Source: Hydrogenophaga sp. PBL-H3 (GTDB lineage Bacteria; Pseudomonadota; Gammaproteobacteria; Burkholderiales; Burkholderiaceae_C). Taken from it: a DNA stretch of 64,000 nt. Positions 1 through 64,000 of this stretch are shown here, one piece after another. The position numbers and the translations under genes are program-made. Where the stretch lies: positions 1,736,001 to 1,800,000 of the forward strand of contig NZ_CP044972.1 of the NCBI RefSeq assembly GCF_010104355.1, in the 5' to 3' direction. The notes beneath the pieces were generated by a model. The model was not told the DNA's origin and did not search any database. It worked only from the letters and a program-made list of their open reading frames with translations. Position 1 is the stretch's first letter. The number at the start of each line of letters is the position of its first letter.

Positions 1-1346
1 GGTACGAGCGCTTGCCAGCGCAGTTCGGTCTCGATGCGGTGGCGCAGCCGGTCGGAGGCTTCCATGTCACCGTGCGTGACGAACACGCGGCGCGGCGGCT
101 GGGGCAGGGCGCGCAGCCAGGCCATCAGCTGCCCGGCGTCGGCGTGCGCCGAAGCGGACTTGAGTTGCACGACCTCGGCGCGCACCGGCAGATCTTGCCC
201 GTGGATGCGCAGCTGCGTGCCGCCATTGGCCAGTGTGGCGCCGCGCGTGCCTGGCGCCTGGTAGCCAGTGAGCAGCACCATGTTGCGGTGATCGCCGAGG
301 TATTGCACCAGGTGGTGCAGCACACGTCCGCCGGTGGCCATGCCGCTGGCGGCCAGGATCACCTTGGGGCCGTGCTGGCGTGCGATCGCCTTGGACTCGT
401 CGGCTGTGCGCGCCATCTTCGCCACCTGCGCCATGGCGTGGCATTGCGCAGCGTTCAGGCGATGCTCGCCCAGGTGGCGCGCAAACAGTTCGGTGCTGTG
501 GATCGCCATCGGGCTGTCAAGGTAAACGGGCAGGCTGTGCGGCAGCTGGCCCGATGCCTTGAGCTGGGCGATGGCGTGCAGCAATGCTTGCGCGCGGCCC
601 ACGGCAAACACCGGGACCACGGCCGTGCCGCCCCGAGCCGAGGCCCGTTGCAGTGCGGGAGCAAGTTCGGCGATCACGTCTTCGTCCGGATGGTCGCGGT
701 CGCCGTAGGTGGATTCGCACACCACCACGTCGGCGGTGGGGGGCGCGTCGGGTGCGAGCATGAGTGCGTCGTCGGGCCGCCCGAGGTCGCCCGAGAACAG
801 GATGCGCCGACCCCCCACCTCCAGCAGCAGGCTGGCCGCGCCCAGGATGTGGCCGGCGCCCGAGAAGCGCGCAGTCCAGCCGCGCAGTGGCTCGAAAGCC
901 TGGTGCATGGGCACGGTGCGAAACAGCTTCAGGCTCTGCAGTGCGTCGCTCTCGGTGTAGAGCGGCAGCGCGGGCGCGTGTTTGGAGAAGCCCTTGCGGT
1001 TGGCAAACGCCGCGTCTTCTTCTTGAATGTGCCCGCTGTCGGGCAACAGGATCTGCGCCAGATCGCGCGTGGCCGGCGTGGCCCACACCTTGCCGTGAAA
1101 TCCCTCCTTGGCCAGCAGCGGCAGATACCCGCTGTGGTCCAGGTGCGCATGGGTCAGCAGCACGGCGCCGATGTGGTTGGGCATCACCGGCAGCGGGTCG
1201 CGGTTGCGCAGGCGCAGCTGCTTGTAGCCCTGGAACAGACCGCAGTCGACCAGCAGGCTCTGGCCGTCGTGTTCGATCAGGTACTTGGAGCCGGTAACGG
1301 TGCCGGCACCGCCGAGAAAACGGATGTGGACGTTCATGCGGGGCAT
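1..1346 (-). CDS. MBL-fold beta-CASP metallo-hydrolase (RNA exonuclease-like), 3' end outside window
   Basis: About 448 codons are visible, and the frame is still open at base 1, so the C-terminus is missing. The metal-binding HAHLDH motif (about residues 66-71) defines a metallo-beta-lactamase fold. Further motifs SGDLGRPDD, ESTYGDRDH, ASGMATGGR and SAHADAGQL match the beta-CASP family of RNA/DNA-processing hydrolases (YSH1/CPSF-73-like bacterial proteins). The family usually acts as a zinc-dependent nuclease; the substrate here is unknown. The alternative start at 1337 is three codons downstream and gives MNVHIRFLGG, which resembles the usual N-terminus of the family; no strong ribosome-binding site separates the two. 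It is transcribed away from the small gene at 1539. Confidence 0.88.
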   Translation of the reverse strand, partial: MPRMNVHIRFLGGAGTVTGSKYLIEHDGQSLLVDCGLFQGYKQLRLRNRDPLPVMPNHIGAVLLTHAHLDHSGYLPLLAKEGFHGKVWATPATRDLAQILLPDSGHIQEEDAAFANRKGFSKHAPALPLYTESDALQSLKLFRTVPMHQAFEPLRGWTARFSGAGHILGAASLLLEVGGRRILFSGDLGRPDDALMLAPDAPPTADVVVCESTYGDRDHPDEDVIAELAPALQRASARGGTAVVPVFAVGRAQALLHAIAQLKASGQLPHSLPVYLDSPMAIHSTELFARHLGEHRLNAAQCHAMAQVAKMARTADESKAIARQHGPKVILAASGMATGGRVLHHLVQYLGDHRNMVLLTGYQAPGTRGATLANGGTQLRIHGQDLPVRAEVVQLKSASAHADAGQLMAWLRALPQPPRRVFVTHGDMEASDRLRHRIETELRWQALV

Positions 1347-1538
1347 CTTACGCCGCGCTGGTCGGTGCAGGTTCAGCGCTGCGGCCCATGTGGGAGACAG
1401 GCTGGGCGGTCTGTACAGCGTTAGAGTGCGGGTTACCCGGCGCGAACTTCGCAAGCCATTGGGCTCTGCCCAACCTGGCCTGGCGTGTGCCCGCACTGCC
1501 TGCCCACCGTGCAGCACCAAACCCCGTTCAAGACCCTC

Positions 1539-1805
1539 ATGAAGCCAAGCTCCAGACTCCAACTGGGCGCCCTTGCGCTGGGGCTGCTGGCTGTCATTGC
1601 CGCTGTCCTGGCCGTTCTTGTGGCCAGCTACGCGATCAGCAAGCTCGGTCTGCCTTACAACGAAGAGGGCAGGTACTTCGACGGTCTGGTGGTGCATCGG
1701 GCGGGCAGCGAATATGCCTTCGGGTTCCTGGCCGTGGTGCTGGGGGTGGTCGCCGTCCTGGCGGGTGTTGGCGCCCGCCGTCTTCACCGGCGCGCGCGCC
1801 GTTGA
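1539..1805 (+). CDS. Small hypothetical membrane protein (88 aa)
   Basis: Family not recognised. The protein has a short basic N-terminus, a hydrophobic segment near residues 9-33, a polar stretch with YNEEGRYFDG, and a second hydrophobic segment near 58-78. It ends in an arginine-rich tail (RRLHRRARR). Two transmembrane helices with both ends cytoplasmic are likely. I chose the ATG at 1539 over an in-frame GTG at 1485, because the extra 18 residues look like read-through and would bury the first helix. The gene converges on dnaJ, whose terminator lies between them. It could be a real small inner-membrane protein or an unconserved ORF. Confidence 0.5.
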   Translation: MKPSSRLQLGALALGLLAVIAAVLAVLVASYAISKLGLPYNEEGRYFDGLVVHRAGSEYAFGFLAVVLGVVAVLAGVGARRLHRRARR

Positions 1806-1819
1806 ACAGGCCGCGCCAC

Positions 1820-1847
1820 AAAAAAAGCGACGCCGCAGCGTCGCTTT
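1820..1847 (-). terminator. Rho-independent terminator of dnaJ
   Basis: A perfect 10-bp stem (1824-1833 with 1838-1847, loop CGCA) is flanked on the left by seven A residues. Read on the minus strand, these give a U tract after the hairpin. It lies 22 bases beyond the dnaJ stop and ends the grpE-dnaK-dnaJ transcript. Confidence 0.85.
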
Positions 1848-1869
1848 GTTCTGCCAGGCCCGGGACAGC

Positions 1870-3003
1870 TCAGCTGAAGAACGACTTCGCCTTCTCGAAC
1901 CAGCCCTTGTCGTTCGGGCTGTGCTTGTGGCCGCCCTTCTTGAACGACTCGTCCAGCTCCTTGAGCAGCTTGCGCTGGTGCTCGGTGAGCTTGATGGGTG
2001 TTTCCACTGCCACATGGCAGTACAGGTCGCCGGGGTAGCTGCTGCGCACGCCTTTGACGCCCTTGCCGCGCAGGCGGAAGGTCTTGCCGCTCTGTGTGCC
2101 TTCAGGCAGGTCGATGGTGGCCTTGCCCGCGAGCGTGGGCACGTCGATCTCGCCGCCCAGGGCGGCCACCGTCATGCTCACCGGCACCTGGCAGTGCAGG
2201 TCGTCGCCCTCGCGCTCGAAGATGTCGTGCTTGCGCAGGCGCACTTCGATGTAGAGGTCGCCCGAAGGGCCGCCGTTCTGGCCGGGTTCGCCGTTGCCGG
2301 TGCTGCGGATGCGCTGGCCGTCGTCGATGCCGGCGGGGATCTTGATCTCCAGCGTCTTCTGCTTCTTGATCTTGCCTTGGCCGTGGCAGGTGGTGCAGGG
2401 CTCGGGAATGATCTTGCCGGTGCCGCTGCACTGCGGGCAGGTCTGCTGCACGCTGAAGAAGCCCTGGCGCATCTGCACTGAGCCCTGGCCGTGGCAGGTG
2501 CTGCAGGTCTTCACGCTGGTGCCGGGTTTGGCGCCGGTGCCGGTGCAGGTTTCGCAGTCGTCCCAGCTCGGGATGCGGATCTGCGTTTCCTTGCCGCCGG
2601 CCGCTTCTTCAAGCGAGATCTCCATGGCGTACGACAGGTCGGCGCCACGGTAGACCTGGCGGCCGCTGCGCTGGCCGCGCGCACCACCGAAGATGTCGCC
2701 AAAGATGTCGCCGAACGACTCTGAGAAGCCGCCGAAGCCTTCAGCGCCGGCCGCGCCACCGCGCAGGTTGGGGTCCACGCCGGCGTGGCCGTATTGGTCG
2801 TAAGCCGCCTTCTTCTGCGGGTCCGAGAGCATTTCGTAGGCCTCCTTGGCCTCCTTGAATCGCTCTTCCGCCGCCTTGGCCGCATCGCCCTGGTTGCGGT
2901 CGGGGTGGTGCTTCATCGCCAGCTTGCGATACGCCTTCTTGATCTCGTCGTCGCCGGCGTTCTTGGGCACGCCCAGCACTTCGTAAAAATCGCGTTTAGC
3001 CAT
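1870..3003 (-). CDS. dnaJ: Chaperone protein DnaJ (Hsp40)
   Basis: Co-chaperone that delivers unfolded clients to DnaK and stimulates its ATPase. The protein has 377 residues, the usual length. The J domain is at the N-terminus ([14 protein letters not shown] at residues 33-35). A Gly/Phe-rich linker follows, then the zinc region with four repeats [24 protein letters not shown] and CTTCHGQG, then the C-terminal client-binding domain. The start at 3003 was chosen over an in-frame ATG 13 codons upstream because [11 protein letters not shown] is the conserved N-terminus. It is the last gene of the grpE-dnaK-dnaJ operon, 93 bases after dnaK. The spacer contains a 7-bp GC stem (3046-3052 with 3067-3073) of unknown role. 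Confidence 0.97.
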
Positions 3004-3096
3004 GGTCTTTGGGGGACAGCCCCTGGAGTTCGGTTGGAACACAAACGCCGCGGCAGGTTGCCCTGACGCGGCGGATGATCAAAAGCGCTCAGTCGA

Positions 3097-5028
<1,932 letters not shown>

Positions 5029-5122
5029 GTTGTGACTCCGTGTAGAAAAAGATTGTTGAAAACGATGTGGATGAGGTGTGGATAAGTCGGGCTCTTTTCA
5101 AGAGCGCGACGCCTCCGGAAAT

Positions 5123-5689
5123 TTATTTGGGCGCCGTGACCGTGACCAGGGCCGGGCGCAGCACGCGGTCGGCAATGGAGTAGCCTTTTTGCAGGACGCT
5201 CACCACGGTGTTGGGCTCCTGGGCGGCCGGCACCATGCTGATGGCCTGGTGCTGGTGCGGGTCGAACTTCGTGGAACTCGCGGGGTTAATCTCCAGCACG
5301 CGGTGGCGCTCCAGCGCGCTTTTGAGCTGCTTGAGCGTGGCTTCAGATCCTTCGCGCAGTTGCTCGCGCGTGGCCTCGGTGATGGCCAGACCGGCTTCCA
5401 GGCTGTCGGCCACCGGCAGCAGGCTCTCGGCAAAACTCTCCACCGCGAACTTGCGCGACTTGCTGATCTCTTCTTCGGCTCGACGGCGGGTGTTCTCGGC
5501 CTCGGCCTTGGCGCGCAGAAACTGCTCGGCCAGATCGGCGTTCTGCGCCTTGAGCGTGGCCACTTCGTGGCTCAGGGCATTGATGGCTTCGGCTTCGGCC
5601 ACCGCAGCGGCTGCCATCGCCTCTTCAGGGCTCACGGGCGCACTGTGTTCCGGGGAGGCGTTGTCAGCGGGCTGGTTCTCTTGGCTCAT
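5123..5689 (-). CDS. grpE: Nucleotide exchange factor GrpE
   Basis: GrpE releases ADP from DnaK. The protein has 188 residues. An acidic disordered N-terminus ([18 protein letters not shown]) leads into a long coiled coil (about residues 25-85, heptads around [20 protein letters not shown]). The C-terminal beta domain contains the family signature region HQAISMVPA...[19 protein letters not shown]. The start at 5689 is chosen because an upstream in-frame ATG at 5746 would lie inside the heat-shock promoter. First gene of the operon; a FAH-family gene is divergently transcribed 157 bases away. Confidence 0.96.
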
Positions 5690-5746
5690 GGAAGTGAATG
5701 GAAAAGTTCGTGAAAAAGGTGGGCAGCGCTGGCCGCAGCCAGGCAC

Positions 5747-5772
5747 ATGGGGGCGATGGGCCCGGTTTCAAG
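5747..5772 (-). promoter_or_regulatory. Sigma-32 (RpoH) heat-shock promoter of grpE-dnaK-dnaJ
   Basis: On the minus strand CTTGAAA (5772-5766) is followed after 13 bases by CCCCATGT (5752-5745). This matches the enterobacterial RpoH consensus CTTGAAA-N13/14-CCCCATnT at every defined position. Transcription would start near 5738, about 50 bases upstream of the GrpE start at 5689. No CIRCE (HrcA) inverted repeat was seen. Confidence 0.85.
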
Positions 5773-5846
5773 GAGGCGACAGGTGTTTGACGGGTCGGGG
5801 TCCACAATCGGCCCCTTTCCAACAGAAGACACAACAGGCTTAACCC

Positions 5847-6698
5847 ATGAAACTCTTTCGCCATGGACCCGCAGGCGCCGAGAAGCCCGGTCTGATCGAC
5901 GCCAGCGGCACGCTGCGCGACCTCTCGGGGGTGGTGGCCGACATCCACCCGGCCACCCTGGGGCGTGATTCTATGGCCCGGCTGGCCGCGCTCGACCCGA
6001 CCGGCCTGCCCGCCGTGCCACCCGGCACGCGTTTCGGCCCTTGCGTGGGCGGCGTGGGCAACGTGATCGGCATTGGCCTGAACTACGCCGACCATGCGGC
6101 CGAGGCCGGCCTCAAGCCACCGGGCCAGCCCATCGTGTTCAACAAGCACAACGGCGCCATCTGCGGCCCCTTTGATGACGTGTGGCTGCCGCCGGGTTCG
6201 CAGAAGCTCGACTGGGAAGTGGAGCTGGGCATCGTGATCGGACGCACCGCCTGGCACGTGAGCGAAGACCAGGCGATGGACTTCGTGGCCGGCTTCTGCC
6301 TGCTCAACGAGGTGTCCGAGCGTGCCTACCAGATGGAATATGAAGGCCAGTGGGCCAAGGGCAAGAGCTACCCCACCCACTGCCCCATCGGCCCCTGGCT
6401 GGTCACGCCCGACGAGCTGGGTGACCCGCAGGACGTGGACTTGTGGCTGGACGTGAACGGCCAGCGCCGCCAGACCGGCAACACCCGCACCATGATCTTC
6501 GGCGTGAAGACCATCGTGAGCTATCTCTCTCGCTTCATGAAGCTTCAGCCGGGTGACGTGATCCCCACGGGCACACCACCCGGCGTGGGCATGGGCCACA
6601 AGCCGCCGCTGTACTTGAAACCGGGTGACGTGATGACGCTGGGCGCTCGGGGCCTGGGCGAGCAGCGCCAGACGGTGGTGGCGAGCCCGGGCGCCTGA
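5847..6698 (+). CDS. Fumarylacetoacetate hydrolase (FAH) family protein
   Basis: A 283-residue single-domain FAH-superfamily protein. Members are metal-dependent enzymes that cleave C-C bonds or decarboxylate oxo-acids from aromatic catabolism. The core signature is present: GIGLNYADHAAEAG (residues 76-89), the metal ligands E124 and E126 in LDWEVELGIVIG, and the C-terminal GDVIPTGTPPGVGMG loop. The N-terminal lid KLFRHGPAGAEKPGLID is typical of the FAH-like 2-keto-hydratase/acylpyruvase group. The substrate cannot be read from sequence. It is divergent from grpE, and its TGA abuts the stop of the convergent HxlR-type gene. A link to the aromatic operons nearby is plausible but unproven. Confidence 0.85.
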   Translation: MKLFRHGPAGAEKPGLIDASGTLRDLSGVVADIHPATLGRDSMARLAALDPTGLPAVPPGTRFGPCVGGVGNVIGIGLNYADHAAEAGLKPPGQPIVFNKHNGAICGPFDDVWLPPGSQKLDWEVELGIVIGRTAWHVSEDQAMDFVAGFCLLNEVSERAYQMEYEGQWAKGKSYPTHCPIGPWLVTPDELGDPQDVDLWLDVNGQRRQTGNTRTMIFGVKTIVSYLSRFMKLQPGDVIPTGTPPGVGMGHKPPLYLKPGDVMTLGARGLGEQRQTVVASPGA

Positions 6699-7037
6699 TC
6701 AGGCGCCCGGCTGGTGCGGCGTGGCGCTGGCTGCGGCGCGCGCCTGCTGGTGCGCCCACTTGCTGGCGAATGGCTGCACCTCGCTCAGGCGGCGCGCCAG
6801 TTCGGTCCCCTGGGGCGTGAGGCGGTAGCCGTGGCCGCTGTGGTCCACCAGCCGCGCAGCGCGCAGTTCCTTGATGCGGGTGTTCAGGGTGTTGGGCGTC
6901 ACGCCACCCACGCTGTCCTGCAGCAGGCGGAACGTCTGGGGATGGCCGTCGGAGAGGGCCCAGATCACCCGCATGGCGTAGCGCGATTCGAGCAGGTCGA
7001 AGAGCTGGATCACGGCAGCGTTGTCTTTGGCACTCAT
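6699..7037 (-). CDS. HxlR-like winged-helix transcriptional regulator
   Basis: A short (112-residue) winged helix-turn-helix protein. The DNA-binding core runs about residues 8-80 (VIQLFDLLESRYAMRVIWAL, then TPNTLNTRIKELRAARLV and the wing GHGYRLTPQG). This pattern is typical of HxlR/DUF24 regulators, which bind DNA as dimers, often next to the genes they control. The start at 7037 is preceded by an AGGAGA ribosome-binding site; an upstream in-frame ATG at 7088 lacks one. No cysteine sensor is present, unlike redox-sensing members of the family. The neighbouring convergent FAH gene is a possible but untested target. Confidence 0.78.
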   Translation of the reverse strand: MSAKDNAAVIQLFDLLESRYAMRVIWALSDGHPQTFRLLQDSVGGVTPNTLNTRIKELRAARLVDHSGHGYRLTPQGTELARRLSEVQPFASKWAHQQARAAASATPHQPGA

Positions 7038-7179
7038 GCGGATTCTCCTGGGAGGCCTGGCGAAAGCCCGAACGAGAACTATAGACACGAAGGCGAGGTG
7101 CTACCAGTTTGCTAGCTGCGTGCGATGCAGCAATGTGGCGTAAAGACCCACGATACGGATTTACCCGGATTGCCAGGGT

Positions 7180-7722
7180 CTAGCGGCGGTAGACCTTGCG
7201 CAGCAGGGCGGTGAGGGTGCGCAGTTCGCTGGCGGTGAGCGAATGCGTGGCTTCCTGCTCCAGGGCGGTGGCCGTCTGCTGGGCCTGGGTGTGCAGGTGC
7301 TGCCCGGCCAGCGTGAGGTGCAGGCCCTGGGCGCGGCGATCAGTGGGGTGGGGCTGGCGCTCGATCAGGCCGCGCTTGTGCAGCGCCTTGACCATGCCCA
7401 CCAGGTTGGGCGGCAGGATGTCGAGCGCGGCGCAGATCTGGCGCGAGGTCACGCCGGGGTTGTGCGCCACCACGGTAAGCACCGAGAAGTCGACCGGGCG
7501 CAGGTCGTAGGGCGCCATGCGGCGCAGGAACAGCGCGATGATGGTCAGCGCTGCGCGCCGGGCGTTGTAGCCCAGCAGGGTCTCCAGGTATGAGGTGTCG
7601 ACCTCGGGTGCATCGCCCGGTGTGCCCGCGGGGTCGCCCTCGAGTTGAAGGCCCTCGCTTGCGGCGTTCTTGCGCGGCCCGCGGGGGCGGCGCATGGCGT
7701 TGGCAATGGAGGTCTCGGGCAT
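7180..7722 (-). CDS. MarR-family regulator, probable regulator of the hydroxycinnamate operon
   Basis: A 180-residue MarR protein with a disordered basic N-terminus (about 40 residues). A helical dimerisation segment (TSYLETLLGYNARRAALTIIALFLRRM) follows, then the winged HTH (VTSRQICAALDILPPNLVGMVKALHKRGLIERQPHPTDRRAQ), with the usual DRR wing. MarR proteins in ferulate and p-coumarate clusters (FerC, CouR, HcaR type) are repressors released by the hydroxycinnamoyl-CoA thioester. It is the last gene of the long operon, 2 bases after the acyl-CoA dehydrogenase stop, which would allow autoregulation. The AT-rich palindrome at 21490-21508 is the best candidate operator. Confidence 0.85.
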   Translation of the reverse strand: MPETSIANAMRRPRGPRKNAASEGLQLEGDPAGTPGDAPEVDTSYLETLLGYNARRAALTIIALFLRRMAPYDLRPVDFSVLTVVAHNPGVTSRQICAALDILPPNLVGMVKALHKRGLIERQPHPTDRRAQGLHLTLAGQHLHTQAQQTATALEQEATHSLTASELRTLTALLRKVYRR

Positions 7723-7724
7723 CG

Positions 7725-9524
7725 TCAGAGCATAGCCGGGTGCTGCCGCCCGATCGACAAGGTGGTGTCCATCATCGCCATGCGCATGTCGAACTCGGGC
7801 CAGATCCAGCGCCAGAAAGCCGCGTGCGCGGTGGCGTCAACATCGGGCGCCGTGGCCAGACGCTCCCACGCCCAGGCCATGAGCAGCAGCGCCAGGGCGC
7901 GCAAGAAATCGTCGGCCAGCCAGAACGGCTGTTCGGGGGCTGCGTTGGCCGTGCTGGTGTCGGGCACGACCTGCGCCCGCACGAACGCGCTGAAGGCTTG
8001 CAAGGCCTGCCGGGCGCGCGAGCCGGGTTCGGTGTCGGCCGCCAGTTCGGCCAGCAGGGTCTGCAGTGCCGCAGCGCCGTCTGGCAGGGTCTTGCGCACC
8101 AGCAGGTCGATCGCCTGAATCTCGTTCGTGCCTTCGTAGATCATCGCCACGCGTGCATCGCGCACGTGCTGCTCGATGCCCCATTCGCGCACATAGCCGT
8201 GGCCGCCGAAGACCTGCAGACAGGCGCTCGCACCCACAAAGGCCTGTTCGGTCCAGGCCGACTTGAGCACCGGGGTGACCAGGCTGCACCAGCGCGCCGC
8301 GGCTTCGCGACGCGCGGCGTCCGGGTGGTGTTTCTGGGTGTCGAGTTCAAGCGCCGTGCGGTAGGCGATCACGCGCCCGGCGTCGATCCAGGCGCGTTGT
8401 GTGCTCAGGATCCGCTGGATGGCGGGGTGCAGCGCAATCAGGTCCGCTTGGCCGGCCTTGCTTGTGCTGCCGGGTGCGCGCATCTGGCGGCGTTCCTGTG
8501 CATAGGCGTTCGCCTTCTGCCACGCGGCATCCAGCAGGCCGATGCCTTGCAGGCCCACCAGCAGGCGCGCCGCGTTCATCATGACGAACATGGCGTTGAG
8601 GCCCTTGCCGGGTTCGCCCACGATCGAAGCCGCTGCTTCGTCGAAGCGCATCACGCAGGTGGGGCTGGCGTGGATGCCCATCTTCTCCTCGATGCGTTCG
8701 CAGTGGACACGGGTGCGTACCCCCACGCTCCCCACTTCGTGTGGTTCGCTGCCCCCCAAGGGGGCTGGCCTTGCTTGGGGCGGCCCGGCGCGGCGGCCCT
8801 CGTTTCCGTCTTCGTCAAATTTGGGCACCAGGAACAGCGACAAGCCCTTGGGGCCCGGAGGCGCGTCGGGCAGGCGCGCGAGCACCAGGTGAACGATGTT
8901 GTCGCTGAGGTCGTGTTCACCACCGGAGATGAAGATCTTGGTGCCCGACAACGCGAAGCGCCCGTCGGCCAGCGGCACGGCTCTGGTTTGCACCAGGCCC
9001 AGATCGCTGCCGGCATGGGGCTCGGTCAGGCACATGGTGGCCAGCCATTCGCCGCTGGCCAGTTTGGCCAGGTAGCGCGCCTTGAGTTCTTCGCTGCCGT
9101 GGTGGCGCAGGCACTCGTAGGCTCCGTGCAGCAGGCCTGGTGCCATGGTCCAGCCGTGGTTGGCGGCGTTCAGCATCTCGTGCAGCACCGCTTCCACCAC
9201 GGTGGGCAGGCCCTGGCCGCCGTCTTCCACCGCGCAGGCCAGTGAGGGCCAGCCCGCTTGCCAGAAGGCCTGGTAGGAGTCGCGGAAGCCCGGCGGCATG
9301 GTGACCTTGCCGGCGTTGAACTGCGCGCCGATTTCGTCGCCGCTGCGGTTGAGCGGAGCCACCACCTCGCCGACGAACTTGCCCGCTTCGTCGATCACCT
9401 GGGTGAGCAAAGCGGTGTCGGCGTGCTCGGCCATGGCCGGCAGTTCGGCCAGGCGGTCTGAGGCGCGCAGCACGTCAAACAGAACGAAGGCGTGGTCGCT
9501 GGAGTGGGGTTGGTAGGCGTTCAT
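7725..9524 (-). CDS. Acyl-CoA dehydrogenase, DmdC-like with C-terminal extension
   Basis: A 599-residue FAD flavoenzyme of the large acyl-CoA dehydrogenase group with an extra C-terminal domain (3-methylmercaptopropionyl-CoA dehydrogenase-like). Visible signatures are MCLTEPHAGSDLG (FAD/substrate loop), SGTKIFISGGEHDLSDNIVH, KMGIHASPTCVMRFD and FGGHGYVREWGIEQHVRDARV with IYEGTNEIQA near the catalytic region. In this operon it may oxidise dihydrocinnamoyl-type CoA esters to cinnamoyl-CoAs before hydration; this is inference. The start at 9524 lies 4 bases after the tannase gene. A GC-rich repeat (8720-8799) is embedded in frame and adds about 27 residues between the KF and HCERIEEKMG segments. 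Confidence 0.9.
   Translation of the reverse strand: MNAYQPHSSDHAFVLFDVLRASDRLAELPAMAEHADTALLTQVIDEAGKFVGEVVAPLNRSGDEIGAQFNAGKVTMPPGFRDSYQAFWQAGWPSLACAVEDGGQGLPTVVEAVLHEMLNAANHGWTMAPGLLHGAYECLRHHGSEELKARYLAKLASGEWLATMCLTEPHAGSDLGLVQTRAVPLADGRFALSGTKIFISGGEHDLSDNIVHLVLARLPDAPPGPKGLSLFLVPKFDEDGNEGRRAGPPQARPAPLGGSEPHEVGSVGVRTRVHCERIEEKMGIHASPTCVMRFDEAAASIVGEPGKGLNAMFVMMNAARLLVGLQGIGLLDAAWQKANAYAQERRQMRAPGSTSKAGQADLIALHPAIQRILSTQRAWIDAGRVIAYRTALELDTQKHHPDAARREAAARWCSLVTPVLKSAWTEQAFVGASACLQVFGGHGYVREWGIEQHVRDARVAMIYEGTNEIQAIDLLVRKTLPDGAAALQTLLAELAADTEPGSRARQALQAFSAFVRAQVVPDTSTANAAPEQPFWLADDFLRALALLLMAWAWERLATAPDVDATAHAAFWRWIWPEFDMRMAMMDTTLSIGRQHPAML
8720..8799. repeat. GC-rich palindromic (REP-like) repeat inside a coding sequence
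   Basis: About 80 bp containing GCCCCC-CAA-GGGGGC (8751-8765) flanked by CCCCACGCTCCCCACTTCG and GCTTGGGGCGGCCCGGCGCG. Elements of this type normally lie between genes in Comamonadaceae. Here it is translated in the acyl-CoA dehydrogenase as a Pro/Gly/Arg-rich loop (GPPQARPAPLGGSEPHEVG). The boundaries are approximate. Confidence 0.7.
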
Positions 9525-9528
9525 AGGT

Positions 9529-11274
9529 TCAGCGGCAGGAGAAGCTGGACGCGGTTTCCACCGGGCCCGTGCCCGTGTACTGCGCCACCGTGGGGTAGGC
9601 GCACAGCGGGCGGCTGCGGGTGGCCGACCAATCGGCCGGCAGCTCGGGGTTGGCGCCACCGGCGTTGCCCGCGCCGCGCGCGCTGGCGGTCACCGCTTGG
9701 GGTGCCACACCTTGCTCGACCCACTTCACCAGCGGGCCGAGCAGGTCGAACTGGTCGGTGGCCGGGCCACCGCTGCAGTGGTTCATGCCGGGCACCGGGA
9801 AGTAGCGCACGAAGTCGGCGGCTTTCCCGCCCTGCGAGCGGTTCACGCGCTCGACCCACTGGCGCGTGTCCTCGGCCGAGAAGATCGCATCGCTCACGCC
9901 GTGGTACAGCACCAGCTTGGCGCCGCGCGCGCGCAGTGGCAGCAGGTTGTCGGGCTTCTCGTGGCCGGGCGGGCCCATGAGCGAGAGGCCCGATTCGCGG
10001 TAGGTGTCGCTGGTGGTCGAGAGGGCGGGCAGCAGCGCGTCGATGTTGGCGCTGGCAACGTTCACCGGTGCGGCCGGCGGCGCGGTGAAAACGGTACCGA
10101 CCGAGAGCGGGTCCAGCGCCACGGCGTTGACGAACTTCCAGGTGGCCCAGTTGTTGCCGGCGATGCCGGTGTCGTGCGGGAAGGCGCTGTAGATGGCCTG
10201 GCCGTTGGCAGTCTTGCCGCCGGCTTGCACCTGCGCCAGGGTGTCCTTCTGCGCCGGCGTGAGGCAGGTGCCGTCGCGTGCGCCGCTGCAGGCGGGCACG
10301 TCTCGCACCACGTCGAAGGCGGCCTGGCAAGCCTGCGTGGCCTGGACCAGACCGTCCCGCAGGCCGTCGAGCGCGTCGCAGCGGTTGAGGACGGCGCGCG
10401 CCACGCTCTGGCGCTCCGGCGCGGTGAGGGCGCTGGCCAGATCGGGAATGTTCGCGTTGGGGTTGAGAGGGTGCTTCACCGTGGCGCCTGGTGTGGCCAG
10501 TGGTGTCCAGCGCTGAGCGCCCCAGAGCTGCGCCAGCGCCGCATTGGGCAGGCGGTAGCCGGGCGCGCCGATCAGGTAGCCGTCGTACTGGTCGCCCAGG
10601 CGGCTCGCGGCCACCAGGGCGTGGCGCCCACCGTTGGAGCACCCGCCGATGTAGGAGCGGTCCGGGCCCTTGCCGTAGGCCGAGGCGATCAGCGCCTTGG
10701 CCATGGGCGTGAGCTTGGCCACGGCCTGGTACCCGTAGTCCAGCCGCGCCTGCGGCTCCAGGCCGAAGTAGGGCGTCTGCGCGCCGGTGTGGCCGGCGTC
10801 GGAGCTGATCACCGCAAAGCCCTGCACCAGCGCGCCGGTGAGCGGGCCGCCGCCGAGCGCGCCCTCGGCCGGGCGCACCGCGCCGTCCAGGCCGCCGTTG
10901 CCTTGGTGGTAGAAGCGGCCGTTCCAGGCCTGCGGCAGGCGCATCTCGAAGCCGATCGCGTAGTCGCGTCCGTCGCTGCCCTTGCGCTTGTGCATCTGGC
11001 CCTTGACCAGGCAGTGCGCCGCCACCGGCTGGCCCGCCAGCACGAGGCCACCCGCGGCCACCGGGGCGGCGGAGTCGATGGTGGTCTGGTCGAAGCGGAA
11101 CTCGCTGGCCAGCGTGTCGCACTGTCGCAGGCTGGCGCCCACGGCGGGCGTGAGTGTGGCCGGTGCGCCGGTGCCGGTGCCCGGGCTGGTGCCGCAGGCG
11201 GTCAGAAGCAGGCCAAGTCCGAGTGACAGGCCCAGTCGGGTGGTGCGGGGGTCGCGACGCTGTGCTTTCTTCAT
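9529..11274 (-). CDS. Tannase/feruloyl esterase family alpha/beta-hydrolase, lipoprotein
   Basis: Predicted to hydrolyse ester-linked phenolic acids (feruloyl or galloyl esters) outside the cytoplasm. The protein has 581 residues. A lipoprotein signal ends in LLTAC with C27 as the lipidated cysteine. The nucleophile is S213 in GCSNGG; C212 next to it and the NHCSGG motif near residue 500 reproduce the CS-D-HC disulfide arrangement typical of the tannase family. It lies inside the hydroxycinnamate operon, 49 bases after livF and 4 bases before the acyl-CoA dehydrogenase. This fits release of ferulate-like acids near the cell surface followed by uptake. The exact ester substrate is unknown. Confidence 0.88.
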   Translation of the reverse strand: MKKAQRRDPRTTRLGLSLGLGLLLTACGTSPGTGTGAPATLTPAVGASLRQCDTLASEFRFDQTTIDSAAPVAAGGLVLAGQPVAAHCLVKGQMHKRKGSDGRDYAIGFEMRLPQAWNGRFYHQGNGGLDGAVRPAEGALGGGPLTGALVQGFAVISSDAGHTGAQTPYFGLEPQARLDYGYQAVAKLTPMAKALIASAYGKGPDRSYIGGCSNGGRHALVAASRLGDQYDGYLIGAPGYRLPNAALAQLWGAQRWTPLATPGATVKHPLNPNANIPDLASALTAPERQSVARAVLNRCDALDGLRDGLVQATQACQAAFDVVRDVPACSGARDGTCLTPAQKDTLAQVQAGGKTANGQAIYSAFPHDTGIAGNNWATWKFVNAVALDPLSVGTVFTAPPAAPVNVASANIDALLPALSTTSDTYRESGLSLMGPPGHEKPDNLLPLRARGAKLVLYHGVSDAIFSAEDTRQWVERVNRSQGGKAADFVRYFPVPGMNHCSGGPATDQFDLLGPLVKWVEQGVAPQAVTASARGAGNAGGANPELPADWSATRSRPLCAYPTVAQYTGTGPVETASSFSCR

Positions 11275-11323
11275 GCTTGTCTGCTCGGTGGGTGAGGTGC
11301 TCGGGTCGTCGGGGGGGCGTGGG

Positions 11324-12058
11324 TCAGGCGGCTTTTCGCGCGCTGCCCAGGTAGGTCTCGATCACGCGTGGGTCGCTGGCGAGTTCGCTGGCCGGGCCCT
11401 GGGCGCTGAGTTCGCCCATCTCCAGCACGTAGCCGTGGTCGGCCACCTGCAGCGCGGCGCGCGCGTTCTGCTCCACCAGCACGATGGTCACGCCGGTCTG
11501 GCGCAGGCGCTCGATGATGGCGAAGATCTCGCGCACGATCAGCGGCGCCAGACCCAGGCTGGGTTCGTCGAGCATGAGCAGGTCGGGGCTGGACATGAGC
11601 GCGCGGCCCACGGCCAACATCTGGCGTTCACCGCCCGAGAGCGTGCCGGCGAGCTGGGTGCGGCGCTCCTGCAGGCGCGGAAAGATGCTGTACACATCGT
11701 CGAGCGTGCTGCGCCATTTCGCATTGCCCAGGCGCATCTGGCGGAAACCGCCGAGCAGCAGGTTGTCTTCCACCGGCATGGTGCCGAAGAGTTCGCGCTT
11801 CTCGGGCACCAGTGCCATGCCGTTCATCACGCGCTCTTCGAGCGTGAGCGTGGTGATGTCCTGGCCGCGAAAGTTGATGACGCCCTGGCCAGGCAGGATG
11901 CCCATGAGCGTGTTGAGCAGCGTGGACTTGCCCGCGCCGTTGGGGCCGATGACGGTGATCACGCCGCCGGGCTGCGCCTCGATGTCGATGCCGTGCAGCA
12001 CCTCGGCGCGGCCGTAGCCGGCGCGCAGACCCTTGATCTGAAGAATGGGGTTGCTCAT
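11324..12058 (-). CDS. livF: Liv-type ABC transporter ATP-binding protein (LivF-like)
   Basis: A 244-residue ATPase of the branched-chain/aromatic-acid ABC importer family. Walker A is GPNGAGKS (about 40-47), the signature loop [15 protein letters not shown], and Walker [14 protein letters not shown]. The LivF subtype is shown by its short length and the [20 protein letters not shown] segment. It starts 1 base after the livM-livG fusion gene. In this operon the importer probably carries aromatic acids such as hydroxycinnamates rather than amino acids (inference from context). Confidence 0.93.
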
Positions 12059-12059
12059 T

Positions 12060-13829
12060 TCAATGCTCCGTGCCGAGGTAGGCCGCGCGCACCTTCGGGT
12101 CTTGCTGCACCTGCTCGGGTGGTCCCTGCGTGAGCAGGGTGCCGAATTCCATCACCACCAGGTGGTCGCAGATCTGCATCACCAGGTCCATGTCGTGTTC
12201 CACCAGCAGGATGCTCATGCCTTCTCCCTTGAGCTGGCGCAGCACACCGCCCAGGGCCAGCTTCTCCTGGTGGCGAAGGCCGGCGGCGGGTTCGTCGAGC
12301 AGCAGCAGGGTGGGGTCGGCGCACAGGGCGCGCGCGATCTCCATCAGGCGCTGCGGACCCATGGCCAGGTTGCCGGCCTGCTCGTGCAGGTAGGCCCCCA
12401 TGCCGATGCGCTCCAGCTGGCGCTGCGCTTCGCGGAACAGCTGCTTTTCCTCGCTGCGGTTGGCGCGCAGCATGGCGGGCAGCACGCCCTTGCGGCCGCG
12501 CGTGTGCGCGCCCAGCGCCACGTTCTCCAGCACCGTCATGTCCGGGATCATCTTGACGTGCTGGAAGGTGCGCGCCATGCCCAGCCGGGCGATCTCGCGC
12601 GATGGCTGGCCCACCACGTTGCCGCCCTGAAATTGCACCGCGCCACTGGTGGCCGGCAGCACGCCGGTGATGAGGTTGAAGGTGGTGGACTTGCCCGCGC
12701 CGTTGGGCCCGATCAGGCCCACGATCTGGCCGGCGTGGATCTGGAAGCTGATGTCGTTCACGGCGACCAGACCGCCGAACTGCATGCGCGCCTTCTGCAC
12801 GTCGAGCACCAGCGCACCGGTGGCGGGTTTGGCGCGCTCGGGCAGGGCGGCGGCGTCCTGCCAGTCGACCTTGCGCGGACGCTGCAGCAGGTTGCGCCCC
12901 ACCAGCGACCACAGGCCGTCGGGCAGGTACTTGAGCACCACGACGAGTGCGATGCCGAACACGATCACCTCGTAGCTGCCACTGGTGCCGATGAGTTTGG
13001 GCAACAGCACCTGCAGCTGGTCTTCGAGCACGCGGATCAGGCCGGCGCCGACGATGGCGCCCCACACATGGCCCACGCCTCCGATCACCGCCATGAACAG
13101 GTACTCGATGCCCATCTTCAGCCCGAAGGCCGAGGGGTTGACCGTGCGCTGGAAGTGCGCGAGCAGCCAGCCCGCCACCGAGGCGAACAGCGCCGCGAGC
13201 ACAAAGATGGTGACCTTGTAGCGGAAGGTGCTGATGCCCATGGCCTCGGCCATCTGCGAGCCGCCCTTGAGCGAGCGGATGGCGCGACCGGGGCGCGAAT
13301 CCAGCAGGTGCAGCAACGCGGCGGCGAAGGCCAGCAGGATCACCCAGGTCAGCACGAAGAAGGCGCGGCCCTGGCCGATGTCGAAACCGGCGATGCTCAG
13401 GCTCTGGATGCCGAGCAAGCCGTCGTACTTGCCCAGCGCTTCGAGGTTGCCCATGAGGTAGTAGAGCGACAGGCCCCAGGCTATGGTTGCCAGCGGCAAG
13501 TAATGGCCCGACATGCGCAGCGTGATCAGGCCCACCAGCAGCGCGCTGGCGGCGGTCAGGCCCATGCCGATGAACAGCGTGATCCAGGGCGAGAGGCCGG
13601 TGTTGAGCGTGAGCCAGGCTGTGGTGTAGGCACCGATGCCCACAAACGCCGCCTGGCCGAACGAGGTGAGGCCACCCACGCCGGTGAGCAGCACCAGGCC
13701 CATCACCGTCATGCTGTACATGCCGATGTAGTTGAGCTGGGCGATCCAGAAATCGGGCAGGGGCAGCACGGCGACCAAGGGAATGGCCAGGGCCAGAATC
13801 AGCAGGCCGATGTTTTGCAGCTTCGGCAT
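12060..13829 (-). CDS. Fused Liv-type ABC permease and ATP-binding protein (LivM-LivG)
   Basis: One 589-residue polypeptide joins two subunits that are separate in the classical Liv system. Residues about 1-320 are a LivM permease, with multiple hydrophobic helices and the [21 protein letters not shown] motif. A charged linker ([17 protein letters not shown]) leads to a LivG ATPase (about 345-589) with Walker [10 protein letters not shown] and Walker [13 protein letters not shown], plus the LivG-specific C-terminal [17 protein letters not shown]. Such LivM-G fusions occur in Betaproteobacteria. It lies 1 base after livH and 1 base before livF. Confidence 0.93.
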
Positions 13830-13830
13830 G

Positions 13831-14871
13831 TCAGTGGTCCTCGTCGGAGTGTTTGCTGCTCAGGGATCTGAACAGGAGGACGGGAAGAATCAGCGTGAAC
13901 ACGATCACTTCCTTGAAAGCGCTGGCCCAGAACGAGCCGAAGGCCTCGATCACGCCCACGAACAGGGCGGCGACCAGCGCGCCGGGGTAGCTGGCGAGAC
14001 CCGCGGCCACGGCGGCCACGAAGCCCTTGAGGCCGATCAGGAAACCCGAGTCGTAGAACACCGTGGTGGTCGGACCGATCAACAGGCCCGAGAGCGCACC
14101 GATGAAAGCCGCCATGGTGAAGGTGAGCTGGCCCGAAGCCTGCGACGAGATGCCCATGAGGCGCGCGCCGGTGCGGTTGACGGCGGTGGCGCGCAGCGCC
14201 TTGCCGCGCAGCGAGCGCTCGAAGTAGAGCCACAGCAGCACGATCAGCGCGATGGTGGCCAGCGCGGTGATGATGGCCTGGCCTGAGAGCATGACCGGGC
14301 CGATTTGAAAACGCGCGTCCCAGAACGCCGGGTTGCGGAAGCCCTCGGCGCCGAAGAACAGCAGACCCAGACCGGTCATGGCGAAGTGCACGCCGACCGA
14401 GACGATCAGCAGCACCAGCGGCGTGGCGCTCTCCAGCGACTGGTAGGCCACGCGGTAGACCAACGGGCCATACACGGTGACGATGGCCACGCTGAGCGCG
14501 GCTTGCACGGCCAGCGGAAACTGCTGCGGCGCAGCCCAGATGGCGATGGCCGAAACCACCAGCGGCGCGATCAGCATGCGCCCCGCAGCCTTGGCGGCCA
14601 CGAGCGCGTTGCGGTGGTGCTGCCAGCGGCCCGAGAGCTCCATGAGCGCAGCCACACCGGCCAGGATCAGCAGTAGCCACACGGTGCCGGGCACCTTGCC
14701 GGTTTGAAAAATGGCCAGGGTGAGCGCGCCATACGCGACGAACTCGCCCTGGGGGATGAAGATGACCCGCGTGACGGTGAACACCAGCACGGTGGCCAGG
14801 CCCAGGAGCGCGTACACCGCGCCGTTGGTCAAACCGTCCAGCAACAAAATGCTGGCAATGGAGAAATCCAT
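13831..14871 (-). CDS. livH: Liv-type ABC transporter permease (LivH-like)
   Basis: A 346-residue integral membrane permease. It starts [29 protein letters not shown], the characteristic LivH N-terminus, and carries about eight hydrophobic helices. The [19 protein letters not shown] stretch is the cytoplasmic EAA-like loop that contacts the ATPases. It is separated from the upstream binding-protein gene by 254 bases rich in hairpin repeats and is otherwise co-directional with it. Confidence 0.92.
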
Positions 14872-14955
14872 AAAAGCCTAACGAGAAAGGAAAGGGCGAA
14901 AAAAACTCAAACGGCGACGCACAAAGGCTTTCCAAGAGAGACCCCTTCGCGCTTG

Positions 14956-15118
14956 CCCCTCACCCCAGCCCTCTCCCCAGAGGGGCGAGGGAGCCAGAAG
15001 ACATCGCACCGCACAACGTGCCTTGAACCAGAGACACCGCGGGTCCGGCTCCGCCGGCCCCAGGTGTCGCCCCCCTCCCGCCGCAGGCGAGAGAGGGGGG
15101 TGCCGCGAAGCGGCGCGG
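14956..15118. repeat. Cluster of hairpin-forming GC-rich repeats between livK and livH
   Basis: The first unit is an imperfect palindrome CCCTCACCCC (14957-14966) with GGGGCGAGGG (14982-14991). The second pairs CCCCCCTC near 15070 with GAGAGGGGGG near 15091-15100, with a nested GCC/GGC stem. A third small hairpin, GCCGC-GAA-GCGGC, is near 15102-15114. The rest of the 254-base gap shows no gene. On the minus-strand mRNA these hairpins follow the livK stop codon and could protect its 3' end. Confidence 0.7.
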
Positions 15119-15125
15119 GGGGTGC

Positions 15126-16259
15126 TTACTCCACTTTGAACTTGCCGTCGACGACCTTGAGCATCACGCCGGTTTCGTTGGTGAAGCCCCAATGGTCCGA
15201 CGGCGTCCAGTTCATCACGCCGTGCGCGAACACGGTGCGGCCCATGGTTTCCATGCTGTCGCGCAGCGCGGCGCGGAACTCGGGCGTGCCGGGCTTGCCC
15301 TTCTTCAGCGCCATCGGGATCACCTTCTCCAGCGTGATCTGCGCGTCGTAGGCGTGGCCGGCGAACTGGTTGCGCAGGCCGGCGCCGACCGCCTTCTCGT
15401 ACTTCTGCACGAAGTCGATCGCCACCGCCTTGGACGGGTGGCTGTCTGGCAACTGCTCTGCGATCACGGCCGGGCCGGAGACCACGAACGCGCCCTCGAC
15501 GGCCTTGCCGCCCACGCGCATCAGGTCTTGCGTGGCCGCGGCGTGGGTCTGGTAGATCTTGCCCTTGAAGCCGCGCTCGACCATGGCCATGTGCGGCATG
15601 GCCGCACCACTGCCCGAGGCCACGATCAGCACCGCGTCAGGGTTGGCCGAGGTGATCTTGAGGGCCTGTGGCGTCACGCTGGTGTCGGTGCGCGCGAAGC
15701 GCTCGGTGGCCACCACCTTGATGCCGGCCTTCTCCAGCAGCGGCGCGCTTTCTTTCAGCCACTGCTCGCCATAGGCGTCGGTGTAGCCCAGGAAGCCGAT
15801 GGTCTTGATGCCTTGTTTCTTCATGTGCTCGACCATGGCGTGGCCCATCACGGTGTTGGACTGCGGCAGGCGGAACACCCACTTGTCCTTGCCCGGTGGC
15901 AGGCCGACCGGCGAACCGGTGAGCTGCACCGTGCCGGCTTCGGTCGCGATGTCGCTCATGGCGGCGGCCACAGCCGTGATGCACGAGCCGATGATCATGT
16001 CGACCTTGTCTTCGGTCACGAAGCGGCGCGCGTTGGCAGCGCCCTTGCCCGGGTCGGTCGCGTCGTCCAGGATGATCAGGTTGACCTTCTCGCCACCGAT
16101 GGTCTGCGGGAACAGCTTGAACTGGTTCTGCATCGGGATGCCCAGGCCGGAGCCGGGCCCGGTGAGCGCCAGGCTCACGCCGATGTTGATGTCGGCCAGG
16201 GCAGCGGTGCTGCTCAGGGCTGTGATGGCCAGGGCAACGAGGGTCTTGACGGCTTTCAT
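15126..16259 (-). CDS. ABC transporter substrate-binding protein, Liv/aromatic-acid type
   Basis: A 377-residue periplasmic type-1 binding protein. The Sec signal peptide is MKAVKTLVALAITALSSTAALA, and the mature protein begins DINIGVSLALTGPGSGLG. Related binding proteins of this fold (for example CouP of Rhodopseudomonas) bind p-coumarate and ferulate. Its position between the beta-oxidation genes and the livH-livMG-livF genes makes hydroxycinnamates the likely ligand. That ligand assignment is inference. It starts 54 bases after the thioesterase gene. Confidence 0.9.
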   Translation of the reverse strand: MKAVKTLVALAITALSSTAALADINIGVSLALTGPGSGLGIPMQNQFKLFPQTIGGEKVNLIILDDATDPGKGAANARRFVTEDKVDMIIGSCITAVAAAMSDIATEAGTVQLTGSPVGLPPGKDKWVFRLPQSNTVMGHAMVEHMKKQGIKTIGFLGYTDAYGEQWLKESAPLLEKAGIKVVATERFARTDTSVTPQALKITSANPDAVLIVASGSGAAMPHMAMVERGFKGKIYQTHAAATQDLMRVGGKAVEGAFVVSGPAVIAEQLPDSHPSKAVAIDFVQKYEKAVGAGLRNQFAGHAYDAQITLEKVIPMALKKGKPGTPEFRAALRDSMETMGRTVFAHGVMNWTPSDHWGFTNETGVMLKVVDGKFKVE

Positions 16260-16313
16260 GGGATGTCTCCTTCGGGGTGGTTGGGAAAGGGCTGGGTAAG
16301 GATCAGTTGGCCA

Positions 16314-16733
16314 TCAAGTGCACAGTGCCTTGATGTCCTCGGGCACGGGAATGGCCTTGATGCGGTCGGGTGCCTCGGGCGGGTGGATCACGAAGGCGCG
16401 CGTCTCGCTGCCTTCGCACAACACGTCATCGCCGCGTTTGACCACATGCTTGTGCATGAAGACCTTCTCGCGCCATTCGGTCACGCTGGTGTGGATCTGC
16501 AGGCGTTCGCCGTAGGTGGCGGGGCGCATGAACTTGGTGTGGATTTCCAGCAGCGGCGTGCCGACGATGCCGCGTGTCTTGACCAGCTCGCGCCAGGGCG
16601 GCACACCGTTTTTCACGAAGAAGTTCAGCGAAGATGCGTCCATCCACTTCGAGAAGTTGGGGAAGAACACGATGCCGGCCGGGTCACAGTCGCCGAACAT
16701 CACCTCCACTTCGTACACGACAACTTTGCTCAT
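16314..16733 (-). CDS. Acyl-CoA thioesterase, 4-hydroxybenzoyl-CoA thioesterase family
   Basis: A 139-residue single hot-dog domain. The motif FGDCDPAGIVFFPNF (about residues 11-25) contains the catalytic Asp and the DPxGIV signature of 4-hydroxybenzoyl-CoA thioesterases. In this operon it would hydrolyse an aroyl-CoA such as vanilloyl-CoA or 4-hydroxybenzoyl-CoA to the free acid, handing vanillate to VanAB. The start at 16733 overlaps the stop of the SDR gene (ATGA), a sign of translational coupling. A long in-frame upstream extension to 16940 is rejected because it lies inside the SDR gene. Confidence 0.88.
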   Translation of the reverse strand: MSKVVVYEVEVMFGDCDPAGIVFFPNFSKWMDASSLNFFVKNGVPPWRELVKTRGIVGTPLLEIHTKFMRPATYGERLQIHTSVTEWREKVFMHKHVVKRGDDVLCEGSETRAFVIHPPEAPDRIKAIPVPEDIKALCT

Positions 16734-17494
16734 CGGGGGGCCATCCGCAGGGCGCCATCCAGACGAATGACTTCGCCGTTCAGGTGGGTGTTGGTGACGA
16801 TGTGCGCGGCCAGTGCGGCGAACTCCTCGGGCTTGCCCAGGCGCGGCGGGAACGGGATGCTCGCCGCCAGCGAGGCCTGCACCGGCTCGGGCAGGGTGCG
16901 CATGAGCGGCGTGCTGAACAGGCCGGGCGCAATGGTGCACACGCGGATGCCGTGTTGCGCCAGATCGCGCGCCATCGGCAGCGTCATGCCCACCAGGCCA
17001 CCCTTGGACGCGCTGTAGGCCTGCTGGCCCACCTGGCCGTCGAACGCGGCCACGCTGGCGGTGAACACCATCACGCCGCGCTCACCGTCTTCCAGCGGTT
17101 CCAGCTTCGCGCAGGCGGCGGCGAACAGGCGGCTGGCGTTGTAGGTGCCAATGAGGTTGACCGTGACCACCTTGGCAAAGTCTTCCAGCGGCGCGGCCGA
17201 GCCGTCTTTGCCCACCACGCGCTTGGCGCTGCCGATGCCGGCGATGTTCATGAGGATGCGGGCCGGGCCGTGGGCAGCCTCAGCGGCGTCCATGGCGGCC
17301 TGCAGGCTCTCGGTGTTGGTGATGTCGCAATGGCAGGCAATGCCGTTGATCTCGCCGGCCACGCGTTTGGCGTTGTCCAGGTTCACGTCGAGCACGGCGA
17401 CTTTGGCGCCCAGGCGCGCGAGTTCGCGCGCGGTGGCTTCGCCGAGGCCCGAGCCACCGCCGGTGACGAGGGCGGCATGTCCTTGAATGTTCAT
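16730..17494 (-). CDS. SDR 3-hydroxyacyl-CoA dehydrogenase
   Basis: A 254-residue short-chain dehydrogenase related to type-II 3-hydroxyacyl-CoA dehydrogenases (HSD17B10-like). The NAD-binding site is TGGGSGLG (10-17), and D39 in VLDVN favours NAD over NADP. The catalytic S in STASVAA and the YSASKGG Tyr/Lys pair are present. It would oxidise the 3-hydroxy-3-(hydroxyphenyl)propionyl-CoA intermediate to the 3-oxo form. It lies between the thiolase gene (16 bases upstream) and the overlapping thioesterase gene. A paralogue, about half identical by eye, is at 58072-58830. Confidence 0.9.
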   Translation of the reverse strand: MNIQGHAALVTGGGSGLGEATARELARLGAKVAVLDVNLDNAKRVAGEINGIACHCDITNTESLQAAMDAAEAAHGPARILMNIAGIGSAKRVVGKDGSAAPLEDFAKVVTVNLIGTYNASRLFAAACAKLEPLEDGERGVMVFTASVAAFDGQVGQQAYSASKGGLVGMTLPMARDLAQHGIRVCTIAPGLFSTPLMRTLPEPVQASLAASIPFPPRLGKPEEFAALAAHIVTNTHLNGEVIRLDGALRMAPR

Positions 17495-17510
17495 GGTGTT
17501 CTCCTTGTGT

Positions 17511-18758
17511 TCATGCGTTCTGGTTTTCGATGAGAAGGGCCATGCCCTGGCCGCCGCCCACGCAGGCGCTGGCGATGCCGTAGCGCTGGCCGCTGCGCTG
17601 CAGCTCGCGCGCCAGCGTGAGCGTGAGGCGCACGCCGGTGGCGGCGAGTGGGTGGCCCAGTGCGATGGCGCCGCCGTTGACGTTGAGGCGGTCTAGGTCC
17701 ATGCCCAGTTCGCGCGCCACGGCGAGTGTTTGTGCGCCCTGTGCTTCGTTCACCTCGAAGCGGGCGATGTCGGCCAGCTTCAGGCCGGTGCGCTCCAGCA
17801 GCAGGCGGATGGCGGGCGCCGGGCCGATGCCCATGATTTCGGGCGGCACGCCCACGGCCGATGCAGCAACCACGCGGGCCAGCGGTTGCTTGCCGTTGGC
17901 CTTCGCGTAACTTCCTGACGCCACCACGCAAGCCGCGGCCGCGTCCACCAGCGCCGAGCTGTTGCCACCGGTCTGCACGCCGCCTTCAAACACCGCGCGC
18001 AGCTTGGCCAGCACCTCCACCGGTGAGACGCGCGGGTGGGTGTCGGCCGCCACCTCGGCTGCTTTGCCTTGCAGCTTGATGCCACGCGGCTTGTAGCCGG
18101 CGAGTTCGAACTTCTCGCTGACCACCGGCACGATCTCACCCGCTAGGAAACCGCTCTCCTGCGCGGCCACGGCCTTGGCGAAGGAGGCTGATGCGAATGC
18201 GTCCACTTCCTCGCGCGTGATGCCGTATTGCTTCGCGAGGTTCTCGGCGGTCTGGATCATGTTGATGCCGGCCGCCGGGTCTTTGAGCGCTTCCCACATG
18301 TAGTCCTTGAAGCCCACGGGTGCGCCGAGCTTGAAGCCGGTGCGGTGGTCGAAGGCGGCAATCGGGTTGCGCGTCATGTTCTCGGTGCCCACCACCAGCG
18401 CGGCATCGCACGCGCCGCCCTGGATGTGTTCACCGGCCTGGCGGAACAGCTCGAAGCCGGTGCCGCAGATGCGCTGCGCCATGATGGCTGGCACTTCCAC
18501 CGGAACACCGGCGTACAGGCCGATGTGGCGCGGCAGGAAGAACTGGTCGAAGTCGCCGGGCGCCATGTTGCCCGCGATTACCGAGCCGATGTGCTCGCCC
18601 GGCACGCCGGCGCGCTCCAGCGCCGCGCGCGCGGCCTTGATGCCGAGGTCGGTGGGCGAGATGTGACCGAGCGCGCCACAGTAGTCCACCATGGGGGTGC
18701 GCACGCCGGCCAGCAGCCAGACGTCGTCGAAGGCGTTGAAGAATCCGCGGGTTGCCAT
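17511..18758 (-). CDS. Thiolase (acetyl-CoA C-acyltransferase)
   Basis: A 415-residue thiolase. The nucleophile is C98 in RICGTGFELF, followed by GGAIALGHPLAATG (active-site His) and SACVGGGQGMA (second Cys) near the C-terminus. Degradative thiolases cleave 3-oxoacyl-CoA with CoA. Here it would yield acetyl-CoA plus an aroyl-CoA, the last step of side-chain beta-oxidation. The start at 18758 (MATRGFFNAF) was chosen; the in-frame upstream extension runs into the CoA-ligase gene. It starts 10 bases after the feruloyl-CoA synthase stop. Confidence 0.92.
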   Translation of the reverse strand: MATRGFFNAFDDVWLLAGVRTPMVDYCGALGHISPTDLGIKAARAALERAGVPGEHIGSVIAGNMAPGDFDQFFLPRHIGLYAGVPVEVPAIMAQRICGTGFELFRQAGEHIQGGACDAALVVGTENMTRNPIAAFDHRTGFKLGAPVGFKDYMWEALKDPAAGINMIQTAENLAKQYGITREEVDAFASASFAKAVAAQESGFLAGEIVPVVSEKFELAGYKPRGIKLQGKAAEVAADTHPRVSPVEVLAKLRAVFEGGVQTGGNSSALVDAAAACVVASGSYAKANGKQPLARVVAASAVGVPPEIMGIGPAPAIRLLLERTGLKLADIARFEVNEAQGAQTLAVARELGMDLDRLNVNGGAIALGHPLAATGVRLTLTLARELQRSGQRYGIASACVGGGQGMALLIENQNA

Positions 18759-18768
18759 GGGAGTCTCT

Positions 18769-20634
18769 TTATTCAGGTTTGAGGATCGCGTGCAGGCCGT
18801 CGCTGTGCAGCAGGGCCACGGTCTCGGCGCGGTGCGCCAGCACTGCGCGCTGGTTGATCGAGCCTTTGTCGGTGACCTCACCGCGGTCGATGGTGGGTGG
18901 GTCGGCCAGCAGGCACAGGCGTGCAATGCGGCTGGCACTGCCGGTGGATGTCTTGGCCAGATCGGTCACCACGCGCTGGAAGTGCGCGAGCACCGGCGGA
19001 CTGTTGAGCACGTCGTGCAGGGAGGCTTCTGCACCCAGCCCGCTGAGCGTGCGCACCAGCTGCGTGGGAAACACCATGGCGCCAACTTCCTTCATGTCCA
19101 GGCCGGTGATCACCACGTCCTGGATGTAGGGCGCGCCGGCCGCGATGATCTTGGCGCGCAGCGGGCCCACGCTCACGAAGGTGCCGGTGGCGAGCTTGAA
19201 ATCTTCGGCAATGCGGCCGTCGAACTTCAGGCCGAGGTGGATGTCGGTCTCGTCGATCCACTTCACCGCGTCGCCGGTCTTGAAGAAGCCTTCTTCGTCG
19301 AAGGCCTCGGCCGTCTCGGCCGGCATGCGCCAGTAGCCGGGCGTGATGTTGGGACCCTTGTAGCGCACCTCGGTCTTGCCACCCGCGTCCACCAGCTTGA
19401 GTTCGAGCGCGGGCGTGGGCAGGCCCAGGTCACCGGCCTTCACATTGGGGCTGGTCACGAAAATGCCGAACGGGCCGGACTCGGTCATGCCCAGGCCGGT
19501 GCCCATGACGATGCGCTCGCCGATCTCGCTTTCCTGCGCGGCGTGCAGGGCATCCCACACCGGCTGGGCCAGCGAGGCGCCGGCATAAAAGAACATCTGC
19601 ACGCGCGAGAGCAGCGTCTTGCGCAGGGCCTCGTCGGTCTTCATGGCGTTGGCAATCGCCTCGAAGCCGGTGGGCACGTTGAAGTACACCGTGGGCGCGA
19701 TCTCGCGCAGGTTGCGCAGCGTCTCGCCCATCAGCGCGGGCGTGGGTTTGCCGTCGTCGATGAAGAGCGTGCCGCCGTGGAACAGCACCATGCCCACGTT
19801 GTGGTTGCCGCCGAAGGTGTGGTTCCAGGGCAGCCAGTCCACCAGCACCAGCGGGCTCTCGGCCAGCACCGGCATCGACGCCATCATCTGTTGCTGATTG
19901 GCGCACCACATGCGCTGTGTGTTGATCACGGCCTTGGGCATCTTGGTCGAGCCCGAGGTGAAGAGGAACTTGACGATGGTGTCTGGCCCCGTGGCGGCCA
20001 TGGCGGCGTCCACCGCAGGCGTGGGCTCGGTGGCCAGCAGAGCCGCGAACGAGGTGGTGGCGCGGCCGGGCACTGTGCCTTCGGTCGTCACCAGCTCCAC
20101 GCCGTCGCCCAGCGTGGCGAGCATGGCGCGGCTGTAGCGCTGCGCGTCGCTGGCAAACACCAGGCCGGGCGTCAGCGTCTTCACCACGTGGTGCAGCTTG
20201 TCGAAGTCCTGGCTCACCAGGGAGTAGGCGGGCGAGGTCGGGCAATACGCGATGCCGGCGTAGGCGCAGCCCAGCGCCAGCAGCGCGTGTTCGAGGTCGT
20301 TCTCGCTCAGGATCAGCACCGGGCGCTCGGACGACAGACCGCGGTTGATCAGGCCCTGACCGATGCGCCGCGCGGCGTCGAGTGCCTGCGCGAACGTGAT
20401 GTGGCGCCAGTCGCCGGTTGTGCCGTCGGCGTTCCTGGTGCGCCGGGCAAACACCGTCTGCTCGGGGCGCGTCTTCGCCCAGTGCACCAGCCGGTCGGTG
20501 ATGCGCTCAGGGAAGGGCGGCAGGTCCTGATCAGCGCTCAGGTAATGCGTGCCCTGGGCGCCGTCGCGCAGGGTGGCGCGGGTGACGCCGAACTTCAGGG
20601 GCCGGTAGCGGGCCATGGTCGGGTTCTGGCTCAT
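18769..20634 (-). CDS. fcs: Feruloyl-CoA synthase
   Basis: A 621-residue ANL-family acid:CoA ligase that activates ferulate or related hydroxycinnamates with ATP and CoA. The N-terminal MARYRPLKFGVTRATLRDGAQG and the INTQRMWCANQQQMMASMPVL segment resemble feruloyl-CoA synthases. The P-loop is LFTSGSTKMPKAV, and the adenylate motif is MGTGLGMTESGP. The catalytic Lys is not where most ANL enzymes have it, because the C-terminal domain is divergent in this subfamily. The start at 20634 lies 5 bases after the hydratase stop. Together with the next genes it supports a CoA-dependent route for ferulate. Confidence 0.88.
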   Translation of the reverse strand: MSQNPTMARYRPLKFGVTRATLRDGAQGTHYLSADQDLPPFPERITDRLVHWAKTRPEQTVFARRTRNADGTTGDWRHITFAQALDAARRIGQGLINRGLSSERPVLILSENDLEHALLALGCAYAGIAYCPTSPAYSLVSQDFDKLHHVVKTLTPGLVFASDAQRYSRAMLATLGDGVELVTTEGTVPGRATTSFAALLATEPTPAVDAAMAATGPDTIVKFLFTSGSTKMPKAVINTQRMWCANQQQMMASMPVLAESPLVLVDWLPWNHTFGGNHNVGMVLFHGGTLFIDDGKPTPALMGETLRNLREIAPTVYFNVPTGFEAIANAMKTDEALRKTLLSRVQMFFYAGASLAQPVWDALHAAQESEIGERIVMGTGLGMTESGPFGIFVTSPNVKAGDLGLPTPALELKLVDAGGKTEVRYKGPNITPGYWRMPAETAEAFDEEGFFKTGDAVKWIDETDIHLGLKFDGRIAEDFKLATGTFVSVGPLRAKIIAAGAPYIQDVVITGLDMKEVGAMVFPTQLVRTLSGLGAEASLHDVLNSPPVLAHFQRVVTDLAKTSTGSASRIARLCLLADPPTIDRGEVTDKGSINQRAVLAHRAETVALLHSDGLHAILKPE

Positions 20635-20639
20635 GGCGC

Positions 20640-21428
20640 TCAGTCCTTGCTGACCTTGTTGGCACGACCTTCGAGAAACGCACGCACGCGCGTTTTCGCT
20701 TCCGGGTCGCTCTGCGCGATCGCGGCCATCATGGCTTCGGTGAGGTAGCCCTGGTCGGCCGGTTGTTCGGCGATGCGCGGCAGCGCGTGCATCAGCGCGT
20801 AGTTGGTCAGCGGTGCGTTCTGCGCGATGCGCGCGGCCAGTTCCATGGCCTTTTCCAGCGCCGTGCCTTGCGGCACGAGGTACTGCGTGAGGCCCACGCG
20901 TTCGGCCTCTGCCGCCTTGTAGACACGGCCGGTGAACATCATGTCGGCCATGCGCGCGGCGCCGATCAGGCGCGGGATGCGCACCGAACCGCCGCCGCCA
21001 ACGAAGATGCCACGCGAGCCTTCGGGCAGTGCGAAGAAGGCCGATTCGTCGGCCACGCGGATGTGGCAGGTGCTGGCCAGTTCCAGGCCACCACCCACCA
21101 CCGCGCCGTGCAGGGCCGCCACCACCGGCACCGGGCCGTATTGCACACACTCCAGCGCGCTGTGCCACATGCGCGAGTGGTGCAGACCCTGGCCGGCGTC
21201 GCGCTCGCTGAGTTCGGAGAGGTCGAGACCGGCGCAGAAGTGGTCGCCGCTGCCGTGGATGACGGCGGCGCGCACGCCGTGCGGCATGGCCTGGAACATG
21301 TCGCGGATGGCCAGGATCAGGCCGTCGTTGAGCGCGTTGCGCTTGGCCGGGCGGTTGAGCGTGATGACGGCGATTTCAGATGAAGTGCCTTGCAGGCTCA
21401 GGCTGATGTCGGTGGAATGGATGGGCAT
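20640..21428 (-). CDS. Enoyl-CoA hydratase/crotonase family protein
   Basis: A 262-residue crotonase-fold protein. It has the oxyanion-hole segments SGDHFCAGLDLSEL and GAVVGGGLELASTCHIRVADESAFFALPE, with the glutamate of the latter in the catalytic position. It would hydrate feruloyl-CoA or p-coumaroyl-CoA. Whether it stops at the 3-hydroxyacyl-CoA or also performs the retro-aldol step to vanillin (Ech/FCHL activity) cannot be read from sequence. The SDR and thiolase downstream argue for hydration only. First gene of the 14-kb operon; the start at 21428 follows a 148-base divergent promoter region. Confidence 0.85.
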   Translation of the reverse strand: MPIHSTDISLSLQGTSSEIAVITLNRPAKRNALNDGLILAIRDMFQAMPHGVRAAVIHGSGDHFCAGLDLSELSERDAGQGLHHSRMWHSALECVQYGPVPVVAALHGAVVGGGLELASTCHIRVADESAFFALPEGSRGIFVGGGGSVRIPRLIGAARMADMMFTGRVYKAAEAERVGLTQYLVPQGTALEKAMELAARIAQNAPLTNYALMHALPRIAEQPADQGYLTEAMMAAIAQSDPEAKTRVRAFLEGRANKVSKD

Positions 21429-21470
21429 GTCGGGGTGTCGGCGTCGGCCGCCTGTTCGGGGTTTTTGCGC

Positions 21471-21519
21471 TTGAATCGAGGGCTGATTATGGTTATAAAC
21501 AATAACCAAAACAAGGCAA
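21471..21519. promoter_or_regulatory. Overlapping divergent promoters with palindromic operator
   Basis: Plus strand: TTGAAT (21471-21476), 17 bases, TATAAA (21494-21499), towards the amidohydrolase. Minus strand: TTGCCT (21519-21514), 16 bases, TATAAC (21497-21492), towards the hydratase operon. Both -10 boxes fall inside the inverted repeat TGGTTAT-AAACA-ATAACCA (21490-21508). One bound dimer would therefore block both promoters. The MarR protein encoded at the end of the operon is the obvious candidate; this is inference. Confidence 0.7.
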
Positions 21520-21576
21520 TCCCGTCCGACCGAACCCCGTGTTTTCCCTAGGTCTGACCCCCACCGAGAGACATCC

Positions 21577-22440
21577 ATGGACCACAAGAACCTGATCGCA
21601 ATCGACATCCACACCCACGCCGAAGTGAGCTGCCGCAACCCCTTCGACAACTACGGCGAGGAGTACGACCGCGCGGCCGACAAGTTCTTCGGCAGCAACC
21701 GCCGGCCCACCATTGCCGAGACGGTGACCTACTACCGCGAGCAGAAGATCGGGCTGGTGATGTTCACCGTGGACAGCGAGTCCCAACTGGGCCGCCGGCG
21801 CATTCCGAACGAGGAGATCGCGCAGGCCGCGCGCGAGAACAGCGACATGATGATTGCGTTCGCCAGCATCGACCCGCACAAAGGCAAGATGGGCGCGCGC
21901 GAGGCCGAGCGTCTCATCAAGGAGGAGGGCATCAAGGGCTTCAAGTTCCACCCCACCGTGCAGGGCTACCACCCCTACGACAAGATGGCCTGGCCGATCT
22001 ACGAGGTGATCAATGCGCACAAGCTGCCCGCGATCTTTCACACCGGGCACAGCGGCATTGGCAGTGGCATGCGCTGTGGCGGCGGCCTGCGGCTGGAGTA
22101 CAGCAACCCCATGCACCTGGACGATGTGGCCATCGATTTCCCCGACATGCAGATCGTCATGGCGCACCCGAGTTTTCCGTGGCAGGACGAGGCGCTCAGC
22201 GTGGCCACGCACAAGCCCAATGTGTGGATCGACCTGAGTGGCTGGAGCCCGAAGTACTTTCCGAAGCAGCTGGTGCAGTACGCGAACACGCTGCTGAAAG
22301 ACCGCATCCTCTTTGGCAGCGATTACCCGCTGATCACGCCCGAGCGCTGGATGAAGGACTTTGAGGTGGCCGGCTTCAAGCCCGAGGTGATGCCCGGCAT
22401 CCTGAAAGGCAACGCGGTCCGTCTGCTCGGCTTGGCATGA
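21577..22440 (+). CDS. Amidohydrolase-family protein (possible beta-ketoacyl-CoA hydrolase)
   Basis: A 287-residue amidohydrolase-2 type TIM barrel. The metal-binding motif HTHAE is near residue 12, FKFHPTVQGY and FHTGHSG supply mid-barrel histidines, and LFGSDYPL the final Asp. Relatives include decarboxylases and hydrolases. In actinobacterial p-coumarate clusters an amidohydrolase (CouO) cleaves the 4-hydroxyphenyl-beta-ketoacyl-CoA, replacing thiolase. The divergent position next to a hydroxycinnamate beta-oxidation operon makes a similar retro-Claisen role attractive but unproven. The downstream ligase start overlaps its stop codon. Confidence 0.78.
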   Translation: MDHKNLIAIDIHTHAEVSCRNPFDNYGEEYDRAADKFFGSNRRPTIAETVTYYREQKIGLVMFTVDSESQLGRRRIPNEEIAQAARENSDMMIAFASIDPHKGKMGAREAERLIKEEGIKGFKFHPTVQGYHPYDKMAWPIYEVINAHKLPAIFHTGHSGIGSGMRCGGGLRLEYSNPMHLDDVAIDFPDMQIVMAHPSFPWQDEALSVATHKPNVWIDLSGWSPKYFPKQLVQYANTLLKDRILFGSDYPLITPERWMKDFEVAGFKPEVMPGILKGNAVRLLGLA

Positions 22441-24272
22441 AGGCCTTCAACTCGCTTGCCGACATCGAGGCGCTGGAGCGACGCCCGCTGGCCGAGGTGG
22501 CGCCGCACCGCACGCCGTATGAGCTCATCCGCGCCACGGCTGCGCGCTTTCCGGACCGCGAGGCATTCACCTTCCTGCCCGACGCGTCGCTGGACACGCC
22601 GCCGCAACGCGTGACCTACCGCGAGCTGCTGGCCCACATCCACCGCGCGGCCAATGCGTTTCGCGTGCTTGGTGTGCATGAGGCGGACGCCGTGGCCATG
22701 CTCGCCCCCAACACGCCGCAGGCGCATGCCGTGCTGTGGGGCGCGCAGCTGGCGGGTCGCGTGTGCCCGATCAACTTCCTGCTGCAACCGGACCACATCG
22801 CCGCGCTGCTGCAAGCCTCGGGTGCCAAGGTGCTGGTGGCGCTCGGGCCGAATGCGGAGCTGGCGGTGTGGCCCACGGCGTTGGCCGTGCAGGCGTTGCA
22901 CGCCACCGTGCTCGTGCCCATCGACGTGCATGAGGCGGTCCCCGGCACGCCGTCGCTGCAAGACCTCATGGCCGCGCAGCCGGACACGCTGACCTTCGAG
23001 CCCGACCTGAACCCCGACCGTGTGGTGGCGCTGTTCCACACGGGTGGCACCACGGGCGCTCCCAAGCTCGCGCAGCACACGGCTGGCAACGAGGCCCACA
23101 CCGCCTGGTTCGCCCACGCCTTCTATGACATGGACGAAACCGCGGTGGAGATCAACGGCTTCCCGCTGTTTCATGTGGCCGGCGCCTTCGTGTATGGCCT
23201 GGCGCTGCTGGCCATCGGCGCGCGCCAGGTGCTGCCCACGCTGAGCGGCATGCGCAACACCGGCTTTGTGAAGGCCTATTGGCAGTTCTGCGAACGCGAG
23301 CGCGTGACGCACCTGGCCTGCGTGCCCACCGTGCTGGCCAGCCTGCTGGGTGTGCCGGTGAACGCCAACATCGCCAGCGTGCGCGCCGCCTTCACCGGGG
23401 GCTCACCGCTGCCGGCCGAGCTGGCGCAGCGCTTCGAGGCCGCCACCGGCATTCCCGTGCGCAACATCCTGGGCATGACCGAGTGCGCGGGGCTGGTGAG
23501 CATCGAGCCGCTGCGCGGACCGCGCACGCCCGGCTCGGCCGGCCTGCGCCTGCCCTACACCGAGGTGCACGCCGTGCCCTGGCGAGACGGCGAGGCGAAG
23601 CTCGGCGAACGATGCGCGGCGGGAGAAACCGGTGTTCTGGTGCTGCGAGGCCCGCACATGAGCCCGGGTTACCTCGATGCGAAGCGCAACGCCGGCCTGT
23701 TCGAAAGCGGCTGGATCGTCACCGGCGATCTCGGTCATCTCGATGAGGCGGGTCGCATCCATATCACCGGCCGCGCCAAGGACGTGATCATCCGTGGCTC
23801 GCACAACATCGACCCCGGCCTGGTGGAAGACGCCTTCATGGCCCACCCCGCCGTGCTGCAGTGCGCCGTGGTGGCCGAGCCCGATGCCTACGCGGGCGAG
23901 GTGCCGGTGGCTTTTGTGGTGTTGCGCGCCGGCGCGGGCCTGGACGCCGACGCACTGTTGCGCGAGGTGGCGCCGCACGTGTATGAGCGGCCGGCGTGCC
24001 CGAAGCGCGTGGTGCTGGTCGAGTTGCTGCCGCTGACGGCCATCGGCAAGGTGTTCAAGCCCACGCTGCGGCTTCGGGCCATCGAGATCCGCCTGAGCGA
24101 GATCGCGCAGGAACTGGCGCCGGGCCGTGTGGTGCGTGTGGAGGCCAGCGACGAAGGTGGCCGCCAGCGCGCACTGATCACGCTGGGCGGTGCCGCCGAT
24201 GAAGACCTGTCGCAGCGGTTGCGCGCCGCGCTCGCGGCCATTGCATTGGCGGTCGAGATCCGCTTCGGCTGA
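22437..24272 (+). CDS. Acyl-CoA synthetase (AMP-forming)
   Basis: A 611-residue ANL-superfamily ligase. The P-loop is FHTGGTTGAPKLAQHT, the A5 motif ILGMTECAG, the A7 motif WIVTGDLGHLDEAGRIHITGR, and the A8 hinge AKDVIIRGSHNIDPG; the catalytic Lys appears in LTAIGKVFKP. An unusual C-terminal extension follows that lysine: some 70 residues ending LAAIALAVEIRFG. The substrate is unknown; an aromatic or phenylpropanoid acid is likely from context. It is translationally coupled to the amidohydrolase (ATGA overlap) and converges on the isomerase gene with 3 bases between. Confidence 0.88.
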   Translation: MKAFNSLADIEALERRPLAEVAPHRTPYELIRATAARFPDREAFTFLPDASLDTPPQRVTYRELLAHIHRAANAFRVLGVHEADAVAMLAPNTPQAHAVLWGAQLAGRVCPINFLLQPDHIAALLQASGAKVLVALGPNAELAVWPTALAVQALHATVLVPIDVHEAVPGTPSLQDLMAAQPDTLTFEPDLNPDRVVALFHTGGTTGAPKLAQHTAGNEAHTAWFAHAFYDMDETAVEINGFPLFHVAGAFVYGLALLAIGARQVLPTLSGMRNTGFVKAYWQFCERERVTHLACVPTVLASLLGVPVNANIASVRAAFTGGSPLPAELAQRFEAATGIPVRNILGMTECAGLVSIEPLRGPRTPGSAGLRLPYTEVHAVPWRDGEAKLGERCAAGETGVLVLRGPHMSPGYLDAKRNAGLFESGWIVTGDLGHLDEAGRIHITGRAKDVIIRGSHNIDPGLVEDAFMAHPAVLQCAVVAEPDAYAGEVPVAFVVLRAGAGLDADALLREVAPHVYERPACPKRVVLVELLPLTAIGKVFKPTLRLRAIEIRLSEIAQELAPGRVVRVEASDEGGRQRALITLGGAADEDLSQRLRAALAAIALAVEIRFG

Positions 24273-24275
24273 GGT

Positions 24276-24866
24276 TCACCACCCACCGCGCGTGAGCCAG
24301 CGGTCGATCTGCTCGAACTTGTCGATGCCCCAGAACGGCTCGCCATCGACCACCACGGTGGGTGAGCCGAACACGCCGGCCTGCAGCGCGGTGTCGACCT
24401 CGGCGCGCAGCAGTGCTGCAGCTTCGTCGCTGGCAGCGGCTTGCGCAATTGTTTCGCCCACAACGGGGTTCAGCGACTCGGGCGTGGACAGGTCCAGCCC
24501 ACGACCCCAGTACGCGCCGTAGAGGGCGTGCGCCACCTCGGCCGCGCGCTGGGGCTGGTGGCGGTTCACCCAAGCCATCGCGCGTCCGCAGGCCAGCGGG
24601 TTCATCACCGGGTCGCTGGGTTGGCGTTGCATGGTCACGTTGTGTTCGCGTGCATAGCGCAGCACATCGCGCTCGGTGTAGGGGCCTTTCAGCGGTGTGT
24701 CCAGCAAGGGCTTGAGGCCCATCACCTTCATCACCGACACACCCAGCAGCATGGGGTGCCATTCAACCGTGCGGCCGTGCCGCGCGGCAAGGTCCTCGAT
24801 GCGCAGCGAGCCGAAGTAGCCGAAGGGGGAGATGAAATCGAAATGGAAGGCGAGCGGTGGCGTCAT
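24276..24866 (-). CDS. 2-hydroxychromene-2-carboxylate isomerase-like DsbA-family protein
   Basis: A 196-residue thioredoxin-fold protein of the DsbA/HCCA-isomerase group. It begins MTPPLAFHFDFISPFGYFGS, where serine replaces the CxxC cysteine as in NahD-type isomerases, and it has the cis-proline region GVFGSPTVVVDGEPFWG. Family members isomerise chromene carboxylates with glutathione during naphthalene breakdown or act as GST-kappa-like enzymes. Its substrate here is unknown. The start at 24866 was chosen; longer in-frame extensions run into the promoter region of the TRAP binding-protein gene. Confidence 0.82.
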   Translation of the reverse strand: MTPPLAFHFDFISPFGYFGSLRIEDLAARHGRTVEWHPMLLGVSVMKVMGLKPLLDTPLKGPYTERDVLRYAREHNVTMQRQPSDPVMNPLACGRAMAWVNRHQPQRAAEVAHALYGAYWGRGLDLSTPESLNPVVGETIAQAAASDEAAALLRAEVDTALQAGVFGSPTVVVDGEPFWGIDKFEQIDRWLTRGGW

Positions 24867-25053
24867 GCGTGCATGGTATCCACGCGGCGCGCGTTTCATG
24901 CCGACACGGAATAGCTGCAAGTCGGGAAACGGGCTGGTGTACGTAAAGCCTTGGCGGCACAGTACCGGCCCTGTGTCTGACGTGACACATGTCCGGGCGC
25001 CCCTCCCGAGGGGCCGCCGAATGCCACTCTTTTCTGACGACAGGAATCTTTCG

Positions 25054-26094
25054 ATGACTTCTCTCAAACGCCGCAACGCCATCGTGGCGATGGCCGCGCT
25101 GGGCGCGACCACCCTGGCGGGCAGCGCCCTGGCCCAGCAGACCGTCACGCTGCGCCTGCACCAGTTCCTGCCGCCCTCGGCCACCATTCCCGCGCGCGCC
25201 ATTGCGCCGTGGGCCAAGAAGATCGAGGCCGAATCCGGTGGGCGCATCAAGGTGCAACTGTTCCATTCGATGTCGATGGGTGGCACGCCGCCGCAGCTGT
25301 TCGACCAGGCCCGCAATGGCGTGGTGGACCTGACCTGGACAGTGCTGGGCTACACGCCGGGCCGTTTCAACAAGTCCGAGGTGTTCGAGTTGCCGTTCAT
25401 GAGCGGTCAGGCCGAGCCGGCCTCGCGCGCTTTCCACGAGTTCGTGGAGAAGTTCGCCGCTGACGAGTTCAAGGACGTGAAACTGCTGGCAGCCCACACC
25501 CACGGCCCGGGCCTGTTCCACACCAAGGACCCGGTGACGGGTCTGGAGAGCCTGCGTGGCATGAAGGTGCGCGGTGGTTCGCGTGTGATCAGCAACATGC
25601 TGGCCAAGCTTGGCGCCACGCCGGTGGGCATGCCGGTGCATGCGGTCACCGACGCGCTCTCCAAGGGCACGATCGCCGGCACCACCATTCCCTGGGAGGT
25701 GACGCCCTCGCTGAAGATTGCCGAGCTGGTGAAGAACCACACCACGTTCTCAGGTCCGACCGGCTTGTTCACCCAGACCTTTGCGCTGGTGATGAACCGC
25801 GCCAGCTACGACAAGCTGCCGGCCGATCTGAAGGCGGTGATCGACAAGAACTCGGGCGTGGAGACCGCGGCCTTCTTCGGCCGTGCGATGGACGAGGGCG
25901 ACAAGGCAGGCCTGGAGGTGGCCAGAAAGGCCGGCAACAACATCGTGACGCTGGACGCCGCCGAGACCAAGCGCTGGCAGGCTGCAGCCGTGGCGGTGGA
26001 GGCCGACTGGGTCAAGGAAGTGCAGGGCAAGAACATCGACGGCGCGAAGCTGGTGGCCGAGGCGCGTGCCTTGATTGCCAGGCAAATCAAGTGA
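25054..26094 (+). CDS. TRAP transporter substrate-binding protein (DctP family), orphan copy
   Basis: A 346-residue periplasmic binding protein. A signal peptide starts MTSLKRRNAIVAMAALG and is cleaved after GSALAQ. The DctP fold is marked by GTPPQLFDQARNGVVDLTW, LPFMSG and MKVRGGSRV (the conserved carboxylate-binding arginine region). No permease genes follow it. It is roughly four-fifths identical by eye to the DctP at 30824-31861, which does have permeases, so both may feed the same DctQM pair. The ligand is probably an organic or aromatic acid. It is followed by a strong terminator. Confidence 0.9.
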   Translation: MTSLKRRNAIVAMAALGATTLAGSALAQQTVTLRLHQFLPPSATIPARAIAPWAKKIEAESGGRIKVQLFHSMSMGGTPPQLFDQARNGVVDLTWTVLGYTPGRFNKSEVFELPFMSGQAEPASRAFHEFVEKFAADEFKDVKLLAAHTHGPGLFHTKDPVTGLESLRGMKVRGGSRVISNMLAKLGATPVGMPVHAVTDALSKGTIAGTTIPWEVTPSLKIAELVKNHTTFSGPTGLFTQTFALVMNRASYDKLPADLKAVIDKNSGVETAAFFGRAMDEGDKAGLEVARKAGNNIVTLDAAETKRWQAAAVAVEADWVKEVQGKNIDGAKLVAEARALIARQIK

Positions 26095-26112
26095 TGGGGT
26101 GACTCCATAGGT

Positions 26113-26143
26113 GCAAAAGGGCCGCTTTGCGCGGCCCTTTTGC
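26113..26143. terminator. Bidirectional intrinsic terminator
   Basis: A perfect 13-bp stem, GCAAAAGGGCCGC (26113-26125) with GCGGCCCTTTTGC (26131-26143), and a 5-base loop. The A run on the left arm and the T run on the right arm let it serve both the plus-strand dctP copy and the converging minus-strand MetE-like gene. Confidence 0.85.
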
Positions 26144-26149
26144 GTTGGC

Positions 26150-27280
26150 TCAGCCCCAGACGTCCTGGGCGGTTTCCACCACCAGCGCGAGCTTCTTGCG
26201 CTGGTCTTCCATCGCGATGTTGTTGCCGTGCACCGTGCTGGAGAAACCGCACTGCGGCGACAGGCACATCTGGTCGAGCGGCGCGTATTTCGCGGCTTCT
26301 TCAATGCGGCGCTTGAGCGCGTCCTTGGTCTCCAGCTGGCCGAACTTGGTGGTCACCAGGCCCAGCACCACGATCTTGTCCTTGCCCAGGTAACGCAAGG
26401 GGCGGAAGTCGCCCGAGCGCTCGTCGTCGTATTCGAGGAAGAAGGCGTCGAGCTTCATCTCACTCAGCAGTGCTTCGGCCACCGGCTCGTAGTTGCCGGC
26501 CGCCGCGTGCGTGCTCTTGAAGTTGCCTCGGCACAGGTGCATGGCCAGCGTCATGCCGGCGGGCTTGTGTGCCACCACCTTGTTGATGAACTGCGCGTAG
26601 CGGTGCGGCAGTTCGTTGGGGTCGTCGCCTCGGCTGCGGGCGGCTTCGCGCATGCGCTCGTCGCACAGATAGGCCATGTTGGTGTCGTCCATCTGCACAT
26701 AGGTGCAGCCGGCGTCGGCCAGGCTTTGCAGCTCTTCGCCGTAGGCCTTGGCCACGTCGTCGTAGAAAACCGGGTCGAGCTCGGGGTAGGCCTCTTTGCT
26801 GATGCCGGCGCGCCCGCCGCGAAAGTGCAGCATGGTGGGCGAGGGAATCGTCACCTTGGGCGTGAGGCCCGGCTTGCCCAGGGCTTCCACCTGCGCCTTG
26901 AGGAACTCGAAGTCGGCCAGCTGGATGTTCTTGGCGTGGCGCACCTTGTCGATCACGCGGATCACCGGCGGGGCCAGTTCTTCGGTCCCGTCGGGTTTGA
27001 CGATGGTCACCGGGATATCGGTCTTCACGCCGCCGAGCTGCTCCAGGAAGTCGATGTGGAAATAGGTGCGGCGGAATTCACCGTCGGTGATCGAGGAGAG
27101 GCCCACGTCGGCCTGGAACTTAACGATCTCGGTGATGGCGCGGTCTTCGACTTTGCGCAACTGCTCGGCGGTGATGCTTTTCTGGTTGAAGAACTGGTCG
27201 CGCGCTTCGAGCAAATAGGCTGGACGCAGGAAGCTGCCGACGTGGTCGGCGCGGAAGGGAGGGTGGCTGCGCAGTGTCAT
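26150..27280 (-). CDS. Single-domain MetE-like (cobalamin-independent methionine synthase family) protein
   Basis: A 376-residue protein equal to the catalytic half of MetE (YxjG/YxjH type); the N-terminal MetE barrel is absent. The zinc-ligand pattern is visible: His and Cys in MHLCRGNFKS, a Glu in FFLEYDDERSGDF, and Cys in LSPQCGFSSTVHG. It begins RSHPPFRADHVGSFLRP, typical of the subgroup. It probably transfers a methyl group to a thiol, but donor and acceptor are not known. It is divergent from vanA across 139 bases, which raises the question of a role in the one-carbon units set free by vanillate demethylation (inference). Confidence 0.83.
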   Translation of the reverse strand: MTLRSHPPFRADHVGSFLRPAYLLEARDQFFNQKSITAEQLRKVEDRAITEIVKFQADVGLSSITDGEFRRTYFHIDFLEQLGGVKTDIPVTIVKPDGTEELAPPVIRVIDKVRHAKNIQLADFEFLKAQVEALGKPGLTPKVTIPSPTMLHFRGGRAGISKEAYPELDPVFYDDVAKAYGEELQSLADAGCTYVQMDDTNMAYLCDERMREAARSRGDDPNELPHRYAQFINKVVAHKPAGMTLAMHLCRGNFKSTHAAAGNYEPVAEALLSEMKLDAFFLEYDDERSGDFRPLRYLGKDKIVVLGLVTTKFGQLETKDALKRRIEEAAKYAPLDQMCLSPQCGFSSTVHGNNIAMEDQRKKLALVVETAQDVWG

Positions 27281-27401
27281 GTGTCGTCCTCGTTGTGGGG
27301 TGGAGAGGCAACTTTACAGCGAATGTGAGTGGGCTCAATGAATACATAAATTGGAAAAAATGGCTTGAAAGTCAGAATTTTCTTGGTTTGAACGGTGTTT
27401 C

Positions 27402-27409
27402 TGTATACA
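27402..27409 (+). promoter_or_regulatory. TGTATACA palindrome immediately ahead of vanA
   Basis: This 8-bp perfect palindrome sits 11 bases before the vanA ATG and overlaps a possible -10 box (TATACA, 27404-27409). TGTATACA-like cores are common operators for FCD-type GntR regulators, the class to which VanR belongs. A repressor bound here would cover the start of transcription. The site is short, so chance occurrence is possible. Confidence 0.4.
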
Positions 27410-27419
27410 TTGCGTATCC

Positions 27420-28508
27420 ATGAACACCGACAAAGCCCATTTCCCGCTGAACGCTTGGTACGCCGCCGCGTACGACGTCGAGGTCGGCCGCAGCCTGCTG
27501 GCCCGCACCATCTGCAACCAGAAACTGGTGCTCTACCGCCAGACCACGGGCGTGGCCGCAGCGCTCGAAGACGCGTGCTGGCACCGCCTGCTGCCCTTGT
27601 CCATGGGCCGGCTGGAAGGCGACGAGGTGGTGTGTGGCTACCACGGCCTGGTCTACAACGCCGAGGGCCGCTGCACCCACATGCCCAGCCAGGAAACCCT
27701 CAACCCCTCGGCCTGCGTGCGCTCCTACCCGGTGGTGGAGAAGCACCGCTTCGTGTGGGTGTGGCCGGGCGACCCGGCCCTGGCCGACCCGGCGCTGGTG
27801 CCCGACCTGCACTGGAACGACGACCCCGCGTGGGCCGGCGACGGCAAGATGATCCGCGTGCAGTGCGACTACCGACTGGTGGTGGACAACCTGATGGACC
27901 TGACGCACGAGACCTTCGTGCACGGCAGCAGCATCGGCAACCGCGCGGTGGCCGAAGCCCCGTTCGTGGCCACGCACGGAGAGCGTTTCGCCACCGTGAC
28001 GCGCTGGATGGAAAACATCGAGGCGCCGCCGTTCTGGGCAGGGCAGATCCAGGATGCGCGCGGCTACACAGGCCCGGTGGACCGCTGGCAGATCGTGCGC
28101 TTCGAGGCGCCGTGCACCGTGGCCATTGACGTGGGCGTGGCGCCCGCCGGCAGCGGTGCATTGCCGCAAGACGGCGGCGACCGCAGCCAGGGTGTGAACG
28201 GCTACGTGCTCAACACCATCACGCCCGAAACCGACGGCACCTGCCTGTATTTCTGGGCCTTTGCGCGCAACTACTCGCTGGGCGAGCAGCGCCTCACGCA
28301 CCAGCTGCGCGAGGGGGTGGCCACCATCTTCCGCGAGGACGAACTGGTGCTCGAAGCCCAGCAAAAAGCGATCGACGAGCACCCGGACCACAAGTTCTAC
28401 AACCTCAACATCGACGCGGGGGCGATGTGGGCCCGGCGTCTGATCGACCGCATGGTGGATGCGGAGCGGGGTGGTGCAACGGTCATTCCGATTCGTCGGG
28501 TGGGTTGA
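27420..28508 (+). CDS. vanA: Vanillate O-demethylase oxygenase subunit (Rieske)
   Basis: A 362-residue Rieske non-haem iron oxygenase that converts vanillate to protocatechuate with release of formaldehyde. The Rieske cluster ligands are C53-W-H55 and C72-G-Y-H75. The mononuclear iron site is [13 protein letters not shown], with H163 and H168. The N-terminal [15 protein letters not shown] is characteristic of VanA. No Shine-Dalgarno sequence precedes the ATG at 27420, so the mRNA may be leaderless or the gene weakly translated. Its partner reductase VanB is separated from it by the regulator gene and a repeat block. Confidence 0.93.
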
Positions 28509-28550
28509 TGAAGCGTTATGGCCTGCGTTTGAGCGCCGAGGGCTTGGGGC

Positions 28551-28762
28551 GCGCCGCTGGGGGCTTCAATGTGCTGCCCCTTCGGGGTTCGCTGCGGTGC
28601 TCGCGGCCCGAGGCGGGTTCGCAAACTCGCTTCGCTCAAACATGCGAACCCGCCTCGCGCCGCTGGGGGCTTCAATGTGCTGCCCCTTCGGGGTTCGCTG
28701 CGGTGCTCGCGGCCCGAGGCGGGTTCGCAAACTCGCTTCGCTCAAACATGCGAACCCGGCCG
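28551..28762. repeat. Tandem pair of 106-bp repeats with internal hairpins between vanA and vanR
   Basis: Two nearly identical copies, 28551-28656 and 28657-28762, differ mainly in the last few bases. Each holds an inverted repeat: GAGGCGGGTTCGCA (28610-28623) with TGCGAACCCGCCTC (28643-28656), and the equivalent at 28716-28729 with 28749-28758. The left part (GCCGCTGGGGGCTTC, CCCCTTCGGGG) adds a smaller stem. This accounts for most of the 404-base gap 28509-28912, which otherwise shows no gene. ORFs crossing it are spurious. Confidence 0.85.
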
Positions 28763-28912
28763 CGCCAGCGCGGCAACCCCGAGCCACTGCGCTCCTCGCC
28801 AGCGCATAGGCGCCCCCAGCGGCGCGCCCCAAGCCCTCGTCAATCGGCGTGCTGGCGTGCCGCACACCCACCCCTGACACCCGCCAACCCGCAGCGAACG
28901 CAACCGCACCCC

Positions 28913-29674
28913 ATGACCAACACCATCACCACCGAAGCTCCCCTGGAAAGCGCCCAAGTCCGTGCGCTGCTGCAGTTGCGCGAACTCATCCTCTCCGGCG
29001 AACTGCCGGGTGGCTCGCGCATTGCCGAACTCGCCATCGTGGAGCGGCTGGGTGTTTCGCGCACACCGATTCGCGCTGCGCTCATGCGACTGGAGCAAGA
29101 AGGCTTGCTGCAGGCGCTGCCCAACGGCGGGTATGTGGTGCAGACGTTCTCGGAGCGCGACATTGCCGACGCCATTGAACTGCGCGGCACCCTGGAAGGG
29201 CTGCTCGCCCGGCTGGCCGCCGAGCGCGGCGCGCCCGGTGTGGTGCTGGCGGAGGCCAAACAATGCCTGGACCGCATCGACACCGTGCTGGCCGCCTCCT
29301 CGTTGAATGACGAGGGCTTTGCCAACTACGTGGCGCTCAACAGCCACTTCCACACCCTCGTGTACGAGCTGGCCGACAGCCTCACCATCGCCCGCCAGCT
29401 CGAGCGCGTGGCCAGCCTGCCGTTTGCCTCGCCCTCGGGCTTTGTGGTGATGCAGGCGCATTCGCCGCAGGCGCGCGACATGCTCGTGGTGGCGCAGGAC
29501 CAGCACCGCCAGGTGCTGGACGCCATCGAACGCCGCGAGGGCGCGCGCGCCGAAGCCATCATGCGCGAGCACTCCCGCCTGGCCCAGCGCAACCTGCGCG
29601 AGGTGCTGGCCGGCCATGCCCTGGGCCACATGCCCGTCTCCATGCCTGCGATCAAACTCATTCGACGACGCTGA
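28913..29674 (+). CDS. vanR: GntR-family (FCD) regulator, probable VanR
   Basis: A 253-residue regulator. The N-terminal winged HTH (LRELILSGELPGGSRIAELAIVERLGVSRTPIRAALMRLEQEG) is followed by an all-helical FCD ligand domain from about residue 85, with the NSHFHTLVYE and HRQVLDAIE histidine motifs that often bind a metal. GntR-type VanR proteins repress vanAB and respond to vanillate. The gene lies between vanA and vanB in the same direction. The ATG at 28913 is chosen because upstream in-frame sequence is only the repeat block. Confidence 0.87.
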   Translation: MTNTITTEAPLESAQVRALLQLRELILSGELPGGSRIAELAIVERLGVSRTPIRAALMRLEQEGLLQALPNGGYVVQTFSERDIADAIELRGTLEGLLARLAAERGAPGVVLAEAKQCLDRIDTVLAASSLNDEGFANYVALNSHFHTLVYELADSLTIARQLERVASLPFASPSGFVVMQAHSPQARDMLVVAQDQHRQVLDAIERREGARAEAIMREHSRLAQRNLREVLAGHALGHMPVSMPAIKLIRRR

Positions 29675-29683
29675 ACGACCACC

Positions 29684-30670
29684 ATGAAAAGCAACCCCAA
29701 CTGGCAGACCGCGCGCATCGCGGCCTTGCGCGACGTGACGCCCACGGTGCGCGAATTCATCATCACCCCGGCTGAAGGAGCGGCCGAGCGCTGGGCGCCT
29801 GGTGCCCATCTGATGGTGCAGGTGAATGTGGCGGGCCGGCCGCAGACGCGTTCGTATTCGCTGGTCGGCCTGCCCGAGGATGCAGCGGGCTACCGCATTG
29901 CCGTGAAATGCCTGCTGGACGGCCACGGTGGCTCGCGCGCCATGTGGCAGCTGGCGGTGGGCGACAGCATCGAGGTGAGTGCACCGCAGAACCACTTTTC
30001 CCTGGCTTTTCTCGCCCCGGCCACGCTGCTGGTGGCGGGCGGCATCGGTATCACGCCCATGGTTTCCCTGGCGCAGGCGCTGGTCAAACGCGGGAAGCCG
30101 GTCAAGCTGCTGTATGCCGCCCGCTCCACCGCCGAACTGGCGTTCGCGGAGCCGCTGCGCGCCCTGCTGGGAGACGCACTGGTCACCTGTGCTTCTGATC
30201 TGGGCGAGGCGCTCGACCTGGGTCGGGCGATCGACGAGTTGCCGGCGGGCGCCCAGGTGTATGTGTGCGGCCCCGCGGGCCTGCTGGGCGCCGTGCGCCA
30301 GCGCTGGCTCGACGCCGGTCGGCCCGAACCCAGCCTGCGCTTCGAGACCTTTGGCAGCGGTGGCCAGTTGCCCCCGGCCGGCTTTGACGTGGCTTTGCCG
30401 CGCCACCGGACCGAGCTGCATGTGGCGCCCGACCAGTCGCTCATCGAGGTGCTGGAGGCCGCCGGCATCGAGGTGATGAACGACTGCCGCCGGGGTGAAT
30501 GCGGTCTGTGCGCGCTGGATGTGCTGGCGCTGGACGGCGAGATCGATCACCGCGACGTGTTCCTCAGCACCCACGAGAAACAGGAGAACAAGCGCATCTG
30601 CGCCTGCGTGTCGCGCGTGGTGGGGCGCATCACCCTGGACACGGCCTGGCGAGAGGAGGTCGTTTCATAA
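29684..30670 (+). CDS. vanB: Vanillate O-demethylase reductase subunit
   Basis: A 328-residue iron-sulfur flavoprotein that passes electrons from NAD(P)H to VanA. The N-terminal flavin domain carries RSYSLVG (FMN/FAD binding), then VAGGIGITPMVSLA and VYVCGPAGLL (NAD domain). The C-terminal plant-type [2Fe-2S] domain has CRRGECGLC plus the distal CAC cysteine. It starts 9 bases after vanR, so vanR and vanB are co-transcribed. It should work with VanA although the two genes are about 1.2 kb apart. Confidence 0.93.
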   Translation: MKSNPNWQTARIAALRDVTPTVREFIITPAEGAAERWAPGAHLMVQVNVAGRPQTRSYSLVGLPEDAAGYRIAVKCLLDGHGGSRAMWQLAVGDSIEVSAPQNHFSLAFLAPATLLVAGGIGITPMVSLAQALVKRGKPVKLLYAARSTAELAFAEPLRALLGDALVTCASDLGEALDLGRAIDELPAGAQVYVCGPAGLLGAVRQRWLDAGRPEPSLRFETFGSGGQLPPAGFDVALPRHRTELHVAPDQSLIEVLEAAGIEVMNDCRRGECGLCALDVLALDGEIDHRDVFLSTHEKQENKRICACVSRVVGRITLDTAWREEVVS

Positions 30671-30823
30671 GATAACGGCATAACTGAAAGTGAGTTCGCA
30701 CACTGGCGTTAACACCCTGGCCCATGCACAGTCCGGGTGTTCGAATAAAGAGGCGATCCGGGGCAGGGCCATCTTGATCCTGTCACCCGGGCGCAATACC
30801 CCCCCAAAAGCTGGAGACAAACC

Positions 30824-31861
30824 ATGACCTTCCTCAAACGCCGCACCACGCTGCTGGCCCTGGGCGCCATCACCGCCGCCACCCTGGCGGGCTCGGCCCT
30901 GGCCCAGACCGTCACCCTGCGCCTGCACCAGATGCTGCCGCAGCAAGCCACGATTCCCGCCAAGGCGCTGATCCCGTGGGCGCAGAAGGTCGAGGCCGAA
31001 TCCGGCGGCAAGATCAAGGTCCAGCTGTTCCACGCCATGCAGCTCGGCGGCGCGCCTCCGCAGCTGTTTGACCAGGCCCGCGACGGCGTGGTCGACCTGA
31101 CCTGGACGGTGCTGGGCTACACCCCGGGCCGCTTCAACAAGACCGAGGTGTTCGAGCTCCCCTTCATGAGCGGTTCGGCCGAGCAATCGTCGCGCGCGCT
31201 GCAGGAGTACGTCGAGAAGTTCGCGGCTGATGAATTCAAGGATGTGAAGCTGATTGCCGTGCACACCCACGGCCCGGGACTGTTTCACACCAAGACGCCC
31301 GTGATCGGCCTGGAGAGCCTGCGCGGCATGAAGGTGCGCGGCGGCTCGCGCATCATCAGCAACATGCTCACCAAGCTGGGCGCCACCCCCGTGGGCATGC
31401 CCGTGCCCGCCGTGACCGACGCGCTCTCCAAGGGCACCATCGACGGCACCACCATTCCGTGGGAAGTCACGCCTTCGCTGAAGGTGACCGAACTGGTGAA
31501 GAACCACACCACCTTTGCCGGCAAGGAAGGCCTGTACACGCAGACCTTTGCGTTCTCCATGAACAAGGCGGCCTACGACAAGCTGCCGCCCGACCTCAAG
31601 GCGGTGATCGACAAGAACTCGGGCATCGAGACGGCGGCTTTCTTCGGGCGCGCCATGGACGAAGGCGACAAGGCAGGCCGCGCCATCGCCGAGAAGGCCG
31701 GCAACAACATCGTGGCGCTCGACATCGCCGAGACCCAACGCTGGAGGCGCACCGCCGCCACGGTGGAGACCGACTGGATCAACGAGATGAAGGGCAAGAA
31801 CATCGACGGCGCCAAGCTGGTGTCGGAGGCGCGCGCCCTGATCGCAAAGAACCAGAAGTAA
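30824..31861 (+). CDS. TRAP transporter substrate-binding protein (DctP family)
   Basis: A 345-residue periplasmic binding protein. A signal peptide (MTFLKRRTTLLALGAITAATLAGSALA) precedes the DctP fold with GAPPQLFDQARDGVVDLTW, ELPFMSG and MKVRGGSRI. A GGAG ribosome-binding site lies 8 bases before the ATG. The permease genes dctQ and dctM follow after an intrinsic terminator. It is a near duplicate of the orphan protein at 25054. The location beside vanAB and the lig genes suggests an aromatic or organic acid ligand. Confidence 0.92.
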   Translation: MTFLKRRTTLLALGAITAATLAGSALAQTVTLRLHQMLPQQATIPAKALIPWAQKVEAESGGKIKVQLFHAMQLGGAPPQLFDQARDGVVDLTWTVLGYTPGRFNKTEVFELPFMSGSAEQSSRALQEYVEKFAADEFKDVKLIAVHTHGPGLFHTKTPVIGLESLRGMKVRGGSRIISNMLTKLGATPVGMPVPAVTDALSKGTIDGTTIPWEVTPSLKVTELVKNHTTFAGKEGLYTQTFAFSMNKAAYDKLPPDLKAVIDKNSGIETAAFFGRAMDEGDKAGRAIAEKAGNNIVALDIAETQRWRRTAATVETDWINEMKGKNIDGAKLVSEARALIAKNQK

Positions 31862-31932
31862 GGGGCAGCGATAATTCCGGCCGGCCCCGGGGGTATCGTG
31901 TCCGGGGCCTGCACGACCGGCTCCCCATCGCC

Positions 31933-31964
31933 GAAACCGGCGGCTGGCAGCCGGTTTCTTTTTT
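31933..31964 (+). terminator. Intrinsic terminator between dctP and dctQ
   Basis: GAAACCGGC (31933-31941) pairs with GCCGGTTTC (31950-31958), and six further T residues follow (31959-31964). The dctQ ribosome-binding site begins only a few bases later. Partial read-through would give much more binding protein than permease. Confidence 0.85.
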
Positions 31965-31979
31965 GTTGAAGGTGAAAAA

Positions 31980-32456
31980 TTGAAGTTACTGTCCTTGCTG
32001 GCCCGTGCCAGCGCGATCCTGGCCGGCGTGCTGCTCACGCTGATCACCCTGATCACCTGCGTGAGCCTGATCGGGCGCAACACCATCGGCGTCACGCTGG
32101 TCGGTGACTACGAACTCACGGCAGTGACGGCGGGTGCAGCCGTTGCCATGTTCCTGCCCTGGTGCCAGCTCAAGCGCGAGAACATCATTGTCGATTTCTT
32201 CACCACCAAGCTGTCTGATGGGGCGAACGCCCAGCTCGACCGCTTTGGCAGTTTTCTGCTGGGCGGCGCCATGCTGCTGCTGGCCTGGCGCACCGGGGTG
32301 GGCGGCATGAGTGCCTACAGCGCACAAACCACCACCATGATGCTGGCCTTCCCTGAGTGGATCGTCTACGCCCTCATGGTGCCGCCCCTGATCCTCACCG
32401 GCGTGATTGCCTGGACGCAGACCATCTTTGGCAATTTTTCGGAGCAGGGCGCATGA
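31980..32456 (+). CDS. TRAP transporter small permease (DctQ family)
   Basis: A 158-residue protein with four hydrophobic segments and the cytoplasmic loop LKRENIIVDFFTTKLSD. This loop is characteristic of DctQ, the small membrane subunit that pairs with DctM. It starts at TTG (31980), preceded by GAAGGTGA. It overlaps the dctM start by 4 bases (ATGA). Expression depends on read-through of the terminator after dctP or on an unseen promoter. Confidence 0.88.
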   Translation: MKLLSLLARASAILAGVLLTLITLITCVSLIGRNTIGVTLVGDYELTAVTAGAAVAMFLPWCQLKRENIIVDFFTTKLSDGANAQLDRFGSFLLGGAMLLLAWRTGVGGMSAYSAQTTTMMLAFPEWIVYALMVPPLILTGVIAWTQTIFGNFSEQGA

Positions 32457-33769
32457 GTTCTTTGTCACTGGCGGGGATGATCTTCGCCACCATGCTGGTG
32501 TTGATGGCCATTCGCGTGCCGATCGCGATCGCCATGTTTTCGGCCGGCTGTTTCGGCTACATCTTTCAGGTGGGTTGGCCACCGTTCTTCAACAACCTCA
32601 ACGGTGCGGCTTTCGCACGCTTCGCCAGCTACGACCTGTCGGTGATCCCGTTGTTCATCCTGATGGGCAACTTCGCCACACAAGGCGGCATCTCCAAGGC
32701 CCTGTTCCAGTTTGCCAGCGTGGTCACCTCCCGCTTCAAGGGCGGGCTGGCCATGGCGGCGGTGCTGGCCAGTGCTGGGTTCGGTGCCATCTGCGGTTCG
32801 TCGGTGGCCACGGCCGCCACCATCACCTCGGTGGCGCTGCCCGAGATGAAGCGCCACGGTTACTCCGGGCGCCTGTCCACCGGCACGCTAGCCGCGGGCG
32901 GCACGCTGGGCATCCTGATCCCGCCCTCGGTGCCGCTGGTGATCTACGCCATCCTGACCGAGCAGAACATCGCCAAGCTGTTTGCTGCAGCCATGGTGCC
33001 GGGCATCATCGCGATGGTGGGTTACATGATCGCGATTGCGGTCTATGTGCGGCTGGTGCCGGGCCATGCTCCCGAGCACGAAGAGCAGGCCAAGCTCACG
33101 ATGGAAGCCTTCATCGGCGTGGCGCCAATCGCCATCGTGTTCCTGATCGTCTTCGGTGGCATCTACGGTGGCCTGTTCACGCCCACCGAGGGCGCGGGCG
33201 TGGGCGCGGCGGCGACCTTCGTGGCCGCAATGCTCAAGCGCGAACTCACGCTGGCCAAGATCCGTCAGTGCTTCTACTCCACCGCTGCTGCCAGCGCCAT
33301 GATCTTTCTGATCTTCATCGGTGCGGACATGATGAACACCTCGCTGGCGCTGACCCAGGTGCCGGCTCAGCTGGCCGAGGTGGTGCAGGGCCTCAACGTC
33401 TCGCCTGTGATGGTGGTTGCCGGGATCATGCTGTTCTACGTGGTGCTCGGCGCCGTGATGGACGAGCTCTCCATGATCCTGCTGACCATTCCGATCTTCT
33501 TCCCCGTGGTCATCGGGCTGGACTTCGGGATGTCGCAGGAATCGGTGGCGATCTGGTTCGGCATCATGGTGCTGATGACGGTGGGCTTCGGCCTGCTGGC
33601 TCCGCCCGTGGGTCTGAACGTCTATGTGGTGAACGGCATGGCCAAGGATGTGCCGATCAGCGAGAGCTACAAGGGCGTGATGCCCTTCCTGATCAGCGAC
33701 GTGTTCCGCACCTTGCTGTTGTTGAGTTTCCCGGGCATCTCCCTCTGGCTGGTTCAATTCGTAGGATGA
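32453..33769 (+). CDS. TRAP transporter large permease (DctM family)
   Basis: A 438-residue integral membrane subunit with about 12 hydrophobic segments. It carries the DctM motifs GAICGSSVATAATITSVALPEMKRHGYS and GGTLGILIPPSVPLVIYAILTEQ (substrate/sodium path), and FGLLAPPVGLNVYVVNG near the C-terminus. It forms the sodium-driven importer with DctQ and the binding protein. The start at 32453 (MSSLSLAGMIF) overlaps the dctQ stop. A Bug-type binding-protein gene begins 7 bases after it. Confidence 0.93.
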   Translation: MSSLSLAGMIFATMLVLMAIRVPIAIAMFSAGCFGYIFQVGWPPFFNNLNGAAFARFASYDLSVIPLFILMGNFATQGGISKALFQFASVVTSRFKGGLAMAAVLASAGFGAICGSSVATAATITSVALPEMKRHGYSGRLSTGTLAAGGTLGILIPPSVPLVIYAILTEQNIAKLFAAAMVPGIIAMVGYMIAIAVYVRLVPGHAPEHEEQAKLTMEAFIGVAPIAIVFLIVFGGIYGGLFTPTEGAGVGAAATFVAAMLKRELTLAKIRQCFYSTAAASAMIFLIFIGADMMNTSLALTQVPAQLAEVVQGLNVSPVMVVAGIMLFYVVLGAVMDELSMILLTIPIFFPVVIGLDFGMSQESVAIWFGIMVLMTVGFGLLAPPVGLNVYVVNGMAKDVPISESYKGVMPFLISDVFRTLLLLSFPGISLWLVQFVG

Positions 33770-33776
33770 CACGCAC

Positions 33777-34772
33777 ATGAAAACAAGCCTGAAACACCTC
33801 ACGCGCCGCACCGTTCTGGGTGCCGGTATCGCCGCTGCTGCCTTCGGCATGGCCGCACCGGCCCAGGCCCAGGCGGCCTTTCCGTCGAAGAACCTTCGCA
33901 TCGTCGTGCCGTTCGCCGCTGGTGGCGTGGGCGACCTGACCGCGCGCATCGTGGCCTCCAAGCTTGCCGATCTGCTCAAGCAGCCGGTGGTGATCGAAAA
34001 CCGCCCTGGTGCCGGCGGTGTGGTCGCGGCCGAAACCGTGGCGCGCTCGGAGCCCGATGGCCACACCCTGTTCCTGATGTCCAACGGCACCGCAGTCACC
34101 GCCGGCCTGTTCAAGAGCCTGCCGTTCGACACCGTCAAGGACTTCACGCCCGTGTCCACGCTGGGCTACTTCGACATCGCCGTGATCGTGCCGGCGAACT
34201 CGCCACACAAGACCCTGAAAGAGCTGGTGGCCTTCGCAAAGGCCAACCCCGGCAAGCTCAACGTGGGCAGCATCAACATCGGCAGCACGCAGAACCTGGC
34301 CGCCGAACTGTTCAAGAGCACGGCCGATATCGAGGCCCAGGTCGTGCCGTTCAAAGGCACACCCGAGCTGATCGGTGCGATCCGTGGCCAGCAGGTCGAT
34401 GTGGCGGTCGAGATTCTCTCGCCCATGCTCACGCACATCCAGAGCGGAGCCCTGCGCGCCCTGGCCGTGACCGGCGAGAAGCGCTCCATCGTGCTGCCCG
34501 ATGTGCCCACCGCGCTGGAGTCGGGTGTGAAGGAGTTCGTGGCCTCGTCGTGGAACGCACTGGCCGTACCCTCGAAGACGCCGCGTCCTGTGGTGGATCG
34601 CCTGCAGCGCGAGATCGCCGCGGCGCTGGCCGACCCGGCTGTGCGCGAGAAATTGCGCGGGCTCAACATCGACGCGCGTGCGTCCACCCCCGAGCAGACC
34701 GCCGCGCTGCTGGCCTCCGACATCCGCCGCTGGGGCGCCGTGATCGAGCGCGCCGGCATTCCAAAACAGTGA
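33777..34772 (+). CDS. Bug-family (TctC) substrate-binding protein
   Basis: A 331-residue periplasmic protein with a twin-arginine-like N-terminus (KHLTRRTVLGAGIAAAAFGMAAPAQA). The Bug-fold signature follows: LRIVVPFAAGGVGDLTARIVASKL and VVIENRPGAGGVVAAETVARSEPDGHT. Bug proteins bind carboxylates and are very numerous in Burkholderiales; most lack dedicated TctAB permeases, as here. It lies 7 bases after the TRAP permease gene and before a dehydrogenase gene, so it is probably co-transcribed with both. Confidence 0.92.
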   Translation: MKTSLKHLTRRTVLGAGIAAAAFGMAAPAQAQAAFPSKNLRIVVPFAAGGVGDLTARIVASKLADLLKQPVVIENRPGAGGVVAAETVARSEPDGHTLFLMSNGTAVTAGLFKSLPFDTVKDFTPVSTLGYFDIAVIVPANSPHKTLKELVAFAKANPGKLNVGSINIGSTQNLAAELFKSTADIEAQVVPFKGTPELIGAIRGQQVDVAVEILSPMLTHIQSGALRALAVTGEKRSIVLPDVPTALESGVKEFVASSWNALAVPSKTPRPVVDRLQREIAAALADPAVREKLRGLNIDARASTPEQTAALLASDIRRWGAVIERAGIPKQ

Positions 34773-34779
34773 GGCCTGG

Positions 34780-35688
34780 ATGGCGGTGCAGCGCGTCGGC
34801 ATCGTGGGCTACGGCGAGGTGGGCCGCATCTTCGCGGCCGGCCTGAAGGACGCCGGGGTCGAATGGGTCGGGGTGTGGGACTTGAAGCTCGCCGACCCCG
34901 ATCAGCGCAGCGAGTTGCAGGCCGTTGCAGCGGCACAGGGCGTGCAGACCTGCGCCAGCGCGGCCGAGTTGTGCGCCCAAGCCACGTTGGTGATCTCCGC
35001 CGTCACCGCATCCGGCACCCTGGCGGTGGCCCATGACGTCGCGGCCCACGTCCAGCCCGATGCCTTCTTTCTCGACCTGAACTCCGCCTCGCCCGGCACC
35101 AAGCAGCGGGCCGCCGGGCTGGTGGATGCGGCGGGTGGACGCTGTGTGGAAGCCGGTGTGATGACCTCGGTGCCTCCGCACGGGCTGCGTGTGCCGATGC
35201 TGCTGGGTGGGCTGCACGCAGCCGAGCTGGCCGACCAACTGCGGGCCTGGGGCATGGAGGTGCAGGTGGTGAGCGAGCGCATCGGCGTGGCCTCGGCCAC
35301 CAAGATGTGCCGCAGCGTGATGATCAAGGGCCTGGAGGCCCTGGTGCTGGAGAGCTATGCGACGGCGCGCCACCACGGCGTGGAAGACGCCATGATCGCC
35401 ACGCTGCAGGAAACGTTTCCCGGCATTGACTGGCAACAGCAAGGCAGCTACTTCTTCAGTCGTGTGGCAAAGCACGGCCAGCGCCGCGCCGAGGAAATGC
35501 GCGAGGCGGCGCACACCGTGCGCGAGGCCGGCTTCGAGCCCTTCATGGCCGAGGCCATCGCCGGCAAGCACGACTGGATGGCTGCCCAGGCGCGCGCCGG
35601 CCATTTCGACGGCCTGGCACCGAGCCCGCCGTGGCAGGAATGGGCCGACCGCCTGCTCGCCGCGCGCGGGCCGGGCAGCAAGACCTGA
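34780..35688 (+). CDS. NAD(P)-dependent oxidoreductase, 6-phosphogluconate dehydrogenase-like (DUF1932)
   Basis: A 302-residue protein. The N-terminal Rossmann fold is VGIVGYGEVGRIFAAGL with the acidic end of beta-2 in WDLKLAD. The C-terminal helical domain is of DUF1932 type, with MCRSVMIKGLEALVLESYATARHHGVED, where the conserved Lys of beta-hydroxyacid dehydrogenases is K184 or K192. The substrate is unknown. It sits in a run of transport genes leading to the protocatechuate operon and could act on a hydroxy-acid from that pathway. Confidence 0.8.
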   Translation: MAVQRVGIVGYGEVGRIFAAGLKDAGVEWVGVWDLKLADPDQRSELQAVAAAQGVQTCASAAELCAQATLVISAVTASGTLAVAHDVAAHVQPDAFFLDLNSASPGTKQRAAGLVDAAGGRCVEAGVMTSVPPHGLRVPMLLGGLHAAELADQLRAWGMEVQVVSERIGVASATKMCRSVMIKGLEALVLESYATARHHGVEDAMIATLQETFPGIDWQQQGSYFFSRVAKHGQRRAEEMREAAHTVREAGFEPFMAEAIAGKHDWMAAQARAGHFDGLAPSPPWQEWADRLLAARGPGSKT

Positions 35689-35703
35689 GCGCGGACCCGC
35701 AGC

Positions 35704-36675
35704 GTGCTCGACATCCTGGCCATCACCGGCCCGATCTACCTCTGCATCGCAGCCGGCTTCGCCTGCGTTCGCTGGCGCATCTTCGACAAGGCCGACATGC
35801 GCGTGCTTGGTCGCTTCGTGATCCAGATCGCGATACCGGCGCTGCTGTTCAATTCACTGGCTTCGCGCCCGCTGCGCGAGGTGGTGCACCCGGGCTACCT
35901 GCTGGCTTTCGCGGCGGGCTCGGTGCTGGTGCTGCTGGGTGCGCTGGCATTCGCGCTCAAGGTGCAGCGCAAGGGCCTGACCGAAAGCGCCTACATGGCC
36001 ATGGGCATGAGCTGCTCGAACAGCGGTTACGTGGGTTACCCGGTCATGTTGCTGGCCTTCGGGCCGCTGGCCGGGGTGATCCTGGCGCTCAACCTGATCG
36101 TGGAAAACCTGATCAAGCTGCCGCTGCTGTTCACGCTGGCCGATGCTGGCGCGCACGAGGGCGAGCGCCTCTCGCTCACGCAAGCCCTGCGGCAGACCGG
36201 CGCGCGCCTGGTGCGCAACCCCATGATCGTGGCCATCCTGGCCGGCTTCGTGGTCGCGCTGTTCGACTGGCAACTGCCGACCGTGGTGGCCCGCACGGTC
36301 ACGCTGTTTTCCGCGGCCAGCAGCGGCATCGCGCTGTTTGTCATCGGCGGCACGCTGGTGGGCTTGCAGGTGCGCGGCCTTCGCCGGCAGGTGGCGCTGA
36401 TCAGCGCGGGCAAGCTGCTGCTGCATCCGCTGGCGGTGTTTGGCGCCGTCGCACTGCTGCCCTTGCTCGGGCTGCCCGCGGTGCAGGGCGAGTTGCGCGC
36501 CGCCGCCGTGCTCTCGGCGGCCATGCCGATGCTGGGCATCTACCCGCTGCTGGCGCAGCGTCACGGCTTCGAGGGTTTCACCGCGGCGGCGCTCCTGGCC
36601 ACCACCGTGGCCTCGTTCTTCACGCTCAGCGCCATCCTCTGGCTGATGCGCCACAGCGCCGGTTGGCTGGGCTGA
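35704..36675 (+). CDS. AEC-family transporter
   Basis: A 323-residue protein with about ten hydrophobic segments in two inverted halves. Typical are the N-terminal ITGPIYLCIAAGFACVRWRIF and the mid-protein GMSCSNSGYVGYPVMLLAFGP, which are hallmarks of the auxin efflux carrier family. Bacterial members move small carboxylates such as malate or malonate. It starts at GTG (35704), 15 bases after the dehydrogenase gene, and converges on the LysR gene 3 bases later. The direction and substrate of transport are unknown. Confidence 0.88.
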   Translation: MLDILAITGPIYLCIAAGFACVRWRIFDKADMRVLGRFVIQIAIPALLFNSLASRPLREVVHPGYLLAFAAGSVLVLLGALAFALKVQRKGLTESAYMAMGMSCSNSGYVGYPVMLLAFGPLAGVILALNLIVENLIKLPLLFTLADAGAHEGERLSLTQALRQTGARLVRNPMIVAILAGFVVALFDWQLPTVVARTVTLFSAASSGIALFVIGGTLVGLQVRGLRRQVALISAGKLLLHPLAVFGAVALLPLLGLPAVQGELRAAAVLSAAMPMLGIYPLLAQRHGFEGFTAAALLATTVASFFTLSAILWLMRHSAGWLG

Positions 36676-36678
36676 GTG

Positions 36679-37581
36679 TCAGCGGGCGTTGAGCGCGTCC
36701 AGCGTCTGGCGGATCAGGTCCAGCGTCTTCTGCTGTGTGAGCGTGGCCGGGCGCTGTGAGCTGGTGGCCAGGCTCAGCCGCGTCTTCAGTGGCGGGCTGA
36801 CGGAGCGGATGCGGTAGGCCGACGGCCGGATCGAACTGGCCACGGCGTTGCGCGAGAGCAGAGCGGCACCTGCCCCGTCGGCCACCAGGTCGAGGATGGC
36901 CGACACGCCGTCGATCTCCAGCGCCACCGTGGGCCGGCAGCCGATGTTGGCCATCTCGGTTTCCACCTGCATGCGGATCGCGTTGGGCCGGCTGGGGATC
37001 ACCAGCGGCATGCTGGCCACCTCGCGCAGGCTGATGGCGGTGGGTGGGTCTTCGCTCAGGCCGGGTGGGCGCGGCTCCACCAGCAGCAACTCTTCGTCGC
37101 GCAGCGGGTGGATGTCGATCTCGGCGGCGGGTTGTGCGTTGTAGAGCACGGCGATGTCCAGCCGCCCGGTGGTCAACCACTCCAGCATGGTGACCGACAG
37201 CGCTTCGCTGATGGACAGGCTGGCCTCGGGCAGTTGCGCGCGGAAAGCGCGCGTGAGCGGCACCATGAGCACCCGCGCGAGGCTGGGTGGCAGGCCGATG
37301 GCCACGCGCCCGGCGAGCGCGCCGCGCACGCGGCCCAGCTCTTCACGCGCGCGCTCCACCTGGTGCAGGATGCCTCGGCCATGGGCCAGCAGCAGCTTGC
37401 CCGCTTCGGTGGGGGTGGCACCCCGTCCGTTGCGCACCAGCAGGTTTTGCCGCAGTTCCACTTCGAGCTGGCGCACCTGGCGCGAGAGCGCGGGCTGCGC
37501 CACATTCAACGCCATCGAAGCCCGCGTGAAACTGCCCAGCTCGGCCACGCGGACAAAGTATTCGAGTTGCTTGAGGTCCAT
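36679..37581 (-). CDS. LysR-family regulator, probable activator of the protocatechuate 4,5-cleavage operon
   Basis: A 300-residue LysR protein. The N-terminal HTH (MDLKQLEYFVRVAELGSFTRASMALNVAQPALSRQVRQLE) is followed by a linker and a periplasmic-binding-protein-like effector domain from about residue 90. It is divergent from the lig operon across 134 bases, as PmdR is in Comamonas, and probably responds to protocatechuate or a ring-cleavage product (inference). The spacer contains the odd palindrome CTAGC-T-GCTAG (37642-37652) and an AT-rich patch around 37622-37640. Confidence 0.88.
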   Translation of the reverse strand: MDLKQLEYFVRVAELGSFTRASMALNVAQPALSRQVRQLEVELRQNLLVRNGRGATPTEAGKLLLAHGRGILHQVERAREELGRVRGALAGRVAIGLPPSLARVLMVPLTRAFRAQLPEASLSISEALSVTMLEWLTTGRLDIAVLYNAQPAAEIDIHPLRDEELLLVEPRPPGLSEDPPTAISLREVASMPLVIPSRPNAIRMQVETEMANIGCRPTVALEIDGVSAILDLVADGAGAALLSRNAVASSIRPSAYRIRSVSPPLKTRLSLATSSQRPATLTQQKTLDLIRQTLDALNAR

Positions 37582-37715
37582 GGTGCTGACAGGCGAACGG
37601 AAGGTGGAAACAGGTGTTGATCATAGTTATGTAATTTCGTTCTAGCTGCTAGCCAGTCATGTGACTTTTCTCGCGAAGAGGCAGGGTTCACAATCCACCA
37701 ACTTGTCCCAAGCCC

Positions 37716-38432
37716 ATGCCAAATACCTCTGCCACCCCCCCTGTCAACACCCGCCTCAATGGCATCTCGTCCATGGCGACGCGCCAGGTGCTGGCCGAAC
37801 TGGTGGCGGGCTTCGAGGCTGCCAGCGGCGTGTCGGTGGCGATCGAATCGGTGGGCGGTGTGGACGCCGCCCGGCGGGTGCAGGCCGGTGAAGCCTTCGA
37901 CGTCGTGATCCTCGCGATGGATGCCATCGACAAGCTGGTCGCCAGCGGTCACCTGCGGCCCGGCAGCCGGGTGGACCTGGTGCGCTCGGGCGTGGCGGTG
38001 GCCGTGCGCGCCGGTGCACCTGTGCCCGATCTGGGCTCCGAAGACGCGGTGCGCAGCGCCGTGCTGGCCGCGCGCAGCATCAGTTATTCCACCGGGCCCA
38101 GCGGTGTCGCGCTGGCGAAATTGTTCGAGCGCTGGGGCATCACCGAGCAAATCCAGGGCCGCATCGTTCAGGCGCCACCCGGCGTGCCGGTGGCCTCGTT
38201 GGTGGCCCGCGGCGAGGTGGAGCTGGGTTTCCAGCAGCTCAGCGAACTGCTCGGCGTGGCCGGCATCGCAATAGCTGGCCCCTTGCCTGCGGCCATCCAG
38301 ATCGTCACCACGTTTTCCGCTGGCATCCCGGTGCACACGACCCACGCCGAGGCCGTGAGCGCCCTGCTGGCGTACATGGCCGCGCCGCAGGCGACCGATG
38401 CCAAGCGACGACAGGGCATGGAGCCCGCGTGA
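37716..38432 (+). CDS. ModA-like binding-fold protein without signal peptide
   Basis: A 238-residue protein of the molybdate-binding/type-2 periplasmic binding superfamily (ATRQVLAELVAGFEAASGVSV, QAGEAFDVVILAMDAIDKLV, SISYSTGPSGVALAKLFERWG). The N-terminus MPNTSATPPVNTRLNGISSM is polar and shows no signal peptide, so it should stay in the cytoplasm. It is the first gene of the ring-cleavage operon, 38 codon-free bases before ligJ. Function unknown: it could sense or bind a pathway acid. Known pmd operons begin with other genes. Confidence 0.72.
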   Translation: MPNTSATPPVNTRLNGISSMATRQVLAELVAGFEAASGVSVAIESVGGVDAARRVQAGEAFDVVILAMDAIDKLVASGHLRPGSRVDLVRSGVAVAVRAGAPVPDLGSEDAVRSAVLAARSISYSTGPSGVALAKLFERWGITEQIQGRIVQAPPGVPVASLVARGEVELGFQQLSELLGVAGIAIAGPLPAAIQIVTTFSAGIPVHTTHAEAVSALLAYMAAPQATDAKRRQGMEPA

Positions 38433-38469
38433 GCCTTTTCAGACCACAACAAGACACCCAGGAGACAAC

Positions 38470-39504
38470 ATGAGCCTCATCATCGATTGCCACGGCCACT
38501 ACACCACGGCACCCAAGGCGCTGGAGAACTGGCGCAACGCGCAGATCGCCGGCATCAAAGACCCGGCGGCCATGCCCAAAGTCGACGATCTGAAAATCAG
38601 CGACGACGAGTTGCGCGAGTCCATCGAGACCAACCAGCTCAAGCTCATGAAGGAGCGCGGCAGCGACATCACGCTGTTCAGCCCGCGTGCGAGCTTCATG
38701 GCGCACCACATCGGCGACTTCAACGTGTCGAGCACCTGGGCCGCCATCTGCAACGAACTTTGTTTTCGCGTGAGCGAGCTGTTCCCCGACCACTTCGTGC
38801 CGGTGGCCATGCTGCCTCAGTCACCCGGCGTTGACCCAGCCACCTGCATTCCCGAACTGGAGAAGTGCGTCAAGGAATACGGTGCGGTGGGTATCAACCT
38901 GAACCCCGATCCGTCGGGCGGCCACTGGACCAGCCCGCCGCTGACCGACCGGCACTGGTACCCCATCTACGAGAAGATGGTCGAGCACGACCTGCCGGCC
39001 ATGATCCACGTGAGCACCAGTTGCAACGCGTGTTTCCACACCACTGGCGCGCACTACCTCAACGCCGACACCACGGCCTTCATGCAGCTGATCCAGGGCG
39101 ATCTGTTCAGGGACTTCCCCACGCTGAAGTTTTTGATCCCCCACGGCGGCGGTGCGGTGCCTTACCACTGGGGCCGCTTCCGCGGCCTGGCGCAGGAGAT
39201 GAAGAAGCCGCTGCTGGACACGCACGTGATGAACAACGTGTTCTTCGACACCTGCGTCTACCACCAGCCCGGCATCGACCTGCTCAACACCGTGATCCCG
39301 GTGAAGAACGTGCTGTTCGCCAGCGAGATGATCGGCGCGGTGCGCGGCATCGACCCGACCACGGGCAACTATTACGACGACACCAAGCGCTACATCGAAG
39401 GCTCGAAGATCCTGAGTGCGGACGACAAGCACCAGATCTACGAAGGCAATGTGCGCCGGGTGTTCACTCGACTCGATTCGCGACTGAAGGCAAAGGGGAT
39501 CTGA
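38470..39504 (+). CDS. ligJ: 4-oxalomesaconate hydratase
   Basis: Hydrates 4-oxalomesaconate to 4-carboxy-4-hydroxy-2-oxoadipate in the protocatechuate 4,5-cleavage pathway (pmdE in Comamonas). A 344-residue amidohydrolase-superfamily protein, close to LigJ's length. The HGH motif is in [10 protein letters not shown] at the N-terminus, [13 protein letters not shown] and [23 protein letters not shown] follow, and [17 protein letters not shown] supplies the later metal/substrate histidines. GGAGACA precedes the start at 38470. ligK follows after 1 base. Confidence 0.93.
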
Positions 39505-39505
39505 C

Positions 39506-40189
39506 ATGTACGAACTCGGCGTTGTTTACCGCAACATCAAACGCGCGGACCGCGCAGCCGCCGACGGCCTGGCCGCGCTCGGCTCGGCCACGGTGCACGA
39601 GGCAATGGGCCGCGTGGGCCTGCTCAAACCCTACATGCGCCCGATCTACCCGGGCTGCCAGGTGAGCGGCACGGCAGTCACCGTGCTGCTGCACCCGGGC
39701 GACAACTGGATGCTGCATGTGGCGGCAGAACAGATCCAGCCCGGCGACATCGTGGTGGCCGCCATCACAGCCGAATGCACCGATGGCTACTTTGGCGACC
39801 TGCTGGCCACCAGCTTCCAGGCGCGTGGCGCGCGCGCGCTCATCATCGACGCCGGTGTGCGCGACGTGAAAGAGCTGCAGAAGATGGGTTTCCCGGTGTG
39901 GAGCAAGGCCATCAGCAGCAAAGGTTGCATCAAGGCCACCATCGGCTCGGTGAACATCCCCGTGGTGTGTGCCGGCATGCTGGTGACGCCGGGCGACGTG
40001 GTCGTGGCCGACGACGATGGTGTGGTGTGTGTGCCGGCCGCGCGTGCCGTGACCACGCTCGAAGCTGCGCAGCACCGCGAGAGTTTTGAAGGCGAGAAGC
40101 GGGCCAAGCTGGCCAGCGGGGTGCTGGGGCTGGACATGTACAAGATGCGTGAGCCGCTCGAGAAGGCCGGTCTCAAGTACTTCGATTGA
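39506..40189 (+). CDS. ligK: 4-carboxy-4-hydroxy-2-oxoadipate aldolase
   Basis: Class-II aldolase of the RraA-like fold that splits 4-carboxy-4-hydroxy-2-oxoadipate into pyruvate and oxaloacetate, ending the pathway (pmdF in Comamonas). 227 residues. Visible features include [11 protein letters not shown], the phosphate-like loop [20 protein letters not shown], and the metal-site segment [14 protein letters not shown], with the conserved D/R pair. Tightly packed between ligJ and ligI. Confidence 0.93.
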
Positions 40190-40198
40190 AAGCCTGAC

Positions 40199-41131
40199 AT
40201 GACAAATCCGACATCCGGAGACTTCACCAAAACCCCCGGCTGGCTCGACTGGTACACGGGCCCCAGCAAGCCGCGCTTCCAACTGCCCGCCGGCGCTGTG
40301 GACGCGCACTGCCACGTGTTCGGCCCCGGCGCCGAATTTCCCTATGCGCCGGAGCGCAAGTACACGCCGTGTGACGCGAGCAAAGCCCAACTGTTCGCGC
40401 TGCGCGACCACCTCGGCTTTGCGCGCAACGTGGTGGTGCAGGCCACCTGCCACGGCGCCGACAACCGCGCGCTGGTCGATGCGCTGGTGCACAGCGACGG
40501 CAAGGCGCGCGGTGTGGCCACCGTCAAGCGCAGCGTGAGCGACGACGAGCTGCAGGCCCTGCACAAAGCCGGCGTGCGCGGCGTGCGGTTCAACTTCGTC
40601 AAGCGCCTGGTGGACTTCACGCCCAAGGACGAGCTGATGGAGATCGCCGCCCGCATCCAGAAGCTGGGCTGGCACGTGGTGATCTATTTCGAGGCGGTGG
40701 ACTTGCCCGAGCTGTGGGACTTCTTCACCGCGCTGCCCACCACCGTGGTGGTGGACCACATGGGCCGTCCCGACGTGGGCAAGCCGGTGGACGGCCCCGA
40801 GTTCGAGCTGTTCCTGAAGTTCATGCGCCAGCACCCCAATGTGTGGAGCAAGGTGAGCTGCCCCGAGCGTTTGAGCGTGACCGGCCCCAAGGCCCTGAAC
40901 GGCGAACAGGCGGCTTACCAGGACGTGGTGCCGTTCGCGCGCAAGGTGATCGAGGAGTTCCCTGACCGCGTGCTCTGGGGCACCGACTGGCCGCACCCCA
41001 ACCTCAAGGACCACATGCCCGACGACGGTCTGCTGGTGGATTTCATTCCGCAAATCGCGCCCTCGGCCGAGGCGCAGAAAAAACTTCTCGTGGACAACCC
41101 CATGAAGTTGTATTGGCCAGAGGAGGTCTGA
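40199..41131 (+). CDS. ligI: 2-pyrone-4,6-dicarboxylate hydrolase
   Basis: Opens the lactone of 2-pyrone-4,6-dicarboxylate to give 4-oxalomesaconate (pmdD in Comamonas). A 310-residue amidohydrolase-family protein. Motifs are VDAHCHVFGPGAEFPY at the N-terminus, GVRGVRFNFVKR, VVDHMGRPDV, VWSKVSCPERL and the C-terminal LWGTDWPHPN. The LigI subgroup does not need a bound metal. The start at 40199 lies 9 bases after ligK and its stop is 1 base before ligA. Confidence 0.95.
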   Translation: MTNPTSGDFTKTPGWLDWYTGPSKPRFQLPAGAVDAHCHVFGPGAEFPYAPERKYTPCDASKAQLFALRDHLGFARNVVVQATCHGADNRALVDALVHSDGKARGVATVKRSVSDDELQALHKAGVRGVRFNFVKRLVDFTPKDELMEIAARIQKLGWHVVIYFEAVDLPELWDFFTALPTTVVVDHMGRPDVGKPVDGPEFELFLKFMRQHPNVWSKVSCPERLSVTGPKALNGEQAAYQDVVPFARKVIEEFPDRVLWGTDWPHPNLKDHMPDDGLLVDFIPQIAPSAEAQKKLLVDNPMKLYWPEEV

Positions 41132-41132
41132 C

Positions 41133-42429
<1,297 letters not shown>

Positions 42430-42430
42430 C

Positions 42431-43393
42431 ATGACAAAAACCATCAAAGTCGCCCTCGCAGGCGCCGGTGCCTTCGGCATCAAGCACCTGGACGGCATCA
42501 AGAACATCGACGGCGTTGAAGTCATCTCGCTGATCAGCCGCGATCTCGACAAGACGAAGGAAGTGGCGGCCAAGTACGGCATCAAGCACGTCACCACCGA
42601 GCTGTCCGATTCGCTCGCGCTCAAGGAGCTCGACGCCGTCATCCTGTGCACGCCCACGCAGATGCACGCCGAGCAGACCCTGGCCTGCCTGAAGGCCGGC
42701 AAGCATGTGCAGGTGGAGATTCCGCTGGCCGACAGCCTGGCGGGTGCGCAGGCCGTGGTGCAAGAACAGAAGAAGACCGGGCTGGTTGCGATGTGCGGCC
42801 ACACCCGCCGCTTCAACCCCAGCCACCAGCACGTGCACAACGAGATCAAGGCCGGGCGGTTCAACATCCAGCAGATGGATGTGCAGACCTACTTTTTCCG
42901 CCGGACCAACACCAACGCGCTGGGCCAGGCACGCAGCTGGACCGACCACCTGCTGTGGCACCACGCCGCACACACGGTTGATCTGTTCGCCTACCAGTGC
43001 GGCAGTCCGATCGTGCAGGCCAACGCCATCCAGGGACCGATCCACTCCGCACTCGGTATTGCGATGGACATGAGCATCCAGCTCAAGGCCGCCAATGGCG
43101 CCATCTGCACGCTCAGCCTGAGCTTCAACAACGACGGCCCGCTGGGCACCTTTTTCCGATACATCGGCGACACCGCGACCTACCTCGCGCGCTACGACGA
43201 CCTGTTCACCGGCAAGGAAGAAAAGATCGATGTGTCGAAGGTGGCGGTGAGCATGAACGGCATCGAGCTGCAGGACCGCGAATTCTTCGCCGCCATCCGC
43301 GAAGGCCGCGAGCCCAACTCGAGCGTGGCCAGTGTTTTTGCTTGCTACGAAGTGCTGCACCAGTTGGAACAGCAGTTGAACGCGAACGGCTGA
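42431..43393 (+). CDS. ligC: 4-carboxy-2-hydroxymuconate-6-semialdehyde dehydrogenase
   Basis: Oxidises the ring-cleavage product (as its hemiacetal) to 2-pyrone-4,6-dicarboxylate with NADP (pmdC in Comamonas). A 320-residue Gfo/Idh/MocA-type enzyme. The Rossmann motif is VALAGAGAFGIKHLDGI, followed by CTPTQMHAEQTLACLKAGKHVQVEIPLAD with the conserved EIP and CGHTRRFNPSHQ. It is the last pathway gene of the operon; the aldo/keto reductase begins 4 bases later. Confidence 0.95.
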   Translation: MTKTIKVALAGAGAFGIKHLDGIKNIDGVEVISLISRDLDKTKEVAAKYGIKHVTTELSDSLALKELDAVILCTPTQMHAEQTLACLKAGKHVQVEIPLADSLAGAQAVVQEQKKTGLVAMCGHTRRFNPSHQHVHNEIKAGRFNIQQMDVQTYFFRRTNTNALGQARSWTDHLLWHHAAHTVDLFAYQCGSPIVQANAIQGPIHSALGIAMDMSIQLKAANGAICTLSLSFNNDGPLGTFFRYIGDTATYLARYDDLFTGKEEKIDVSKVAVSMNGIELQDREFFAAIREGREPNSSVASVFACYEVLHQLEQQLNANG

Positions 43394-43397
43394 AGCC

Positions 43398-44399
43398 ATG
43401 CAACAACGACAACTCGGCCCCTTCAAAGTCTCGGCCCTGGGCCTGGGCTGCATGAACATCTGCCATGCCTACGGTGCGCCCGTCACACCCGATGCAGCCG
43501 AGCGTCTGTTGCTGTCTGCGCTGGACCAGGGCGTTACGCATTTCGACACTGCAGCGCTCTACGGCTTTGGTGTGAGCGAGACGCTGGTGGGCAAGGCTCT
43601 TTCAAAGCGCCGAAGCGAGTTCACGCTGGCCAGCAAGTGCGGCATGCAGGGTGTGGACCTGGCGGGCGACGGCAAACTGGTGCGCGTGATCGATGGTCGA
43701 CCCGAGACGATCCGCGCCACCTGCGAGGCCGCACTCAAACGCCTGAAGACCGATGTGATCGACCTCTACTACCTGCACCGCTGGGACAAGCAAGTGCCGA
43801 TCGAGGAGAGCGTGGGCGCGCTGAGCGACCTTGTGCGTGCGGGCAAGATCCAGACCATCGGCTTGAGCGAGGTGTCGGCCTCCACGCTGCGCCGCGCCCA
43901 CGCGGTGCACCCGATCACCGCATTGCAGACCGAGTATTCGCTGTGGACGCGCAACCCCGAGATCGCGGTGTTGCAAGCCTGCCGCGAACTCGGCGTGGCC
44001 TTCGTGGCGTTCAGCCCGGTGGCGCGTGGTTTCCTGTGCGGCGAGATCGATGTGGGCACGCTGGACGCCAAGGACATCCGCCGCACCATGCCGCGTTTTG
44101 CGCCCGACAACTACGCTGCCAACCTCAAGCTGCTGGCCCCGTTCCAGGCCATCGCGCGCGAGGTGGGTTGCACGCCCGCCCAGCTGGCCATCGCATGGCT
44201 GCTGCACCTGGGCAACGACATCCTGCCCATTCCCGGCACGGCGCGCGAAGACCACCTGCGCGAGAACATCGGCGCGGCGGATGTGAAGCTGGATGTGGCC
44301 ACCATGGCCAAACTGGACGCGTTGATCAACCAGCAGACCGTCAAAGGCAACCGCTACAACGAGCAGGCCAACCGCGAAGTCGACACCGAAGCCTGGTGA
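43398..44399 (+). CDS. Aldo/keto reductase
   Basis: A 333-residue AKR. It has the N-terminal LGLGCMNICHAYG, the catalytic tetrad region HFDTAALYGFGVSE (Asp, Tyr), LASKCGM (Lys), and LYYLHRWDKQVPIEESVGAL (His). The C-terminal NADP-binding segment is LPIPGTAREDHLRENIGA. Its place at the end of the lig operon suggests that it acts on an aromatic aldehyde or a ring-cleavage intermediate, but the substrate is not evident. Confidence 0.9.
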   Translation: MQQRQLGPFKVSALGLGCMNICHAYGAPVTPDAAERLLLSALDQGVTHFDTAALYGFGVSETLVGKALSKRRSEFTLASKCGMQGVDLAGDGKLVRVIDGRPETIRATCEAALKRLKTDVIDLYYLHRWDKQVPIEESVGALSDLVRAGKIQTIGLSEVSASTLRRAHAVHPITALQTEYSLWTRNPEIAVLQACRELGVAFVAFSPVARGFLCGEIDVGTLDAKDIRRTMPRFAPDNYAANLKLLAPFQAIAREVGCTPAQLAIAWLLHLGNDILPIPGTAREDHLRENIGAADVKLDVATMAKLDALINQQTVKGNRYNEQANREVDTEAW

Positions 44400-44440
44400 T
44401 CCGAGCCGCTCCGCCGCTGCGCGGGTCGCTGCCCCCGGAC

Positions 44441-44869
44441 TTACCTGGGCTGCCGCACGCAGCTCAAGTCGCCTTCCCTGCAATCCAGAAACCGCTGCAA
44501 CTCGGCGGTGCGCTCGCGGGTCATGCGCGCCTGGCACTGCCAGTTGACCATGGGTGCGGCGCTGCCTCCCTCGATGCCGCTTTTCTCGAACTCACACGCT
44601 TTCACGCGGTACTGAATCCACTCGGTCTGCACCTGGCGAAGCAGCTTTCGCTGCGGGTTGCCCACGCTCTGCGACAGGGTCTTGTAGGCCGTGCTGTAAG
44701 CGGCGGTGGCATTCTCGAAATCCTGAAAGGCGCAGGCGTTCAGCGCGCTCTGGGTGCCGGGTGCCTTCGAACAGTCCACGGGCTCTGACTTGTTGCCCGT
44801 GGCCAGTGCCAACGCGCAGTGGCCTGTCAGGCCCAGGATCAACAGACGTTTCAGCAGGGTGGCTTTCAT
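44441..44869 (-). CDS. LprI-like (DUF1311) secreted protein
   Basis: A 142-residue exported protein. A signal peptide (MKATLLKRLLILGLTGHCALALA) precedes a small four-cysteine domain (VDCSKAPGTQSALNACAFQDFENA ... ACEFEK ... WQCQARMTRERTAELQRFLDC) of the LprI/DUF1311 family. Some members inhibit lysozyme. The start at 44869 is chosen because it begins a clear signal peptide; the longer in-frame version does not. It is divergent from the Spy-like gene and shares its 160-base control region. Confidence 0.8.
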   Translation of the reverse strand: MKATLLKRLLILGLTGHCALALATGNKSEPVDCSKAPGTQSALNACAFQDFENATAAYSTAYKTLSQSVGNPQRKLLRQVQTEWIQYRVKACEFEKSGIEGGSAAPMVNWQCQARMTRERTAELQRFLDCREGDLSCVRQPR

Positions 44870-44932
44870 GCGGGCGCTCCGTGGCGCCGGAGTGGCGCGG
44901 TGGTCGGATTGTGCGGTGATCCCGCCCGACAT

Positions 44933-44953
44933 GAAACGAAACAAACCGAAACC
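44933..44953. promoter_or_regulatory. GAAAC tandem repeats, candidate response-regulator site
   Basis: GAAAC occurs at 44933-44937, 44938-44942 and 44948-44952, with AAACC between. The spacing of 5 and 10 bases resembles the direct-repeat operators of OmpR-class regulators such as CpxR (GTAAA repeats). It lies between the divergent LprI-like and Spy-like genes, just upstream of the regulator's own operon. The assignment is by resemblance only. Confidence 0.4.
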
Positions 44954-45029
44954 GCCTTGAGACGACGCGCGAGCGGGGTGTCGGCACCATCACGGTCATG
45001 TTCAACCCCTCCCCATCAAGGACACCGTC

Positions 45030-45500
45030 ATGAATCCCTGGATCAAACGTTCCCTCATCGCCCTGACCGGCGTCACCATCGCCGTGGGTGGCCTCACCGC
45101 TTGCGGCACGCGCGGCCACCATGAACACGGCCCCATGAGCGCCGAGCGCATGACCGAGATGCGCGGCAAGGTCATCGACCGTGTGACGAAGAAGCTCGAC
45201 CTCACCGCCGAGCAGCAGCAGAAGCTCGGTGTGCTGGCCGACAAGCTGCAGGCGCAACGCGCCGCCTTCATCGGTCAGACCACCGACCCGCGCGCCGAGG
45301 TGCGCCAACTGGTGGCCGGCGAGAAATTCGATCGCGCCCGCGCACTGAGCCTGCTGGACGAGAAAACCCGCGTGGTACAGGTGAGCAGCCCCGACGTGAT
45401 CAACGCCATGGCCGACTTCTACGACAGCCTCAACCCGACCCAGCAGGCCGAGGTGCGCGAACTGATGCAAAAGCGCAGGGGCTGGTTTGGCCGCAGCTGA
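45030..45500 (+). CDS. Spy/CpxP-family periplasmic protein, lipoprotein
   Basis: A 156-residue, mostly helical protein. A lipoprotein signal ends GGLTAC (Cys25), and the two LTxxQ-like motifs of the family are present: LDLTAEQQQKL (about residues 57-67) and LNPTQQAEV (about 134-142). Family members act as periplasmic chaperones or as brakes on the Cpx sensor. It heads an operon with the response regulator (42 bases later) and the sensor kinase, which supports a CpxP-like feedback role. Confidence 0.87.
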   Translation: MNPWIKRSLIALTGVTIAVGGLTACGTRGHHEHGPMSAERMTEMRGKVIDRVTKKLDLTAEQQQKLGVLADKLQAQRAAFIGQTTDPRAEVRQLVAGEKFDRARALSLLDEKTRVVQVSSPDVINAMADFYDSLNPTQQAEVRELMQKRRGWFGRS

Positions 45501-45542
45501 TGGCGCCACGCCATCCACAGCAACGCAGTGTGAGAATGCCGC

Positions 45543-46250
45543 ATGCACCGTGTACTGCTCATTGACGATGACGAACAGCTCGGGCCGCCGCTGGCCACCT
45601 ACTTCCAGCGGTTCGAGCTTCAACTCACTCATGCACTCAAACCCAGCGAAGGCCTGGCGCGCTTGCGCAGTGGCGTGTTTGACGCCGCCATCCTCGACGT
45701 CATGCTGCCCGAGATGGATGGCTTCGAACTCTGCCGCACCATCCGCAAGGAAAGCGACATTCCCATCGTCATGCTGACCGCGCGTGGCGACGTGATGGAT
45801 CGCGTGGTCGGCCTGGAGCTCGGCGCCGACGCCTACCTGCCCAAACCCTTCGAGCCCCGCGAACTGGTGGCCCACATCCAGACCATGCTGCGGCGTCGAA
45901 ACGGTCACAACGGGCCGGCCAATGGTGCTGCGGTGCCAGACGTGCTGGCTTTCGAGGGCCTCACCATCGACCCGGCGCGCCGCAGCGTGACCCGCCAGGG
46001 CGAGATGGTGGATCTCACCGGTACCGAGTTTGAGCTGCTGCACCTGCTGGCGCGAGAGAGCGGGCGCGTGTTCACCCGAGACGACATCCTCAACCAGTTG
46101 CGCGGCCACGAAGCCGATCTCTACACCCGCGCGGTGGACATCGTGGTGAGCCGCCTGCGCAAGAAACTCGAGCCGCTGGACTGCATCAAGACCTTGCGCA
46201 ACGCCGGCTACTCGCTCGCGCTGCGTCGCCTCGGGCCCACACCCCCATGA
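45543..46250 (+). CDS. OmpR-family response regulator (CpxR-like)
   Basis: A 235-residue regulator. In the receiver domain the acidic pocket is D8-D10, the phosphorylation site is D52 in AILDVMLPEMDG, and the conserved Lys is in YLPKPFEP. The C-terminal winged HTH is of OmpR type (LTGTEFELLHLLARESGRVFTRDDILNQLRG ... VDIVVSRLRKKLE). The sensor-kinase start overlaps its stop by 4 bases. The Spy/CpxP-like gene upstream makes envelope stress the likely stimulus. Confidence 0.92.
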   Translation: MHRVLLIDDDEQLGPPLATYFQRFELQLTHALKPSEGLARLRSGVFDAAILDVMLPEMDGFELCRTIRKESDIPIVMLTARGDVMDRVVGLELGADAYLPKPFEPRELVAHIQTMLRRRNGHNGPANGAAVPDVLAFEGLTIDPARRSVTRQGEMVDLTGTEFELLHLLARESGRVFTRDDILNQLRGHEADLYTRAVDIVVSRLRKKLEPLDCIKTLRNAGYSLALRRLGPTPP

Positions 46251-47596
46251 CCTGGCTGCGCCGCCTGCGCCACTCCATCAAGCTGCGCCTGCTGGCGGTG
46301 TTTCTGCTGCTGGCGCTGTCGGTGGCATTCATCTTCATCAGCGGCGCGCAGAAGGCGTTTTCACTCGGTTGGCGAGAAGCGGCGCGTCCGCTCCTCATGG
46401 ACTACGTGAGCCGCCTGGCTGCGGACGTGGCACCCGCTGGCACACCCGAGATTCAGCGCGCGCAAGCCATCGTGTCGCGCCTGCCCGTGATCACCATCGA
46501 CATCAGCGGCCCCCAGGTGAACTGGCGCTCACACCCGGGCCTGGAGGCCCTGCAGGGCCGACGCAAGCCCGCTCGCGAAGGGGATCGTCACGATTGGGGT
46601 GACGACCGCGACTGGGATGCGCTGCTCAAGCGCGCGAGCGCCGACGGACACACCATCACCTTCGGCTTGAACGAGACCGCGTTCGAGCGCCGTCCGCGCC
46701 TGTTTGGCTTTGCCCTCACGGCCTTGCTGCTCATCACCGCTCTGGCGTGGCTGTATGCGCGCCGCTTGCTGCGCCCGCTGGACGACATCCGCGCCGGCGC
46801 CATGCGTTTTGGCGCCGGCGAGTTTGGTCAAGCCATCGCTCTGCCGCCGTCGCGCCGCCACGACGAGCTGGGGGAGCTGGCCGTGACCATCAACACCATG
46901 GGCCAGGACATCCACCAGATGCTGGAAGCCCAGCGTGCACTGCTGCTGGCCATCAGCCACGAGTTGCGCAGTCCGCTCACGCGCGCCCGGCTCAACACCG
47001 AGCTGCTGCCCGACACGGCAGATGTCGCGCCGCAACGCGACGCCCTGCTGCGAGACCTGGCTGAAATGGCCCAGCTCATCAGCGATCTGCTGGAGAGTGA
47101 ACGCCTGGCCGGACGCCACCAGGCCCTGCACCGGGAGCCCACCGATGCCGCTCAGCTTGCTCGCGAAGTGATTGACGAACTCGCCCCCACCCAGCCCGCG
47201 GCCGGGCGCATCCATCTGCACATGGCAGCACACCTGCCCACCTTGCCGCTGGACCGCGTCCGCGTCCGGCTGTTGCTGCGCAACCTGCTGGACAACGCAT
47301 TGCGTCACGGCGCGGGCGCTGCGCTTGCGCCGGAGCTGCACATGCGGCGCATGGGTGAAGGCGGGCATGGCATCGAGATCGAGGTGCGCGATCACGGCCC
47401 TGGCGTGCCGGAAGACCAGTTGCCACATCTCGCCCAGGCCTTCTTCCGCCCCGATACCGCCCGCACGCGCAATGCCGGCGGTGTGGGCTTGGGCCTCTAC
47501 CTGTGCCGGCTGGTGGCGCAGGCGCATGGCGGCACATTGGCCGTGCGCAATGCACGACCGGGGCTGTCTGTGACGGTGACCTTGCCGCGGGCGTGA
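46247..47596 (+). CDS. Sensor histidine kinase (CpxA-like)
   Basis: A 449-residue inner-membrane kinase. TM1 is about residues 14-31, then a periplasmic loop to about 150 (charged stretch RRKPAREGDRHDWGDDRDWD), and TM2 about 152-172. The HAMP domain precedes the H-box ISHELRSPLTRARLN. The ATPase domain has the N-box LLRNLLDNALRHG, G1 DHGPGVP and G2 GGVGLGLYLCRL. Partner of the overlapping response-regulator gene. Confidence 0.92.
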   Translation: MTWLRRLRHSIKLRLLAVFLLLALSVAFIFISGAQKAFSLGWREAARPLLMDYVSRLAADVAPAGTPEIQRAQAIVSRLPVITIDISGPQVNWRSHPGLEALQGRRKPAREGDRHDWGDDRDWDALLKRASADGHTITFGLNETAFERRPRLFGFALTALLLITALAWLYARRLLRPLDDIRAGAMRFGAGEFGQAIALPPSRRHDELGELAVTINTMGQDIHQMLEAQRALLLAISHELRSPLTRARLNTELLPDTADVAPQRDALLRDLAEMAQLISDLLESERLAGRHQALHREPTDAAQLAREVIDELAPTQPAAGRIHLHMAAHLPTLPLDRVRVRLLLRNLLDNALRHGAGAALAPELHMRRMGEGGHGIEIEVRDHGPGVPEDQLPHLAQAFFRPDTARTRNAGGVGLGLYLCRLVAQAHGGTLAVRNARPGLSVTVTLPRA

Positions 47597-47617
47597 TCGC
47601 CGCGCCTGAATGCCACA

Positions 47618-47643
47618 CAAAAAAGGGAGCCGCTCGGGCTCCC
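47618..47643 (-). terminator. Intrinsic terminator of the PEP-CTERM gene
   Basis: A 7-bp stem GGGAGCC (47625-47631) with GGCTCCC (47637-47643). The A7 run at 47618-47624 becomes a U tract on the minus-strand transcript. It lies 33 bases beyond the PEP-CTERM stop. It converges with the end of the sensor-kinase gene. Confidence 0.8.
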
Positions 47644-47675
47644 TCTCGCATGACCAGGCTCAAGGCCGGTGGGAT

Positions 47676-48458
47676 TCAGACGACGGGAATCTTCTGGCGG
47701 CGGCGAGCAGCCATCAAACCGAAAGCGCCCATGGCCATGAGGGCGAGTGAACCGGGCTCCGGCACGTCGCTACCGGGAGGTGCACACAGGGCGCCGCAGT
47801 AGGTGCCCGCGAGCGACAGCACCTTGAACGCATCGGTGGTGCTGGTGCTGCCCGCCCCGTAGGCGCTCACGAGCCAGTAGCTCGAAAAAACAGGGGTGGA
47901 AACCCCCTGCGTGTTGCCGGATTGGGTGCCGACGTTGAAGTAGTCGCCAATCAACACCCAGCCAGCAACAGAAGACGCATAGCTCGTTGGCGTGGCGGAC
48001 GCGCCAGTCCACGCATAGATCGACACGTCGGAATCGTTGTAACTCACGCCGCCGCTGCTCACGGCATTGTCATGACCATTCCACCCCAGCGTGAGGCTGG
48101 TCAGGGAAACCGCCTCGGTGAACTTGAAGATCAGTGCGTCCAGTCCGCTCGCGTTGTCCAAGGCGTGTGGGCCGTTCGTGTTGGATTCGTTCACGTTCTG
48201 AACGCCCAGGCCACCGCTCCAGGCCCTCACGGTGGCGTCCGTGATGCTCGAACTGATGATCGAGGTGGCCCGCACTTCAACCCCACTGCTGCCGCACGTG
48301 CCGAAACTGCCCGCTGCGGCCACCACGTTGCCGCTGTCTCCGCATCCGCCGTAGGAGGCGGCCCAGTTCGTTGCGGCCTGGGCTGAAGCTCCTGCGAGCA
48401 GCAGGCAGGCTGCAGCAAGTGTTGAAAAGTAGTTTGAAAGATTGATTTGTTTGTTCAT
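47676..48458 (-). CDS. PEP-CTERM sorting domain-containing secreted protein
   Basis: A 260-residue exported protein. A signal peptide is cleaved after LLLAGASAQA. The body is rich in Ser, Gly and Thr with little other similarity. The C-terminal sorting signal has DVPEPGSLALMAMGAFGLMAARRRQK: the PEP motif, a hydrophobic helix and a basic tail. This tail is processed by an exosortase (EpsH/XrtA), so the organism must encode one elsewhere. These proteins go with exopolysaccharide and floc or biofilm formation. A sigma-54-type promoter precedes it. Confidence 0.92.
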   Translation of the reverse strand: MNKQINLSNYFSTLAAACLLLAGASAQAATNWAASYGGCGDSGNVVAAAGSFGTCGSSGVEVRATSIISSSITDATVRAWSGGLGVQNVNESNTNGPHALDNASGLDALIFKFTEAVSLTSLTLGWNGHDNAVSSGGVSYNDSDVSIYAWTGASATPTSYASSVAGWVLIGDYFNVGTQSGNTQGVSTPVFSSYWLVSAYGAGSTSTTDAFKVLSLAGTYCGALCAPPGSDVPEPGSLALMAMGAFGLMAARRRQKIPVV

Positions 48459-48503
48459 AGAAAGTATTTAAATAGTCAAAAAGAAGTAATTAATAAGATG
48501 GCA

Positions 48504-48520
48504 TGCAGGAACCGGGCCAG
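48504..48520 (-). promoter_or_regulatory. Sigma-54 (RpoN)-type promoter of the PEP-CTERM gene
   Basis: On the minus strand, CTGGCCCGGTTCCTGCA (48520-48504) has the -24 GG and -12 GC separated by exactly 10 bases, close to the consensus TGGCAC-N5-TTGCW. The expected transcription start is near 48494, 36 bases before the ATG at 48458. PEP-CTERM genes in floc-forming Betaproteobacteria are known to depend on RpoN with PrsK/PrsR. Confidence 0.6.
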
Positions 48521-48599
48521 ATCAGAAAGTGCTTGGACAATCAAACAGTTACCGCATGCTGTCGAGCTCCATGAACTTGGGCTGTAAAGAATCCCGACG

Positions 48600-51446
48600 T
48601 CAGTTCAGGGACTTCAGCAGTTGCTCCGCGTCCCCGGCACCTTCAAACGGGCGTCCGGATTTCATGGCTTCTCGCAACTCTTCCAAGGCTTCGCCTTGGC
48701 GGCCAGTCTGCACCAGCACCTTGGCCAGGTGATAGCGGATTTCCGGGTTGGCAGGCTCCCTCAGACGGGCATCGCGCAGCAAGCTCAGAGCCAGATCGTG
48801 CTGGCCGAAATGGTGGTGTGCCCAGCCCAGTGTGTCGATCACCAGGGCGTTGGTGGGTGCCAGGCCATGCGCCTTCTCGGCGGTTTGGAGCGCGCCCTTG
48901 TCACCGAGCTTCAGTTGCACGTTGGCCAGATTGTTGAGTGCAGACACATCTTGCGGCTGGAACAGGAGCAGCGCCTGGTAGGAATGGCCTGCGTCGGTGT
49001 ACCGGCCAGCCCGCGCATGCAGGCCGGCCAGGGCGTGCAGAACGACCGCGTCTTTGGGCATCTGACGAAGCCGCTGGGTGGCGGCTTCCCGGGCGCCCTT
49101 GTCGTTGCCCTGCGTTTCCAGCGTCTGCATGAGCCGCAGGGTGGTGCCGCTCGAAGGCTCCACGGCGTGTGCCTTGCGAAACGCTTCCAGCGCTGGGCCC
49201 GGGTGGTTTTGAGCGCTGGCGAGATCCCCCATCAGCATGTGACCGACTGCCCGACGCGGATGCTTCTGCACGATGCTGCGCGCACGCTGCTCCGCCTTGG
49301 CAACCTCACCGCGCTGGAACTCCACACGAGCCATCAGCACCTGCGCGGGCAAGGAGTCGGGCTGGCCGGTGAGGGCCTTGTCCAGGCTGTAGTACGCACC
49401 ATCTGGGTTGTGTGCCGCCAGTTGCTGGGACGCGATGTCCACCTGCAGATCGGCGTCGAAGTCGGCCAGGCGGGTGGCTCTGCCGAGGGTGCCGCGTGCA
49501 CCTTGGGCGTCGCCCATGGCCAACTGAGCGCGGCTGTAGAGCAGCAGACCCGTGATGTTGTCGGACGATTTCCCCTGCGCGATCCTGGCCTCGGCCAGCG
49601 CTTGCTCTGGCCGACCAGCGCGCAGATGAAGGTCCACCAGTGCCAGGTTCCATCGAAGCTCGCGCGGGCCCGAGTTGTCCCGGGCTTTCTCCAGCCAGGT
49701 TTGCGCTTCAGCGGCTTTGCCGCGCAGGTCGGCCACGCGGGCCATCTCGGCCAGGGCTTCGGTGTTGCGCGGGTTGGCCTTGAGCAGCCTCGTGAGGCGC
49801 TGTTCGGCCGCATGGAGTGCGCGCGCCTCCAGGTCGAGTCGCACCAGATGGAGCTGGGCCTGGGTGAGTTCGGGTGAGAGTTGGGCGGCTTTCTCGAACG
49901 AGGCGCGAGCGGCCTGAGCGTCGCCGTTCTGCACCAGAGCCATGCCGAGCAGCTTGTGCAGGCTGGCGTTGGCGGGTTGTTGCTTCACCAGCGTCTGGAT
50001 CAAGGCCAGGCCCTTGGCCTGCTGGCCCTCGTGCAGATACAGCTGTGACAACACGATGGCAGCGGCCAGCTGTTTGGGGTCCTTTTTGTAGGCGGCCTCC
50101 AGCTCGGTCAGCGCACCGGTGGTCTGGCCCGAGCCCAGCAGGCTCATGCCGAGGGTGGTCCGGTAGTCGGCCAAATCCTGCAACTTGATCGTTTGCTGCA
50201 TGAGGGCGGCGGCTCGCGCGTGTTTGCCTTGGGCGATGTAGACCGAGCCCAGCAGGTTGCTGGCCAGGCCATCGCCTGGCTGGCTTTTCAGGTAGTTCTC
50301 CAGCAAGGTGCCTGCCTCGTTCACGCTGCCCGTGCTGAGGTAGATGCGCGCCAGCAGTCGGCTGACCGGGCTGTTCGGTTGGGTGCGCAGGAATGCTTCC
50401 AGGTATTGCCGGGCCTTTCCTGGCTCGTTGAGCCCGTGGTGGGCCAGGCCGTTGAGCATGAGCAACTGTGAGCGGTACCGCATGAATGACATGGGGACCG
50501 GGTCGAGCAGCGCCGTCACTTCTCGCAGAGCTGCCTGGGCCTCTGGCACACGGCCCTGGCGTTCAGCCAGCAAGGCCTTCAAATAGGAGCCCCGAGGCTC
50601 CTTGGGAGAGATGCGCCGCAAGGTGGCCACGTCCCGCACCGCGTCGTCCATCCGGTTGGCGTCCAGGTGGAGGCCGATCTGTGCGATCAGCGCTTCGGCG
50701 TGGCCGGCATCCAGCTGCAAGGCCCGGGTGTAGGAGGCCCTCGCACCGTTCAAGTCGCCCTGCACATGCAGGATCGAACCTCTCTGGTAGTGGGCTTCCG
50801 CCAGTTGGGGTGCAATGCCCAGCGCGCGATCCGCCGCTTGCAGTGCCTCGGTGAACTGCCTGCTTCGGATCCGGATGGGCACTTCGGCCAGCCACACCTC
50901 GGGCGAACGGTTGTCCAGCCGTCGTGCTTCATCGATGGACAGCAGGGCAGGTGCGGTCTGTCCGAGATCGGCCTGAGCACCTGCGCGCAACAGGTGCATC
51001 TTGAGCTGAATGCCATTGGGCAGGCCCGCGGGTTGAAGGGCGGGATGGGACAGCATGTCCTGCTGTTTGCCCTGGGCGACCATGGACTGTCCCAACTGGA
51101 CGACCACTTCGGCCCGATTGACGCCGAGCCTCAGCGCTTCGTTGAATGCAACTTCGGCCGCCACCACATCGCCGTTTTCCAGCAGCGCCTTGCCCAGCAG
51201 CAGTTGCACTGGCAGGTTGTTCGGGGTTTGCTTCAGCGCGTTCTTGAGCTGGATGATGGAACCGGGGTAGTCTTTTTTCTCGAAGCGCTGCAGCGCATCT
51301 TCGTAGAAGGGTGATGACATGTTGCCTTGGGCGAACGCCATGCTGCTTGCGGAGCACAGAACTGCCAGGAGGACCCGCCGATGCAGGCTTGATGCGCGGG
51401 CGAATGAGGGCGGATTGGGTTGATTCATGTAGTCATTTTCACTCAT
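48600..51446 (-). CDS. prsT: PEP-CTERM system TPR-repeat protein PrsT
   Basis: A 948-residue exported protein made almost entirely of tetratricopeptide repeats (for example YEDALQRFEKKDYPGSIIQLKNALKQTP and the recurrent A-x-x-x-Y-x-x-A-L pattern). Its length and repeat layout match PrsT, which accompanies exosortase/EPS loci. The signal peptide is HRRVLLAVLCSASSMAFAQ. Translation may instead begin at the ATG at 51428 (MNQPNPPS); neither start has a clear ribosome-binding site. The PEP-CTERM gene lies 141 bases downstream with its own promoter. Confidence 0.85.
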   Translation of the reverse strand: MSENDYMNQPNPPSFARASSLHRRVLLAVLCSASSMAFAQGNMSSPFYEDALQRFEKKDYPGSIIQLKNALKQTPNNLPVQLLLGKALLENGDVVAAEVAFNEALRLGVNRAEVVVQLGQSMVAQGKQQDMLSHPALQPAGLPNGIQLKMHLLRAGAQADLGQTAPALLSIDEARRLDNRSPEVWLAEVPIRIRSRQFTEALQAADRALGIAPQLAEAHYQRGSILHVQGDLNGARASYTRALQLDAGHAEALIAQIGLHLDANRMDDAVRDVATLRRISPKEPRGSYLKALLAERQGRVPEAQAALREVTALLDPVPMSFMRYRSQLLMLNGLAHHGLNEPGKARQYLEAFLRTQPNSPVSRLLARIYLSTGSVNEAGTLLENYLKSQPGDGLASNLLGSVYIAQGKHARAAALMQQTIKLQDLADYRTTLGMSLLGSGQTTGALTELEAAYKKDPKQLAAAIVLSQLYLHEGQQAKGLALIQTLVKQQPANASLHKLLGMALVQNGDAQAARASFEKAAQLSPELTQAQLHLVRLDLEARALHAAEQRLTRLLKANPRNTEALAEMARVADLRGKAAEAQTWLEKARDNSGPRELRWNLALVDLHLRAGRPEQALAEARIAQGKSSDNITGLLLYSRAQLAMGDAQGARGTLGRATRLADFDADLQVDIASQQLAAHNPDGAYYSLDKALTGQPDSLPAQVLMARVEFQRGEVAKAEQRARSIVQKHPRRAVGHMLMGDLASAQNHPGPALEAFRKAHAVEPSSGTTLRLMQTLETQGNDKGAREAATQRLRQMPKDAVVLHALAGLHARAGRYTDAGHSYQALLLFQPQDVSALNNLANVQLKLGDKGALQTAEKAHGLAPTNALVIDTLGWAHHHFGQHDLALSLLRDARLREPANPEIRYHLAKVLVQTGRQGEALEELREAMKSGRPFEGAGDAEQLLKSLN

Positions 51447-51553
51447 TGATATGAGTTATTGGTACTAAAAAATTGCCGCCGCCAGGATCGGCATCACGAC
51501 CAGAGCCGATTTCTTTCGTCCGTTGCGCGAGTTGCGCTGTGTGTTTCGCCCAG

Positions 51554-51580
51554 CAAAAAGGGGAGCCAGTGGCTCCCCTT
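51554..51580 (-). terminator. Rho-independent terminator of rpoD
   Basis: An 11-bp stem AAAGGGGAGCC (51556-51566) with GGCTCCCCTTT (51570-51580) and a three-base loop. The A run on the left gives a U tract on the minus-strand transcript. It lies 22 bases past the rpoD stop. Confidence 0.85.
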
Positions 51581-51602
51581 TGAGTGGTGATCTCGACGTG
51601 CG

Positions 51603-53939
<2,337 letters not shown>

Positions 53940-54231
53940 GAGGACCTCAGAAAAATGTCGAACTGGAACCGGCAGAACACACAAAAAACGCCTGAAGGCC
54001 GCGCGACGCGGTCCACCCCGGTGATTTTGTTGGGCACAACGCCCACCTTTCGCCGGAAAGGGTGGGCCTGCAAGCTGTTGGGGCGAACATTTGGTGTGCA
54101 GTCCTTGCGGGGATTCCGTCAGGCCCTAGGAGGGTCGCTGAGGTGGCCAGGAGAAGTGTCCATGTAGCCCTTGTCAAGGGCCGGGCCGGTGCCGGAGGTG
54201 CTGCTGTCGCGCTTGCGGTGCAAAACCGTGG

Positions 54232-54259
54232 ATTATACCGCGCAGGCCGTATTTGACTA
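54232..54259 (-). promoter_or_regulatory. Sigma-70 promoter for rpoD overlapping the dnaG stop
   Basis: TAGTCA (54259-54254, a 4/6 match) is followed after 16 bases by a perfect TATAAT (54237-54232) on the minus strand. The -35 box includes the dnaG TAG stop codon. Transcription from here gives a leader of about 285 bases before the rpoD ATG. That leader (53940-54231) holds no gene. It does contain an inverted repeat, GCCCACC-TTTC with GAAA-G-GGTGGGC, at about 54040-54067, of unknown function. Confidence 0.6.
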
Positions 54260-56221
54260 GGCCGAGGCGCCAGCTTTCAGGGCGGCGAGCTGGGCATTGA
54301 CCCGCTTGTAGTCGTCCATTGCGCCTGTGTCGCCTTCGGCCACGCGGGTGGCCAGCAGGCGCGCCTGGGCTTCCAGCGCGTCGCGCCGCAGGCGGTTCAT
54401 CACGTCGGTCAGCTCCGAGAGCTCGGAGGCGGGGTCGTCGCTGGGCGGGACCTGTTCCACCTGCGTGCAGGCAAACACCTCGTGTTCGTGCCCACGCAGG
54501 GCTTCCCGCAGGGCGGCCCAGGGCTGCGGGCCGTGTTCGTGCAGTTGCGCTTCGAGCCAGGCGAACAGCGCGCCGTGGGGCGCGGGCAGGTGGGCCAGCA
54601 GGCTGTGGTCGTCCGCCGAGAGGCCGTCCCAGGCCTGGGCGTTGGCCAGCAGCAGACCCACGGCTCGGTCGGCGCGGCTGCCGCCCGCACGTCGCGTGCC
54701 CAGCATGCGCGGCGGCGGGGGAGGGCCCTTGCGCCACTTGCTGTAGCCCTTTTTGCCGTAGCTGCTGCCGCTGTCACTGCGGTAGCTGCCGGCACTGGGT
54801 TCGTAGGCGCTGGCCGGGGATTCGTACGAGGTGCCGCCGTCGTAACCCGCGTCGTGCGACGACTGGGCGGGCGCTGGTCCCGCTGAGCGCGGCGCGCGCA
54901 ATCCGCCAGCCTGTTGCCAGAGTTGCAGCAGGTCCGAGCTGCCGATGCCTATGCCGGCGGACAACTCGCCGATCAACTGGCGTTTCAAGGCGCCGTCGGG
55001 CAAGGCGCTCCAGAGCGGGCGCGCCTGGCTGGCCATGCGGGCACGGCCTTCCGCCGTGGAGAGGTCGCAGTCGGCGCTGGCGGCTTCGATCAAAAAGCGC
55101 GAGAGCGGCACGGCCTCCTTGACGCACTGGGCGAACGCTGCCTCGCCGTTGGCCCGGATGAAGCTGTCGGGGTCGTGCTCGGCGGGCAGGAACAGAAACT
55201 TCACGCTGCGCGTGTCGGTGGCCAGGGGCAGGGCGGCGTCGAGCGCCTTGCGCGCGGCGCGCCGGCCGGCGCCGTCACCGTCGAAGCTGAAGACCACCGA
55301 GTCGGTGAAGCGAAAGAGCTTCTGCACGTGGTCTGGCGTGCAGGCCGTGCCCAGCGTGGCCACGGCGTTGGCAAAGCCGAGCTGGGCCAGGGCCACCACG
55401 TCCATATAGCCCTCGGTGACGAGCGCGTAGCCCGCCACGCGGATGGCGGTGCGGCCTTCAAACAGGCCGTAGAGTTCGCGGCCTTTGCTGAACACCGGCG
55501 TCTCGGGTGAGTTCAGGTACTTGGGTTCGCCCTTGTCGAGCACGCGCCCGCCGAAGCCGATGCACTCGCCCTTGACGTTGCGGATCGGGAACATGATGCG
55601 GTCGCGGAAGCGGTCGTAGCGCTTGGCTTGCCCGTCGGCGCCTTTTTCGTCCTCGTGCTCGATCACCATGCCAGACTCCACCAGCAGCGGTTCCTGGTAG
55701 TCGGGGAACACGCTGGCCAGCGCGCGCCAGCCCTCGGGTGCATAGCCCAGGCCGAAGGTCTTGGCGATCTGGCCCGAGAGGCCGCGGCCCTTGAGGTAGG
55801 CAACAGCGCGCGGCGCCACCTTGAGCTGTTTCGCATAGGCCTGGGCGGCTTTCTCCAGCACGTCCGTGAGCGTGGCCTGCTTCTGGCGTTGTTGCGCGGC
55901 GCGCTCGCGGTCTTGCGGCGAGGCATCGTCTTCCGGAATTTGCATGCCGGTTTGCTGGGCCAGGTCTTTCACCGCCTCGATGAAGCTCATGCCCGCGTGT
56001 TCCATCAGGAAGCCGATGGCGTTGCCGTTGGCCCCGCAGCCGAAGCAGTGATAGAACTGCTTCGTGGGACTGACGCTGAACGAGGGCGATTTTTCGCCGT
56101 GGAACGGGCACAGGCCCATCAGGTTGGCGCCACCCTTCTTGAGCTGCACGTAACGCCCCACCACGTCGACCACATCGACGCGGTTGAGCAGTTCCTGGAT
56201 GAAGGTCTGGGGGATGGCCAC
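54257..56221 (-). CDS. dnaG: DNA primase DnaG
   Basis: Synthesises RNA primers at the replication fork. 654 residues. The N-terminal zinc finger is C-x2-H ... C-x2-C within CPFHGEKSPSFSVSP and FYHCFGCGANGNAI. The catalytic core includes the TOPRIM motifs EGYMDVVAL and FSFDGDGAGRRAA, plus the signature RFRDRIMFPIRN. A low-complexity Ser/Tyr/Gly linker (about residues 450-500) leads to the DnaB-binding C-terminal helices. In many bacteria rpsU precedes dnaG; here ggt does, 42 bases upstream. Confidence 0.97.
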   Translation of the reverse strand: MAIPQTFIQELLNRVDVVDVVGRYVQLKKGGANLMGLCPFHGEKSPSFSVSPTKQFYHCFGCGANGNAIGFLMEHAGMSFIEAVKDLAQQTGMQIPEDDASPQDRERAAQQRQKQATLTDVLEKAAQAYAKQLKVAPRAVAYLKGRGLSGQIAKTFGLGYAPEGWRALASVFPDYQEPLLVESGMVIEHEDEKGADGQAKRYDRFRDRIMFPIRNVKGECIGFGGRVLDKGEPKYLNSPETPVFSKGRELYGLFEGRTAIRVAGYALVTEGYMDVVALAQLGFANAVATLGTACTPDHVQKLFRFTDSVVFSFDGDGAGRRAARKALDAALPLATDTRSVKFLFLPAEHDPDSFIRANGEAAFAQCVKEAVPLSRFLIEAASADCDLSTAEGRARMASQARPLWSALPDGALKRQLIGELSAGIGIGSSDLLQLWQQAGGLRAPRSAGPAPAQSSHDAGYDGGTSYESPASAYEPSAGSYRSDSGSSYGKKGYSKWRKGPPPPPRMLGTRRAGGSRADRAVGLLLANAQAWDGLSADDHSLLAHLPAPHGALFAWLEAQLHEHGPQPWAALREALRGHEHEVFACTQVEQVPPSDDPASELSELTDVMNRLRRDALEAQARLLATRVAEGDTGAMDDYKRVNAQLAALKAGASA

Positions 56222-56263
56222 CGGGGTATTCTGACCGATGGGTTTCGAGCGGGCCGAGGGGGG

Positions 56264-58054
56264 TCAGTCGCCGGCGACGATGCCTTCGCGCCGGGGATCG
56301 GCGCCACCCAGCCACACACCGCGCCCGCGCACCAAGGCTTGCGCACCGCTGGTGAGTTCACCCTGCTGCACGGTGTGCCTGCGCTGCTGCAAAGCATTCA
56401 CGGCGGTGGCCGGGAAGCGGCCTTGCTCCAGCACCAGCGGGCCGCCGAGCGTGCCGACGTTGGGCAGGTCCACGGCGGCCTGCGGCGACAGGCCCCACTG
56501 CAACACACCGTGCAACACCTTGGCCGTGTAGTGAATGATGAAAGCGCCGCCCGGGCTGCCGGTGCTCATGAGCAATTCGCCCGTGGCTTTGTCGAACACC
56601 AGCGTGGGTGACATCGACGAGCGCGGGCGCTTGCCGGGCTCCACCCGATTGGCCACTGCTTGCCCTTGTGCGTCGCGCGGCGCGAAGCTGAAGTCGGTGA
56701 GCTCGTTGTTGAGCAGAAAGCCACCAGGGCGAGATGGATCGGTGGTGACCATGAGCCGCGAGCCGAAGGCGGATTCGATGGTGGTGGTCATGGCCAGCGA
56801 GTTGCCGAAAGCGTCGACGATGCTGAGGTGGCTGGTGCCGTGTTCGGGCTGATCGGGCATGGGTGCCCAACTGCTGTGTGCGCCATCAGGCTCGCCGGCC
56901 GCCGCCGTGGGCATGCGTGTTTCTGTGATCAGGCGCGCGCGGTCGTCGAGGTAGCGCGCGTCCAGCAGGCTGGTCCAGCGTCTGGCCGGCGGCGCGACAA
57001 AGTCCGGGTCGGCCACGTACTGGGCGCGGTCGGCAAACGCCAGCCGCGAGGCCTCGTTGTAGCTGTGCAGCCAGTCGGCCGAGGGCAGCCCGTTGATCAA
57101 CGGCGCTGCGGCTTGCGGCGTGCGCGAGAGCAAACCCAGAATCTGGCCGACGGCAATCGCGCCAGAACTTGGTGGCGGAAATCCGCAGATGCGCAACGCG
57201 CGCCCGGCAGCGCTGTGATCGTGGCACAGGGCAGCGCGTTCGCGTGGCTGGTAGCGCTGGAGATCATCCAGGCTCATTGCGCCGGGCAGCGTGGGGTGTT
57301 GGCGCACCTTGTTCACGATCGCGCGCGCGACCGGACCTTCGTGCAACGCGACGGGGCCGGTGGCCGCGATGTTGCGAAGCACCTGCGCCAGTTCGGGATT
57401 GCGCAGCACATGGCCCACCGGGTGGGGCTGACCGTCGGCGCGGTAGAAGTAGGCTGCGGCCACCGGGTCGGCCTTCAAGGCCGCATCGGCCACCAGCAGG
57501 GTGTGCAGGCGGGGGCTGATCGCAAAGCCCCGTTCGGCCAGCGTGATCGCTGGATCGAACAACCGAGCCCAGGACAGTTTGCCGTGTTGTCGGTGGGCCA
57601 GGGCCAGCATCATCACCGCGCCCGGCACACCCACCGAGCGTCCGCTGGCCACGGCCGTGGTGAAGGACAACGGTTCGCCTTGCTCGTTCAGAAAGAGCTT
57701 CTCGTCCACTGCCGCGGGAGCGGTTTCACGTCCGTCAAATGCCTGCAGCTTGCGACCGTCGTGGTGCAGCAGGAAAGCTCCGCCACCGATGCCGCTGGAC
57801 TGTGGCTCCACCAGCGTGAGCACCATCTGCACCGCGATCGCTGCGTCGACCGCGCTGCCACCAGCGCGCAGGATCTGCGCGCCCGCTTCGGTGGCCAGCG
57901 GGTTGGCGGCGGCCACGGCCTGGCGTTGAAAGGTCCAGCCGGATTTGGCGTTGAAGCCCGATGCGGCTTCGGGCTGCTGGACCGAGGGAGGTGCCGTGCA
58001 AGCGCCCAGCAGCGCCAACCCCAGCGCGGCGAGCAGAGGCTTGCAAGCGTTCAC
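56264..58054 (-). CDS. ggt: Gamma-glutamyltransferase, lipoprotein
   Basis: An N-terminal-nucleophile hydrolase that cleaves and transfers the gamma-glutamyl group of glutathione. 596 residues. The catalytic Thr is T407 in EHGTSHLSIVD, where the precursor self-cleaves into two subunits. GSAVDAAIAVQMVLTLVEPQSSGIGGGAFLL and the later SPGG (STGSPGGAFIIH) are family signatures. The N-terminus is a lipoprotein signal (LALLGAC, Cys19), so it is membrane-anchored rather than soluble periplasmic. It starts at GTG (58054), 17 bases after the SDR gene. Confidence 0.93.
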   Translation of the reverse strand: MNACKPLLAALGLALLGACTAPPSVQQPEAASGFNAKSGWTFQRQAVAAANPLATEAGAQILRAGGSAVDAAIAVQMVLTLVEPQSSGIGGGAFLLHHDGRKLQAFDGRETAPAAVDEKLFLNEQGEPLSFTTAVASGRSVGVPGAVMMLALAHRQHGKLSWARLFDPAITLAERGFAISPRLHTLLVADAALKADPVAAAYFYRADGQPHPVGHVLRNPELAQVLRNIAATGPVALHEGPVARAIVNKVRQHPTLPGAMSLDDLQRYQPRERAALCHDHSAAGRALRICGFPPPSSGAIAVGQILGLLSRTPQAAAPLINGLPSADWLHSYNEASRLAFADRAQYVADPDFVAPPARRWTSLLDARYLDDRARLITETRMPTAAAGEPDGAHSSWAPMPDQPEHGTSHLSIVDAFGNSLAMTTTIESAFGSRLMVTTDPSRPGGFLLNNELTDFSFAPRDAQGQAVANRVEPGKRPRSSMSPTLVFDKATGELLMSTGSPGGAFIIHYTAKVLHGVLQWGLSPQAAVDLPNVGTLGGPLVLEQGRFPATAVNALQQRRHTVQQGELTSGAQALVRGRGVWLGGADPRREGIVAGD

Positions 58055-58071
58055 GCTCGTACCTTCAGGAC

Positions 58072-58830
58072 TCAGCGCGGTGCGAGGCGGATCGCGCCGT
58101 CGAGGCGAATGACTTCGCCATTGAGCATGTCGTTCTCGATGATGTGCTTGGCCAGCTTGGCGTAGTCGGCCGGTGTGCCCAGGCGGCTGGGGAATGGCAC
58201 GCTGGCGGCCAGCGCGTCCTGCACCTCCTGCGGCATGCCGAACAACATGGGTGTGCCGAAAATGCCGGGGGCGATGGTCATGTTGCGGATGCCGTTGCGC
58301 GAAAGGTCGCGCGCGATGGGCAACGTCATGCCGACCACGCCGCCCTTGGAGGCCGCGTAGGCTGCCTGGCCGATCTGCCCGTCATAAGCCGCCACGCTGG
58401 CGGTACTGATCATCACGCCACGCTCGCCCGTGGACTCGGGTTCGTTCTTGCACATGGCATCCGCGGCCAGGCGGATCATGTTGAAGCTGCCGACCAGGTT
58501 GACCATGATGGTCTTGGTGTAGACGCCCAGGTTGTGCGGTCCGTTCTTGCCCACGGTTTTTTCGGCCGGCGCAATGCCCGCGCAGTTCACCAGGCCCATG
58601 AGCTTGCCCATGGAGGTGGCCTTGGCCACCACGGCCTGGCCGTCGGCCTCGTTGCTCACGTCGCACTTCACGAAGGCGCCACCGATCTCCTTGGCCACGG
58701 CCTCGCCTTTGTCAACTTGCATGTCGGCGATCACGACCATGCCTCCGTTGGCCGCCAGCATGCGTGCCGTGCCTTCGCCCAGGCCCGATGCGCCGCCGGT
58801 GACGATGAAAACCTTGCCTTGAATGTCCAT
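58072..58830 (-). CDS. SDR 3-hydroxyacyl-CoA dehydrogenase (HSD17B10-like)
   Basis: A 252-residue NAD-dependent dehydrogenase. The cofactor site is TGGASGLG (10-17), followed by D37 (VIADMQ) and the NAG-type CAGIAP. The catalytic Ser is in [10 protein letters not shown], and YAASKGG carries the Tyr/Lys pair. Similar enzymes oxidise 3-hydroxy-2-methylbutyryl-CoA in isoleucine breakdown. The palindrome upstream (58866-58881) resembles the operator of LiuR-type regulators, which supports that role. The start at 58830 ([13 protein letters not shown]) is chosen over 58881, which would begin inside the palindrome. Confidence 0.92.
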
Positions 58831-58857
58831 GCTGTGCTCCTGTGTCGTTGAATGGTG

Positions 58858-58883
58858 GATTGACGTTGACGTAAACGTCAATC
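58858..58883. promoter_or_regulatory. Palindromic operator, LiuR-like
   Basis: TTGACGTAAACGTCAA (58866-58881) is a near-perfect palindrome. An overlapping longer inverted repeat pairs GATTGACGTT (58858-58867) with AACGTCAATC (58874-58883). The core resembles the motif described for the MerR-family regulator LiuR of branched-chain amino acid degradation in Proteobacteria. It lies between the divergent SDR and ppk2 genes, 28 bases from the SDR start. Confidence 0.55.
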
Positions 58884-58972
58884 AGAGGGCGATTATGCGG
58901 CAGGCTGGCGTCATGAGATTGTCATTGGGCCGATCTAGTCTGAATGCCTTTTGCCACCAACGGAGTCCCCCC

Positions 58973-59878
58973 ATGTTCGACAGCCAGGACGAGCTGCTGC
59001 GCCGCATCCATATTGACTTGATGGACGGCTACGACGAAGAGCTGGAGATGGAAATGGAGGACCGCGCCGACGAAACGCAGGTGGCCCAGGCGTCGGTTCA
59101 GCACAAGGAGGCGCGGCAGGCTTACTTTCGCGAGTTGTTCCGCCTGCAGGCCGAGTTGGTGAAGCTGCAGGACTGGGTGGTGGCCACCGGGCACAAGGTG
59201 GTGATCGTGTTCGAGGGGCGCGACGCAGCGGGCAAGGGCGGTGTGATCAAGCGCATCACCCAGCGCCTGAACCCGCGCGTGTGCCGCGTGGCCGCGCTGC
59301 CCGCGCCCAACGACCGCGAGCGAACGCAGTGGTATTTCCAGCGCTACGCGGCACACTTGCCGGCCGCGGGTGAGATGGTGCTGTTCGACCGCAGCTGGTA
59401 CAACCGCGCCGGCGTGGAGCGTGTCATGGGGTTTTGCAGCGACGAACAGTACGAAGAGTTCTTCCGCTCGGTGCCCGAGTTCGAGAAGATGCTGGTGCGC
59501 TCGGGCATCCAGCTCATCAAGTACTGGTTTTCGATCTCCGACGAAGAGCAGCATCTGCGCTTCCTCGGTCGCATCCACGACCCGCTCAAGCAATGGAAAC
59601 TCAGCCCCATGGATCTGGAGAGCCGTCGCCGCTGGGAGCTCTACACCAAGGCCAAGGAGGTCATGCTGGAACGCACCCACATCCCCGAATCACCCTGGTG
59701 GGTGGTGCAGGCCGATGACAAGAAAAAGGCGCGCCTGAACTGCATCCATCACCTGCTGGAGCAGATGCCGTATGGCGAGGTGGAGCGCCCCACCATCACG
59801 CTGCCCGAGCGCGTGCGCCACGAAGGCTACCGGCGCCATCAAGTCCCCGGTGAAATTCACGTGCCTCAGGTGTACTGA
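58973..59878 (+). CDS. ppk2: Polyphosphate kinase 2
   Basis: A 301-residue PPK2-family phosphotransferase that uses polyphosphate to phosphorylate nucleotides. Walker A is FEGRDAAGKGG (about 80-90), Walker B FDRSWYNRAGVERVMGF, and the lid-module residues are DPLKQWKLSPMDLESR. The acidic N-terminal region (YDEELEMEMEDRADE) is of the single-domain class I type. The start at 58973 (MFDSQDELLRR) was chosen; the longer frame runs through the divergent promoter. Nucleotide preference (ADP or GDP) cannot be read from sequence. Confidence 0.92.
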   Translation: MFDSQDELLRRIHIDLMDGYDEELEMEMEDRADETQVAQASVQHKEARQAYFRELFRLQAELVKLQDWVVATGHKVVIVFEGRDAAGKGGVIKRITQRLNPRVCRVAALPAPNDRERTQWYFQRYAAHLPAAGEMVLFDRSWYNRAGVERVMGFCSDEQYEEFFRSVPEFEKMLVRSGIQLIKYWFSISDEEQHLRFLGRIHDPLKQWKLSPMDLESRRRWELYTKAKEVMLERTHIPESPWWVVQADDKKKARLNCIHHLLEQMPYGEVERPTITLPERVRHEGYRRHQVPGEIHVPQVY

Positions 59879-59883
59879 AAAGC

Positions 59884-59957
59884 ACCCCCGCCGCGCCGCG
59901 CGCGACCCCCTCAAGGGGGCGATGCCTGTGGCCTGGCAAAGCCAGTTCCACGGCATC
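59884..59957. repeat. GC-rich repeat and large imperfect hairpin after ppk2
   Basis: CCCCCT-CA-AGGGGG (59906-59919) resembles the core of the repeat at 8751-8765. It is followed by a nested inverted repeat: GATGCC (59921-59926) with GGCATC (59952-59957), GTGG with CCAC, and CTGGC with GCCAG around an AAA loop. No U tract follows. It fills most of the 114-base gap between the convergent ppk2 and iron-binding-protein genes. Confidence 0.65.
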
Positions 59958-59992
59958 CTTGTTCAGAGCCACTCCACGTCGGAGGGGTGCAC

Positions 59993-61048
59993 TTACTTGT
60001 AGCCCACGCGGTCCAGCATCTGCTGAACTTTCGTCATGTTCTTTGCCACCACGCCCAAGGGCACGGTCTCGGCTTTGAAGTTGTCACCACCCATGGCCTT
60101 GATGGCCGGGTTGGCAATCTTCAGGCCTTTGACGGCGGGGAATTCGTTGTTGCCGTTGGCAAAGTAGTCCTGCGCGAACGGGCTGGCCATGAACTCCATG
60201 AACTGCACGGCGTTGTCGCGGTTCTTGGCGTGTTTGGCCACGGCCGCACCGGCGATGTTCACGTGCGTGCCGGTGGTGGCCTGGTTGGGGAACACCACGC
60301 GCACCTTCTCCATCGTGGCGCGGTCTTCCGGTTTGTCCGACTTGATGAGGCGGGCAATGTAGTAGGTGTTGCTCAGCGCCACACCGCATTCGCCGGAGGC
60401 CACGGCCTTGATCTGGTCGGTGTCGCCACCTTTGGGAGCGCGGGCCATGTTGTCCACCACGCCTTTGAGCCAGGCCTCGCCCTTTTGATCACCCAGGCGT
60501 TCCACCACGGTGGCGAACAGCGAGAGGTTGTATGGATGCGAACCCGAGCGCGTGCAGACCAGGCCCTTGAGCTTGGGGTCGGCGAGTTGTTCGTAGGTCG
60601 CCACGTCGGCGGCTTTCACGCGCATCGGGTCGTAAACGATCACGCGGGCGCGGGTGGAGAACCCAGTCCAGGTCACGCCGCCTTCGCCCGGGGTGGCTCG
60701 CAGGTTGGCGGGGATGGATGCATCGAGCTTGGCGGACTTGATCGGCTGAAACAGGCCCTGGCTGTCGGCCGAGGCCATGCGCGCGGCGTCGACCAGCAGG
60801 ATCACATCGGCTGGGGAGGCCGCACCTTCGGCACGCAGGCGAGCGACGATGCCGGCGTCGTCGGCATCCACGCGGTTGATCTTGATGCCGGTGGTTTTGG
60901 TGAAGGTGTCGTACATCACTTCGTCGGTCTGGTAGTGGCGTGCCGAGTAGAGATTGAGCACCTTGTCCTGCGCCAGCGCCTGACCTTGCAGGCCAAGCGT
61001 GGCGGCCACAGCGGCCAGGGCAATCGAGAGTTTGCGGAACGGGGTCAT
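59993..61048 (-). CDS. Fe(3+) ABC transporter substrate-binding protein (FbpA/FutA family)
   Basis: A 351-residue periplasmic protein. A signal peptide is MTPFRKLSIALAAVAATLGLQGQALAQ. Mature motifs LNLYSARHYQTDEVMYDTF and VALSNTYYIARL contain the tyrosines that bind ferric iron in this family (YSARHY, and NTYYIA). No permease or ATPase gene follows in the window. The start at 61048 is chosen because it begins the signal peptide. A strong Fur box overlaps its predicted -35 element, in keeping with iron-repressed expression. Confidence 0.92.
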   Translation of the reverse strand: MTPFRKLSIALAAVAATLGLQGQALAQDKVLNLYSARHYQTDEVMYDTFTKTTGIKINRVDADDAGIVARLRAEGAASPADVILLVDAARMASADSQGLFQPIKSAKLDASIPANLRATPGEGGVTWTGFSTRARVIVYDPMRVKAADVATYEQLADPKLKGLVCTRSGSHPYNLSLFATVVERLGDQKGEAWLKGVVDNMARAPKGGDTDQIKAVASGECGVALSNTYYIARLIKSDKPEDRATMEKVRVVFPNQATTGTHVNIAGAAVAKHAKNRDNAVQFMEFMASPFAQDYFANGNNEFPAVKGLKIANPAIKAMGGDNFKAETVPLGVVAKNMTKVQQMLDRVGYK

Positions 61049-61129
61049 GGAGGTCCTCGGGAGTTGAAATGAAGGAAACAAGGGTGTTCGCTCGGCTTCG
61101 CCCGCAGGGCTTGCCCGATAATGTGAACG

Positions 61130-61159
61130 ATGCTAACACTAACGCGAATTGTTCTCAAT
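61130..61159 (-). promoter_or_regulatory. Promoter with overlapping Fur box
   Basis: The 19-mer AACGCGAATTGTTCTCAAT (61141-61159) matches the Fur consensus AATGAGAATnATTCTCATT at 14-15 of 18 defined positions. On the minus strand TTGAGA (61158-61153) is followed after 17 bases by TAGCAT (61135-61130), a plausible promoter for the iron-binding-protein gene. The site overlaps the 5' end of the divergent patatin gene. Confidence 0.65.
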
Positions 61160-62092
61160 AAGTATTGCAAGGCCTGGGGCCTTGTGCTGGGCCTGGCCTT
61201 CCTCTCGGCTTGCTCCACGGTGCAAGGGCCCGTGGCGGCACCGCCTGTGCCACAGCCGCACATTCAGGAACCCGTTGTGGCCCCGGCGATGCGGGCGCCC
61301 CGGCTGGGCCTGGCGCTGGGCGGAGGGGCGGCGCGCGGTTTCGCTCATGTGGGCGTGATCCAGGTTCTGGAAGAAAACGGCATCCGACCCGATTTGTTGA
61401 CCGGCACCTCGGCCGGCAGCCTGGTGGCCGCGTTGTACGCCAGTGGCAAGACCCCCACCGAGTTGGAGCGGGTGGCCATGAGCATGGACGAGGTGACCCT
61501 GACCGACTGGGCTTTGCCGATCCTGGGGCGCGGACTGTTGCGTGGCGACGCGCTGGCGCGTTATGTGAGCCAGGCGGTGGACGGCCGCGTGATCGAAAAG
61601 TTGGCGCTTCCCCTGGGCGTGCTGGCCACCGACCTGGGCACCGGGCAGGGCGTGTTGTTCCGCAGGGGTGACGTGGCGCAAGCCGTGCGGGCGTCCAGCG
61701 CGGTGCCTGGCCTGTTCGCGCCGGTGGCCATTGCCGGGCGCGACTATGTGGACGGTGGCCTGGTGGCACCCGTGCCCGTGCAGCAGGCGCGGGACATGGG
61801 GGCCGAGGTGGTGCTGGCGGTGGACATCTCCAGCGCACCCGAAGGCAATCTGGCGGTGGGCAATATCCGCGTGCTGCTGCAGACTTTCGCGATCATGGGC
61901 CAGAGCATCAACCGCCACGAACTGGCCACCGCCGACGTTGTGGTGCGTCCAGCGCTGGCGGGCGTGGGCAGCGCCGACTTCGCCTCGCGCAAACGCTCGA
62001 TCGACGCGGGCAGGGCGGCGATGCTGGCGGCACTGCCGCAACTCAAGGCCCAGCTGGCCCGCTTGAAACCGGTGAACGGCGTGCGACCATAA
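61130..62092 (+). CDS. Patatin-like phospholipase, lipoprotein
   Basis: A 320-residue patatin-family lipid acyl hydrolase. The N-terminus carries a lipoprotein signal (LGLAFLSAC, about Cys28). The oxyanion loop is GLALGGGAARGFAHVG, the catalytic Ser is in GTSAGSLVAALY, and the Asp in YVDGGLVAPVP. This domain occurs in RssA/YchK-like proteins. The ATG at 61130 overlaps the Fur box and the divergent promoter, so the true start could be further in; a GTG near 61184 would lose part of the signal. Confidence 0.88.
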   Translation: MLTLTRIVLNKYCKAWGLVLGLAFLSACSTVQGPVAAPPVPQPHIQEPVVAPAMRAPRLGLALGGGAARGFAHVGVIQVLEENGIRPDLLTGTSAGSLVAALYASGKTPTELERVAMSMDEVTLTDWALPILGRGLLRGDALARYVSQAVDGRVIEKLALPLGVLATDLGTGQGVLFRRGDVAQAVRASSAVPGLFAPVAIAGRDYVDGGLVAPVPVQQARDMGAEVVLAVDISSAPEGNLAVGNIRVLLQTFAIMGQSINRHELATADVVVRPALAGVGSADFASRKRSIDAGRAAMLAALPQLKAQLARLKPVNGVRP

Positions 62093-62120
62093 AAAAAGCC
62101 CCTGTCTTGCGACAAGGGCT
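62091..62120 (-). terminator. Terminator of the phasin gene
   Basis: An imperfect stem AGCCC-c-TGTC (62097-62106) with GACA-a-GGGCT (62111-62120), loop TTGC. The A7 run at 62091-62097 forms a U tract on the minus-strand transcript. It lies about 170 bases past the phasin stop; the stretch between (62121-62291) shows no gene. Confidence 0.6.
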
Positions 62121-62291
62121 CAAGGGGTCCGATGAAACCGGATTTCGAAAAGGACCCGAGGAGACAACCAGAAGAACGGGTTTGATCTGAAACCTGTTCC
62201 CGTGAGAGTCAGGCAGATCGTGCAGTGATGCTAGTTTGCGCGCTGGGCGAAGCGTCCAGTCGGGCGATCAGCGGCACGATCAACCGCTTGT

Positions 62292-62834
62292 TCAGCGCTT
62301 TTTGGCAACCGACTTCGAAGCGTTGACGGCGGAGGTCGTCACGGTGTTGAAGTTGGCTTCGGCCATTTCGGTGGCTTGCTTGACAGCCTTCTGCACCGAT
62401 TCCATGGCGTTGTTGGCGGCGGAGACGGCGCTCTTCATCACGGCCACGGCGGTTTCGGAACCGGCAGGTGCGTTCTTGGAAGCGTTGTCGACGACGGCCA
62501 TGAATTTCTTCTGGGTGTCGCTGGCCTGGGCTTCAGCGGCTTTGCCGAATTCGGCGGTCGTGCCTTGAGCGATGTCGTACAGGTGGCGGCTGTAGGCCAC
62601 GGTCTTCTCGGCCAGGGGCTGCATCAGGCTGGCTTGCAGGGTCAGCAGTTCCTGAGCATCTTTGACGCTGAGGAGGGCCTGGGTGCTGTTGGCGGATTCG
62701 GACAGGGCGGCCTTGGTGGCTTGAACATTGAGTTCAACCAGCTTTTCCACGCCTTCAAAGGCTTTCTGGGTCAGACCAAAAATGGTCTCGATGTTGGCTT
62801 TCTGGGCGGCAATCAATTGTTCGGCGGTCAGCAT
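62292..62834 (-). CDS. Phasin family protein (polyhydroxyalkanoate granule-associated)
   Basis: A 180-residue phasin that coats PHA granules. The protein is almost wholly helical and rich in Ala, Gln and Lys: [44 protein letters not shown] is the standard phasin N-terminus, and [30 protein letters not shown] follows. An Ala/Lys-rich C-terminus ends ASKSVAKKR. An AGGAG ribosome-binding site precedes the ATG. The promoter TTGCGC-N16-TATAAT lies between two TGC-rich direct repeats, a likely PhaR control region. Confidence 0.92.
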
Positions 62835-62927
62835 ATTCGTACTCCTAAACTTGGGTAAAACAGGGTTTAGTTGAGGGCTGCTGGGAACATCGCGCTGTGT
62901 CTGGACGCTTTTGCTTTTTGTTCACAT

Positions 62928-63001
62928 TGCTGCACTGCAACATAACCGCGATTATAGGGATAACCCTCAACAGCGCAAGCGATTTTTGCTGCGTTGCACC
63001 A
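62928..63001 (-). promoter_or_regulatory. Phasin promoter flanked by TGC-rich direct repeats (PhaR-like)
   Basis: TGCTGCACTGCAACA (62928-62942) and TGCTGCGTTGCACCA (62987-63001) match at 12 of 15 positions and are 59 bases apart. Between them on the minus strand is TATAAT (62956-62951) with TTGCGC 16 bases upstream (62978-62973). PhaR repressors of PHA-producing bacteria bind TGC-rich sites at phasin promoters, so this is a reasonable operator pair. Confidence 0.5.
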
Positions 63002-63081
63002 TTCTAGGTGCCATGGCCTAAAAGTCGCACGCGCCCAACGAATTCCCGACGAAGACACAATCCCAGACTCCGCCCTCCACC

Positions 63082-64000
63082 GTGCGCACCGCCTTGCAAG
63101 CTTTCTACGCCGACCACTTCGTTCTGCCGCTGCCGGCAGGGCACCGTTTTCCAATGGCCAAGTACGCCCGGCTGCGTGAGCGCCTGGCCCGGGAGTTGCC
63201 GCAGGTGGAGTTGCTCGAAGCCTGGCCAGCCAGCGACGGCGAGCTGGCGCTGGTGCACACCCCCACCTATATAGAAGCCGTGCACACCGGCACCCTGCCG
63301 CCCGCTGCCCAGCGGGAGATCGGTTTCCCGTGGAGCCCTGCCATGGCCGAACGCGCTCGTCGCTCGGTGGGCGCCACGGTGCAGGCGTGTCGCCGCGCCA
63401 TGGGTGGAGGTGGCCTGGCTGCCAATTTGGCCGGTGGCACCCACCACGCCTACCCGGACAAAGGCAGCGGCTTCTGTGTCTTCAACGACGCTGCCGTGGC
63501 GGCCCGGCTGATGCAGGCCGAGCACGCCCGCGCCCACCGTGCGCGCGGCATGTTGCGCGTGGTCATCGTCGATCTCGATGTTCACCAGGGCAACGGCACG
63601 GCGCGCATCTTTGCCCATGACGATTCCGTGTTCACGCTGTCGCTGCACGGCGCCAGGAACTTCCCGTTTCGCAAGGAGCCGAGCGACCTCGACGTGGAGC
63701 TGCCCGATGGCTGCGGCGATGCCGAGTACCTTGAGGCCCTGGAGCGGGCGCTGGAGGAAATGGAGCGCCGCTTCGAGCCTGGGCTGGTGATCTACCTGGC
63801 TGGCGCCGATCCGCACGAAGGGGACCGGCTCGGCCGCCTGAAGCTCACCTTTGACGGCATGGAGGCGCGCGACCGGCGCGTGATGGACTGGGCCTGGACC
63901 CGTCGCCTGCCGCTGGCCTTCGTGATGGCCGGGGGCTATGGCACCGACATGGACGCCACCGTGCAGGTGCAGATGAACACCTACCGCACGGCGGTGGAGT
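63082..64000 (+). CDS. Histone deacetylase-family protein, 3' end outside window
   Basis: About 306 codons are visible; the frame is open at the right edge. Zinc-hydrolase signatures of the arginase/deacetylase superfamily are LAGGTHHAYPDKGSGFCVFNDAAVAA (catalytic His pair), VVIVDLDVHQGNGTARIF (Asp and His zinc ligands), YLAGADPHEGDRLGRL (Asp zinc ligand) and VMAGGYG near the end. Bacterial members deacetylate lysine, acetoin-system proteins or polyamines. The start is GTG at 63082, the only likely start before a TAA at 63019; no strong ribosome-binding site is visible. Confidence 0.88.
   Translation, partial: MRTALQAFYADHFVLPLPAGHRFPMAKYARLRERLARELPQVELLEAWPASDGELALVHTPTYIEAVHTGTLPPAAQREIGFPWSPAMAERARRSVGATVQACRRAMGGGGLAANLAGGTHHAYPDKGSGFCVFNDAAVAARLMQAEHARAHRARGMLRVVIVDLDVHQGNGTARIFAHDDSVFTLSLHGARNFPFRKEPSDLDVELPDGCGDAEYLEALERALEEMERRFEPGLVIYLAGADPHEGDRLGRLKLTFDGMEARDRRVMDWAWTRRLPLAFVMAGGYGTDMDATVQVQMNTYRTAVE

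Follow-up and report, generated by a model that had tools for sequence, protein, structure and literature searches.

The window, the whole stretch of DNA analysed (64,000 nt, positions 1,736,001-1,800,000 of the forward strand of NZ_CP044972.1, Hydrogenophaga sp. PBL-H3), carries at positions 7180-44399 a cluster of genes, the left part of which is a minus-strand string. In order of transcription the string opens with an enoyl-CoA hydratase (20640..21428) of the non-lyase kind that belongs to the CoA-dependent beta-oxidative pathway, scoring 421 bits with PRK08150 (cut-off 232) versus 89 bits with PRK09120 (cut-off 276). It is followed by fcs (18769..20634), encoding a feruloyl-CoA synthase-type acyl-CoA synthetase which would supply the ligase of the same pathway, though its 691 bits with PRK12582 are below the cut-off of 777; Fcs is 47% identical to the enzyme annotated as feruloyl-CoA synthase in Rhizobium sp. 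Q54 and up to 86% identical to family homologues. A beta-ketothiolase (17511..18758; TIGR01930, 359 bits, over cut-off; PF00108/PF02803), an SDR dehydrogenase (16730..17494; PF00106; 54% identical to the SDR of the Q54 cluster) and a 4HBT-type acyl-CoA thioesterase (16314..16733; PF13279, 50 bits; no match in an NCBIfam search at 1e-20) come next. A Liv-type importer of four genes occupies 16259-11324, comprising a LivK-like substrate-binding protein with a leader-like N-terminus (15126..16259), a LivH-like permease (13831..14871, profile match), a permease-ATPase fusion (12060..13829) whose LivG part is matched by a model covering 341-587 and whose LivM part is assigned from its place, and a LivF-like ATPase (11324..12058, profile match). 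Then follows a tannase/feruloyl-esterase family lipoprotein (9529..11274; PF07519, 402 bits; lipobox-like LTAC). It seems only loosely attached to such clusters, since 11 of 40 loci have it, although contig ends truncate some loci. Its nearest solved structure is MHETase (E 3.5e-95), with which it aligns poorly over the lid region and from which it differs in the residue after the GCSxGG serine. The string closes with an acyl-CoA dehydrogenase (7725..9524; PF00441/PF02770/PF02771) and a MarR-family regulator (7180..7722; PF12802).

Divergent from the string, on the plus strand, lies a gene for an amidohydrolase of the CouO/Atu1421 beta-ketoacyl-CoA hydrolase type (21577..22440; PF04909), overlapping by 4 bases with that of a second acyl-CoA synthetase (22437..24272, plus; PRK07529, 607 bits, cut-off 632). 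Beyond them are a TRAP substrate-binding protein (25054..26094, plus; PF03480), a MetE-like protein (26150..27280, minus; PRK06520, 432 bits) and, on the plus strand, vanA for a Rieske O-demethylase oxygenase (27420..28508; VanA_C, 163 bits), a GntR/FCD regulator (28913..29674; PF07729, PF00392), a vanB-like reductase (29684..30670; PF00970, PF00175, PF00111) and a second TRAP transporter (DctP, DctQ, DctM; 30824..33769). The MetE-like protein, an AEC permease and a DUF1932 reductase are intervening genes without a clear part. A LysR gene, as precedes many lig operons, is found at 36679..37581 (minus, profile match), and its place makes it presumably the regulator of the lig operon. On the plus strand there follow a leaderless substrate-binding-like protein, here called sbp (37716..38432; PF13531, SBP_bac_11, 159 bits), the hydratase gene ligJ (38470..39504; PF04909, 184 bits), the aldolase gene ligK (39506..40189; TIGR02798, 417 bits, over cut-off), ligI for a PDC hydrolase (40199..41131; NF042924, 215 bits, below the cut-off of 500), ligA (41133..41573; TIGR02792, 230 bits, over cut-off), ligB (41575..42429; PRK13366, 594 bits, over cut-off), ligC for a CHMS dehydrogenase (42431..43393; PF19858, 311 bits) and, at the end of the operon, an aldo-keto reductase (43398..44399; PF00248, 235 bits). 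The components LigA, B, C, I, J and K of protocatechuate 4,5-cleavage are thus all found, LigA, LigB and LigK by NCBIfam cut-offs and LigC, LigI and LigJ by Pfam family and gene order only; homologues of ligJ adjoin ligK and gallate dioxygenase genes.

A preliminary description of this DNA had seen in it a near-complete lignin-monomer funnel. The genes of all the stages that it named were indeed recovered, each at or near its described position, but several open reading frames had been listed with starts that made them too long, the divergent amidohydrolase and the acyl-CoA dehydrogenase had been overlooked, and one step of the funnel is lacking. No protein of the whole genome, sbp included, matches PF04303, the family of the PrpF-type isomerase LigU; among the 14 control genomes the model detects members in 2, those of E. 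coli and B. subtilis.

In the region sbp probably stands in for the missing LigU. Among 89 genomes with LigJ, 78 have sbp, 8 have prpF beside ligJ, none has both and 3 have neither (one clearly, two less clearly so); among 60 LigJ plasmid records of those listed, the corresponding numbers are 31, 17, 0 and 12. The exchange of sbp and prpF recurs on the LigJ-LigK tree, a quick tree, with 6 changes, at least 3 of them by starred branches. In gallate operons, which need only isomerase, hydratase and aldolase, sbp is the last gene, and in 6 genomes it is retained on the ligJ contig yet distant from ligJ. The protein is related to ModA, as a 31-row profile matches ModA chains (best E 7e-13), and scores 31 bits with the NCBIfam modA model, below the cut-off of 62.5. 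No leader peptide was found by sequence, the start of the proteins coinciding with the first strand motif or lying a little ahead of it (for example MKAISSMATRR in PcaT), although the hydrophobicity check was crude and its ranges overlap those of leader-bearing controls; nor are there ModB or ModC partner genes beside sbp in the window, so that neither the leader nor the partner permease and ATPase of a ModA transporter component were found. We lean towards regarding sbp as a new enzyme: a member of a ModA-like binding-protein family but without a leader, it would isomerise 4-oxalomesaconate to the LigJ substrate and would take the place of PrpF-family LigU/GalD, to which it is unrelated, in most genomes sampled from the source's family as well as in some Actinobacteria and Alphaproteobacteria, for protocatechuate and gallate pathways alike. 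It is less probable, while still a serious contender, that sbp senses or binds a lig intermediate in the cytosol and that 4-oxalomesaconate isomerises spontaneously or by another enzyme. The family is one of binding proteins, which would suit a sensor, but sbp accompanies LigJ in 78 of 89 genomes and is absent from all 8 that have prpF next to ligJ; this, its retention far from ligJ and its recurrent exchange with prpF argue against a sensor. If sbp is the isomerase, a lignin-monomer step in many bacteria is done by an enzyme that goes as a substrate-binding protein in the annotations covered here, the pathway models used for lignin biorefining are completed, and the repeated swapping of two unrelated protein families at a single step of metabolism becomes a testable case.

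The surface esterase may release ferulate-type acids, which the Liv-type importer would take up and Fcs would convert to CoA esters, with the acyl-CoA dehydrogenase possibly feeding in dihydro forms; the plain hydratase and the SDR would then yield the beta-ketoacyl-CoA. This could be cut by the CouO/Atu1421-type amidohydrolase to vanillate and acetyl-CoA or, alternatively, by the thiolase followed by the thioesterase. VanAB would produce protocatechuate, and LigAB, C, I, J and K would carry it to pyruvate and oxaloacetate. The isomerisation that links LigI to LigJ would be done not by LigU but most likely by sbp, encoded before ligJ. The amidohydrolase matches over its full length, at 58% identity, a protein annotated as 4-hydroxyphenyl-beta-ketoacyl-CoA hydrolase, so that its class is set by the annotated protein and not by the CouO/Atu1421 sequences; the cluster of that protein contains feruloyl-CoA synthase, hydratase, SDR, acyl-CoA dehydrogenase and MarR genes. 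By this match the hydrolase of the beta-oxidative pathway is present, and its residues H12, H14, H155, H197 and D249, presumably metal ligands, are invariant in 18 aligned rows. Since such an amidohydrolase is present, vanilloyl-CoA would not necessarily be an intermediate.

In the sample of 150 genomes, 92 carry fcs, and at the thresholds used 51 of these have the amidohydrolase alone, 23 the thiolase alone, 6 both and 12 neither. This distribution suggests that the two enzymes are alternative ways of side-chain cleavage. Their mutual avoidance gives a Fisher value of 7e-8 (n=92) when kinship is ignored; the Fcs tree (54 rows) offers 3 supported independent pairs only, and the sign test on them is not significant (median p 0.5). 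Of the 58 genomes having the amidohydrolase gene, 45 have it no more than 6 kb from fcs, and among 13 loci with the thiolase there are 4 where it lies divergently beyond the hydratase, at the usual site of the amidohydrolase. The window itself has both and, by predicted function, encodes both the thiolytic and the hydrolytic cut; the sole genome of the same genus in the sample is without the amidohydrolase. The alternation would predict whether a given genome releases vanillate directly or via the aroyl-CoA, a distinction relevant to pathway engineering.

The acyl-CoA dehydrogenase within the string suggests saturated substrates, and Fcs-type enzymes are often broad in substrate; hence it might be that other aryl-propenoates or -propionates (cinnamate, p-coumarate, caffeate, dihydro forms) are the main substrates and ferulate a minor one. 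This is rather unlikely, as the nearby vanAB and lig genes fit methoxylated acids and vanA is found within 25 kb of fcs in four genomes. The window's vanA is itself loosely attached, however, having counterparts of at least 76% identity in 17 of 150 genomes. Joint use in one funnel, as first proposed, is supported as an arrangement that recurs. The closeness of fcs and lig genes is greater than chance: fcs and ligB occur together on 14 contigs longer than 1 Mb and are at most 60 kb apart on 7 of them, where random places would give 0.70; with the window left out the count is 6 of 13 (simulated P 5e-5). Moreover, fcs, amidohydrolase and van genes are together in two named Hydrogenophaga records. 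That the modules are chance neighbours with separate inputs is accordingly improbable: genes without a clear part do lie between them and fcs and ligB are more than 60 kb apart in 7 of the 24 genomes having both on one contig, but besides the excess on large contigs a 21-kb locus of a bin holds fcs, amidohydrolase, TRAP and ligJKIABC together, and on a Streptomyces plasmid the amidohydrolase gene adjoins lig genes.

The CoA-dependent beta-oxidation, already favoured in the preliminary description although the amidohydrolase, a marker of the published route, had been missed, is supported because the genome has no Ech that passes the family threshold: the best of its 27 crotonase matches scores 128 bits with PRK09120 against a cut-off of 276, which 1 of 14 control genomes exceeds, so that the hydratase-lyase of the Ech/vanillin route was not found there. 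The genome's 20 Pfam aldehyde dehydrogenase matches all lie outside the window, which agrees with the reported absence of vanillin dehydrogenase from it, and 17 of the 20, scanned at strict E-value limits, gave no vanillin dehydrogenase among the matches listed, from a library not known to hold such a model; one may yet lie elsewhere in the genome. In favour of a route in which the operon's crotonase is the hydratase-lyase and a vanillin dehydrogenase elsewhere finishes the path are the 20 aldehyde dehydrogenase matches, one of which, at C1:2021367, is nearest to the benzaldehyde dehydrogenase MdlD (310 bits, cut-off 550). This route is nevertheless highly improbable, since that crotonase falls far short of the Ech cut-off and the SDR, thiolase, thioesterase and beta-ketoacyl-CoA hydrolase would be left without use. 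Taken as a whole, the cluster is likely a region for hydroxycinnamate catabolism in a Hydrogenophaga-like bacterium, its predicted activities presumably being regulated jointly.

In the ferulate operon of Pseudomonas putida KT2440 the aat thiolase and an acyl-CoA dehydrogenase gene adjoin fcs, and the flux goes via Ech and Vdh. The window shares with it the thiolase and acyl-CoA dehydrogenase beside fcs, whereas no Ech was found in the window's genome. The beta-oxidative route itself is already known from Agrobacterium fabrum and Rhodococcus jostii. In A. fabrum, SpG8-1b (Atu1415-1417, 1421, HcaR) performs the CoA-dependent beta-oxidative deacetylation of hydroxycinnamates, and it has in common with the window fcs, hydratase, dehydrogenase, hydrolase and a MarR regulator; the same set occurs in Rhizobium sp. 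Q54, with fcs, hydratase, SDR and hydrolase 47-58% identical to those of the window. Unlike A. fabrum, the window also encodes a thiolase, a thioesterase, a Liv importer and an esterase; it has VanAB instead of the folate-dependent demethylase, and lig genes in place of pca for ring cleavage. The cou genes of R. jostii RHA1, in the part of the published account drawn on here, likewise combine ligation, beta-oxidation, the amidohydrolase CouO for the last deacetylation step and a MarR repressor, but that part describes no thiolase, and the downstream pathway is that of beta-ketoadipate. The lig genes of Sphingobium SYK-6 and the pmd genes of Comamonas have LigA, B, C, I, J and K in common with the window, whose genome is without LigU/PrpF and has sbp in that place. 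A counterpart of sbp is found in Pseudarthrobacter phenanthrenivorans Sphe3, where the pca string for 4,5-cleavage ends with pcaT, labelled ABC-type molybdate transport in a figure legend and assigned no function in the passages drawn on; its product is 46% identical to sbp over 224 residues and agrees with it at 26 of 27 checked conserved positions.

In the window, part of a 4.8-Mb genome, a minus-strand string starts with a hydratase (21.4 kb) and extends to a MarR gene (7.2 kb), comprising, in this order, the hydratase, a feruloyl-CoA synthase-type gene (fcs), a thiolase (17511-18758), an SDR, a 4HBT thioesterase, LivK, LivH, a permease-ATPase fusion, LivF, a tannase-family lipoprotein, an acyl-CoA dehydrogenase and MarR. 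Divergent from it lie an amidohydrolase of the CouO/Atu1421 type (21577-22440, plus strand) and a second acyl-CoA synthetase (22437-24272), which overlap by four bases. Next come a TRAP binding protein, a MetE-like gene, vanA, a GntR regulator, vanB, a TRAP transporter, further genes, LysR, the gene of a leaderless substrate-binding-like protein (sbp, 37716-38432, plus strand), ligJ, ligK, ligI, ligA, ligB, ligC and an aldo-keto reductase. The Liv-type permease and ATPase seem to be fused in one reading frame (12060-13829). The identity of the tannase-family protein as an MHETase was considered and dropped. An AMP-binding gene also follows the amidohydrolase in Rhodococcus opacus (L192), and in a Streptomyces locus (L273) a 32% relative does so. 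The MetE-like (PRK06520) gene (26150-27280), divergent from vanA and also present near vanA-like genes in four other loci (L056, L096, L136, L175), might handle one-carbon units, and the translated interval that separates vanA from the GntR gene (28508-28913) contains a repeated stretch suggestive of a short direct repeat. Just past the low-coordinate end of the cluster are dnaJ, dnaK and grpE (1870-5746), with a gene like that of 2,4-didehydro-3-deoxy-L-rhamnonate hydrolase (5847-6698; 400 bits, cut-off 500) between grpE and the cluster.

The preliminary description took this stretch for a near-complete lignin-monomer funnel. The funnel is confirmed and largely of known kind, and linkage counts across 150 sampled family genomes and other loci show it to be a recurrent, loosely linked arrangement; the stages listed there were correctly named, the amidohydrolase having been overlooked. 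Both fcs and ligB occur in 69/150 genomes; 24 have the two on a shared contig, 17 of these within 60 kb. On contigs longer than 1 Mb bearing both, they lie within 60 kb in 7 of 14 cases, where 0.70 would be expected, and leaving out the window gives 6 of 13. Window-type vanA (at least 76% identity) was found in 17/150 genomes, and two of them (G047, G134) resemble the window in having it no more than 25 kb from both fcs and ligB. Another Hydrogenophaga locus (L096) maintains the gene order from MarR to vanB save for the Liv importer/tannase region; neither importer nor tannase was found in its 21 kb, and a weak Bug-type match (32%) takes their place. In L173, a bin titled Gammaproteobacteria that may be Burkholderiales in older naming, judging from identities of 80-88% in several genes, prpF, an acyl-CoA dehydrogenase, fcs, the amidohydrolase, TRAP and ligJKIABC lie within 21 kb, and on the Streptomyces plasmid L273 the amidohydrolase adjoins lig genes and sbp.

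Ferulate could reach vanillate by the hydratase-lyase (Ech) route through vanillin or by CoA-dependent beta-oxidation. The operon crotonase is a member of PRK08150 and not of the hydratase-lyase family PRK09120, and none of the 27 crotonase matches in the whole genome surpasses the PRK09120 cut-off of 276 bits (best 128, operon gene 89), which was surpassed in 1 of 14 control genomes. The Ech step, source of vanillin, is thereby removed, and a vanillin dehydrogenase, which may lie elsewhere in the genome, would be without a substrate made by Ech from feruloyl-CoA. CoA-dependent beta-oxidation is also among the routes in the available part of a 2026 review (PMC13406360), and for coumarate in Comamonas serinivorans its enzymes are called 'still not clear' in the portion available of PMC6307125.

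Two different enzymes could cut the beta-oxidation intermediate. Named records closest to the amidohydrolase include Hydrogenophaga bins (98-99% identity) and one from Hylemonella (98%). Along its whole length it shares 58% identity with a protein of Rhizobium sp. Q54 annotated as 4-hydroxyphenyl-beta-ketoacyl-CoA hydrolase, the gene of which neighbours a feruloyl-CoA synthase, a hydratase, an SDR, an acyl-CoA dehydrogenase and MarR. The amidohydrolase occurs in 58/150 family genomes (E 1e-60), 57 of which also have fcs, and lies within 6 kb of fcs in 45 of the 58, mostly at 0.8-1.1 kb with the hydratase between. Among 92 fcs genomes, 6 of them with a best fcs match below 50% identity, the amidohydrolase was found without an operon-type thiolase in 51, the thiolase without the amidohydrolase in 23, both in 6 and neither in 12. 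This avoidance (Fisher 7e-8, kinship ignored) keeps a P value under 1e-5 when the required fcs identity is set at 50, 55, 60 or 65%, and has one of 0.001 at 70%. Forty loci read gene by gene gave 26 with the amidohydrolase, 13 with the thiolase (3 of these with both) and 4 with neither. Four of the 13 have the thiolase in divergent orientation beyond the hydratase, the usual place of the amidohydrolase. On an Fcs tree of 54 rows the two genes need 7 and 8 changes, and since supported branches yield just three independent pairs the sign test is without power, although the direction agrees. We read these genes as alternatives that can stand in for each other: one would hydrolyse the intermediate to the free acid, the other would cleave it by thiolysis, with a thioesterase acting next. 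A thioesterase strictly tracking the thiolase was considered and dropped, as it occurs in 9 of the 13 loci with the thiolase and in 8 of the remaining 27. The window belongs to the six genomes with both cleaving genes, and one guess is that both are kept for different ring substituents; the single same-genus genome sampled (G114) has the thiolase and lacks the amidohydrolase.

The step before LigJ is where the window departs from the known pathway. The OMA tautomerase is LigU or GalD and the KCH hydratase LigJ or GalB, according to the accessible part of PMC12314914, and a whole-genome search of the source genome for the PrpF family, to which LigU and GalD belong, gave zero matches. Among 54 family stretches with ligJ, sbp was found in 33, prpF in 6, both in 0 and neither in 15. 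An obligatory place of sbp in the operon was dropped in view of these 15, yet all 15 genomes have sbp, which in G088 adjoins ligJ just beyond the stretch examined. Genome-wide, sbp at 48% identity or above is present in 75/83 genomes with ligB versus 4/67 without it (Fisher 4e-28), G020 (46%) counting as without sbp at this threshold; the eight ligB genomes lacking sbp comprise six whose operon contains prpF, together with G017 and G107. Some PrpF elsewhere was found in 27 of the 75, and PrpF genes away from ligJ or ligB were not counted as LigU. When LigJ matches below 69% and sbp matches below 46% identity are left out, 89 LigJ genomes divide into 78 with sbp, 8 with prpF beside ligJ (assigned by eye from gene positions), 0 with both and 3 with neither (Fisher 2e-9, kinship ignored), G016, whose sbp match of 41% lies 0.7 kb away from LigJ, falling in the last class; the sbp copies of G051 and G109 are partial. 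In the 78, sbp lies within 3 kb of ligJ in 59, further off on the same contig in 6 and on another contig in 13, some of these separations being perhaps assembly breaks. Predictions fixed before the last genome search were right in three of four ligB-less genomes with sbp, where LigJ was expected (G062, G068 and G078, sbp at most 1.2 kb from LigJ), G110 giving no LigJ match, and in one of two ligB genomes with neither gene, where LigJ absence was expected: G017 gave no LigJ match, and in G107 the LigJ match is a fragment lying at the edge of a contig, with its neighbour out of view.

Outside the family the same alternation was found. Among 60 listed of 112 LigJ plasmid records, many of them near-copies, sbp lies within 10 kb in 31, prpF in 17, both in 0 and neither or unknown in 12; the sbp and prpF matches listed were 60 of 111 and 60 of 331. 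Members of the sbp group include Acidovorax, Caballeronia, Paraburkholderia, Methylobacterium, Arthrobacter and Streptomyces, and those of the prpF group include sphingomonads, Paraburkholderia caribensis and Cupriavidus. Five 'neither' plasmids were inspected: in three from Rhizobiales (Phyllobacterium, Rhizobium WYJ-E13, Sinorhizobium) the LigJ-like gene is preceded by another kind of binding-protein-like gene, that of Rhizobium johnstonii has none there, and in Microbacterium the locus runs to the plasmid end. Two such Rhizobiales genes (L283, 5108-5968; L284, 5084-5953) are leaderless, directly precede the LigJ-like gene near an RraA-family gene, and show no significant BLAST similarity to sbp. 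A quick LigJ-LigK tree (64 rows), labelled by genome-level sbp presence for family genomes and by neighbourhood alone for plasmid rows and L173, requires 6 changes to account for the 7 prpF rows, and starred branches impose at least 3 of these; hence sbp and prpF seem to have been exchanged several times.

When gallate is cleaved, 4-oxalomesaconate arises directly. Annotated records, two from Caballeronia and one from Paraburkholderia, contain in this order gallate dioxygenase (followed in Caballeronia by an MFS gene), ligJ, ligK and sbp, and two unannotated records match this string likewise; as gallate gives 4-oxalomesaconate, the single step without an enzyme and the single gene without a step there coincide. 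A role of sbp in the CHMS or PDC steps was considered and dropped because these strings gave no match for ligA, ligC or ligI. A Sphaerotilus plasmid has sbp and ligJ as a pair, no other lig match being found within the 14.7 kb covered.

The sbp protein belongs to Pfam SBP_bac_11, and its profile matches ModA chains (E 7e-13). Many homologues begin no more than a few residues away from the first strand motif (SSMATRQ), so that there is no room for a leader. Residues invariant over 47 rows include S19, A21, T22, G47, G48, V49, S91, S125 to G130, Q173, Q174 and E177; AlphaFold on sbp (two rows) gave pLDDT 37 and no usable structure. Leaderless enzymes on a binding-protein fold exist, MqnA and MqnD. 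The distribution says that sbp does for the cell what prpF does and does not tell the chemistry, and for this reason we lean just slightly towards sbp being the isomerase itself.

Titles and abstract openings of the literature surveyed gave no role for an sbp-type protein in the pathway. The pcaT of Sphe3, labelled ABC-type molybdate transport in a figure legend of the part available of PMC8431788, shares 46% identity with sbp, and of the 27 positions checked 26 are conserved in it. The amidohydrolase is 72% identical to a Pseudomonas putida plasmid protein, encoded there after biotin carboxylase and HAD-phosphatase-like genes in a neighbourhood like the acetovanillone (hpe) cluster, in which HpeF is homologous to CouO (PMC9618137, as far as available). 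Ferulate conversion to vanillate has its published precedent in Agrobacterium fabrum (Atu1416, 1417, 1415 and 1421, with the MarR repressor HcaR; accessible text of PMC7797058). The paired cleavage genes make the window's funnel an unusual member of its kind, and its new element is the probable replacement of LigU by sbp.
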